In this document: positions 1-50,035 of the stretch, piece by piece
Numbering within the stretch: the stretch's first letter is position 1
Layout of the letters: every line of letters starts with the position of its first letter
Assembly: GCA_002803225.1 (NCBI GenBank)
Contig: NXFV01001463.1
Location: forward strand, 1 to 50,035
Direction: 5' to 3'
Source: Gamarada debralockiae
Taxonomy: Eukaryota > Ascomycota > Leotiomycetes > Helotiales > Hyphodiscaceae
Length of the DNA: 50,035 nt
Translations under genes and position numbers: made by a program
Notes under the pieces: generated by a model
The model's input: only the letters and a program-made list of their open reading frames with translations
Told to the model about the DNA's origin: nothing
The model's database searches: none

Positions 1-252
1 CACGGCGCGTGAATCACGTGATACTGGATTTCCCCCGCCGGGCGGGGGAAATCAACTAGAACTGCTATATTCAGGGCCCTTGTTGGCTCGCGCCAGCAAG
101 GACCCTGCATTAGTGCAGTCCCAGGTCCTGTACATAAGCTCGAGCTTCTTACGAAGCTCTCTTCCTCTTCTTCTTCTTTCCTTAGCTTTAGATTCTCAAT
201 ACAAACGCGCGTTCACCCATTCCTTCGGGTCTTATCTGGTGTAGCCGTCACA
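1..252 (+). repeat. 5' LTR (missing its first 3 bases)
   Basis: This repeats 6171-6422 with a single substitution at 242. It holds a perfect GC-rich palindrome at 28-52 (12-base arms around one G), a second hairpin at about 73-106, and a pyrimidine-rich stretch at about 158-183 just before the likely transcript start near 184. A copy of TCACGTGA lies at 14-21. Confidence 0.95.
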
Positions 253-253
253 T

Positions 254-264
254 AATCTAAAGCT
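254..264 (+). promoter_or_regulatory. Primer-binding site, self-priming type
   Basis: The 11 bases AATCTAAAGCT, one base after the 5' LTR, are the exact reverse complement of AGCTTTAGATT at 184-194 inside the LTR. I see no tRNA-3'-end match starting with TGG here. In the Tf1/sushi group the first 11 bases of the element's RNA fold back onto such a site to prime reverse transcription. If the same applies here, the transcript starts at about 184, R-U5 is about 69 bases, and no tRNA primer is used. The complementarity is seen; the mechanism is inferred from the family. Confidence 0.65.
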
Positions 265-413
265 CAACCACAACGTCTGGGAAGACAGTAAACATCCCGG
301 CCAGTAGTAGGACTGCTGAAGAGTTAGTCTCACGAGGAGCTAACTATCCGACCTTTTAGTATCACCCGCTGGACGGACGAGCCGTTAGCACAAAACCCCA
401 ATCAACAAACACT

Positions 414-1826
414 ATGGACAGCAACGTAGGTCCTAGTCGCCAACCCTTTGGGCAGGACGATTACCTATCGACCGAGACACTACAGACTGTCGAGCCTATC
501 GAGCATACTAACTCGGGAGAAGTCCCTACTACGCGTAGTGGAAAGAGCAGAGATACTGCTCATACGAAGCCTCCTTACGAAAGGCGTACTCGGAAAGAAT
601 GGTTCGAGCAGAACCAGGCCCAGGAAGAACGCATACGGGCACTGGAAAGACAGCTAGTAGAGCACCCTCCTCGATCCCTTCCCGATAGCGACACAGAGTC
701 GAGTAATAGGCGTATTACACGCCCTCTTTCCTCCCCTCATAGCTCACAAAGAGCTACTACTCCCCGTTGTACTCGTAACGGACGATAGCGACACAGCCGC
801 TCGCCGCCCCTAACGGACGAGCCAATTACCCAAGGAATGCTGTTCTGTCTCTTACAGCAAACCCTACAGGCCAACAGCAGGGCTACTACCTTAGTACCAC
901 AGGAGAAACGCAGCCCGAAGCTCCTAGACCCAAAAGAGCTGAACAAACGAGATGAAGAGCTATTCTTCGACTAATGGCGAGCCCAAATGGAAGGCAAATT
1001 TTAGTCCAATGCCGATCACTACGACTCTGAGCAAGACAAGGTCAACTACGTGTATAACCGTACACTCGGCGACGCTCTTAGATACCTTACCCCCCGGATG
1101 AAGGCAAACGCCACCGACAAATGGACCTTAGCAACGGAGATGATGGACTACCTGGCCACTTGGTTTATAGACCCTAACGAAAAGCTCAATAGCCAATTAG
1201 CGTTCCAGAAGCTCTAGATAGAGAGTACCGACACGTTCGATTGGTTCCACGCAAGGTTCATGGAGCTGGCTAGTAAGGCCGAGATTCCCCAGGCCTCCTA
1301 TTTCGGCTCGCTGCTTGGAAAGGTCAGCACGTAGCTCAGGCACGACATCAAGGCTGTTTTACCCGACTTGAACCTTAGCCATCAAGCGCTAGCAGCCCGG
1401 TTGCTACTAGTGGACCAACAGAATCGTTCTCTTCGTACGAAGGAGATTACGCCGAACTCGCGAGCAAGGATATCTAGCGAAGCTAAGAAAGCCCAACCGA
1501 TATCTTCATTTCCGACTAGAACGCCTGCCCCTGAACGTATGAGGCAGGAAACCCCCCAACTGTACGAGGGCTTATTGGCTCGCGCTAGCAAGGGTCAGAC
1601 TCCCAACGTCTCCCACCTGAAGAGCCTTGCTGCCGCTGGCAAGTGTTTCAACTGCGAGGAACCTGGACACATCTCACGTGACTGTCCTGAACGGAAAAGG
1701 CCAGGGCTTATCAATGAGTTCCAGTTTGCTAGGGAAGGAGGACTGGACGATATCGAAAACACTGAGTCAAGCGTGGAGGATATCAGTGATAATGATACAG
1801 AGCAGCCAAAAAACTGCTCTGGCTAG
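414..1826 (+). pseudogene. gag: gag of the chromovirus, interrupted by five stops
   Basis: One reading frame runs from ATG 414 to TAG 1824-1826 without indels. It is interrupted by TAG 786, TAA 972, TAG 1002, TAG 1215 and TAG 1332. Each of these is one C-to-T or G-to-A step from a Gln or Trp codon. A retroviral zinc knuckle (C-x2-C-x4-H-x4-C) has its metal ligands at 1644, 1653, 1668 and 1683. The product would be the nucleocapsid/capsid precursor that packages the element's RNA. The stop at 1824 comes just after the slippery heptamer at 1808-1814 and is probably the genuine gag terminator. The region 1568-1594 repeats the LTR hairpin within the coding frame. Confidence 0.85.
1808..1814 (+). 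promoter_or_regulatory. Gag-pol -1 frameshift slippery heptamer A AAA AAC
   Basis: In the gag frame the codons read CCA AAA AAC, which is the X XXY YYZ pattern. Pol lies in exactly the -1 frame (codons start at 1811, 1814 and so on) and is open across the site until TAG 1862, and gag ends 10 bases downstream at 1824. This is the classical arrangement for programmed -1 frameshifting in retroelements. A stimulatory stem was not modelled. Confidence 0.7.
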
Positions 1827-4800
1827 AGGAAGACTCCTCTTTAGCCAATAGTATCAGCCCCTAGTTCTTTGACCTGCGAGAAATCGATTTGTCGAAGCTA
1901 CTAGGCGGCGACCAGTTCTTGTTTCTATGTACAATAACAAAGAATGGATTCTCTACTCAACTACAAGCACTGTTTGACACTGGAGCAGGCGGTTATACGT
2001 ACGTAGGCCGCATTATCGCTAACGTACTCATAAGACGATTTGATCTTCAGCGATATTTGCTGCCAAAGGCCGTGCCCGTCCGAGGCTATAACGGAGTACC
2101 TGGTGCACCAGCTACTCATTACATCCTCGTCAACCTGACTGTAGAAGGCAGAACCTGCCGCGACTGCCTATTAGTGATTCTAGACTCCTTGAGCTAAGAC
2201 ATTATTATTGGAAGGAACTTGATGCGTTACTAGCGTCTCAAGTTAGATATGAGCACGTATCTTCTAGAGTGGCCAGAAGAGACGCCCCTAACCCTCTCTT
2301 TTGCGAAGCAGATAGTCGTGACCAGACGACAGCTGCTACAACTACTACAACGCCTGAATCGGGAATACATGCGCGATGTCAGGAGAATAGACCGGCTCCT
2401 AGCGGTCGAAGACAAGCGCCAACAGGACGGAAGTATAAATTGCATCTAGCCTATAGCTATCCTAGGGAAACCTTGTGTCTTAGTGACTGCCGGGAAGAGT
2501 ACGCCCCAGGAACTATCCGCACCGCAACCCCTTACCCCATTTCCCAGGCCGGGGCTAGGAAATCCGGAACAACTATCTCCCGGCCGATTTCCCCCGCCGG
2601 GCGGGGGAAATCCAGAACGTAACGCGCACCCCGTACTGGCCCCAAACTAGCCCCTTGTTAACTCGAGCTAACAAGGCTCCTCTTGGGGCCCAGACTCCCC
2701 CCCAGCAGTGGCTATCCCCCGCGGATATCGTCCAACATTCCCTAAACGCTATGAATGGGACCTTAGGGATAGCTTTCGCACAATGGAGCGAGAGCTCGCG
2801 GGGAAGCTCCCTCTGCCTTCCCCCTAACAGACAAAACCGCTAGCCAACTCAACCGATCAAGACGCCGCTATTACTGTTGATATCAGCCTAATCAGTGCCA
2901 CAGGTTTTCACTTCAATATGTAACAACGCGAGGCCACAGTCTTCTCTGTGTCCTTGAACGAGGTAGACTGGATAATTAACGAGAAGGAGCTAGCGGAAGG
3001 ACGACAACACGTAGAGGCTGAGGACCAAGAAGATGCGGAGCTCGTACGAACGCTACTCCCGCCGCAATATAAGGAGTTCGAGGACGTTTTCTCGAAAGCG
3101 GCCTCTAACGAGTTTCCCCCATCCCGCCTGTACGACCATAAAATCGAGCTCACGGCTGAGAACCACCTGACGAAGACCCCACTTTGGAGCCAGACCGTGG
3201 AAGAGCTGCGGACCATTAAGAAATACCTGATCGAGAACTTAGCCAAAGGCTTTATCTTAGCGTCACAGGAACCATTCGGAGCACCCGTCATGTTTGTCAA
3301 GAAGCCGAACGGCGGGCTACGGTTTTGTATCGACTTCAGGAAGCTGAACGCTATCACGAAGAAGGACTAGTACCCCCTGCCCTTGATTGATGAGACGCTA
3401 GCCAAGCTTGCTAGAGCCAAGGTCTTCACAAAGCTCGATATACGACAAGCTTTTCACCGCATACGCATCGAGGAATCCAGCCGCGCCCTGACTACGTTTC
3501 GCACCCGGTACGGCTCCTACTAGTGTAACGTACTCCCCTTTGGTTTGACGAACGGCCCAGCAACCTGGCAACGGTTTATAAACGATGTTCTGTTTGACTT
3601 CTTAGACGTCTTTTGTACTGCATACCTAGACGATATCCTGATCTACTCCGAGGACCCTCTAATGCACAAAACGCAGGTCAAGCAAGTCCTGGAGCGTCTC
3701 CGGAAAGCCGGCATCCAGGCTGATATCAAGAAATGCGAGTTTAGCGTGACCTGTACGAAGTACCTGGGCTTTATTATTAGTACTGATAGTATCTCTGTCG
3801 ACCTTGCCAAGATTGAGGTAATCAAGGATTGGGCACCGCCAAAGACAATACGAGGGGTGCAGTCGTACCTAGGCTTTTGTAACTTCTATCGGCGCTTTAT
3901 ACGGGACTACGGAACGATCGCTAGACCTCTCGTCTAGCTTACTCGGAAAGAGAACCCCTTTGACTTCGACGACCGCTATGTACTAGCTTTTGATACTCTC
4001 AAGCAACGACTGCTCTCTGCGCCCCTTCTTGCCCACTATGACGTTGATAGGCAGTGTATGCTTGAGACTAACTCATCTGATACTGTCGTCGCCGTAGTGT
4101 TCTCACAGCTAGGCTTAGATGGCGAGTGGTACTTAGTAGGCTACTTCTCAAAGACAATGAACCTTGCCGAGTGCAACTACGCGATCTACGACAAAGAGCT
4201 ACTAGCTATCATCAGGGCATTTGAGCACTGGCGAGCAGAACTTGAAGGAAGCAGTGACCCTGTCTTAGTAGTGACCGACCACAAGGCATTAGAGTACTTC
4301 ATGACTACAAAGTCGCTTATAGCGCGGCAAGCGCGCTGGGCCGAGATCCTCTCTAAGTATAACTTCCGAATTGAGTACAAGCTAGGCAAACTCAATCGCG
4401 CAGACCCGTTAATACGCCGAGAACAGGACGTCACCTCCCAGGACGAGCTCAAGAAGCTGAACCGGGAACAAGTGCTACTTCGGCCTGACATGCTCTCCAA
4501 GGAGCTCCAAGAAACAATTCAGCTCCAATTAATATGCGCAGATACTATCGCCCCGTTGATTTGCGAGCAATTAGAGCTTATCGACCGCGTCCTAGCAGCG
4601 AACCGATCTAGCCTAGAGCTGGAAGGTTATCGTACATTAGCTCGCAAAGGTAGCGATAAGTCTTGGAGTCTGCAGGACGGACTACTTACTCGCCGCGGTG
4701 TACTCGTGGTGCTAGCCTCCTACGAAGGCTACTACCTCCGCACCGAGTTAATTAACGAGGCCCATAGCCCGATCTTAACTGCTCATCCTGGCAAGACAAA

Positions 4801-6136
4801 GACACGTAAGCTGCTACAGGCTAGATACTATTGGAAAGGCCTCGTACAAGACGTAGACTAATATGTCGCCAACTGCTATGCCTGTCGAGCGTCTACAGTG
4901 CCTCGAGACAAGACCCCGGGGTTGCTGCACCCCCTTCCAGTTCCCCTTCGGCCATAGAAAGACATAGCGATAGACTTCAAGGACTTCCCCGAAGCCAAAA
5001 ATGGTATGAATGCTGTGGTTGTTTTCATCGACCGCCTTAGCAAGCGGCCTATCAGTATCCTATGCTATAAGACCTGCTCCGCAAGGGACCTTGCTACGCT
5101 GTACTGCGTACACGTCTTCCGCTACTTCGGGCCGCCGGATACTATTGTCAGCGACCGAGGCCCCCAGTTCATCAGCGCCTTCTAGAATGAACTCAATAGC
5201 CTGCTGGGAACTAAGCTCCTCTTGTTAACAGCGGACTACCCTCAAACGGACGGCCAAACGGAGAACTACAACTAGTGGCTAGATCAGCGCCTTCGTCCGT
5301 TCATCAACTACTACCAGGACAACTGGCCAGAGCTGATTCACCTAGTAGACTATGCCGCCGCAGTGCTTCCCCATGAGTCTACAGGAATGTCTCCATTTAT
5401 GGTCGAACGCGGCTATGAACCCCGGATGTCATTCGATTGGGAGGCCTCATCCAAGGGCCGTACGCCCAAGGAACGCCTAGATCGATAAGAAGCCCAACAG
5501 CTAGCTCAACGCATAGAGGGCATTTGGGCTAAGGCGCACGCCAACATGCTAAAGGCTCAGGAACGACAAGCTGCACAAGCTAATAAGTACCGACGAGCCG
5601 TCGATTGGGACGTGAAAGACAAGGTATGGGTTTCGACCAAGAACCTCAAGTCGAATCGTCCAAGCCACAAACTGGACTACTAGTAACAAGGACTATATAC
5701 AGTCCTAGACAAGACAGGGCATAGCTATAAGCTTGACTTACTGCCTACTATGAGAGTCTATGATACGTTCCATACTAAGAAGCTTCGGAAAGATCCTGGC
5801 AACCCACTGCCTGGGCAACGAAACCCTATATCAGAACTGGTGCAGTACGGAGACGACGACGAATGGGAAGTTGAGGAAATCTTGGACAGCCAAGTACGTA
5901 CGCGCTGGAAGAACCTATACTACTAAGTGCGCTGGAAGGGTGATGGGCCGCAGGACTTTAGCTGGCACAGAGCCTCCAATTTGAAGGGTTGCTGCCACCT
6001 GCTGAAGCAGTTCCATGAGAGTCGGCCGAATGCAGCGGGACCACTGGCGCGCTTAGAGCGCTGGATTGAGGAATACGAGGCTGGAAAGGAAGAATTTGAG
6101 GAGCATACGGACGATAATAAACCTCTGCATTACTAG
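1811..6136 (+). pseudogene. pol: pol polyprotein (PR-RT-RNaseH-INT-chromodomain) with 19 internal TAG/TAA codons
   Basis: A single frame runs from the frameshift site to TAG 6134-6136. Landmarks are: protease D-T-G-A at 1976-1987; reverse transcriptase Y-L-D-D at 3623-3634; RNase H at about 4050-4400; integrase HHCC zinc finger at about 4770-4885 and DDE core at about 4970-5260; and a C-terminal chromodomain at about 5860-6020, which would guide insertion into marked chromatin. Stops begin at 1862, 2195, 2231, 2447, 2648, 2669, 2825, 2921, 3368, 3521, 3935, 4859, 4955, 5183, 5273, 5486, 5681, 5684 and 5924. Where the family is conserved, these fall on Gln (for example 3368) or Trp (for example 4955, 5183) positions. 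A linker at about 2450-2940 between protease and RT is poorly conserved and carries copies of both LTR palindromes. Confidence 0.92.
2587..2676. repeat. Internal copies of the two LTR palindromes
   Basis: The 25-base palindrome at 2587-2611 is identical to that at 28-52 and 6198-6222. The hairpin at 2653-2676 (arms CCTTGTTA/TAACAAGG) matches the LTR hairpin at 78-101 and 6248-6271, which also recurs inside gag at 1568-1594. Order and approximate spacing resemble the LTR, but the bases between the palindromes are largely different. Confidence 0.85.
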
Positions 6137-6157
6137 AACTGCGGTCAGTTCTACTCG

Positions 6158-6167
6158 CAGGGGGGAA
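6158..6167 (+). other. Polypurine tract
   Basis: A purine-rich run (GCAGGGGGAA) directly abuts the TGTCAC start of the 3' LTR. This is the expected position of the plus-strand primer. Confidence 0.7.
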
Positions 6168-6422
6168 TGTCACGGCGCGTGAATCACGTGATACTGGATT
6201 TCCCCCGCCGGGCGGGGGAAATCAACTAGAACTGCTATATTCAGGGCCCTTGTTGGCTCGCGCCAGCAAGGACCCTGCATTAGTGCAGTCCCAGGTCCTG
6301 TACATAAGCTCGAGCTTCTTACGAAGCTCTCTTCCTCTTCTTCTTCTTTCCTTAGCTTTAGATTCTCAATACAAACGCGCGTTCACCCATTCCTTCGGGT
6401 CTTATCTGGTGCAGCCGTCACA
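6168..6422 (+). repeat. 3' LTR
   Basis: Complete LTR beginning TGTCACGG and ending CGTCACA. It differs from the visible part of the 5' LTR only at 6412 (C, against T at 242). That change is CpA versus TpA, the dinucleotide context of RIP. Confidence 0.95.
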
Positions 6423-6640
6423 GAGTATGTGTATAGATAGAGTATATGTATAGATGAAGTATGTATGCATACAGAGGAGTATGTATACAGAGGAGTATAC
6501 GTACGAAGGGAGTATATATATAGATCAAGTATGTGTATGGAGGGAGTATATATACAGAAGGAGTATATGTATAGAGGGAGTATACATATAGATAGAGTAT
6601 ATATACAAAGGGAATATATATACAGATAGAGTATATTACG
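6423..6640. repeat. AT-rich minisatellite, imperfect units of about 17 bases
   Basis: Roughly a dozen degenerate units of the form GAGTATATGTATAGATA follow the 3' LTR without a gap. Long open frames across it on either strand are by-products of the repeat and are not taken as genes. Confidence 0.8.
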
Positions 6641-6643
6641 TGT

Positions 6644-7132
6644 AAGTATAAGATATACAGCCGTTCTCAGAAAATCATAGGGAAAACGTGATATAGTTAT
6701 GTAGTAAAGTATAAGATATACGCCTATTCTCAGAAATTCCAAAATTTGTGTAACCTCGGATTAGAGTAACTTATACCCGGTTTTCGGTGTCAAAAGTTTC
6801 GGTAAGGCTTTTCAAAGCCCCTTCTTCTTCTTAGCAAGCTAAGAAGTACAAAGGCAAGAGTGCTAGCCTACGGCTCACACAAAGCCTTCGCATTTTTAGA
6901 AGAAAAGAGCTAGTCGCGTATAAGTATAAGATATACAGCTATTCTCAAAAGCTCAGGGGAAACGTGATATACACGTGATAGTATAAGATATACGCCTATT
7001 CTCAGAAACTCAGAAAAAACGTGACACGGGCCGGACTAACTTAGACCCGGTTTTCGGTGTCGAAAGTTTCCGGTAAGCTTTTCGAAGACCCTTCTTCTTC
7101 TTAGCAAGCTAAGAAGTACGAAGGCATAAGAG
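6644..7132. repeat. Two direct copies of a ~215-base non-coding unit
   Basis: Copy 1 is about 6644-6860 and copy 2 about 6922-7132. Both start with GTATAAGATATACAG and repeat that motif internally. Both contain ACCCGGTTTTCGGTGTC and end with a hairpin built on CTTCTTAGCAAGCTAAGAAG plus AAGGCA. A 61-base spacer separates them. This could be a relic of another transposon or an unclassified repeat family. No coding potential is seen. Confidence 0.75.
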
Positions 7133-7269
7133 AGCTCTTCCCCTCTTTGTATTTCAACTCTTAGATATCAGCTATTCCTAAAAATGCCACTATATTTCGC
7201 CCCCAAACAACAGCTCAACTGACAGGTGCCATGTAGTCCATTGCCATGTTCATGAGAAGCGATTCAATT

Positions 7270-8250
7270 CTGTACTTATATCAAACCCTGTTCCTCGAGA
7301 ACGACAATTGTTTCCGAGACTTCAAGATTACCAGAAGTCACGAATTCATGTTCCGAAACCACGAGGGAAAGTGTCGACTAGATAAAGGAAATCGGAACTT
7401 CTGAATCGCGTCATCAAGTTTTCAGCCTAGAAGCTAGTTTGATTCTGCCAACATAGACCTGTGCCTGTGTGGTCTAAGAAGTGATGGAAATTCCTTTTGG
7501 TTTGAGAGTCTCTCAGCTTGCGACACCGAATCATCTGCATAACGGTGTCTTCATCAATCCCATTCAAGTGGTTCAGTTCGACGACGCTGCAAACTACCTC
7601 CATAATGCGTTCCTTGTTTTCATAGATGTATTGCTAAGGAATGCGCTCCGTCTTCAAATCCATCTCCAGCAGAGCCCAAGAAGCCCTACTCTCCTTACCG
7701 TCTATTTTCACACTCAGAACTTTTTGCGCCTTATCCAAACTCCCTTTGCTCGGTCCAGAAAAGCCAGTACTCGTTCTAGCATCGGCTCCATCCTTCCCAA
7801 AGTGCCCATATTCAGACTTCCCACGAACGTATTCATCGCGGAAGTCTGAACGGTCAAACTTGCTCCTCATTGTAGCAAGATCTTCCTACCTAAGTCTAAA
7901 TCTTGACCAACTAATCCGGCCTATCCGTTGATATCTTTAGTATAAATCGGAAGATCTTCCATTGTAGCGATGAGATTGTTGCACAGGGCGATCAGCTCGA
8001 GTCGTCTGGCAGTCACATATCTATTCAACGAAGAATCTGCATCGCCAGCCTGGTCCGTCAAATCTGCGACGCCAATGTGGAAGGGGTGCAATTCGCAGCT
8101 GATCGAGAACTTATCGGGCGCATTCTTGAAAGCATTGTACAGCTTCAGCCTCAGGCTGGATAGGGTGACAAAGTCTCCGACGCCGGAGCCGAAAGACGAT
8201 AGTGATGTCTTGGTTTGCTGATATTATTGGCGATTTCAGATTCTCCGTTT
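7270..8250 (-). pseudogene. Decayed STAND/NLR N-terminal domain gene
   Basis: Read on the minus strand, 8205 down to about 7930 encodes a fragment with the motif SSFGSGVGDFVTLSSL followed by a long helix. This is the usual start of the fungal N-terminal domain found in many STAND and kinase-like proteins. The frame then meets TAG and TGA codons near 7930 and 7870. It continues out of frame, with recognisable pieces around 7740-7870 (a helix like MLERVLAFWTEQREFG) and 7550-7680 (a WALLEMDLKTERIP-like segment followed by a stop). No ATG remains at the beginning and the frame shifts at least once. I cannot identify the missing downstream domains. The gene is dead, and it lies next to the caspase-like gene on the same strand. 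Confidence 0.6.
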
Positions 8251-8647
8251 GGGGCCGTCGTCTTAGTACTTAGAGGAAGGAAGGTGTCAGAGCGTTATCG
8301 TGAAATTAAAGTGTGGGTATTGGTGCTGAGGCTGTGCGCTGTTCTTGCAGCCTGCAGGATAAGATAGGTTCCATCCAAAGAGCCTGGGATTGCACAAGGT
8401 AATTTGAATGGAAGACTCTATGGCAATCATTGAACCTTAAACCTACGCCCCGTTCGAAAGCTCTTTTCTGAACACCACACCATACGTTCCATCACGAACA
8501 ACCTTACGGGACTACAAGTCATATTGTTAACCCATGATGCTGTAGCCTGAATTGTGTTGATATTACTAAACAACGTGAGAAGCACCACATCAGATCTATA
8601 CAAGTGAGTTACACTATCAGGCGGACTGACAGAAGAGGCACAGATAA
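8251..8647. other. Intergenic, nothing recognised
   Basis: No convincing reading frame, repeat or RNA gene is seen. It lies between the caspase-like gene and the decayed STAND fragment, both on the minus strand. Confidence 0.5.
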
Positions 8648-10801
8648 CTACGCCGCTGTACAGGCCAACTCTTCGAGTGCTTTAGCACTCGTTATTGATG
8701 ACATCGTAAGGAAGAAAAAGAATAGAAACGCAAAAGGGATCACGAACGCGACGAATGTCAACATTACGTATGTCCAACTCATCGGAATGAGAATTAGAAA
8801 CAAAAGGACCAGGACAATAGGGAATATTGGGAATGATACCGTGCTGCACCGGGCCATATATCGATAGCGACGACGTGTTGAAAGCCATCTCTTGTCATAC
8901 TGCTTTTGGCTTACGGTGCCGTCGGTATGTGTGATTCAACTTTACATCGAAGATCATAGTAAGTATGGCAATGACTTTTATCGCTGCCGCGTTCATATTA
9001 TTCTCTTCGAAAATAATCTTAAGGTCCTGGCTACAAAGAACAGGGACAATTCGATCAAAGGTGATGGGTGATGTCGGGTCTTGTTTAGTGCCCCTGTCAG
9101 AGATTTTATAGTTACAACCGAGGCCTGCGGGCGTTGCTTCAAATATAGCTGTTGGGCGTTCTAGGTCCTGGACCCAATGCTCGGCATACTCTGTGGAAAG
9201 GGAGACACGTTAGTTTCTGTGAAACAATGCTAGGAGGCGTGGATATAGCTTACTCGATCTCTCTTCCAGAGCTTTTACATAGCCTTGGCTAGGCACAGGC
9301 TTGCTGCAAGCGTCGTCATATGCACAACTGTGCCCTAATCCACCACAGATTGCACAGTTTAGCTTCGACCCATCGTATATGAGCTTTCTATCCCTAAATA
9401 TGATACATGATGTACCATTCGACTTCGATGTATGCGAAGAGACATCAGAGAGTGCTGCTTCCGGAGTGGTGAGAGGAACACGCACAGGGTCATTCTCTGG
9501 CAGGACCCGAGCGATCAAGTCAGGTGCAGTGGTATAACTGATGAACGAGCATGATGGGTTGTCACGTAGAATGTTCCAGATAGGCACTGGGACGGAAAGT
9601 ATGATCAATGTCGAATAACTTGGATAGACACCTTCAATCTTTGCCCATTTAGCAGGTAGAGGAATCCTTTCTAGCCATCGTAGGCATTGATCGAGGTCCA
9701 TATGAGGTTGATTATGCTCGATGTCAACCTTGATGAGGACATGCGGGACTTGAAATTCACGGGAGGTAGTTAGTGCTGATACCTGAGTCGAAGCAGGATT
9801 CGATTCATCAAAGTCAATATCCATTGCACCGACGAAGGTTGAAGGCTTTTGGGGATCGGATACACTAGGTAAGGCCGGCAACCTGTTTCGGCGCGATATT
9901 TCAATGCCAGGAGCTTTCGAGTCCCGTGTGTAATTGATGTGAATCGGCGTGACACACCATTCCAACTTGGTTCCCTCACGACCTTTCCTCGTTTCCTTGA
10001 GCTTTAATTGAAACAAGATTTCGGTATGTAGGCAGGAAGCCGAAAACGAAGGCCTTTTGATCCAGTCGTCCAGGACCTCGATAAGAGTGTTCGTAAACGA
10101 ATGCTCTCCAGGCGGAGGCGCCTTCGACTCAAACCCACAAGCTACAATAGCTTCCATCACTCCATATTGAGACCTCATTGTCGAGCTTGCTGCCGCGCAT
10201 GTATCCAGAAGAATCAAAACATCGGATCTCGCCTTGGCGAAGAGACTCTGGATCGCAGACCAATCCACGGATGCGTAACTAGGATCCCGTCCTCTGCAGG
10301 TACACTCAGCCTGACGCGCCTCATTGATTCTCCCATGTCCAGCATAGTATATTACGAAAAGATTTTGATCGTTATCCGAGGCTCGTATAAGATCAATGGT
10401 CTTGCTCATCAACTCCAGATGCGAATTGCGGCTGGGAATATGCCAAACGCTTGTCCTGAAACCATAGGCTTGGAATTTATGATCGAGTCGTCCTAGTTCA
10501 TGTTCCACCTGAAGTTCGTCCTCCTCCCACCTAATGAGACATGCGTTGACAGAATTGTACCGAGAGCGTCCGCGATTTGGAAAGGCCCTCTTTGCGGCAT
10601 TGTTAAGGTCAGCCGCGAAGGTTTCAACGTCCCGGATGTGGTAACGGGCTCCAGAAGTGTCGTGCAAGGAGCCAGATTGGCTGTTATCGGGTGTACTGCC
10701 GGAGTCCTAGGAGGTCAGAGAGAGAAAGTAATATATATAGAAGGTGTAGAATTCACTGTAGTCTCATCTCCCGACGATAGAACATAGAATTGGGCGTCCA
10801 T
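8648..10801 (-). CDS. Caspase-like (peptidase C14 / metacaspase-type) protein, possible membrane tail
   Basis: Proposed exons: 10801-10757, 10706-9254, 9190-8946 and 8899-8648. The first intron (50 bases) and second intron (63 bases, CTAAC branch) keep phase. The last intron is only 46 bases and uncertain; without it the protein ends at TGA 8895. The caspase fold shows the catalytic-His motif FVIYYAGHG (His about 139) and the catalytic-Cys motif ILLDTCAAAS (Cys about 185), with acidic and Zn-like Cys residues (CAICGG) further on. The optional last exon encodes strongly hydrophobic helices. Such proteases cut after Arg/Lys or Asp and act in fungal cell death and proteostasis. The substrate is unknown. 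Its neighbour is a decayed STAND N-domain gene. The ATG at 10801 was chosen because the long exon has no ATG before its conserved part. Confidence 0.7.
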
Positions 10802-11276
10802 CGCAGCCAGCCTTGCGAGTTGCAACTCAAATCTCAGCTCTCTCCGTGCAATGGCAATGCTCCGCGCATTGACCGCAAAATAAATTCGACGAGATTGCAG
10901 AGGCTAAGCGACCGTCTATTAATAAAACTTGAGGATGAGAAGCGAGGCATTGTGAAGGAAGAACCCTCGTCGTGAAGCCCTAAACAAGGCTGAGGTTTTG
11001 GAGGCGCGACTTGCTTAGTCATCAATCGGTTTTGGATGCGAACCAACCCCCCTTTTAGGAAACATTGGGGTATTTCTATCACCCGAGTTGACTAGGGCTA
11101 CTGCAGCCCATATCTATCTATATATTACTTGTCGTCCTCCAATATATCTCCTGCTACACCAGACTTACTACCAACCCAACCTTTACTACAGATCCATTCC
11201 AGAACTCCCATCCCATCTCACTCCATCGAACTCATCAAAGCATTCTACTTCCCACAACAGGAATGCAGTTGTCAAC
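10802..11276. other. Intergenic between two divergent genes
   Basis: Contains the upstream regions of the caspase-like gene (minus) and the DUF1772 gene (plus). A weak minus-strand frame at 10834-11082 has no family resemblance and is not annotated. Confidence 0.4.
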
Positions 11277-11911
11277 ATGGTGAGCGCGCGAGAGTATCTC
11301 CCACGAGTGCTGTCAGCAGTCAAGACCATCGGCATCATAGCACCAGCCATCTACATAGGTACTTTCCCCCCTCTCTTTCCTTCAATACAACCTCACTAAC
11401 AAACCTAGGCATAACCTTCACCTACAGCGCAATCATAGTCCCACTCCTCCTTACCCATGCCTCTCCAAAACTCCTTGCAAAACAATGGCTCCAAGCCTAC
11501 CAATGCGGTCCGCGCTTTGTACCACCCCTCATCCTTAGCGGGACCCTCTCGAACGCACTCCTCGCATACTTCTCTCCGCCTACGAAAGCTCGCAGTCTCT
11601 ACATTTTGGCAGCTGTGGGAACATGGTCTATAATGCCGTACACGCTCCTATATATGGAGCCGGGTATCAATGGAGCCGGGAAGTGGAAGGCGCACAGATT
11701 ATTGGAGGATGAGGGCGTGACGATGGAGGAGAATGGGAAAGCCATACCAGATGTGAGGAAACATACGGCAACACCAGAGGCGAGAAAATGGGCGGAGGGT
11801 AGAGAGATGAAGGATATTGTGCAGAGGTGGAGTGAGATTAGTGGGTGGCGGTGGATGATTATGAGTGTTGCGGCGGTGGCTAGTGGTGCTGCAAGCAATT
11901 GGGCGTGGTGA
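11277..11911 (+). CDS. DUF1772 (anthrone-oxygenase-like) membrane protein
   Basis: Exons 11277-11358 and 11409-11911. The 50-base intron has a CACTAAC branch site, and the product has 194 residues. The start is the first ATG of the MVSAREYL frame, which continues across the splice as YIGITFTYSAIIVPLLL. Hydrophobic segments lie near residues 15-45, 80-100 and 110-130, and a final one at the C terminus (WMIMSVAAVASGAASNWAW). Length and layout fit the DUF1772 family, some members of which oxidise anthrones in polyketide pathways. No polyketide synthase lies nearby, so the biochemical role here is unknown. It is a stand-alone gene. Confidence 0.75.
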
Positions 11912-12160
11912 TGCTACCTTCAAGTGAAAGGTTGTTCAACGCCTGAAGAGAAAGACCATGTTCATGGCAGACGTCATAACTATAATTACACAAATGCGGC
12001 AACCCAAAGTCAATGACAATCTCCTTTAGTTCATCAAGTGCAAGGTTCTCACTCCCAACCCGCTTAAGTCTGCTCCCAGACCTCAACTCCAATTGATCTC
12101 TTGGCCCATTTCCATTCTCTACATCCACCCTTCCGTAACCCATCTCCCCTCTCTTAGCCG

Positions 12161-12827
12161 TCAATCACCAATCATAACCTCCAATCTCCTTACCCTTGTC
12201 CCAAGCGCAGCTCTATGTCCCAGATTTCTCGCATTTGCTTGAGCGTCGCCAAGAAGGACACTCCGAGCACGAAAGTCAGGAATCTCGTCAAGTAACCGAT
12301 TCATGGCGTATGTCTGCGGGGCTCCAATGCTGTTGGGAGGTGGGCTGTATGGTTGCTTTGTACTAGTGCGCTGTTGTTGGACGTGATGTTGAAAGGATGG
12401 TTGAATAATATATGTGGACCGTGAGAGATTGGCGAGTTGTTGACGAGCGTGGTAGTTGATGCTGGCTTGCGAGTGCAGCTCAAGAGGGTTTGGAGAGATT
12501 GGCTGTGCCTGGCTGTTCCCAATAGTTTGTACCGGCGTTGGCCTTTGTGTACTGGTCAATTCAAATCAGTCCTTGCAAGAATGGATGGAAAGAATCCATT
12601 TGAGTTCGAGCAACATACTAATAATTCACTGTTCCGTGGCTACTTTCTTGCTTGAAATCTTGTAGTGGTCTCGGGCCAAGTTTATCTTCGTTCGGGAAGC
12701 AGAGCAGACAATTACTAGTATCTCGTCAACCTTGCGTCCATTAAAACAATTTTAAGCATGGCGATGTCACTTGCAATTGCCTTAGTCCATGATAGCAAGA
12801 AGTAGACTCAAGATTTCTTGTCGCCAT
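12161..12827 (-). pseudogene. Small-protein family, copy 1 (cassette A); frame apparently broken
   Basis: Exon 1 (12827-12775, 53 bases) encodes a start like MATRNLESTSCYHGL. A GC-AG intron (12774-12715, GCAAGT donor) leads in phase 2 to an NCLLC segment. This matches copy 2, whose first exon is also 53 bases and also ends in phase 2 before NCLQC. The frame then hits TAG at 12620-12618. The conserved C-terminal part (12559-12161) resumes in another frame and ends RAALGTRVRRLEVMIGD. I found no canonical intron in the right phase to join them, so either the gene is broken or an unusual splice is used. The family has no domain I recognise. The C-H-C-C pattern at the N terminus could bind zinc (inference). 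Confidence 0.6.
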
Positions 12828-12965
12828 ACTTTCCAACTGAAGTGATTGGAGGGACGGGTAAAGTGTTCAAGGGTTTCGATTGAAGTAAGTGGAAAGACTA
12901 GACGGATTTTGAAATTGGGAACGAAGACAAGACCGCGTATTTAAATCCTGTATTTCAAAATATGC

Positions 12966-13099
12966 GGCATGCGATCACGGCAGCGGCTCCGCTCAGAACG
13001 CTCGCGATCGGGCACTCAAAGCTCGACGGCGAGGGACCAGTGTATCACGTGATGGTTCGGGACGCGATCTCTGCGATCGTTGCGAGTAAGCGCGATAGC
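12966..13099. promoter_or_regulatory. GCGAT/TGCGA-rich region upstream of small-protein copy 1
   Basis: About 140 bases upstream of the ATG at 12827, a CpG-rich patch repeats TGCGAT, CGCGAT and TTGCGAG (13061-13099 is densest) and includes TCACGTGA at about 13045. Similar patches stand before other cassette genes (17176-17231, 29910-29936, 35151-35248). Function as a binding site is inferred only from this recurrence. Confidence 0.4.
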
Positions 13100-13795
13100 T
13101 TATTCAGAGCCACAAAGTTGAACAGCGAATGCTTGAGGATATCATAGAGTGTATGGCAAAGCTATTTCAGGTCCAGCCGGTTGTTGGATGCGGTTTTGCT
13201 GTGAAGTAGGTGTGTCACGTGGCAAATTCTGCTCTCACGAACAAACTTTCCGGCGATTCATTGTGGGTTTCATTGCAGACGCTGAAGAATGAGCAGTTTA
13301 GTACGGGTTACTCTGGGAAGCTCCATCTTCCACAATTCATAACCGGGAAGCTTGCACCGCGCAAGACCACGACATAATAGTTCTGATCTATTCTTTTAGC
13401 TTGAGCTTTGCGCTTTGATGTTCTTCCTCTTCTAGATGGCAAGATGCTGCATAACGTTAGCAAAAGCCGTCAGCATATTGTTAGACATCTGAAATATCGT
13501 TAAGGCATCATAAATTTGCAGAATACGTAGCCCTTTACAACGCCAAATTATCCAAACTTCGAATACACAGGAACAATCGACTGTGTCCAGCAACACGAAT
13601 AGAGAACGCATCGTTCGAAATGTTACAAGTTCTCATGACCTTCAACATCCCCATCCTATGAGTTTCTCACAATGAAGGCAAATGCCGTCCGTTTGCACAA
13701 TCGGCCACACTTCCAACTGCCCAGATGCTCATTTTTGACGTGGGCTCGATCAAAACATGATCCGCCTCAAATCCTCAGCAAACTGACTTGAGCTG
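13100..13795. other. Intergenic, 3' side of NACHT-ankyrin gene A
   Basis: No recognisable gene. The sequence separates the end of the NACHT-ankyrin gene from the upstream region of the small-protein gene on the same strand. Confidence 0.4.
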
Positions 13796-16700
13796 CTACT
13801 GGGATATACTTTCCATCCTCTCCTTTGACGGGATTTCTGCTCCTAGCATCGCGGTGCCGGAATTTGTGGTAAAAGCTTCATCTCGCGATCCAGTTGGGGC
13901 AGTCTTGGGACGGTGCGGCAAGCTTCCAACAGTAGCTGGCATGAGTGTTGACGCATTGGGCCATGGGTCGTTGCCAACCGCCACCAGCAGTTGCTTGACA
14001 GTTTCTATGCCGAGCTTGGCTGCCATTTCAAGGGCTTTGTGCATGTTGGCTCCTGGGAACCACTTGAGGCTACGTCGGGCATTCCTAACCATCGATGCGC
14101 TTATAGCGCTTCTATTGACGGGGGAGGATTCGCATGTTACCAGTTCCATTTCGACTCGGGGGAGCGTTTGACCTTTTACAATGATGGGTTGAAGGTGCAG
14201 CTGTCCTTGGTTGGTGTGAATGGATGATGGACTTGAGGATAACTTCTCAGCTCGTCAGTTTGATTTCCCCTCATAGCATTCAATGTATTGTCTCATTTCT
14301 TTTAAACCTGCTGATTGAAACTTACCTCATATAGTGTTTCAAGTGCTCCACAGTTGTCACAGGCAGATGTGAATGAAACATTCAAAAAAAAGTCTTCTGT
14401 GGCGGCCGATATTCCTTGGTACCCAACCAAGTCCGTTCTCTGCGCTCCATGATGTAGGAGAAGCTTGACTATCTCCGCGTGGCCATTGGCTATGGCATAT
14501 ACCAGAGCGTTGTTGCCAGAGCGAGTTCTAAATTCCACATTAGTATCATACCGGAGCAATAGCTCCACGACTCCAATGTGGCCGTTCATTACTGCCCAGA
14601 TCAATGGAGTAAGCTCCTCCGATCCGCAAATGAGGTCGACATTAGCTCCCATCTCAAGTTCCAGCTTGACCAGCTTTGCCAGTCCAAACCGAGCCCCAAC
14701 TAGAAGTCCTGCTCTCAATGGGTCTACGACATATTGCACTGAGTGGAGAGATCCTTCTCCGAGAATGTTTTGAGCTGTTCGTTCAGGTCCGTCATTCAGC
14801 AGAGATCGAACCTTCCTAAGACTGATTTCCAACGAGTTGTGGAGAAGTCCAGCAAGAAAATTGCTTGAAGCTTCTGCCAGGCGGTAATGAAATATCCATT
14901 GGCTCTGCGCGTAGTCTTGGAAAGAACGAGGCTGTCTTTCTGTTTCCTCCGAATCTGAACTTTCCTTGTAGCTTCTTGGTGATAAATCTAAGCTCTCCAA
15001 CAATTCCACTGGACTCAGTGCCTTCAGGCAAGCGTGTGCAAGGATTTCGTTCGCCTCGTTGGATACGTCTTTCCAGTTTTGCTTCATTCGAGTCTGGAGG
15101 TATTCTCTCACACTAGAGTGCACAAGCCGAACGTGTCCGTGTTCATCGATTGAAAGTAAGCCCCCACAAATTTGCACGATATTGGCATCCTCAACCTCGA
15201 TACCACTTTCTGCATAGAGAGCGCCAACAAGTTCCTGGGTGTGAAGTGGCTCAGCAGCGTATGTGACCCATCTAAGCATTGAAAGTGCAGCATTCTGATA
15301 ACAGTCCTTAATTCGCCCGAGCATTTCGCCATACAATATGGAGAGGTCTGTGTTGTCAAGAGTTGAGTTAATTTGATCAAGTTTGGGGTTCTCCAAATTC
15401 CAATCGATTGAACGTCGAAGTTCTTGCATTACCAGACGAGCCCATAGAAATACGCCAGTAGCTTTCCTGGCAAGTTCTTCGGTCAGCCTTTTTGCAGCGT
15501 GGAATTCCCCAGCGAATTTCCAATCTTGCATGTTTTCGCGAACATATTGCTCTAGATCCTCTCTATGTGCCGGATGAGAATTTAGATCAATTCTAGAACC
15601 GCCTATAAAATCTCTCTTCTGGAGCAACTTCGACCGGCTCGAAACAAGACACCTTATGGGGTGATCTGGGTCATGGCGACTAAGTCGCTGGACGAGTTCG
15701 TGCAGAACATCTCGTTCCTCGCTATCCTCACCATACACATCCAAACCATCAATGAAGACGCACACCTTATCCTGTGCTCTTAAAGTATGTCTGATTTTCG
15801 ACTCCAACCTGATCATTCTCCAGGCGGAAAGGTTATCTCCAGCCGCAATGAGCTCCTTCAATTGGGCTTGAAGAATATTGTGTGAGTAATCTGCCGACTG
15901 TCGAAGGAGTAATTCGATAATTATCTTCCCCAGAACGGCAATTGATGGATTCACTCCTTTTACATCGGAATCCAAAAAACAAGATACGATGACTTCGCCA
16001 GGGTTCCTGTGGGCTCTAAGCTGGCGGTTGATTGTAGCCATTGCAGTTGTTTTCCCAGCCCCCGGGCTTCCAGTAACCCACAAACAGCCACTTCGTTGAT
16101 CACGCCAGGCTTTATACTCTTCGCAGTCCAATATCCAGCGGGAGTTCGCCTCGGTCTTGGTATCGACCTTTGAAGACACTGCTCCATATTTGGGCGACTC
16201 GGAACCGATATAGACAAAGCCGTGTTGTGCTGGACGAGTTCGATGGAGGGCACCTTGCCCTGGATGAGTCAAGATGGGCCTGTGCATTCGGAGTTAGAGG
16301 ATCAAAATTAGGAAGAGAGAAACTTACAAGCACACGGAACTCCCTATCCTTGAGTCCACGATAACATAACTGCTCATCTGCTTCTCATGTTCGCTCGATC
16401 GAGTAACAACAGGATAGTTTCTGCATGATATGCCCAGTGTACTGGAACTGCCTCTCGGTTCTGACCATAAAACCTGGAAGACTTTGGGGGCTTTGCTCCA
16501 AACGAAACCACTGCTGCGAGCCTTATAGCTTGGGTCAAAAACCGCCTCCCCCGTCGTTTTGGTATCTATCCTTTGAATATTTCGCGACAAGGGGTTTTCA
16601 GTCGTTGACGACTGATTTAGGCGCCCATCATGGCTAACAACTTCATATCCCCAGTTCGGTTCGTTGGAGATGGCATCGAGAGAATTGGTACTATCGTCGG

Positions 16701-16933
16701 CGTTGTCGGCATCCAACGGAGATTCATTCCATTCGCATGTCCTTGTACACTCCATTTCTGTTTCGGGAGACTCGTTCTGGCTTGTCCCACTGAATTTTAT
16801 TAGTAACTATTCAGGTTCAAGTATGTGGACTGTCTATGAATTTTAGGTCCGCTAACCATCGTGTCCCAGCCAGTTTGTCTTCCCATGCCAAATCTGCCCA
16901 TTCTGGTGGCTCGATATTTCTGTCCGCGGTCAT
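13796..16933 (-). CDS. DUF6590-NACHT-ankyrin STAND (NLR-like) protein, cassette A
   Basis: Exons 16933-16857, 16789-16328, 16279-14326 and 14242-13796; about 979 residues, all junctions in phase, with a TTACTAAT branch in the first intron. Residues ~110-215 resemble the fungal DUF6590 domain (FQVLWSEP; VCLPILTHPGQG). The NACHT Walker A GSPGAGKTT is near 250 and Walker B VFIDGLD near 355. The NACHT-associated helical part carries the motif RLVHSSVREYL. Two to three ankyrin repeats follow at ~742-805, then a CDNC motif and a conserved tail (KWFPGANMHKALEMAA, GIETVKQLLVAVGND). Such proteins are ligand-triggered NTPase switches, and the N-terminal domain is the probable output module. It is divergent from the Zn2Cys6-ankyrin gene at 17553. 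It is paralogous to the gene at 30177 but with a different N-terminal domain. Confidence 0.85.
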
Positions 16934-17552
16934 TATTTGAAAATAATGATACGATTTACTCTGTCGTATGTATTGATTGCACAGGTTCAACCGTTCAACA
17001 TTTCAAAAAAGACTATGCGCTACCAAACGTATGGATGTTTGGAAGGAAATCCCATGAGAGGTCCTTCTACTAACTGATGGTCTTCCTTCAGCCTTACCAG
17101 AAACACGACACAAGCAGGGTAGCCAACCACAGGCATCGTCAATGGGCGTCTGACTACCCCTGTAAATTACAGCCGTTCGCAAGCCACGCAGCCTCCTGCG
17201 ATAGCGATCGCAACCCGCGATCGCGCGCGATAAGCAAACATGTGACCGCGTAAGTCAGGCCGCGGAGCCTCGTCTACAATGGGACAGGTCGGTGTGGAGG
17301 ACTTGAAGCTATCGTGTGTCAACGTCTTCCTCAGTCCATCCTCAAACTCAAACGCGATTTGAGTAAGCTTTGAAGATCTAAATTTCGGCAACACTGTGAC
17401 CTCAAAACCCTGCACGCAAGTCTTCATTTGTACTATTCATCAGATATCTAAGATAGTAAGACGATAGACAAGGCTGAGGAGCTCTGTTCCTCGACGATGC
17501 ATTAATTCCCCTCTCATTCGGCCATTAGGACACACGCCGAACAGTCATAGTG
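16934..17552. promoter_or_regulatory. Divergent promoter region of cassette A
   Basis: This 619-base gap separates the ATGs of the NACHT-ankyrin (minus) and Zn2Cys6-ankyrin (plus) genes. A CpG-rich cluster at 17176-17231 contains TTCGCAAG, TGCGATAGCGATCGCAA and CGCGATCGCGCGCGAT. The matching gap in cassette B has a similar cluster at 29910-29936. Confidence 0.5.
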
Positions 17553-19170
17553 ATGGCATCACCTCCGAAGAAGGTTGGTATTATGAAATGTGCTGCCTGC
17601 AGACACCACAGGCAAAGGGTATGACCATTTCCTGGCAAATACTGAAGAAGCCGGCGGGTTGACCTCTCTGCAGTGCACTCCCGCCGATCCAGCGATTACT
17701 GAGCGTACGTGGATTGAAGGAGGTCAGCAAGACAAATGCGCGAGATGTGCCAAGCATTGCCAGCCATGTGGCCCACCCGAATATCCCCCACCGACAGAAC
17801 AAGCCGGCTCGCAGTTGTCCACAGCCCTTTCGCGGAAAAGAAGAGTCAGTGAGGTTGCTCAGCACATTGGAGAAGAGCGTGATACGGTTCCAGCACATAA
17901 TGCTTTAGGTGTGGCAGGATCCTCAGGGGTTATGACAGATGATATGGTTGCATTGCAGCGCAGGTCAGAATTCCAATTTCCAAAATTATTTTTGGGAGCG
18001 AGGCTGAAACAATATAGGTTGAGGGAAATAGACTTGAGACTAGAGGCATTGAGCAAGCTAGACGAAGATATCCTTTCCATCGATCTCACGGACGGCGACC
18101 CCGACAACCAAACGCGCTTCAACACTCTCATTGAAGCAAGAAAAGCAACTTTGGACAAAGTGCTGGATATGCTACGCCTGGCTAAGAACTTGGCAATTGG
18201 CGTGGAAGAAGCTGGGAAATCAACTGAGGCCTATAATGCGTACACACGGGTTCTCGAAGGATACCGCACACTAAACATGCCCGCATCCTACGAGATTAGG
18301 AGCATTCTGATCAAGATGGCGAAGCTGCTCTGGGCCATTGGAGACAACTATCGTGCACAGAGTCTTGCATGGCAGGCTTTGGAGTCACGTGACCCTCTGG
18401 ATCGTGCACAACGATCCGACTTGGAGGTTCTGAAAGGTATCGCTAAATCTCTGTTGCAAACATCTCCCGAACTTTCACAGATTATACAGTCTGAGATGCC
18501 TGGCCAACTGACGACTTGCAACTCGCTGTTTGCTCCCTTACATGTCATGATGGAAAGCAACTATGCTTACAGCGTCCCGGGAAACCTGTTCCAGGCTGGT
18601 CTACACCCAGCCATCAACAGTGGGAAAGCACCAGAAAGCCCAATTGTTGGGGGCATCGACGCTGTTGTCGAGCTACTTCGAGAGTTTTCTGACGCGGATT
18701 TGGACTCGAGAGACTCGAACAAACGATCGCCTTTATTCCTGGCCGCTTCGCATGGCAAGGAAGGACTTGGCCATGCGCTAATGATTCGCGCGAAGCATAA
18801 TCCTAGATTACTCAACCGACTCGTCAACGCAAGAGATCAAAATGGGCAAACCATACTTAGTGTAGCCATTCCGAGTGGATGTTCATTGCCTTTCGTCACG
18901 GCTCTCATCGATCACGGAGCAGAGGTTGACCCAGAGACTGTAGAACGAGCAATGACACCACTCCAAGCTGCTTGCTTCGTCGGATCTCTTGAGAACGTCG
19001 ATTTGCTGGTGACAAGAGGTGCCAATATCGATGCTGCATATCCTGGCAGTAGTACGCCTCTTGCCATAGCGGAAGAGCGCGGAGATTTCACCATCATCAG
19101 CCGCTTGAGCTACTCCTCTGCCGGGCCTCTGAGTACTCATAATGCTCAAGGTAGTGATTACGGAGGATGA
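17553..19170 (+). CDS. Zn2Cys6-ankyrin protein, cassette A
   Basis: Exons 17553-17618 and 17674-19170; 520 residues, intron of 55 bases in phase 0. The intron falls just before the third cysteine. After splicing, Cys 13, 16, 23, 44, 47 and 54 form C-x2-C-x6-C-x20-C-x2-C-x6-C, a fungal Zn(II)2Cys6 binuclear cluster with a long loop. Such clusters normally bind CGG-type DNA sites in the nucleus. Residues ~95-250 are helical, with AYTRVLEGYR and KMAKLLWAIGDNYRAQSLAWQAL resembling TPR-like helices. Ankyrin-type repeats fill ~340-510 (TPLQAACFVGSLENVDLLVTRGA). There is no fungal-specific transcription factor domain. A paralogue with the same order and intron position is at 28020-29564. It may be a regulator or partner of the divergent NACHT gene (inference). 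Confidence 0.82.
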
Positions 19171-20190
19171 AGGCATGTTTTATTCGGAAAAGACAGACCA
19201 TAACAAGAGGAAGCAAGGCACGCGAACTTTTAGTTCAAGGCCACTGAGCCTGACTCTGTATTCCAATGCGATTCTACTTGGATCGGATGACGAATGACCA
19301 GTACACCTGGTTGATGCAGCGAGTCTCGACCCGATCCCGAAGCTACGACGCGTTGCGAGTTGGAGATGGAGTAGTGAGGGGAGGACCCGCTGTCGGATAT
19401 TATCTTTCCTCCCTACCTGATCGCCGCTGGGAATAGCTGGGATAGCATGGTTCAGGTGATGATGATATTTAAGACAGTAAGGATGCCGGCTTTGAGAGGA
19501 TTCGATAAGATCTTCAAGGCATTTTAGAAAAGGGAGGGTGGCATCAGAGGGGATGTTGTGTCTAGGGTGAGCTCCACTGTGTCCTCACGTATATAGTACC
19601 CTTTGTATATACGTGGAGCTTCGAGACATAGGTCGAAGATCCAGGCCCTGACTGATGTTTGTCGTTTGCTGTCCCTTAAAAAACTCGCAAAATTAAACAT
19701 CGCTGTCGCTATCCGCGACATCACGTGTCAACTGGAAGGCGGCTTCTTCGCTTAGCTTCCTTAGCGTAAATTGGATTTAGAATTTCGAGCAACTTCGAAT
19801 CCCACCATTAAAGCCATCAACACAATCAAATTGTCCTCCCGCCACTCCTCTTGATCTGCAGTCCTTCTCCCTAGAACTTCTTTTTAGTTCAGATACTCAC
19901 CTCATTCTTCTCCCTAATCTTTTTGCATTTTGATCCAATTTGTGATCTGTTCGTCCCGTCTAAATTATTCACCAAACGGCCGACTCTTTCGGTCCTAGAA
20001 ACGCGCTCGATATCCGTGACAGGACCCGACAGCCTCGACGACCAGATTAACGCATTCTCCTCCGGCTTCCGGCGGTATACCCAACGACACTACTGTTGTA
20101 TCGCGTCTCCAGCTTCACGCCACCTCCTTTGCTCTTCTAATTCGTGAGGCAGACAGCTAGTCTTCCTCACTCCACGTCCTCTCTTCGACA
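19171..20190. other. Intergenic; CT-rich leader before the NTF2/RRM gene
   Basis: About 19800-20190 is rich in pyrimidines and likely includes the 5' untranslated region of the next gene. A minus-strand frame at 19524-19724 shows no family resemblance. Confidence 0.45.
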
Positions 20191-21931
20191 ATGGCGACCA
20201 ATGGAAGCTTCAACCAGCAGGATCAGTACAAGAGCGCAACTGAACAATATCCGGCTACCTCAGGCCCTGCTGACACATCCGCTGGAGGCGCGACGGGCAA
20301 TGGTGATCTCTCGAAGGACGAGGTTGGATGGTACTTTGTTGAACAGTACTACACAACTTTGAGCAAGTCACCCGAGAAGCTCCATGTAAGTCTGCAGATC
20401 ATAATATGTTAAAGGTTGTCACTGACAGAAGCTAGCTGTTCTATGGCAAGCGTTCCCAATTCGTTTCTGGCCTTGAAGCTGAGGTAGCTCCGGTGTCTGT
20501 TGGCCGAAGTGTAAGTCATTAACTCCGTGATGGCACGAGAGATTGTCTAACAACTACAGGCCATCCAAGAACGTATCCGTGAACTAGACTTCCAAGACTG
20601 CAAAGTCCGTGTCTCCAACGTCGACTCTCAAGCTTCCTTCGAAAACATCGTCATCCAAGTCATCGGTGAAACCTCCAACAAGTCCGCCGAGCTCAAGAAA
20701 TTCTGCCAGACCTTCGTCCTTGCCCAACAACCCACCGGATATTTTGTCCTCAATGACATCTTCCGGTACATCAATGAGGAGGGCGAGGAGGAACAAGTTG
20801 ACGCAGCTGCACCACAAGAAGATTCTGCCCCAGCTGGTCCATTGGTCGAAGATGTTGAAATGCCAAAGGCCCAGACCTCCACCGAAGAGCCAGCCGCTAC
20901 ATTGAACACAGAGGTCGTCGACAAGAAGCTCGAAGAGACTCTTGAGTTCGAGCCAGCTGTTGCTGAGGTTGCTGCCACCAATGGTGCTGCTGAGACCACT
21001 CTTGAGGCTGAGGAAGCTCCAATCGCTACTACAAAGGCCGAAGAGGAAGTCCCCACACCTGAGGCTGCCGTCAAGGCTATCGATGAAGAGATGAAGGAAC
21101 CAGAGAAGCCCCAAGAGCCCACACCTACCCCATCTGCTACCGACCTCCCTGCTATCGCCAAGCCTGCTACCCCCGTTCAACCAGCTGCTCCGGCAAAGCC
21201 ATTGACGTGGGCCAGCCGTGCTGCTGCCGCTGCAGGGCCTCCAAAGCCTGTTGTTCCAGTTGTTGCTCCTAAGACCTCTACCCCCCCGGCTCAAACTCGT
21301 GCCCCTCCCACTGCAAAGTCGGCTCCAGCTCAACCAGCTCCACTCCCTGCAGCTGAGAAGGGCAAGGAGAACACTCAACCTGATGGATGGCAAACTGCAG
21401 GAAGCGACCATGCCAAAAGACAGAACAGACCTCAATCCGTATCTGGTCCCCCTGAGAAGGAAGGTACCATGGGTTACGTTAGAAACGTCACAGAGAAGGT
21501 CACAACTGAGGATCTACGTGCTGCTTTGAGTTCATTTGGTCCATTGATCTACTTCGATGTCAATAGATCAAAGGTAAGACAGAGCTGAACAATCTCAAGC
21601 AATATTGTATGCAGAAATCCTGACGTTGCTCTAGAACTGCGCCTTCGTTGAATATTCCACTACCGAAGGATATTCAGCTGCTGCCGCCGCGAACCCTCAC
21701 TCCATCGGAGGAGAACAAATATACGTTGAGCCCCGCCGACCCAAGGCTAACGCTTACGGTGGGAACGGATACGCTGGTGCACGTGGAGGGACGAACCAAC
21801 GAGGTCGTGGTGGATTCGAACAAGGCCGACCAGGGAGCCAGGGCGGAGGACGTGGAAACTTCGGACCAAACCGTGGACGTGGAGGAGGAGCCCCTCGAGG
21901 TCGAGGCACGAGCCAAGCTACCAACGTATGA
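20191..21931 (+). CDS. NTF2-like and RRM domain protein (G3BP / Nxt3-like)
   Basis: Exons 20191-20385, 20436-20510, 20560-21573 and 21635-21931; 526 residues, all phase 0. The NTF2-like domain spans ~40-165 (VGWYFVEQYYTTL, LFYGKRSQFV, IQERIRELDF, FVLNDIFRYI). A long acidic, Pro/Ala-rich low-complexity linker follows. The RRM at ~395-460 has GYVRNV as RNP2 and NCAFVEY as RNP1, with an intron between them. An Arg-Gly-rich tail ends the protein. This is the architecture of G3BP and of fission-yeast Nxt3: cytoplasmic RNA-binding proteins of stress granules that also partner a ubiquitin protease (Bre5-like role). It is a housekeeping-type gene between the two cassettes. Confidence 0.9.
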
Positions 21932-23796
21932 TCTCAATCTTTTAAAACTCCTTCCCTCGCAAACCGTCGATACTCGAACACCGCAACGAACTAGTCGACG
22001 CTGTACCATACTTAGTCACTCTTGGACTACAAAACGTCATGAGACCCAAGAACCCCTGTACTCTACCTACTCTTTCTCTCTTCCAACATTTCCTCATTCT
22101 CTGGTTGTGTCCGCAAAAGTTCAGCACTTGTTTATTTGTGCTTTGAGATTCACATTCTGCAATGGATGCTTGGGGTATGGCCATTTGCATTTTCAGAACG
22201 AGTTTGGGTCTTCCTTGTGTTCGTGACGAATTTCCTTAGTCATTAAAACATTTACTCCTTTTCTGTGGTTCTTGTTTGGCATGGATTTGCGTTTTCGTCG
22301 TTCGTGGTGCCTGCCCGACTTGATTCCCCAGTTTCTTAAAAATGCATAACATGTTTCTGGCTTTTGATGGATAAGTGTGAGATGATGTTGGCTGTTGAGG
22401 TGGTGAAAGTATTGGCGGTAGCTTTCAGGATGGATGGACGGATGGAAATGAACGTCGAAATGTAATTATTTTATTATTTTAAAGTAATTCATGAGAAGTC
22501 TAGCATGAGCCGTCCGGTGGCGCTTGTAACCCTGGTGACTCTGAATCCAGGCATTCGAAGAAGGTGTTGGAGCTATGACAATGTCGTCGGTACGCACACA
22601 CACCGTCGGCATCAGCGGATTCTCTGGAAAGGATGACGCAGGCTTTCGGCTCGGTCTTTCAAACGGCCTGAACTCGAATCGGCGGTCAAGTCAAATGTCG
22701 CAAGGTTGAACACAAAATGCAGCCAGTCCAACTCATCAACCAAAGCCCAATCCAGTTCAACATGGCAACTCAGCCATCAAGCCCTCCATCCCGTTCAATC
22801 TAGACCCTTGACACTGCTCATTAGAATGGAATTCACTGAAGCCACCGACACAGCTCTGTCTTCAACCTCTTCTCTACCAATTACTGCAGAACCGTATCGA
22901 CCATTACCCGCTTCCAAAAGAATCCGAGTCACACTCCCCTCAGCTGTTCCTCGAACAAGACATCCATAATCATGAACGTTCATGACAGCCATTTTAAAGT
23001 TTAATAGCGCAAGCCACAGGCACCTGCCAGTCAGAATCAGGAAAAAGATATCCGCACCGCATGGGCATGGCGGGCCTTCAGAGCCAGGCTTCCCCGGAAA
23101 AATCCACCTCCCCGCACTTGTCAGGTGCCTGCATGCGACCCCAGCATTTCTCCTTCCCCAGAGACCAACCCTCGTCTGTTCTTGCTTTCGGTCTTGGTTT
23201 TCCACATTTTCTGCATGCGTCCTGATAATTTTGAACAAAACGTGGCTTTCATGCAGGTATTTGAGGAATTTTGGGGAGGGGGTCCAATAAGAGGAGAGGA
23301 GGGGGGTTTGGGCGTGAGCTATGAATCGCTTGGAAGTCTTTACCACGGCGTCGGTATCTTACTTCCTCTGCGGGGCTTCTTGGACTGTGAGGCAGTCCGG
23401 ACCAAACGTTATAATATGGAACACTTCCTGCTCCACATTCGAGACATCGAGGCAGAGTGCTTCGTCTATCCTTGCGCATCATATTTCTCAAATTTCTTGA
23501 TTTGCTTCGGCTGGTTCTGGAAATCTTCCTTATAAAGCAAAGATTTTCATCGTAAGTTTAAGTCTTTGATCTTGAGAAGAGGAAATTTACTTCACTGCTG
23601 TTGATCAATTGGATTGAAGGGACAAAAAGAAGGACAAGTGAGAGGACGGCATAAACTTCCTTGGCAAGCCACCCATTTCCACCGGCCATCCTCTGCTTCC
23701 AGCTCTGCCGTGTCCACGCAAGCTTCGAAATCCAAGATCTTACACCTCCTCTCCTTTCCAACCTCCACCACGGAATTCACCACTTCCTCGGCATTC
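21932..23796. other. Long intergenic region, no gene recognised
   Basis: Contains the 3' untranslated region of the NTF2/RRM gene and the upstream region of the MFS gene, with a CT-rich leader near 23680-23790. Open frames on both strands at 22.7-23.5 kb lack family features or plausible splice structure. Confidence 0.45.
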
Positions 23797-25853
23797 ATGA
23801 TGACCGACGTAAGACATCCCACAGTGCATCAGGAGAAAATGGGGGAGATAGAGGTTGTGCAGGCGGTGCATCAGGACGGCACGGTGGATTATGTGGATAC
23901 GCATGCTGTGGGTGGGGACCTAGCTCAAATGCCGGAGGGGTACTATCGGAGCTTTCAGTTTGTGGGAACCGTGATTGTGAGTTTTGCCTGCCTGTTCAAA
24001 ACGCACGAAAGAAGTTGCTAATGCTGTAAAGGCTGTTTGCTCTGCTAGTATTTGCGCGTACTTGGGATGGGTTCTACCTGCCAACACCCTGTACGTCTAC
24101 CCTTCCCAAAAGCCTGAGGAGAAATGGGAAAGCCGAAAGACTGAGCTAACATGAACACAGTGTTCTCATCAACGCGGACATCGGCCCCTCACCCAACATC
24201 AACTGGGTAGCCACAGTGTGGACACTTGGCACAGCCGTTGGTTTCCTCCTCGTAGGCCGACTCTCCGATATCTTCGGCCGCAAATGGATGGTCTTAGGAA
24301 CCTCCATCTTGGGACTCATCGGCAACATTCTTGGCTGCACAGCTCAATCCGTCAACGCCTTGATTGGCGCTAACGTGTTCAACGGGCTAGCGGCTGCCGG
24401 TCAATTGAGTTTTGGGATTATTTTGGGAGAGTTGGTGCCGAATAGGATGAGAGGCCCGATTGTTACATTGGTGTTTTTGAGCAGTTTGCCTTTTGCTGGT
24501 ATGGTCGTTCCCTCATTTCTTGCATGCGAGTTCGAGATTAAGGCCCTTGATACTGACGCGAGAATAGTATTCGGACCCATCATCGCCCGCTCCTTCATCC
24601 TCCACACATCAGCCGGTTGGCGATGGAGCTATTACCTAGGAATCATCCTCTCTGTGATCGCAATTGTGCTCTACCAATTGATGTATCACCCGCCAACCTA
24701 CACACAACTACATGTCCAAGGGAAGACGAAGCGTCAACAACTGGCGGAACTTGACTACGGCGGTATTTTCCTCTTCACCTCCGGCATGGTGTTGTTTCTC
24801 ATTGGGCTGAGCTGGGGAGGGACCGTGCATCCATGGAAAAGCGCGCAAGTTCTCTGTACCCTGTTGATTGGGATCGCTACTCTTGTCGCTCTTGGGTTCT
24901 ATGGTATGACCGGTCTCCCGTTTCCGATCCTCACAGCCAACCCTGATACTGACTGCCCCGCAGAAGCATATTTCGTCAAACACACAGCTCTAATTCCACC
25001 TCGCCTCTTCCGCAATATTGGTTACGTAGCAATCATCTCCTGCGCAACGGTTGGATCAATGATCTACTACTCGATGACAATCCTCTGGCCCACAATCATC
25101 GGCAGCGTCTACACCACCAATGTTCTTGCAATCGGCTGGCAATCCTCCGTTGTCGGCGGCGGTATCTTACTCGGTCAAACGCTCAGCGGTCTCGCCATCT
25201 CCTTCGTGCCTAAGGTCAAGTACCAAACTATCATCGCGGCTTGCCTGTCCTTCGCGTTTTTCACATCTTTATCTTCAATCTCCCAAGGCGAAGCAGGCCA
25301 TACGGCATTCATCACGCTGGGTGTCCTGGCTTGTGTGTCTATTGGGTTTGTGGAGAACATCACCTTCCCAGGTGTAACGCTCGTCATTGAACCACAAGAC
25401 ATCGGCCTTGCAACGGGAGTGCTAGGCTCTATCCGTGCAGCAGGTGGTTCCATCGCACAAGCTCTCTACGTCTCTGTTCTCGACAACAAACTCACCGCCT
25501 ACCTCCCGGCAAACGTCGCTCCTGCGGCAGTCAAAGCCGGCTTGCCATCCTCCTCACTCCCTGATCTCTTCGCAGGTATCACAGCCGGGAATTTCTCCGC
25601 CGTACCGGGGATTACGCCGAGTATTATTGCTGTTGTGGGAGAACAAGTTACGAGAAGTTATGTTGATAGTTTCAAGGTCGTGTTTTATGTTACTGTACCG
25701 TTTAGTGTCATTTTGATTCTTGCGGCGTGCTTTGTGCCGAATATGGAGAGCTTTTTGGGGAATAACGTTGCGAAACGCTTGCAGGGGATGGGGAAAGAGG
25801 GCGGAAATGGGAAAGTGGAGGTTGTTGAGATGAAAGGCGAGGATAGTGTTTGA
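23797..25853 (+). CDS. TRI12-type MFS transporter (DHA14-like efflux pump)
   Basis: Exons 23797-23976, 24032-24090, 24161-24498, 24568-24903 and 24964-25853; 600 residues with consistent phases. About 14 hydrophobic segments are visible. MFS motif A GRLSDIFGRKW follows TM2. WVATVWTLGTAVGFLLVGRL and GLAAAGQLSFGIILGELVPNRMRG match the fungal trichothecene efflux pump family (TRI12), whose usual length is about 580-600. It exports small molecules by proton antiport at the plasma membrane. No biosynthetic gene cluster is seen around it, so the substrate cannot be named. The upstream ATGATG pair leaves the exact start ambiguous by one codon. Confidence 0.9.
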
Positions 25854-25934
25854 AAAACGAAACGGCAACGGATCCATTGGAATTCATGTACGGAGTTACT
25901 AATAACGAATTTCCAACTCTGTCTACTTGTTCCT

Positions 25935-26602
25935 TCAATTTAACAACAACTTCGTCACTGCTCCGTGGAACTTGACTGCTCTCATTCCCCTCCCGACCCC
26001 AGCATCACAATTCTTCTTCCAAACCACTAGATTCAGCGCGCTCCAAGAAATGGCGAGAACAACATACGGAATCAGCAGCCACCTCACCGTCTCTCCTTCA
26101 GTACAATACTTCCCAAAGTCCACTCCCTCCGCAAGGCCCTTGACCTGACCCATCCAGCTATCAATCGTAAAATGCCGCTCTGTATACAGCACCATTTAAT
26201 CACTCAGTCTTTCCGGCACAAATACGCTACTGCCATAATACCGCACAAAGGAAAACACAATTGCAGCGATTCCAATGCAGAGGCGAAGCGAGCTGAGGAA
26301 GAAGGCGAAGGGTCCCATTCCGCGACGTACCATTTGAGGCCCAGGAGAGGCCGTGTACTACGATTCCGAAGTCGAAGAACAATGCATTAGCGACGCCTCC
26401 ATAGCCTGCAGCGATCATTATCCAGTAGCTTGAGATATGTTGGAAAGTAGGTGTAGGATTCTGGACCGGTGTTTATGACTAGGGGAGGTGGGGTTTTTGT
26501 GATTGGATTTCCAGTTGAGGCGCCGATTAAGCCCAGAATTGTGGCGGATACGAGGAGGAGAATGAGTGTCAAGGCAAGGCGGGAGATGGTGAGCAACTCC
26601 AT
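25935..26602 (-). pseudogene. Broken gene for a four-helix membrane protein
   Basis: Four hydrophobic segments lie in order on the minus strand but in shifting frames. The first starts at ATG 26602 (MELLTISRLALTLILLL). The second is near 26430-26360 (SYWIMIAAGYGGVANALFF). The third is near 26330-26230 (GPFAFFLSSLRLCIGIAAIVFS). The fourth, after a TAA at about 26195, is near 26080-26020 (WLLIPYVVLAISWSALNLVVW). No canonical introns restore the frame at the first two shifts. The layout resembles fungal MARVEL-like four-helix membrane proteins, but I cannot name the family. Confidence 0.5.
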
Positions 26603-28019
26603 GACCAATAAATACCGTTTAAACCAAATTTGAATCAAGCGTTGTAGAAGCTCCCTGTTGCAGAGATGTAGGACGTCACTTCACAGCTGAAGGTATTTTG
26701 AAGCAGTGAGTGATTTATACTACGAGAAAAGTGAATTCAACAACTCGAATCTCATGGTCTGATGGGCGCATCTTGTACTTTTTAAGTAACATGAGACCCA
26801 TCAATAAAGAACTTAGCCAACGTCACTGACGCCAAAAACCGCAGGCTCAAAAAGTTTGGCCCGCGGCGCAGAACAAGCGAATGCGAAAGTTAAAAGCCTC
26901 CACCCTTAGCACAGAAGACGTCCACATTTACAAAGAAACTGAGGAGAAGAAATGATCGACCATGCCTTTTGCAATTCTAAGAATAGCTTCAAGCCCAACT
27001 TTCGGCTTGCAAATTCAACGTTGGCCGGAGTTGGACGGACGGACGTTTGGACGTCCGTAAGCGACGGAAGTCGCCAACAAGTGGTCACGTGATGCGGATA
27101 GCGACAGGAAAGTTAAAATTGAAGCCTTCTATAAGATAGCAGACGAACAGATGTCGATCTGGAGTGTAGAAGAAGTCTTCTGCGCGCCAAGATACATGTA
27201 CATGTAGAGGGTCTTGATGAGGAGACTGTCGATGTACGCAAACCCCAAGGAGGGTTGACTCTGAATGAACGCCGCTTCTACTCCCGTCCTTTCCTTCCTT
27301 CCTCTGAATGCCGAATGCCCAACTCCTCCCATGCCGTACTCCATTTTCGCATATATGCAAACGTAATCATCGCGGTCGTTATGGTGTATTAGAAAGTTCA
27401 TAATCAAGAGATCTAATGCAGAAGATCGAGAACGAAGTGGCCTTTTTCGAGTGTCTGGAGCGAAGGAAAAGAAGAGCGTACTTTTGAAATTCTTCGTTTT
27501 GGTGTTGGTTTTCGCCGTGGGACTAGGTCTCGTTATCTGGTGTGATAGTGGAAAGGGCATCAGGACGCGAAGTCAAGCCTGGTGCCCCATTGGCCTTCGA
27601 TGGAATGTCAGGTTGAGCATTTATATAATCCCTTGTCGGATCCCATCATCCGCCTTTGTGCATCTTCTAAATTGGGTATCTGGTATACCTGGAAGCTACT
27701 GAGGTCCGACAAAGCCATTCTCTCCTGGCTCGAGGGATCCCTTTCAAACAGAAAGAGTGAGATCCGAGTCGGACATTCGGCTCCGAACTCTTTGCCTCTA
27801 AGGCCTACCGAAGCTAGGACGTGGCTTTTACCGTCAGGATAGAGGGGATGAGGGTGTTCCGGTCGTAACGGGGCAACGTTTTGGTGCTTGGAGGTGAGAC
27901 TGCAGCCAAGTAACGTGCCCGAGAAGCAGATATTGGGCCCCACAAAAAAACTTCTCTCTGTTAAAAACAGCATTGTTTGTGTCGAGAAAGAAGCCTTCCT
28001 GGTGTTCTCATGTGAAACA
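26603..28019. other. Intergenic, no gene supported
   Basis: Several frames of 60-210 residues exist on both strands (for example 27129-27560 minus, 27451-27702 plus). None has a recognisable domain, and the longest minus-strand frame runs under the 3' end of the adjoining Zn2Cys6-ankyrin gene. TCACGTGA occurs at about 27086. Confidence 0.4.
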
Positions 28020-29564
28020 TCAGCCTGCCGCGTAGGATTGCAATTTTTGCACGATGTCCTCATGCCCAGCTTCTTGAGCGAGTGCTTCAGGCGTCTTCCC
28101 TCCGGGGTAAATCCTCCCGGGCTTTGCCCCATGCGTGAGAAGTATATCCACAATCTCTGGGTATCCCAACCAGGATGCAACTTGCAAAGGCGTAAGAATG
28201 AATTCCAGCAATTGCTCAGGATCGACCTCAGCACCGTAGTCAATAAGAGCCTCGATGTATCCCAAAGAACAGCGTCTCATTGTGGCAATTCCCAAGGTGG
28301 TTTGTCCGGATTTATCTCTCGTATTAGTGAATCGTCTTCTTGATATACATGGAAGTTCCGCCGCGTGCAATAATAGAGCAATGCCGAAAGGTTCTTTTTG
28401 GAGATCAGTTGCCATATACAAAGGCGATCGGCCATGTAAATCGGTCGCTTGTAGATCCGTTTCTGGCACCATTCGAAGGAATTCTCGGATAGCCTCAATG
28501 CCACCAATTATTGGGGGCACTAAACCTTCGGAGTCGGTCAAAGAGCAGGTCTGAAAGATATTTCCTGCCACGTCAGAGGCATACTTGCTTTCCATCATTC
28601 TTTGTAAAGGAGGAAGCGACATGGTGAGCTTCGAAGACATGGGGCCGATGATCATATCCTGGATAACTCTGGAAAGTTCCTTGGAAGTCCGGGGGAGAGA
28701 TTTGGCAAGACTTTTCAGTAATCTAAGGTCGCTTTCTTGGGCTTGACGATGGATTCCACCCAACTCCAGGGCCTCCCACAGAAGATTTTCTGTCCTGAGC
28801 GGTTCCCCACTTTTCCAGAAAAGATTCGCCATCTTTAACAGCAAGCTATGCACTTCATGCCAAGCCTTGATATCTATCATGCGGTATACATTCAGGATCC
28901 GGGTGTAGGCGCTTCCAGCAGCCTCAATCTCGTGTGCTGCGTAAACACGATCTGCCCAAGCTTCCGCGGGACCCAGTTTGGACGACAGCACGCGAGTGCT
29001 TGCATTCTTCAACGAAGTTATCTCTCCGTAGAGGGGTTCGAGCTGCCTATCATTCCTCTCCAAGTACTCTATGCCCAGTTGTAGTTGCTTGTGGGCCTCC
29101 ACTTCGACGTCTAAATCTGCCAACCTGCAACCTTATTAGATCGAGGTTGAATATGATTGGGGTGTGAATTGACCAACCTTCGTCTGAGCTCCTGTTTGTC
29201 ATCCCCTATCCCAACATCATCTCCAGCGAAGTCGAGGAGATCTTCCACTGGGGCGTCATTAAGTTCACGTTGCACTGGCCCAGCTATGCTAGGACCGGCT
29301 CGAGGTGGAGGTGGAGCTTGCTGCTGGGAAGGACTTCTTCGGCGGGGCTGTCGACGAGGGAGGCGTTCGTTGGGCCCGCATTCATGATTATATCGCAAGC
29401 ATCTCTCACATTTCTGTTTTTCCCCACCCTCGACCCAGATTCTCTGGCTTGGGGTGCACTACATAGAGTCAGCCATACAGTGCGCAAGATCGGAGGCATC
29501 CCAGTTGCTGCCCCACCTTTTGCTTGCAGCGCCTGCAGTGTGGGCACATTCCAATGCTGACCAT
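28020..29564 (-). CDS. Zn2Cys6-ankyrin protein, cassette B
   Basis: Exons 29564-29517, 29458-29178 and 29124-28020; 477 residues. Intron 1 splits the zinc cluster at the same place as in cassette A, although its donor GTGGGG is weak. Intron 2 has a CTAAT branch. Cys 7, 10, 17, 33, 36 and 43 form C-x2-C-x6-C-x15-C-x2-C-x6-C, a standard Zn(II)2Cys6 cluster. A basic, Pro-rich linker follows (PRRQPRRRSPS), then helices with AYTRILNVYRMID and LLKMANLFWKSGEPLRTENLLWEALEL, then ankyrin repeats at ~300-470 (TPLQVASWLGYPEIVDILLTHGA). It is divergent from the NACHT gene at 30177 and is the mirror partner of the gene at 17553. Probably nuclear (inference). Confidence 0.82.
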
Positions 29565-30176
29565 CTTGTCGATGTAGTCGGATTTGTCTGCTGAGACAGG
29601 GTCTTGGTGGGGTTGTGGGCGCAAGCTTTATAACATTACGAAGGTGTTGGGCAGGCAATGCCCCGCAGCTGGCAGAGGTGAAATTGGTAAATGAAGAGCG
29701 CCCAAGAGGTAACGTACGCCGTTACTCGCCCTGTGTTCTGGTGCTACCGGGATCGCACGACGAGGTCTAAACTGGAGTTCAGAGGTCACTGGATAACGAG
29801 GCGCGAATCAATATCACAAATTGGAGGCCACAAGATGGTCGTGCTGCGGCTCGTGGTGCCTTGAGGCGCGCGCAGGCTTCAACGTTCTGATCCCTGTCAT
29901 CTGCAGATATTCGCAAGCGCTCGCATGCGTTCGCAGCCGCGTCGCTTCCGTACACGCCACCATTTGACATTGCTCATTTGAGCTGGCACCGTAAGGCGTC
30001 CAACTTTCAAGGCAGCCCGCCCGATCTAGGAGTCACGGCGAAAATCCATATTCCGCAAGGCTGAGCTGAATGATTAACTATATATCTTGAGAAATGGTGA
30101 TGAGTTTTTGGTAGTCGTTCGGGAGGCTGCATGCGTTTTAGATACTCAATTTCCAGCCTTGGTTGGCCCATACCCA
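29565..30176. promoter_or_regulatory. Divergent promoter region of cassette B
   Basis: This 612-base gap between divergent ATGs is almost the same length as in cassette A (619). A CpG-rich run at 29910-29936 contains TTCGCAAGCG, TCGCATGCG and TTCGCAG, the same motif class as in the other cassette upstream regions. Confidence 0.5.
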
Positions 30177-33100
30177 ATGATGGTCGGCGAAAGTTTTGCT
30201 GGAAAGCCTAGTGAGCATGAGTCGCATTCAGGGAGCCTCGAGGGCGACTGGATTGACTTGGGCAGGTAAGTATCCCTCGGGGATCGACTCTCACATCCAA
30301 ACCTGGCTAAGAGGTCAAGGGCGATGAACGACTCCGACAACGAACCTCCACGTGACAAAACATTCGATTATTCCAGGAAGGTTTTCCTTCCTGTCGACGT
30401 TGGGGGCTTTCTAAGTCAAGGCAATGAAATAATTACACTCGAGGGCTGGTGGAAGTGTTGTGGAGGTAGCAATTATAGGTGTAATCGGGAGGTCAACAGC
30501 AGTCTTTCCAGCAATTATTGTCCTGGTTGCGGCCATGAAATTTGTGATAGTTGCGGTTCAGTGGGATCCACGTACAACGTAGTGCTGGAGTATGGTGCCG
30601 AACACGACCTGGCTTCCTATTTTCAGGACGGTACCGACAGGACAGGTGAAGACAACATTATTCGATTCTGGCAAGGGCTGTTTGAGATAGCGGATGCTGT
30701 TCTTAGGATAGATGAAATCAGGCCTGGCAAGACGAACAAGATATTTCAAGGGTCAAATCTCCAACAACCCATTTCGCTCAGATCACTAATTAGTCTAGTA
30801 GATGGCACCAAGATGTGAAACCTGCGAACATATTCCTCTCGAAGAGCAACTCAAGCAAAGACGTGCCCGGATGGAGCTTCAAACTTGCTGATCTTGGCTT
30901 AAGCCACTTCCGAAGCTCGTTTTCCGACGAGAAGACTTTGAGTCAAAAAGGGGTTAATGGGAGTAACACTTATGGTATGTTTCAACGATATATAACACAA
31001 CAGCTACTAAATACTGCGCGACCAGGGGCATCTGAGTGCTATACATCAAGTGGAAGTACTGCATCAAGTCGGCAAAAAGCAATGCAGGAACTTGACATCT
31101 GGTCTCTTGGCTGTGTTTTCTCCGAAGCAGCTGCGTGGCTTGAGACAGGCTTTGACAAGTCTTCCAAACCAGATACGCGGAATAAGCATGCTGTAAGGGA
31201 CACCGATTCTTTTCCACGAGACTATAGTCAGCGGGAAAGGAAACGTGCATTCGCAGAGGATACTCCAACTCAGCCACATGAAAGGCGACTCGTACAACGC
31301 TATCGGGCTAACGACAAATTCTTGCGCGGATCAACGGCTCCATCAGTCACGACCGAGTCAAGGTGGGATGTTCTTACGATAGTCTTGGAAGAGATATTGA
31401 TAAAAGCGAATGGCCTCAACAAAGATGGGGTAGACTTATTCTTTTCCACCGAAGATTCTGAGAGCGGACAGGTCACAAGGACTGTTGATCCAGGCTTGCA
31501 CAATGGCGCGAGTTCCATATCGGAACGCCATTGGCTCCAGTCATCACGGACAAATTGTGGAAACAGTTCCTTAGTAGCTTTTCAAAAAAGGCATGCCATC
31601 CTAGATTGGCTATCTCCAGCCAATCTTGCTAGTGACTCTGTGGGCGACAATTTGGTCGGCGGAAGCTGGAGTCAACACATCTCCAGTTTCTTGGGAGAAA
31701 GGAACTCTATCTCAAGCACTCAGGGAACTTGTCAATGGTTTCTTGAAGACGACCAATTCGTTCGCTGGCGGAACTGGTCAGAGGGAGTTCTCTGGCTCAC
31801 TGGATCCCCCGGTCGCGGGAAATCAACTTTGACTTCTATGGTCCTTAAGACAATTGAAAATAATCGGCGAGACGGAGAATACTTCGCGAATTTTAAAAAA
31901 GATCCCTATTTCAGAGGGCTCAGCACGGTATCAGGGATTCTGTGGGAACTCTTAATACAAATGCGTTTGCGCGAACCAGCAGACAAGTCAAAGCTGGACC
32001 TCCACGCGGCTCTTGCAGACTTGGTCCATACCGGAGATCGAATTTCTAGTTCGCGGATGAAGCATATCTTCTCCAAAATTAGACACTGTATGAAGGCCCA
32101 CGAAACTCTCTACTTGTTTGTGGATGGACTGTCTGACTTTGAATGCCAAAATGAGCGGGATTTGCTGTATGAGCTGTTCGACCACGCCAGCCGCTCTGAT
32201 CCTCACCATCGAATAAAGCTCTTTCTCTCAAGTAGCCCAGATTTCTTTGGAACAAGAGATTTCAGGGGTGCATTGCGAGTGGATTTGGACACACATCCCA
32301 AGGCCAAAGAGGATCTGGTTCTATACGTTAAAAGCGCCCTTCAAAGACCAACCTGGGATCAAGACTCTGAGAACTTCTCAAAGAGGCTTCTCAAACAAAC
32401 CGAAAGGCCTTTTCTCCCGGCTGAACTAGTATTGCAATCCTCCGGGCTTACATCTGGAGCTGAAAGCCCTCTAAACCATATTTCCCGCTCTGTGTCAGCA
32501 GACCTCCATACCTTGTACGCGAATCTACTCGGACAGATTGAAAAGTGCAACCGCGAGATTGCTATGTCAACATTAAGTTGGCTCGCATGTGCCGCTCGAC
32601 CACTTCACTCGATGGAAATGATTGGGGCATTAAACATGCAAACAGGCATCGAGCTCGATAGCGCAGATATTGTCCAAATTTGCGGTAGCTTCGTTGTAGT
32701 TGATGAGAACCACATTGTGCGGTTGGTTCATTACTCGGCGCGAGAGTTCCTCCTCGAATCCTCCAAAGATGGCAACGAGAGCGAAATATGCATGGAAGCA
32801 AATGAGATGATTGCAAACACATGTTTGAAAACGTTGTATCCACAGACTCTGCTACGAAGCTTGAGACTGCCGACACAAGAGTCAAGTTGCTTAATGACCG
32901 AACAAGCTCCTCGCTATCGACAGTCTTTTCTCAGTTATGCGTTCAGATATTGGATCTTCCACTACAAGCTCGCGGAGCCTGGCAGCAGCTATATTGCAGG
33001 ACTTCTCCATACATTCTTAGGCAAATGTCTACCTTCTCTGGATCTCGTAAACACGGCATTGTGGGTGGGCGCTCGTTTTGGGTTTCCCAAACTCGTAAGA

Positions 33101-33856
33101 TTGGAGCTCGACATGGGTGCTAATATCAATCTGGCTTCTGGGCCAGAAGAGCTCACTCCACTGATTTGGGCAGCAAAAGCTGGGCACCTAGATATAGTGA
33201 AGTTATTACTTGAGTATGGTGCGGACCCTCAGATACCTTCTGGGAGTGGCGTCACTCCGTTGATGTTCGCTGCTGCAAATGGGCATCTCGAAATTGTAAA
33301 GCTGCTCCTGGGCCATGGCGTCCAGAATCATGTTGCTCATTCTTCTGAGCAAGACTTGTCGTGTACAAGCAGGGCTGCGGAGAGTGCGACCCAAGAACTT
33401 TCCTTGGAGGCAACGTTCTCAGAGCCGTGTACAACTTGCGGTTCAGTAGAAACTGGCTATCGGGTGAGTTAATGGGAAATGATTAAAAAAAGAGAGACAT
33501 GCTAATTCCACGGAAAGTTAAGCATAGTTCATAAAATGGATGATGCTGATGACGCGGAAATGCTTCCTCCCATTACTGTAAAGGGAGAATATATCTCACG
33601 GGCAGAGATGGAACTTTTGAAAATTCACCCATCTCTGCAGAAGACTAGAGCCTTTTCCGCCAACTCCAGAAAAAAGAGCCAGAAACAAAACGTAAAGTGG
33701 TTCCCCGGAGCGAAGATGCATCGGTCATTAGAAATAGCTGCCAGGCGAGGCATAGAGGATCTCAAGAAACTTCTCGTGGCCGTTGGAAATGATATCAATG
33801 ACCTGGACAGTAGTATGTCGGTAAGTAAGCTGCTTGCGAAGATGCGAATCTCGTAA
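30177..33856 (+). CDS. Zn-ribbon / kinase C-lobe / NACHT / ankyrin STAND protein, cassette B
   Basis: Exons 30177-30265, 30320-30751, 30802-30974, 31026-33463 and 33518-33856; 1156 residues, all in phase. A zinc-ribbon-like segment (WWKCCGG ... CPGCGHEICDSC) at ~80-125 is joined directly to the end of a kinase N-lobe (VVLEYGAEHDLASYF). A C-lobe follows with catalytic loop WHQDVKPAN (~175-183), ADLGLS (~203) and DIWSLGCVFSE. The glycine loop and the catalytic Lys region are absent. NACHT Walker A GSPGRGKST lies near 490. Walker B FVDGLSDFE near 595 has Ser where Asp is usual. The arm motif RLVHYSAREFL, ankyrin repeats (~936-996), CTTCG and the conserved tail (KWFPGAKMHRSLEIAA, LLVAVGND) follow. 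It is paralogous to the gene at 13796-16933 with a different N terminus. Either start codon of the ATGATG pair is possible. Confidence 0.8.
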
Positions 33857-33860
33857 GCAT

Positions 33861-33935
33861 TTTGCGAAATGTTGGATCTTGACTGTCAGCAATCTCGTGT
33901 GTATTTGCGAACTGTTGGATCTTGCGGGCAATAAC
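33861..33935. repeat. Short direct repeat just after NACHT gene B
   Basis: TTTGCGAAATGTTGGATCTTG at 33861 recurs as TTTGCGAACTGTTGGATCTTG at 33904, a period of 43 bases. Both carry the TTGCGAA motif seen in cassette promoters. A GTAAGT at 33822 could start another intron through this region, so the extreme C terminus of the NACHT protein is uncertain. Confidence 0.6.
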
Positions 33936-34059
33936 AAACATGTGGTATCGTGTTATAGCAGGCAATGGTATTTTCGGATTGCAAGACTCACCTACAAACA
34001 GTACGGTTTTATGCTTTTTCAGGGCTTTCGGCGTGATCTGTTACCAGCACATCGATAAC

Positions 34060-34409
34060 GAGGAATGAACCTCATCACTATCAAGCAGATTTGAGAAAAC
34101 CACGCCCTTCGGGCATGGCTCAACAGGCGTACTCAGCCTCTGTGAGGGGTTTCACAGTGCAATCACTGGCTCAATGGGGTTCTACAACAGCTCTGGCACC
34201 AACAACAGTACAATTCAATCCAAAGTTATCTTGAGAACACGCCATTGCTAGGCAGGTCTGACCCTCACGAAATTAGGCCCGATCAAGATTAAGTCATAGT
34301 TTGGTGTTATTCTTGTTCAAACCCTCTCTGAGACTGCGTTACAGTAACTAAACCTCTCGTTAGGTTGACCTAAATCAAAGATCTCCCGTGAGACTAGAAA
34401 TACCTGGCG
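34060..34409. other. Intergenic with a possible unidentified coding relic
   Basis: A plus-strand stretch at about 34135-34250 reads as a protein-like fragment (ITGSMGFYNSSGTNNSTIQS) ending at TAG. I do not recognise its family and see no start or splice context. Confidence 0.3.
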
Positions 34410-35014
34410 CACAGCCTTTAAAGCTGCTACGTCGGGAGGAACAGTGATTGAAATGGCGCTTTTTGGATGGCTAGCGGATAGACTTGGCAGAAGGAAGATG
34501 TATGGAATCGAGTGGGCTATTATTTTGCTCTCGACACTAGCACAATCCCTAAGTGCCCCAAGTCCGGCTATCACGATGACCGGCCTGGTAATATTCTGAA
34601 GAGTAGTGATGGATGTTGGAATTGGAGGAGGCTGCCCCTTGTCGGCGGTGATCACATCAGAGTACGCACTTTCTTTGCGTTGCAAAGGGAATACCAAGAC
34701 CCCTCCCCATGATACTACACCACCAAGTCAATATCTATAGACTCGAACAACACTAACTTGTCCCCAGATTCGCTCCAACAAGATGGTGTGGTGCAATGAT
34801 GGCAGCGGTGTTCTCTATGCAAGGCGCTGGCCAATTCTCCGCCGCGCTCGTAGTACTAGTCACCACCGTATTCTTCTCTACTTACAAGGGAAAGTCGCTA
34901 ATGATGAATGATTCCTCGTCGGATCTCACTTGGTCAAGCGCAATGGCAATTCTTCATTGCGTTCCTTTCTGTCGAACGCATAGTATGATTGATACAATGG
35001 TCATTTATGGCTAG
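34410..35014 (+). pseudogene. Phosphate:H+ symporter (PHO84-like MFS) fragment
   Basis: About 34420-34670 encodes MFS helices with GTVIEMALFGWLADRLGRRKMYGIE and GLVIF, interrupted by TGA near 34599 where the family has Trp. After an intron with a CACTAACTT branch (donor about 34662, acceptor CCCCAG near 34767) the frame resumes with RWCGAMMAAVFSMQGAGQFSAALV. It then degenerates and stops at 35014. Both the N-terminal and C-terminal parts are missing. The order of motifs is that of fungal inorganic phosphate transporters of the PHO84 type. It sits between the NACHT gene and the small-protein gene of cassette B and has no counterpart in cassette A. Confidence 0.7.
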
Positions 35015-35150
35015 CTGCAGATCCAAATGACTCGGCGGACGCGATCTTCACCAGACTACCTCTACAAGTGTACAGGGCCAGGGCCGTAGAACTCGCAGTC
35101 CTTCTTCTCCCCGTTTCGAGTTTTCGCTCCAAGCAAGAATCTCGTGATAA

Positions 35151-35248
35151 TTCGCAATTCGCAATTCGCAGTTCGCAATTTCGCAGTGCGCAAAGAACCC
35201 GAACGATCACGTGGACGCGCGCTTTGCGAACCGTCCCGTTCGCGAGCG
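35151..35248. promoter_or_regulatory. TTCGCAA tandem cluster upstream of small-protein copy 2
   Basis: From 35151 the heptamer TTCGCAA or TTCGCAG recurs about five times at 7-9 base spacing. It is followed by TTTGCGAACCG and TTCGCGAGCGC at 35222-35248, and CACGTG lies between them. The ATG of the small-protein gene is at 35441. It is comparable with the patch before copy 1. Confidence 0.5.
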
Positions 35249-35440
35249 CTGTGATCCGACGCGCCGCACAAAAACGAAATGAAGTTCGGGCACTTCAATC
35301 ATGATACGTCGATACGATACGTCTCTTCAATCGACTTTACAATCCAATTATCCTGCAAGCCAACCAAATTTTATCTTAAATCTCAAATCTAATTTTCAAT
35401 CACTTGAAATTCGATTTTCTAATACGATCACTTCAACATC

Positions 35441-36052
35441 ATGGGTCCTCGAAGCAATGAAACTTTGCTTTGTCTTCACGGGCTGATGCCACAGTATGCT
35501 TTTTCTTGTTCCATTGCTTTTGCGGGAAGATAACTAATTGAATACAGCAATTGCCTCCAATGCCACCCTGGTACTCGAGAAAGTGGACACGCCTTTCTCT
35601 CCAATGCAGAGCAACGCACTGGCACCGCTGCTGTTCTTCAAAACAGTGGTCAAGCCGCTGTTGCTACTTTAATCTCACTACCACACATCAGAGACCCAGC
35701 TCCGCCTTCCCAAGGTCAATCAATCGGAGCAATCGCTGCTTCTCGTGGACCATCTACTTCCTCGCCCGAGTCCCGAACAATCAGCAACGTCCCAAACGCA
35801 CAACCTCGCACTCCTCTTCTATCTAGCCCCCCCGAAGGCCGAGCCCAAGGTATCAAAAGACCTTACAATCCGCAGCCAAACAGAATCGGAGCAAAGCAAA
35901 CTTATGCCATGAATCGTTTCCTGGACGAAATCTCCGATTACAACTCCCTCACTTTAGTGCCAGACGAGCAGACGGTTGTAGAGAGAAACAAAAGACATCG
36001 TGCTGCACTACAGACTAGACTGAGGCGATTGGACGTTATGATTGGTGTTTGA
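35441..36052 (+). CDS. Small-protein family, copy 2 (cassette B), intact
   Basis: Exons 35441-35493 and 35548-36052; 185 residues, intron 54 bases with a CTAAT branch, phase 2. I know no family for it. The N terminus has C-x-H-x6-C-x2-C (CLHGL then NCLQC), a possible zinc site. The middle is low-complexity (Ser/Pro/Gln-rich). The C-terminal ~60 residues are the conserved part: IGAKQTYAMNRFLDEISD, then RNKRHRAALQTRLRRLDVMIG. That region is predicted by eye to form a basic amphipathic helix. Copies are at 12161-12827 and 36955-37392. It stands downstream of the NACHT-ankyrin gene, in the same direction, as copy 1 does in cassette A, which suggests a linked function. Confidence 0.7.
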
Positions 36053-36313
36053 GAGCTCTCTTGATCATTGGATATTATGGCGTTTGAGTCGGGGAATAAA
36101 TACCCTTTGCGAGATGGGATGGAGACCTCAGGAGTGAAGGGATGGCTTTGGGAAGAATAATTAACTATGGAGTTGGAGTCTTGGGCGTGTTTTATACTGC
36201 TTTAAATCCTGCTTTTCACACTTGCATTTGCACAGAACTGTTCCTCACAGCGAGCAACGAAGATGATTGAGGGTTGCCCGGTGTCACATGATTTACCTCA
36301 CCTTACTTTTTAG

Positions 36314-36377
36314 CTTCTTTACCTCTCAGTTTCTTTACCTCTCAGTTTCTTTACCTCTCAGTTTCTTTACCTCTCAG
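36314..36377. repeat. 16-base tandem repeat, four units
   Basis: Four head-to-tail units of TTTCTTTACCTCTCAG (the first with a one-base difference) lie in the intergenic stretch after small-protein copy 2. The rest of 36053-36950 shows no gene. Confidence 0.85.
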
Positions 36378-36954
36378 TTTCCTTACGTTTTACCTTATAT
36401 CACTCACCTCAGTTTTCTCGCCTCGCCTCGCTTTACCCCAGCAATTCAATGCCAAATAAATGAGATTAATCACAGCTGGTCCTAGTCTAATGCAAGACCT
36501 CACTTCCCTCAGCGAATCCTGCACTGTTGATGCGACTGACTGTAACACCATTGGTGAACACGCTTGATTGAATACACCCCTCTACTAAAAAGGAGAAGAC
36601 GCTTCCTCATTCTCCTTTCCGAGGCAACCCAAAAATAAGATCTAGATCCAATATCCTATTACATGACATTTTCAATCCGCCCCTAGCTTCTGCTAGTACC
36701 TTCCTAGCCTCTAATATTTAGAAAACAAATGCCAGCCACTACAAATGTGACAAAAAAAACCCATGCATTTAAACACAACAAATGCTCTTGCCATTTGCCA
36801 ATTGCGCTGTACTTTCCCAGGTCGGAACAGATATCTTCCCACTCAACTCTTTAGCTGTCGTATCCTCACTCGTCTTCAATTAGAGCACTTGCTCAATTAT
36901 CCATCCAGAGACCAAGATCGCGGACACCAACATTTGACTTCTCACTGCCTCAAT

Positions 36955-37392
36955 ATGGCTTCTCACCACAACAATTACTCTGTTACAAGCCAGCTTGGAA
37001 GCTGTGAACAGTAAATTCTACCCTCTTTGGGCCTCAGCATTCCTAACTCTCAATAGCACTTGCAAGCAATATACTACCCTATCCCAAATTCAGATTCAGC
37101 CTCAGCACAAAACCACAACCTCGCAGCCAAAACAGAAGCGGTGTGCAAAGCTGCCAAGATACCCATCTCGTCCGCAATCCACCGCACAACACTATTGCAC
37201 AGCCAACGTACCAACCGAGCCGTTGCCTAGACGAAGTCCCTGGTATCCGTTCAGTTGGTCTGGTCAGCATGAGAACAACTCACAGCTGGAGGCAAAAGGA
37301 ATCTCGCCGCGCTGCGCATTCAACTTGAGGAGCTGGAGGCTGTGATTGGTGTGAAAACCTTCTTTAGCGAGATTGCGAGTAGCAAAGGATGA
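36955..37392 (+). pseudogene. Small-protein family, copy 3, decayed
   Basis: The conserved C-terminal region is recognisable in two frames. About 37143-37270 encodes PPHNTIAQPTYQPSRCLDEVPG (compare PPPNSIGAPQTYAMNRLLDEIPD in copy 1). After a frame change the end reads RNLAALRIQLEELEAVIGV near 37305-37350 (compare RAALQTRLRRLDVMIGV in copy 2). A possible first exon starts at ATG 36955 but aligns poorly. The frame continues past the family's usual end to TGA 37390. There is no TTCGCAA cluster upstream, unlike copies 1 and 2. Confidence 0.55.
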
Positions 37393-37608
37393 GAGGAAAG
37401 GGGGCAAATGGAAAACTCGTTGATATTATTCTTTTGCTGGTCAGCCAGAATTTGAGAACTATGCAACTCAGCAGAATACGCGCAATTCCTCTGTCTTAAT
37501 ATCAAACCAATCCGTAAACGCCATGCAAGAATGCTTTTCTTCCTCCTAGCTCCCTCTCCGCCAATATATCTGTAACTTCTGCTCACCCACAAAAGCAAAA
37601 CCAACCAT

Positions 37609-39492
37609 TTAGCCAGTCTTAGCTTTCTTCTTCGGCCGCTCTTCCTCAGCATCACTACCACCAGCTTCATCATCACTCCCACTCCCACTACTCTCATGTG
37701 CAGAATCATACTCCTCCGCAACATCACTCTCGCTATCCTCCTGGAAATCCTCATCCGCCTCCTCCGAATCCTCATCCGCGCTCCCCCTATCTGCCCTACC
37801 CGCCACAACCTCCTCATCACTGGACGCCATATCCGGATCTCTCAGGGCCGCCGCAAGCAAAGCAGAAGAATCCTCATCCATCTCATTCTTCACTCTCAAA
37901 TTCTTGATCTTGAAGAAATCTTCCAACGGCTTCTGCTCTTCGCGGTTGATGTTAGAGAATTGAGATTCGCCGCCATCTTTCATGTGGATGGTTATGTCAA
38001 AGGTGCGGGAGGCGGAGACAGCGCCGCCGACGCGGGAGAATGTTATTGAGGTGGTTTGGTCGTAGGAGATGTAGGTTGCGGGTTTGGGGACAAACATGAA
38101 GGCTTTTTCGAGGCAGTAGAGGAATCCTTCCGAGGCTTTTATGGAGCACTTGATGCCGTATTGTTGGTGGTGGCTGATTGCAACGTTAGTGCTGATCATA
38201 TGATAACAGAGGAAAACAAGGAAAGACATACCTCAAGAAATCCTTAGCAGGTTGATTGACCTTCTTTCCAGCCAAACCACGGAAGACTTGCGTGACAACT
38301 TGATGTAAAGGCTGCTCGTAATGCGGCAACAGTTTATCCTTGTACTTCTCATTCATCAATTCCTCCGTCATATTCAAGTCGATCGTAACCTCCTCATCCT
38401 TCTTGAACTGCATAACCAAGAACGGATATCTCGTTTGACCTTGTCGAAGAGGGGGATCAAGACCAATACAGATCATGAAATGTAATTCGTCTGGCTTTGG
38501 CAAGATCATGAATTTCTTGATCGCCTCGTATTGGATCTTGTAATCGTATGTCTTTCCTCGCAATCGGAAGGAGTTTTCGTACATGTCGATATCGAAACGT
38601 CCTCTGCACAAAAATCAGCACAATCCACCAACCAATAAGGAAACATACCTAGGAGTGAGATGCAAAACGTCCAAGAAAGTAGCAAAAGTATCACCAGCCA
38701 CCTCTCCAATCTCCGCCTTCTCCATCAACGTATCGTAAAACAGATTCGCCGCATTCTGCTCCTCTTCATCCGCATCACTTGGCGCATCCTCACCCTCAAG
38801 CGCCTCCTTCTTCGTGGTCACGCCCGGAATATAGAATCGCATCTCCACCAACTGATCTTTGCCCGCACCAGCTTTCTTTCCCTTTCCTCTCGCACCACCC
38901 AGCGCTCCATTCGTGCCCGTATCGTCACCACTTGCAGGAAGCGCAAACTCAACTGCAACCTCATTCTTACCCGCCAAATTCGTATTCGAAATCTCCGAAT
39001 AGGGAATCTCGAACGCAGGTCGGTTCTGGACATTAAATGCGAGCTCTGCTTTGCCGAATTCACCCTTTCCCCAGTTCCAGCCGCGTAGAGCATGTTCTTT
39101 GTGTTCGAGATTCGTGCTGTACCAGTTCTTGAAGACTTTGCTTAGACGTTCGAAATCCTGTCATATCGCATCAGCACCACCAAAGCACATTAAAGATGAA
39201 CCTTCAACAGATTTGAACGGACCTCAAGAACAAACCCATCCAACTGCACAGCCCCACCCAATCCCGCAACCTGACCCCTCAGCAGAATCTTAACCTCATA
39301 CCCCTTGCTTGCCCTACTCCACTGCGCGCCCCCAATATTGCTCGCATCAAGCGTAAATGTGTCACCACCGCCGCTGGGTTTCCAGCCGAATCCGTTTTCG
39401 GCGAAGCGGCAGCGACCTGAGCTGGAGGAGAGGTCGAGGAAGATGTTGTCGAAGGATTCCCTGGTGTGAGTGGGGAGGTTAGTTTGTGCCAT
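37609..39492 (-). CDS. POB3: FACT complex subunit Pob3 (SSRP1 family)
   Basis: Exons 39492-39223, 39157-38649, 38603-38232 and 38173-37609; 571 residues with all phases consistent. This is the usual length for fungal Pob3, which lacks the HMG box of animal SSRP1. The N-terminal domain (FDNIFLDLSSSSGRCRFAENGFGWKPSGGG) that binds Spt16 is followed by the tandem PH-like middle domain (RGRFDIDMYENSFRLRGKTYDYKI; LHFMICIGLDPPLRQGQTRYPFLVMQF). The C terminus is strongly acidic with a final basic run (RPKKKAKTG). With Spt16 it forms the nuclear histone chaperone FACT, which reorganises nucleosomes in transcription and replication. It marks the return to housekeeping sequence right of cassette B. Confidence 0.96.
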
Positions 39493-40415
39493 TTTGGCAT
39501 GTATTTTTGTTGAAAGAGGTTATAGAAATTTGGGTGATTGGGAGCGAGAGGGAAGGGAGTTGATTTTTTTTTGGAAAAGATAGGGAGGGAGATGTGAAGG
39601 TGAATTGGAAAGGTGAGATCGGGGGAAGTAAGGCAAACGGAAAGGGCGACTCACATTGCCATGTTTGCGGTATTTTTGATGGTGAAAGGGAAGGCACAGG
39701 TTGAGCAGGAGCTTGAGGTCGCGTAAAGTAAGGAAGGCGCGTTCGCGATTTTAGCTCGGGCTGTGTCACGTGCTCAGAACCGGAGCTTGAGGCTCCTATA
39801 GAGAATCGCAGAGGGTAGCGTCTTTTACATTTTCTGAGAGGGATAATGCGAAGCTGGGCTAATATATAGGTGGTCGTGGTATCTCTGAGTAGTCATGGGA
39901 GAATTGAGGGTGTTAAGGCCGATTTGGGAGGGGTTGAAGTCATCTGCATCCGTCTCAGTCAGGGTATTCATCACCTCGAAAACTTTTCACAGCGGCCAAT
40001 TCTTGCAGAATCAAGTGTTATTATTCTGCATATTCTAGTGTATTTGCCTGATCCGGTCCGAATGAATGGCGAGTCCAGACAAACCCAATCCCATGCTCTC
40101 CTGTATGATATAGAAGGAGATGTACAAACAAAAGCCGCCTGTAAACAACAAGGAGAAAGAAGAGCATTGCCTGCTGTATGGGGTTTCGTACAAGGAAATG
40201 GTATAACAACATAAATATGATCAACGCACAAAACCAATCAAAGACAAACGCCTGCTGCATGCCCGAGTCGTTCTGTTGTTCTTTCGTTCGCGTCCCGCCG
40301 TCATGATAATCGTTTCCGATCAGCCTTCCCAACTTGGACTTGAATTCAATCGAGGCCACCTCTTCCTATATGTGACGTCGTCGGACAGAGTACCATAGCC
40401 TTCATAGACTTCCAT
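39493..40415. other. Intergenic, nothing recognised
   Basis: Includes the upstream region of POB3 and the downstream region of the small gene at 40416. Short frames on both strands have no family features. Confidence 0.4.
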
Positions 40416-40935
40416 CTAGGCAATAACCACCTTCTCCGGCTCCCTAATCTCCGCAATCTTCTCATTCTCGACCCCACCAATCGTCTTCTTAACCCTCATG
40501 ACCGCATCCTGACTACCCATCCTCCTTCCCAGTGCTCTCTCCAACTTCGCTCCCAGCGCCAACTTGCTTAGATTCTCGCTCTTCTCCTGACTGGGCACGA
40601 AGCGTTGCGATGCCAACTTCTTGTTATCCAGCTTCTCGAGTCCGTCTTCGATGTCTTTGATTTCTTGGTGTGCGCTGTCGGAGGTGAGGCTTGTTTTGAC
40701 GGTATTGGCAACGGAGGGTGCGGCGCTGTAGGTGCTGAAGCGGGCTGACGCGCGCTTGGAGTTGAGCTGAGAGTGAGAGGACATTGTCAGCTTGGTTTCG
40801 TGGTAGATGTACTCAAGATGGATAGATCGAATTCAATTACAGGCCGAATAGAAGATGGGGAGCGTTTGCTGGTGTTAAAGGGCGACTTACAGAAGGAGCC
40901 ATAATAGGACGTGAAGATTCCAGTGAGGCACCCAT
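40416..40935 (-). CDS. Small uncharacterised protein (131 residues)
   Basis: Exons 40935-40891 and 40766-40416, with a 124-base intron (GTAAGT donor, acceptor after CACTCTCAG) joining MGASLESSRPIMAPS to LNSKRASARFSTYS in phase 0. An alternative is an unspliced start at ATG 40784 (MSSHSQLNSKR), which differs only at the N terminus. The sequence is hydrophilic and likely helical in the middle (EIKDIEDGLEKLDNKKL, SKLALGAKLERALGRRMG). I know no function. The coding character is supported by the clean intron and an open frame of 117 codons. Confidence 0.6.
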
Positions 40936-42090
40936 TGTACGTTTCAAAATCCTCCCTTGTCTGTCGCAAATATCAATGCCTGCTTTTCGTTCCCGAGATC
41001 CTGTCTTGTCCTTGCAATGGCCTACTCTTTCGTCACAGTCGTAGATCGAAATCAAGGAAGACACCTGGTGCGCTGTGTAGACGAGAAAGAAAGGATGTTC
41101 TAGTGCGGCTGTGTGGTTCCTTGGGATGGCGTTTCGTTGCTAGCCACGAGGTCGTAATCTCAAACACGAAGCCTTGTCGCAGAGGGTCGGAGTGTTCTGA
41201 AATAACGTGTGCACGGATGAATTGACCGGGCGCTCAGGCTTGGGTTTCTTTCTGCTCTGGGATTTGTTGTTAGATGACTCGTTTTTACTGACAAGTTCGT
41301 TCAAAGAATTTGGGGGGGGGGGAGGAAATACTGTTGAGGGGTGGGGGTTTCCTTCAGTGAACTAGATTCGCTGACTTCCTTCAGCAGGCACAACCCAGGA
41401 AATAAACGACTTCTTCGGTCTTGTAAAAGGTAATGAGGTCGTCGTCAAGTTTCAATTGCTGAATTCAGCACAGGACGGAGAATGCGATGTCTATCAGGGG
41501 CGATGATCGCATGATCGCATCTAAAAGTGACAATTGTCCGGTGGGTTCGGCGAAATTTAGGAGGATGAGAAGGGATGGCTGGTGCAAATTCCCTGTCGTA
41601 CCGCTGCAAATACCCGGGATGTAGGTCGCACAAGTCGCACGTGGCAACCAAGTTCCGCAGCGCCTTCTAGAGCGAAATGAAACGTGGAATTTTAAGAAAG
41701 GGGGGCAAAGGGGTGCTTGGCTAGCATTTTAAAGGTGCTTCTTTCGGCATTTCTCCTCGTTCTTCAGCAACGATAAGGGTGAGCTTAATTGGCAGAATGT
41801 CTGCTTCCTTCTCATAATCAGAAGATGGTCAGATCATGCGATAATTGCAGATATTGGGTCGAATAGATCTGGCCAACACAACATGAAGTGAAGTTCTGTT
41901 GAGTTGAGACCTGTAGGTTGATTATCAAATCATAAATTTCGCTGGCAGAAAATCGGTTGCGTCTTTCGGGCCGCACAACCAATTTCATCTCATCTCCCTG
42001 TTTGGGGTCACGACGCCGAATTGTCTCACTTGAATCTCGATCTGTAGACCGTTTGTCTTAGATCTTAGACACGATAGGCAATTTTCGAAG
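40936..42090. other. Intergenic, nothing recognised
   Basis: An 11-G run lies at 41312-41322. Otherwise no gene, RNA or repeat is seen. It contains the divergent upstream regions of the genes at 40935 (minus) and 42091 (plus). Confidence 0.4.
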
Positions 42091-43890
42091 ATGCCCAAGA
42101 AGCAGTTCCTGAAAGAACCTAAAAAGAAATCGAAGCATGCGCCACCGGTAGGTCGGTTTTCCGCAGCTGAGTTTGATATTGACTGTGGCAGGCACCTTCA
42201 ACAGCAGATGAATACTTGGCAGGTAAGTCACAATCTCCAAATAATCAAGGACATGTCTGACATACGTTGTAGCTGGTGTAGACTTCGAGGAGGCTGGAGA
42301 GAAATGGAGAGGTGGCGATGCAGCAAAAGTTTGTCATTCTCACTCCTGGTCACGTGATGGATTTCTGACCTGTTGGAGTCTACGAGATTCTTCGTCAGAG
42401 CAATCGACTGCTACGATGAAGCTTTAAAGAAGTTCCCCACTTCCTTTGATCTTGCCTACAATAAGTACGTCCGCCATCCCCATCATAGGCATCAGTGGCT
42501 GACAAATGACAGAGCTCGGGTTCAATATGAGCTCACGCAACATCCGAAGCTGCTAGCGCAATTGCCTGGCTCCCTGCTGGATCTTTTGAAGACGGCTTTG
42601 GAGTCAAGCCGGTATGCTTTGGTCTTGAGGCAGGATAATGCAGACGTCTTATTGTATGTCTTTACCTCCTTTCTCGACGCGGCGTTATCCACAGGACGTG
42701 TCACGCTGTTCATATAGCAAAACTCCATTCTACCTACTGGGTCTCTCATTCAAAATCACCTATTAATATAGATATCAAGTAACACCGCCCAAATCCTCAC
42801 CAGCATTGTGGAAGCCATCTCCGAGTCTCACACGTCCACATCTATCGATCCCATTCCACTACTCGAAGAGTCGCTCGAGCTCTTCCAACGCTGTCTCACA
42901 CTCCAAGAACTCCAACACACCGAATCCCTCGCGCAAGAAGAGTCCATCTCCCAAGAGCCACCTGAGCCTGATAATGAAGACGGCGGTGTCTCGATCTCCC
43001 AAGACGCCAGCTCCACCTCCTCCGAACCGCCACAAGATGATCGCTGGGCCACCATCCTGGAGCCTGTTACCAATGACACATTACTCGATACTCTCCTCGC
43101 TCAACTTGAGACCCTGACCACGCTATGTGGGCTCATCAACGCAGATGCAGGAAAGGGCCTCGCGTGGATCGAAGAATACGCCTCCACCCTCCTAACGACC
43201 AAATTCCCCGCCTATCTATCGGACACAGGCCGAGAAGCAGAAGCCGGGCTAACGAGAGCGAATTTCATGGCCGCAGCGGCGGACACGAATTTCCGCGCCC
43301 AAAGGATCGACGTCGGAACTTACTCACGAGCGATCGACGAAGCGTACTCAAGCTTGGACCTAAAAGAGAATCCCGAAGGTCAAGTCAACAAAGCGGAAGC
43401 GTTGATCACGTATAATTCCTCGCTACGCCTATACCATTATCCTGGTGAAGAGAACGCAATGAAAGAAGTGCTGCTATCGAGATGGCAAGCTCTCAGCACA
43501 GCGCTCGAAGCATTAACTGCAGCGTCGAAACTTCCCTCTGCGGACAACCTGCCAAAAATCCACCTCGCTCGCGGAGATGTTGAGCTCCTGCGATTCCAGC
43601 TTGGCCAACCGCCAAACAGTTACGACATTGCAGCGAAGAATGGAGGTGTGTTAGTCAAGAATGCGGAGAAATTTTACCGTGGCGCGAAAGCTCTCGCTGC
43701 AGGTTCGGGAGGAAAGAAGGAAGAGGAAGAAGCTGCGGTCAAGGAATCATTGGCTTCTGGACTCGGTGGCGATGCGGAAAGAATTATAGAGGCGATTAAG
43801 GCCCTTGGGGGTACGAAGGTGGTGCTGGAAGATGCTATTGATGAGGGTTTGGTTAGTGTTGAGCAGTTGGTTGGGATGGGGATTGCTTGA
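42091..43890 (+). CDS. TPR-type protein resembling the Rpl4 assembly chaperone Acl4
   Basis: Exons 42091-42147, 42192-42222, 42273-42328, 42379-42464, 42513-42653 and 42780-43890; 493 residues, all six exons in phase. The basic N terminus (MPKKQFLKEPKKKSKHAPP) is followed by TPR-like helices (TADEYLAAGVDFEEAGEKWRGGDAAK; RAIDCYDEALKKFP; YELTQHPKLLAQ). An acidic, Ser-rich insertion follows, then further helical repeats (AWIEEYASTL; AYSSLDLKEN). Length and layout resemble fungal Acl4, which binds ribosomal protein uL4 co-translationally and delivers it to pre-60S particles. I assign it by resemblance only; a generic TPR protein is the alternative. Confidence 0.65.
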
Positions 43891-44467
43891 AGCATCCTAG
43901 TTTGGAATCTGTCCCGCCCTATACTGAAGCCCTGCATAAGAACGGCTTTCAAATGAAGCTTTGGTTTGGCCACACTCCGTCATTGTTACTAATTTGTCAT
44001 GAAAGGCACGCCTGCCTTGTAGCCGCATGCCAAGTCGGACAGTTGCCCCTGGCGTTTACTCGTCGAGATGCCAACCACGTATCAGTGTCGCTCTTCAAAA
44101 CTCGTATTCCTTTATTTCCATTACTTTCTGCCTCTCGGTACCCTTTTATCATATCATGTTCTTCGCGTTTTAAGTGCTTCGTGAAGCGCATTTTTGAGGG
44201 AAGGCAGCAGTGAGCCTTGTTGTCATGCCACCTGATTTTGCACCGTTGAGGGCCGGTGGTAGGTGGGTTTGAGACGGTGTTCAAAGTTCTGGGGGTGATG
44301 GTACGGGAGTGGCTCGTGATGCAGGGCAAGGAGGAAAGATCGCAGTTGCATGGAAGGGTCTGGGGTATGATGGAGAACCTGGATCTCTTGGTGGGGCTGG
44401 AGCGATGGCCAAGGATGAGAGGGCGCCAGCGAAAGACGTACCTCTGATCTCTTTTACGCCCTCTGAA
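43891..44467. other. Intergenic, nothing recognised
   Basis: The 3' region of the TPR gene. Short frames on both strands lack family resemblance. Confidence 0.4.
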
Positions 44468-44839
44468 TTACTCATATTCAAACCCTGGATCTGGAAATTG
44501 TGGGACATTGTCGGGATCCAAATAGTCCGCTTCCCCGAATTCGGGTACGCGCATGGGATACTTTTGTTGAGGGGCATTAGGATGTTCGAAAAGTGATCTG
44601 GAGGTGAGGTGTAAAGGAGAGGGAAGATGGGAGGGAGATGCGGAGAGGATACTGTTATGGGGAAGAATGCAAATGAGAAGAGGTTCTTGGATTTTGTTTG
44701 ATGGGCTCCTTGGAGAGCTAGGTATGAAGGGGTTGTATAGGGAGTTACAGGTCGAGGGTTTTGATGCTGCGAGTGTGGTTACTAGAGGGTCTATGGAGGC
44801 AACAGTCTTAGAGAAGCAGGTATGAATCTTCATGTACAT
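44468..44839 (-). CDS. Doubtful hypothetical protein
   Basis: An open frame of 123 residues from ATG 44839 ends at 44468 with an acidic, Pro-rich tail (PEFGEADYLDPDNVPQFPDPGFEYE) that looks protein-like. The first two thirds are low in structure, and no intron or family was found. It could equally be chance. Confidence 0.25.
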   Translation of the reverse strand: MYMKIHTCFSKTVASIDPLVTTLAASKPSTCNSLYNPFIPSSPRSPSNKIQEPLLICILPHNSILSASPSHLPSPLHLTSRSLFEHPNAPQQKYPMRVPEFGEADYLDPDNVPQFPDPGFEYE

Positions 44840-45391
44840 TTTTTGCTCTCTGCCTTCATCGCATGGATTGCCTCTATTGACTGGGAGGAAAGTGGAAGCA
44901 GTAGCTTTGAACACGACTCAAGCTTGAAAGGCCATCAAGCATTGAGGTGATTCTCGTCGTTTGATCAGATCTGCTCCTGAGCTTAAATCTCTTTGATATT
45001 TCCTCCTGACCGACAATTTATATATAGTCGGTCCTTTAACTGTCTCATTTCAACCACAAGAGAACAATTCCGCCCTGCAAGAGAAAAGACTTGGTGACTC
45101 CTTGGTTTAATTGAATTTTATCTTAAAACCAAGAACCCTTGGATTTTCTCCTCTCATCCTTAATTCCTCCCAGGACCTGACCATCTCTCATCACAAGGGC
45201 CCTCCAGACCTGGTGGCATTCACAAATGAAAATTTCCACATCAACAAATCCTCACTTTCACGTGAACCACAATTCACGTCGCCGATTCATCTTCCACTTA
45301 CAATCACAAGCCTTCCCGAGCTAAATCGCGTATTCGACTCCCTCTTCTTCCAAAAATGGCTCAACTTCGTGATATATTCTTTCACGTCCTC

Positions 45392-45634
45392 TCTTCCGCG
45401 ATCTATGACAGCGATAATATCTCTGCCAGATAGGCTTCTTCCAACAGACTTCCAACTTCGCCTTTTCGAACAACTGTCTACCTTCACCTTTTTGCGGCCA
45501 TTTGTCAACATCCACCTTCTCCCAATGTTAGTCTAACTTCGCCTTCTCCCAATCATTGTCTAACCTCGCTCCAGTTTCTCAATCATGTTTCCTTCCGCGA
45601 TCTATGGTATCAGCATCAATATCCCTGCAAGACG
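45392..45634. repeat. Diverged direct repeat of ~44 bases, 199 bases apart
   Basis: A segment at 45392-45435 (containing CTTCCGCGATCTATG and ATAATATCTCTGCCAGA) recurs at 45591-45634 (CTTCCGCGATCTATG and TCAATATCCCTGCAAGA). CAACTTCGCC/TAACTTCGCC segments between them are also repeated, suggesting an old tandem duplication. Confidence 0.5.
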
Positions 45635-45706
45635 TGATGGCACAACGAACTTCGCAATTCTTCCCCTCTCCTCCACAAGCCGCGAACACCAACACCCTCT
45701 CCTTAA

Positions 45707-46111
45707 CCGGGGAAGGTCATTGCAACGCGTTCTCAAACGTCCTCGACCACCACAGGACAACTTCACAGAGTTCGATTCGCGGAGCCACAACGCCCAACTG
45801 TTCAACACCAGTTCCCAGACACGTATGGCCACTTCTTCCATCTCGATTTGGAATCTCCAACTCCGGACGATACCTACAGTTCCCTACCGAAGTACAATGA
45901 AGTCTTGTCAGATTCTACAACGCAATTCGATGTTTACCCGCCGTCGCCCACGAAAGAAGCTCTATTGCGATCTCAAACACAGACACGTTGGCGCGCTTTT
46001 GCTCGGGAAATTGGTCTTGAATGGGATCTATGCCTTTTCACCAAAGCCCAAAGGAGTGAAGAGGGTTATAAGAAAACTGTGATTTCGAGGTGGGCGGCAA
46101 TACTGCTGTAA
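45707..46111 (+). CDS. Unidentified, probably spliced protein (3' part)
   Basis: A frame open from 45707 to a stop at 46111 encodes a plausible protein (TYGHFFHLDLESPTPDD; YSSLPKYNEVLSDS; RWRAFAREIGLEWD). No ATG stands at its beginning, so a 5' exon in another frame is likely, perhaps one starting in the repeated segment near 45605. I cannot fix the splice. No known family was recognised. It might be a pseudogene. Confidence 0.35.
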   Translation, partial: PGKVIATRSQTSSTTTGQLHRVRFAEPQRPTVQHQFPDTYGHFFHLDLESPTPDDTYSSLPKYNEVLSDSTTQFDVYPPSPTKEALLRSQTQTRWRAFAREIGLEWDLCLFTKAQRSEEGYKKTVISRWAAILL

Positions 46112-46913
46112 ATGCGACAAATATCGCAAATACGATAGTACAAAATTTTGTCCTTGCAAGCACGAACGGTGCGATGATTATAAACGGCGCTAACGGCGAA
46201 GCAGGAGCACGATGCTGATGATACCAATTGAATTCCGGTATTTTCAAAACATACTGGGACTGTAACAATATATTGTACATACGTTCATTTGTCATAGGCG
46301 CTCATTCAGATACAAATTTTGAGGCTTTTTTCTCTCTCCAAAGTGGCCTGAATTCCCCCTATAGGTTAGAACACGAGCTTTAGGGATCTCTCCCCTTCAG
46401 ACGTGCAGTAAGTTAGTATCGTGTTGATCAGGTAAGCCATTAATGTACACTCTTGGACTAAGGAAGTGAGCCCCGTTGACCTACTTTAGCGTGAGATCTG
46501 CCTGAAGTGTTGTCGATGATACGGTGCGATCCTAATAAATGCCAGGTCTCTGCTCTTATCCTAGAGACTACTTTTCATGTCATGTCTGCCTCAAACTCGT
46601 GACTTTAGAAGCAGCCATTGGGATATTCTTTTTAACATTGACCATTGCCTGTTCATTGCAATCATTTACTTCATACCTATCCAACTTTATCTCGATCAGA
46701 AGGCTGTGATTGCGGAACAATGCTCAAGAGATCCAGTCTCATCGGTAAGCAAGATCAATAACGTAATAAACCGTTTCTAACTACCACTACCTGGAAGCAG
46801 ATACACATGACAGATCGTCTTCAGCCCCCCCCCGAACTCAAATTTGGGCAAACAGGTGGCCGGGGAACGAATGGCTACTAAGGACGCAGAAGCACGAAGG
46901 AAGAGTAACTAGC
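46112..46913. other. Intergenic, AT-rich, nothing recognised
   Basis: No convincing gene. A run of nine C lies at about 46825. Confidence 0.4.
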
Positions 46914-47071
46914 TGCGTCGAGAAGTTCGGCAAAGGAGCAGGCAGTATTGCTGTCAATGTGAAGATCACCAAGGTTCGGACAAGAATGATGCTTGTATTA
47001 TCTGTGAGCACAGGCGTAAAGGGCGCTCAGATTGTATAGCTTCATGTTCAAAGTGGATAGCAATCTTATAA
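46914..47071 (+). pseudogene. Relic of a zinc-ribbon fragment
   Basis: Between TAG at about 46911 and TAA at 47069 one frame reads a Cys-rich fragment with YCCQCEDHQG, CIICEHRRKGRSDC and a final CSKW. The paired C-x2-C motifs resemble the zinc-ribbon segment (WWKCCGG ... CPGCGHEICDSC) in NACHT protein B. It is too short to stand alone and has no start codon. Confidence 0.35.
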
Positions 47072-47236
47072 ACAGAGAAATACAATGAGATCCGAGGGGA
47101 ATATATTCAGAAGCCTGCTCATATATATTGTGGTTGCTTTGGATAGGGTACAGCCGTCTCTTGTACTGTACAAAAGTTGGTGATATGATCCCGGCAACCT
47201 TTTCATCACCCTCTCCTTGATTTCTTTCCAGATCAT

Positions 47237-47575
47237 TCATTGCCCGCAACAGCTAGGTTTCCATTGATTAATCTTAGCTGCATTAAGAGATTTTTGGTAA
47301 TGCCCTTGCTCCCTTCTGTCGAGCCGACCATTCGTATATATTCCTCCCGAGCGCCAGCAAGATAGCACTTGCCTGTCAACCGGGTGCTTGACTTCAGCTT
47401 TCATACAGATTATGTCTACTTGGGCGCGTGCTGAGTACAAGAGAGTGTTTTCATCCTTCGACAATTTGAGAGACATAGCCATTGTCAAGGCAACTTGAAG
47501 CCTTGTCAAGAAAAAGGTTATGATGCACAGGGCGTTCCCCTTGGCACTAAATCGACAAACTATACTATCGGACAT
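47237..47575 (-). CDS. Doubtful hypothetical protein
   Basis: A 112-residue frame begins at ATG 47575 (MSDSIVCRFSAKGNALCIITFFLTRLQVALTMAM by pieces). The first half looks protein-like, with a helix and a run of charged residues; the end does not. No family, intron or partner was recognised. Confidence 0.25.
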   Translation of the reverse strand: MSDSIVCRFSAKGNALCIITFFLTRLQVALTMAMSLKLSKDENTLLYSARAQVDIICMKAEVKHPVDRQVLSCWRSGGIYTNGRLDRREQGHYQKSLNAAKINQWKPSCCGQ

Positions 47576-48579
47576 GTCTGGTAGGTAGCTTGCCCTTCGT
47601 ATGCGCTATGAACTGCTGCTGACATGGTATAAGCCCAAAATGGCCAGATTTTCTCACAACGGACCTCGGTCTAGCACCGACACGGCCGAAGAGAGGTAAT
47701 TCCCCATAGAGTTCCGCAGGGTCAGCGTATACCCAAGACGGCGATGCCTACGAGGACCTTCCTTGCTTTTGACAGTTGGCCATGGGTAGCCTTCGATTCT
47801 TAAGATCTCATTGAGTCAAGGCAATGCTGCGGAGACATCATGGCTTGTATGCAGGATATCGTCGATCGAATAAGATACAGTTGAACGAGAAGCCGATGTG
47901 CACTATGTTGTAGGAAAGATATATGCGGCCCCCTAATCTGGCCATCTATGCCAAAGTGAAAAGACATGCATGCTCTATAATCGCGCGTATTCGTGGTTGG
48001 CTACGGGTCGGGAGCACATAGTATAATCGAAGACGGCAGGTCCGCTTTATCAGAGACAAAGTAAAGCCTGAGACAGCAGCCATGCATTGTTGAATGATGC
48101 CTGGCCAAAGTCATGGAAGCCGCAGCGCTCTCGCAGATCTGCTTGATGAGGGCATCTGTTGGTGGTGTGTAATAACGAGGGTGGTATATACGTGGCAAAG
48201 TCCAGACATGGGCTCGTCAGTAGCGCGGTTCGTGTTTGATAGAGTTGATGTGACTATGCGAGTTAGTTCTGTAAATATTATCCATGTCTCGAAACTGGTT
48301 GAAAATAACGAAGCGCGATGCCAAAGTTTGAAGTCGGTACATTGTGTATTACAGAAAATGCGAAGCAGAAAATGACATAGTGTTCCAGAAGCTAAATCGA
48401 ACGTGGGTTTTCATTCCGAGACTGTAGTGTATAGAATGAGCATTTTAGGGCTACTCAACTATTCAGCGTAGCGGGAGTTCCGTTCCTGAACGATATGCTG
48501 GATATGGCGTCAAAGGATCCTAGTAACATTTTAATATCAGTATTCATAAGACGAGGCAGGTGTAATCCCGGGTGTTAGT
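47576..48579. other. Intergenic, nothing recognised
   Basis: Frames on both strands are short and without family features. Confidence 0.4.
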
Positions 48580-49728
48580 TTAAGAAGGGAATAGATAGAA
48601 AATACTAGCCATTAGTTCAGCAGGTCCTCCTTTAGTCACTATATATCTCGTCTCCCAATCCTCACTTTTAGTAAGGAAACAATAGTACAACCAGTCAAAG
48701 ACTTTGGGGAGCGGAATAGTAATCTCTCCTTCAAAGCCGGACAAATCTCCTTCGGTCGGGACAGGCGCTAAAACGTCGTAGTCCGGATTAATAGCTCTCA
48801 GGGACAATGTATCTCGCCACGGGTCCGGATCTCCGGGGGCCTTGGCTCGGTATCGAGTCTTTGACGATATGATGGGGTGGTTTAGAACTACCTTGTCCAC
48901 TACCAAAAAGCAGTCTGTCGCTATGCGGTTAGGGATCTCGTCCCGCTCCCTCATAGTCTTGAATCGTTGCCGCAAAGCGCCAACATCCGCCCCCTCAAGT
49001 GACGGATCAGAAACCAAGACCGGCTGGTGCGTAGGACTTAGGTTGGCTGCTCTTCTCCAACACTGACCAAGCTGCGTTATCCCAGTAGCGCCGTAAATCC
49101 CCCGGAACACTTGCCATTTCTGTTCCGTTTCCTCGCCGTACGCGGTCCGGAAAATAACAAAGCCCCATCGAGGCAGCTTTGCGTCACACATGTCGTGCAA
49201 CCATTGAGGTCGAGCTGCCTTCAATTTCGCCGCCTGGGCCGCGGCTCGTTCTTGTCGCTTCTGCGCGCTCCGCTCGCTCCTGACCTGGTCGAAAGCCTTA
49301 GAGCGGTTGTACGCACGGCGGTACACTTCATTGTCGTAGTCATTAGCCAAGAGGCCGCGGACTTGCTGGGCAAGCGTATACTCGTCATGGAGGAGGTCAA
49401 AAACCCAAAAGGGATTTATGCCACTGTTGGGGACATTCACATCATAGCGCGCGCCGCGGATGATGACGTCGGTCTCGGCCTCGGTGAGCGTGTCTGGACT
49501 GGCCATGACCTTGTCCTTGAGTTCTGCCATTGTGAGGCCGACCTTCTCTCGGCAGAGACGGTCCTCTTCATCGGGCGGGGCACGCAGGTATATCTGGTTC
49601 CTCTCAGCCCGCGTGACGGAAGCGGGATCTGCGGCTGCTGCAATGCGCTCGTGCAGTGCCTTTTGCTCCGCCGTCATTCTGGTCTGAGGGGAGTGAGGGA
49701 CGGGACGGTGCACATTGCTGCTGGCCAT
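48580..49728 (-). CDS. Uncharacterised fungal-specific protein (382 residues)
   Basis: A single uninterrupted frame; the start is the ATG at 49728 (MASSNVHRPV), because upstream in-frame codons contain no ATG. Residues ~20-90 form a charged helical region (MTAEQKALHERIAAAADPASVTRAERN). A basic coiled stretch follows at ~150-180 (RSERSAQKRQERAAAQAAKLKAARPQW). A globular part then has the pattern RWGFVIFRTAYGEETEQKW, TDCFLVVDKVVLNH and FDWLYYCFL. The Trp-Gly-Phe-x-x-x-Arg-Thr start of that segment is common in lineage-expanded filamentous-fungus proteins of unknown function. No catalytic motif was seen. Confidence 0.75.
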   Translation of the reverse strand: MASSNVHRPVPHSPQTRMTAEQKALHERIAAAADPASVTRAERNQIYLRAPPDEEDRLCREKVGLTMAELKDKVMASPDTLTEAETDVIIRGARYDVNVPNSGINPFWVFDLLHDEYTLAQQVRGLLANDYDNEVYRRAYNRSKAFDQVRSERSAQKRQERAAAQAAKLKAARPQWLHDMCDAKLPRWGFVIFRTAYGEETEQKWQVFRGIYGATGITQLGQCWRRAANLSPTHQPVLVSDPSLEGADVGALRQRFKTMRERDEIPNRIATDCFLVVDKVVLNHPIISSKTRYRAKAPGDPDPWRDTLSLRAINPDYDVLAPVPTEGDLSGFEGEITIPLPKVFDWLYYCFLTKSEDWETRYIVTKGGPAELMASIFYLFPS

Positions 49729-49980
49729 ATTGACAGTCTTCTGTGGAGGGATCCTTCCAAATTGTGTGTTTGCTTGAAAAGGGGGACTGATGGTTTCATT
49801 GGGTACGCAACCATTCACTAACACGCTCCCACGTGACCCAGCAATTACAAGCCGTGTGTCAGATTTATGGTCTAGTGGGGCAGGTCAGGGTCACGTGGAC
49901 GCTAGTAAAAGAGCTTCAGGGAAGCGATATTTCAGGTGTACTTGACTTAATTCTTGTTACAGTTCAATCTGCGGTAGAGC

Positions 49981-49996
49981 CTGTATATATAGAGCT
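49981..49996 (-). promoter_or_regulatory. Possible TATA box upstream of the gene at 48580-49728
   Basis: CTATATATACAG on the minus strand lies about 255 bases before the ATG at 49728. The rest of 49729-50035 shows no gene. The assignment is weak because the motif could also serve a plus-strand gene beyond the window. Confidence 0.3.
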
Positions 49997-50035
49997 CTGT
50001 ACAGCTCATACATATGTACCTTACGGACGAGTCTA

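Follow-up and report, generated by a model that had tools for sequence, protein, structure and literature searches.

Fungi carry many NLRs, most of whose partners are unknown; lipase-type executioners are also among the partners in fungal NLR-effector clusters. Such clusters, including nwd2/het-S, PNT1/HELLP and a three-gene cluster of Chaetomium globosum, join an NLR gene to one or two partner genes, and the known partners are pore-forming executioners linked to the NLR via a shared amyloid motif, according to the available parts of PMC12881547 and PMC9815663. In fungal gasdermin and protease-bearing receptor pairs, too, a receptor with repeats sits in a small gene cluster (available part of PMC12881547). 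Plant sensor/helper NLR genes form head-to-head pairs that diverge from a common intergenic stretch, and head-to-head NLR pairs are rare in Sordariales, accounting for 13 of 225 two-NLR clusters (available part of PMC12258605).

Here we describe two three-gene blocks in a window of 50,035 nucleotides, the whole stretch of Gamarada debralockiae DNA that was analysed. Each block holds a STAND/NACHT-ankyrin receptor gene (N), a gene for a protein with a cysteine cluster and ankyrin repeats (ZN) and a gene for a small protein (S). The blocks resemble the NLR-effector clusters in setting partner genes beside an NLR gene, and the plant pairs in having a divergent pair around a common intergenic stretch. 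However, the divergent partner is not an NLR, since ZN1–ZN4 gave no NACHT/NPHP3_N match in Pfam. Unlike the gasdermin pairs, S1, S2, ZN1 and ZN2 matched neither gasdermin nor CHAT nor S8 protease families, and no HeLo, HeLo-like, lipase or similar domain was found by Pfam in the cassette partners. Unlike in the amyloid clusters, no motif of the amyloid type common to N and S emerged for cassettes 1–3 in a simple ungapped test of the first 80 N residues against the last 80 S residues (best scores reached by 86, 106 and 202 of 300 shuffles, respectively).

We read the locus, as the best explanation, as a fungal NLR cluster whose genes are inherited together and whose composition is new. We give a probability of about 0.6 to the view that the window blocks are two of three, probably four, copies of an NLR cassette whose products form one non-self-sensing unit, with N as the predicted switch, ZN as the likely ankyrin partner and regulator and S as a likely adaptor or effector. 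The initial annotation knew of no described system with this composition; the papers listed in literature searches agree on the composition, although fungal NLR clusters of two or three genes are described as a kind (available part of PMC12881547).

Two diverged blocks of the same three gene families

Spliced gene models placed the same three families in both blocks at the coordinates first proposed, and the lengths of the two divergent ZN-N gaps were also as annotated (Table 1). The small genes were present in both blocks as claimed but proved to be spliced and to start further upstream, at 12827 for S1 and 35441 for S2. In the segment between the blocks, described initially as an NTF2/RRM and MFS segment, the NTF2-domain gene and the MFS gene stand, whereas the RRM match falls just below the cut-off. 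An MFS-like fragment, also below cut-off, sits between N2 and S2. No RNA families or tRNA genes were found in the window.

Table 1. Positions of cassette features, in window coordinates except where contig C717 is named
Feature	Position	Strand	Details
S1	12161..12827	-	exons 12827-12775, 12714-12619, 12551-12161; first intron GC-AG; CxHGx5CxxC motif
N1	13796..16933	-	exons 16933-16857, 16789-16328, 16279-14326, 14245-13796; spliced model
Intergenic ZN1/N1	16934..17552		619 bases; TGCGA/TCGCA at 3 sites, including one close pair
ZN1	17553..19170	+	exons 17553-17618, 17674-19170; six-cysteine cluster, TPR-like region, ankyrin repeats; spliced model
ZN2	28020..29564	-	exons 29564-29517, 29458-29178, 29124-28020; six-cysteine cluster, TPR-like region, ankyrin repeats; spliced model
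Intergenic ZN2/N2	29565..30176		612 bases; TGCGA/TCGCA at 4 sites, three of them 10 bases apart
N2	30177..33856	+	exons 30177-30265, 30314-30751, 30802-33463, 33518-33856; spliced model
TGCGA array upstream of S2	35152..35185		sites at 7-8-base spacing
S2	35441..36052	+	exons 35441-35493, 35548-36052; CxHGx5CxxC motif
Broken S-like copy, ~1 kb beyond S2	37047..37325	+	profile match E 9.1e-7; conserved C-terminal block resumes in a different frame, as judged by eye
ZN4	C717 7460-8723	+	splice choices uncertain
N4	C717 about 6671-3273	-	splice choices uncertain
Candidate S4	C717 2664-2013	-	short exon-1 signature

The paralogues are clearly diverged, as the initial annotation had it, with protein identities of 39% for ZN1/ZN2, 38–39% for N1/N2 and 34% for S1/S2. 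Their DNA has almost nothing in common: a single match of 98 bases at 73% in blastn and, in a separate comparison, three short inverted stretches at 71–73%. Because the copies are so strongly diverged in both protein and DNA, we rejected a duplication created by the assembly.

The cassette recurs in the genome

A third cassette was found on contig C522 (L044), with ZN3 on the minus strand and N3 and S3 on the plus strand, and all three reading frames stay open. A fourth locus, on contig C717 (L050), carries a clear ZN-N pair together with a candidate S4. Order and orientation are common to the first three loci, with ZN and N divergent and S following N on the strand of N, and the ZN-N pair is present at the fourth. 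Thus the proposal that the three genes are kept together gained a third locus, and a fourth if S4 is accepted. Between copies, protein identity is 24–39% for ZN, 29–38% for N1–N3 and 18–35% for S; because the order recurs although less than two fifths of the protein sequence is shared, the three genes likely form one self-defence or self-recognition unit.

Whole-genome searches covered 54.3 Mb, and only the best candidates were scored, so that the counts are lower bounds. Among the best candidates, matches to the N2 tail lay at four places, each of them in a cassette. Among the best candidates, the S2 search gave five matches at E ≤ 10, namely S1, S2 (two exons), S3 and one on contig C85 (E 1.6) that looks like noise. 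The ZN1 search gave at least 68 matches with the best 83 of 313 candidates scored; among these, matches extending beyond the ankyrin part occurred only in the window and on C522, and the others began at query position 331 or later. One of the latter, on C717 (query 367–487), was identified as ZN4 on reading its locus. Among the best candidates, intact ZN and S genes turned up only in cassettes, and within this genome the scored candidates did not include the scattered, unlinked homologues that the initial annotation had set against its own reading. A caspase-domain gene beside cassette 1 was discarded as a fourth member: its family is large and dispersed, and none of the 91 matches listed for it lies on C522 or C717. 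A PDB sequence search with its ORF gave no match.

Segmental duplication did happen, because DNA that flanks the window locus is still present beside the C522 copy, at 71–77% identity by piece. This finding would suit an explanation in which the three genes are unrelated chance neighbours that were copied together as passengers without any joint function. We regard that explanation as very doubtful. The MFS copy beside ZN3, with 72.5–76.9% DNA identity over aligned pieces to the MFS gene beside ZN2, has gained stops, yet ZN3, N3 and S3 have remained open. Likewise, the fetched flanks on C717 have nothing in common with the window by blastn, yet C717 has kept both the S signature and the pair of ZN and N. 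Protein identities of only 18–39% imply long retention, and the confinement of intact ZN and S to cassettes among the best candidates also speaks against passengers. The cassette genes of C522 and the window have no blastn match to each other and are 43–45% identical in codon alignments; set against the MFS flank, this suggests fast change of the cassette genes, although the figure of ~73% for MFS comes from local pieces and that for the cassette genes from whole alignments, so that the measures are unlike.

The small protein

S1 and S2 have no known domain in Pfam, and the S3 and S4 ORFs gave no Pfam match above cut-off. The structure model for S had a mean pLDDT of 52, with nothing interpretable beyond a C-terminal helix. 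S is putatively a small adaptor or effector, as first proposed. The S exon-1 signature occurred only at S1, S2 and S4 in 189,806 bases, in each case with a 53-base exon 1.

We also considered a functional unit consisting of a two-gene ZN-N receptor pair, with S an independent neighbour. S4 was detected by its signature and not by the S profile, which did not list it up to E 20 among 2,986 ORFs (a result that we counted against the one-unit reading), and an MFS-like fragment is tolerated between N2 and S2. Nevertheless, this alternative is unlikely, since S1–S3 were found among the best candidates only beside N, apart from the broken copy beyond S2, and the exon-1 signature lies at the expected place on C717.

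Receptors with unlike N-termini

The proposal of a STAND/NLR switch was supported by Pfam, since each of N1–N4 scored above the cut-off for NPHP3_N. Ankyrin families were also above cut-off in N1–N4, and Walker A and Walker B strings were read by eye in each. The receptor N-terminal domains, unnamed in the initial annotation, differ. N1 reads DUF6590, NACHT (NPHP3_N, 79.3 bits), winged helix, ankyrin and tail, with DUF6590 reaching 44.4 bits in the spliced model, where the cut-off is 27. N2 has a cysteine-rich start and a partial protein kinase, followed by NACHT (NPHP3_N, 89.2 bits), winged helix, ankyrin and tail; its Pkinase match, at 30.2 bits, falls just short of the 31.7 cut-off and spans profile positions 120–204 of 263, that is, the C-lobe only without the N-lobe. 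The starts of N3 and N4 have no Pfam match, that of N4 being zinc-finger-like by eye only, and a relative has a HET start.

N belongs with the fungal NACHT-ankyrin NLRs, which have diverse N-termini; PKinase is in the domain list of PMC4986451 (available part), and DUF6590 is absent from the main text of PMC9815663 in its available part. In contrast to these NLRs, the receptors here occupy equivalent cassettes and show at least two recognised, unlike starts (N1 and N2) in addition to N3 and N4 without a Pfam match. Unlike N-termini on related NACHT-ankyrin bodies across equivalent cassettes are a new observation. If related receptors keep the same neighbours under different N-terminal domains, the core that senses would be separable from the part that gives the output.

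ZN and the sequence between the genes

The six cysteines of ZN, arranged as CxxCx6C twice, are invariant in the alignment of all four proteins, and one intron position, directly 5' of the third cysteine codon, is common to the four gene models. Pfam gave ankyrin matches and weak TPR_12 matches. For exon 3 of ZN2 the predicted structure had a mean pLDDT of 79.6, and its structural matches were mostly DARPin (ankyrin). The cluster resembles that of Zn2Cys6 binuclear-cluster regulators in its two CxxCx6C halves and in the basic residues of the first, and zinc and DNA binding are putative. It differs from them in its long linker, in a sub-threshold Pfam score and in the TPR-like and ankyrin repeats that follow. 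Against Zn_clus (PF00172), ZN2 scored 10.5 bits, ZN3 11.8 and ZN4 16.4, all under the gathering cut-off of 21, and ZN1 had no match. Thus the resemblance behind the label "Zn2Cys6" stands by the cysteine pattern but has no Pfam match above cut-off, and a regulatory role of the zinc cluster is tentative.

TGCGA/TCGCA occurred 36 times in 6,326 intergenic cassette bases, compared with 25 times in 15,192 bases outside ORFs at 35 other loci (approximately threefold), and close pairs numbered 14 against a shuffle mean of 0.4 and maximum of 4. The S3 stretch has no close pair. The element was found by looking and was not preset; ranked from the four stretches of the window alone, it came 11th, and none of the top five 5-mers from these stretches carried over to those of the other cassettes. 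Close pairs were equally many for CGCGC in the first set and for CCCCC, TCGAA and CGATC in the second, and triple TGCGA clusters were hardly commoner genome-wide than a reversed-pattern control (30 versus 23). Between the intergenic stretches blastn found only matches of 11–16 bases. We treat the enrichment as a lead, which one hold-out test did not support.

ZN could instead be a protein-binding co-receptor or guarded target, its cysteine cluster being structural and binding no DNA. The 15–20-residue linker between the half-clusters, the low Zn_clus scores, the failed hold-out test and the predominance of repeats, which make up most of the protein by Pfam and predicted structure, are consistent with such a role. 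However, CxxCRx5C followed by CxxCx6C is kept in all four copies and the clustered element is common to the intergenic stretches, and we hold the co-receptor or target role as a tentative possibility. An improbable elaboration of the one-unit reading is a cassette with its own regulator, in which ZN would bind the TGCGA clusters and couple expression of the three genes, the ankyrins would sense or guard, and the output domain would be swapped freely (DUF6590, kinase, zinc-finger type, and HET in a relative). If true, no earlier NLR module would have combined a transcription regulator of its own with a small adaptor of the zinc-knuckle type.

For the preferred reading of one sensing unit, we infer the roles of ZN and S as follows. 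N would stay inactive until its ankyrin repeats meet a ligand or an altered partner, the trigger being perhaps a fusing foreign strain or perhaps a parasite. N would then assemble via its NACHT domain, and the signal would pass through its exchangeable N-terminal domain, through S, or through both. Less firmly, the zinc-cluster-like N-terminus of ZN might help set expression of all three genes via the TGCGA clusters in the ZN-N and S promoters. The trio names two candidate partner families of fungal NLRs at once.

Relatives in other genomes

The ZN alignment was run against viral_contigs and genome_contigs, where no hit was confirmed. Named Helotiales have N-type receptors with the tail (P0099 and P0105), and the matches listed include no ZN or S relatives from named genomes, so that N may act by itself in those fungi. 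The cassette receptors do not form one clade in the N tree, which has long branches, a result counted against the one-unit reading; N3 lies beside the P0097–P0106 group (89/91), N2 groups with P0091–P0094, and N1 stands apart. The trio has been kept through deep divergence in one genome, and there is a hint of the same ZN-N pair in a second, from equal contig sizes rather than from DNA seen: a ZN relative (P0008, 58%) and an N relative (P0094, 59%) are both listed with a contig of 273,037 bases from the same source.

Two diverged copies of a three-gene cassette in the window

The window contig (C695) belongs to a fungal genome of 54.3 Mb in 1,112 contigs, and both blocks were modelled as spliced genes. 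As listed in the table, each block contains a STAND/NACHT-ankyrin receptor (N), a protein with a six-cysteine cluster, a TPR-like part and ankyrin repeats (ZN), and a small protein (S), with divergent ZN-N gaps of 619 bases in block 1 and 612 bases in block 2. The proteins of the two blocks align along their length with identities of 39% (ZN), 38-39% (N) and 34% (S), and there is almost no match between the blocks at the DNA level. The spliced models and these alignments bear out the initial annotation, which had described a three-gene cassette present twice in mirror orientation, and the 34-39% protein identity with nearly absent DNA match rules out an assembly duplicate as the source of the two blocks.

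Cassette gene models and other features of the window
Feature	Position	Strand	Remarks
LTR-type retroelement	1-6422		252-base repeats at 1-252 and 6171-6422, 99.6% identical
RNase H and integrase zinc domains	4058-4861		within the retroelement
Caspase-domain ORF	9210-10706	-	adjoins cassette 1; Peptidase_C14, 22.3 bits (cut-off 21.4)
Anthrone-oxygenase-like ORF	11096-11911	+	adjoins S1; 45.3 bits
S1	12827-12161	-	block 1, spliced model
N1	16933-13796	-	block 1, spliced model
ZN1	17553-19170	+	block 1, spliced model
MFS gene	24150-25853		past ZN2; TRI12-type by Pfam
Stretch matching the C522 cassette locus	26909-27209		71% DNA identity to L044:1094-1396 over 316 columns; lies between an MFS and a ZN gene in either locus; window sequence matches no Rfam family
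ZN2	29564-28020	-	block 2, spliced model
N2	30177-33856	+	block 2, spliced model
MFS-like fragment	34369-34596	+	between N2 and S2; 19 bits, under cut-off; probably a decayed insert
S2	35441-36052	+	block 2, spliced model
Small tandem array	36287-36398		16-base unit
S-like broken copy	37047-37325	+	about 1 kb past S2; profile E 9.1e-7

A third and a probable fourth cassette on two other contigs

Searches of the same genome scored the best candidates only, so that all counts are lower bounds. With an E threshold of 0.001, ZN1 gave at least 68 matches (best 83 of 313 candidates scored); the best outside the window lay on contigs C522 (9e-20, query 194-477) and C717 (3e-14, query 367-487), and the remaining listed matches begin at query position 331 or beyond, in the ankyrin part. 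The N2 tail was found in at least four places, namely both window genes, C522 and C717, and the same four ranked first among at least 56 matches to the N2 body. With S2, at least five matches at E up to 10 comprised S1, S2 (two exons), C522 and one noise-like match. On C522, ZN is divergent from N, and S lies downstream of N on its strand; on C717, ZN is again divergent from N, with a candidate S at the equivalent place. Identities are 24-39% for ZN and 18-35% for S over four copies and 29-38% for N over three, and all four ZN gene models have an intron directly ahead of the third cysteine codon.

When 2,986 ORFs were searched with a profile built from S1-S3 and four database relatives, the C717 candidate, S4, was not among the matches listed at E values of 20 or less. 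S1 and S2 both open with a 53-base exon, and the motif CxHGx5CxxC spans the splice. An independent signature, which combines an ATG and a phase-2 first exon (41-76 bases) with CxHGx4-6CxxC spanning the intron, was searched for in 189,806 bases, with 12 loci overlapping the cassettes omitted, and occurred only in S1, S2 and S4, with an exon of 53 bases each time. S3 carries the variant motif C-x2-H-C and a first exon that is likely 56 bases long. The C717 candidate S4 is regarded as a probable S gene.

Receptors differ at their start

Splicing revealed start regions missing from the initial annotation: DUF6590 in N1 (44.4 bits; cut-off 27), and in N2 a cysteine-rich stretch and then half of a protein kinase, its C-lobe (30.2 bits, just under the cut-off of 31.7; profile positions 120-204 of 263). 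Because no kinase N-lobe was seen in N2, this part may be an inactive kinase. PKinase is among the N-terminal domains listed in PMC4986451. Downstream, N1 and N2 share NPHP3_N/NACHT, a winged helix and ankyrin repeats, followed by a CxxC, an intron at an equal position and a tail with the motif KWFxGAxM, which by eye reads like a last ankyrin repeat. NPHP3_N scored 92.8 bits in N3 (C522) and 103.2 bits in N4 (C717), both with ankyrin families above cut-off; neither start had a Pfam match, and that of N4 looks zinc-finger-like by eye.

For ZN, the cysteine cluster reached at best 16.4 bits against Zn_clus, under the cut-off of 21. The predicted structure of exon 3 (mean pLDDT 79.6) has long helices at residues 2-142 and then ankyrin repeats, and of the 50 PDB matches listed for it, most are DARPins by title. 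For S, the prediction from six sequences (mean pLDDT 52) shows disorder and a helix at the C-terminus.

Relatives in other genomes

Outside this genome, ZN matched 85 proteins, nine of which (P0001-P0009) cover 71-77% of ZN2 with 47-80% identity; the remaining 76, all ankyrin proteins, cover at most 35%. S matched four proteins. With an E limit of 1e-20, N matched 27 proteins, 16 of them (P0091-P0106) at 37-74%, including proteins of the Helotiales species Stipitochalara longipes and Hyaloscypha hepaticicola. By eye, the tail is present in P0095, P0099, P0101 and P0105, and a scan of the first ten of the 16 found a HET fragment at the start of P0098 (21.9 bits, under the cut-off of 22.5). The ZN relative P0008 and the N relative P0094 have the same source and both give 273,037 bases as the longest contig. 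ZN and N are likely to be linked in a second genome too, because the two records are taken, from this shared figure rather than from sight of the DNA itself, as one contig.

Two results count against exclusiveness of the trio. Among the matches listed, none to ZN or S came from the named species that have N relatives, and the cassette receptors do not form a single clade in the N tree, whose branches are long: N3 lies beside the P0097-P0106 group (89/91), N2 with P0091-P0094 (100/100), and N1 apart. Thus, either the relatives lost or hide their ZN and S partners, or the receptor family is wider and the trio makes up one subset of it.

A candidate intergenic element and a proposed mechanism

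The ZN-N and N-S stretches of the four cassettes were analyzed as eight stretches of 6,326 bases (before S2, only the last 640 of 1,584). TCGCA/TGCGA was the top over-represented 5-mer: it occurs 36 times, where shuffles gave 17.5, and its z of 4.56 lies above 3.86, the 95th percentile for the best z in shuffles. Its density of 5.69 per kb compares with 1.0-1.95 per kb (9-39 sites, varying with the ORF mask) in non-ORF DNA elsewhere in these loci and 1.65-1.74 per kb in 35 other loci of the genome, almost all of them with NLR or ankyrin genes. Close pairs (at most 12 bases apart) numbered 14 in 7,270 cassette-stretch bases, in seven of eight stretches, versus two in 120,545 control bases and four in the remaining 46,252 window bases. 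Counting against the element, the 5-mer comes 11th when the four window stretches are taken by themselves, and the five best 5-mers of that set failed to carry over to the remaining four stretches. Within those it comes fourth and has six close pairs versus a shuffle mean of 0.14, but CCCCC, TCGAA and CGATC form as many or more. Triples gave 30 matches genome-wide (26 places after merging) versus 23 for the reversed-pattern control, three places being in cassette stretches (ZN2-N2, before S2 and before S4). We regard this sequence pattern as a lead to a cassette element.

N is predicted to act as a nucleotide switch whose N-terminal output would be exchangeable. ZN, head to head with N at all four loci, would be its best candidate partner, and the cysteine cluster and shared intergenic element suggest that it may have a role in expression of the cassette. 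S would likely serve as an adaptor or effector. Among top-ranked titles and abstract beginnings of mainly freely accessible literature, no paper was found on an NLR partnered by a zinc-cluster/ankyrin protein and a small protein. In Sordariales, NLR genes seldom form head-to-head pairs, which make up 13 of 225 two-NLR clusters (PMC12258605).

Divergence of cassettes and flanks

The MFS gene past ZN2 has a copy past ZN3 on C522, at about 17460-18775 (L045/L044), which is decayed by stops and frame shifts, yet retains 72.5-76.9% DNA identity in aligned pieces. The cassette genes of C522 gave no blastn match to the window, and their codon-alignment identity is 43% (ZN2/ZN3) and 45% (N2/N3); the measures are not alike, the MFS values being from local pieces and the cassette values from whole alignments. 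The cassette genes may be changing faster than the decayed DNA next to them; alternatively, the flanks may have been exchanged at a later time. No match to the window was seen in the C717 flanks examined. The caspase-domain ORF beside cassette 1 belongs to a large, dispersed family with at least 91 matches in its own genome.
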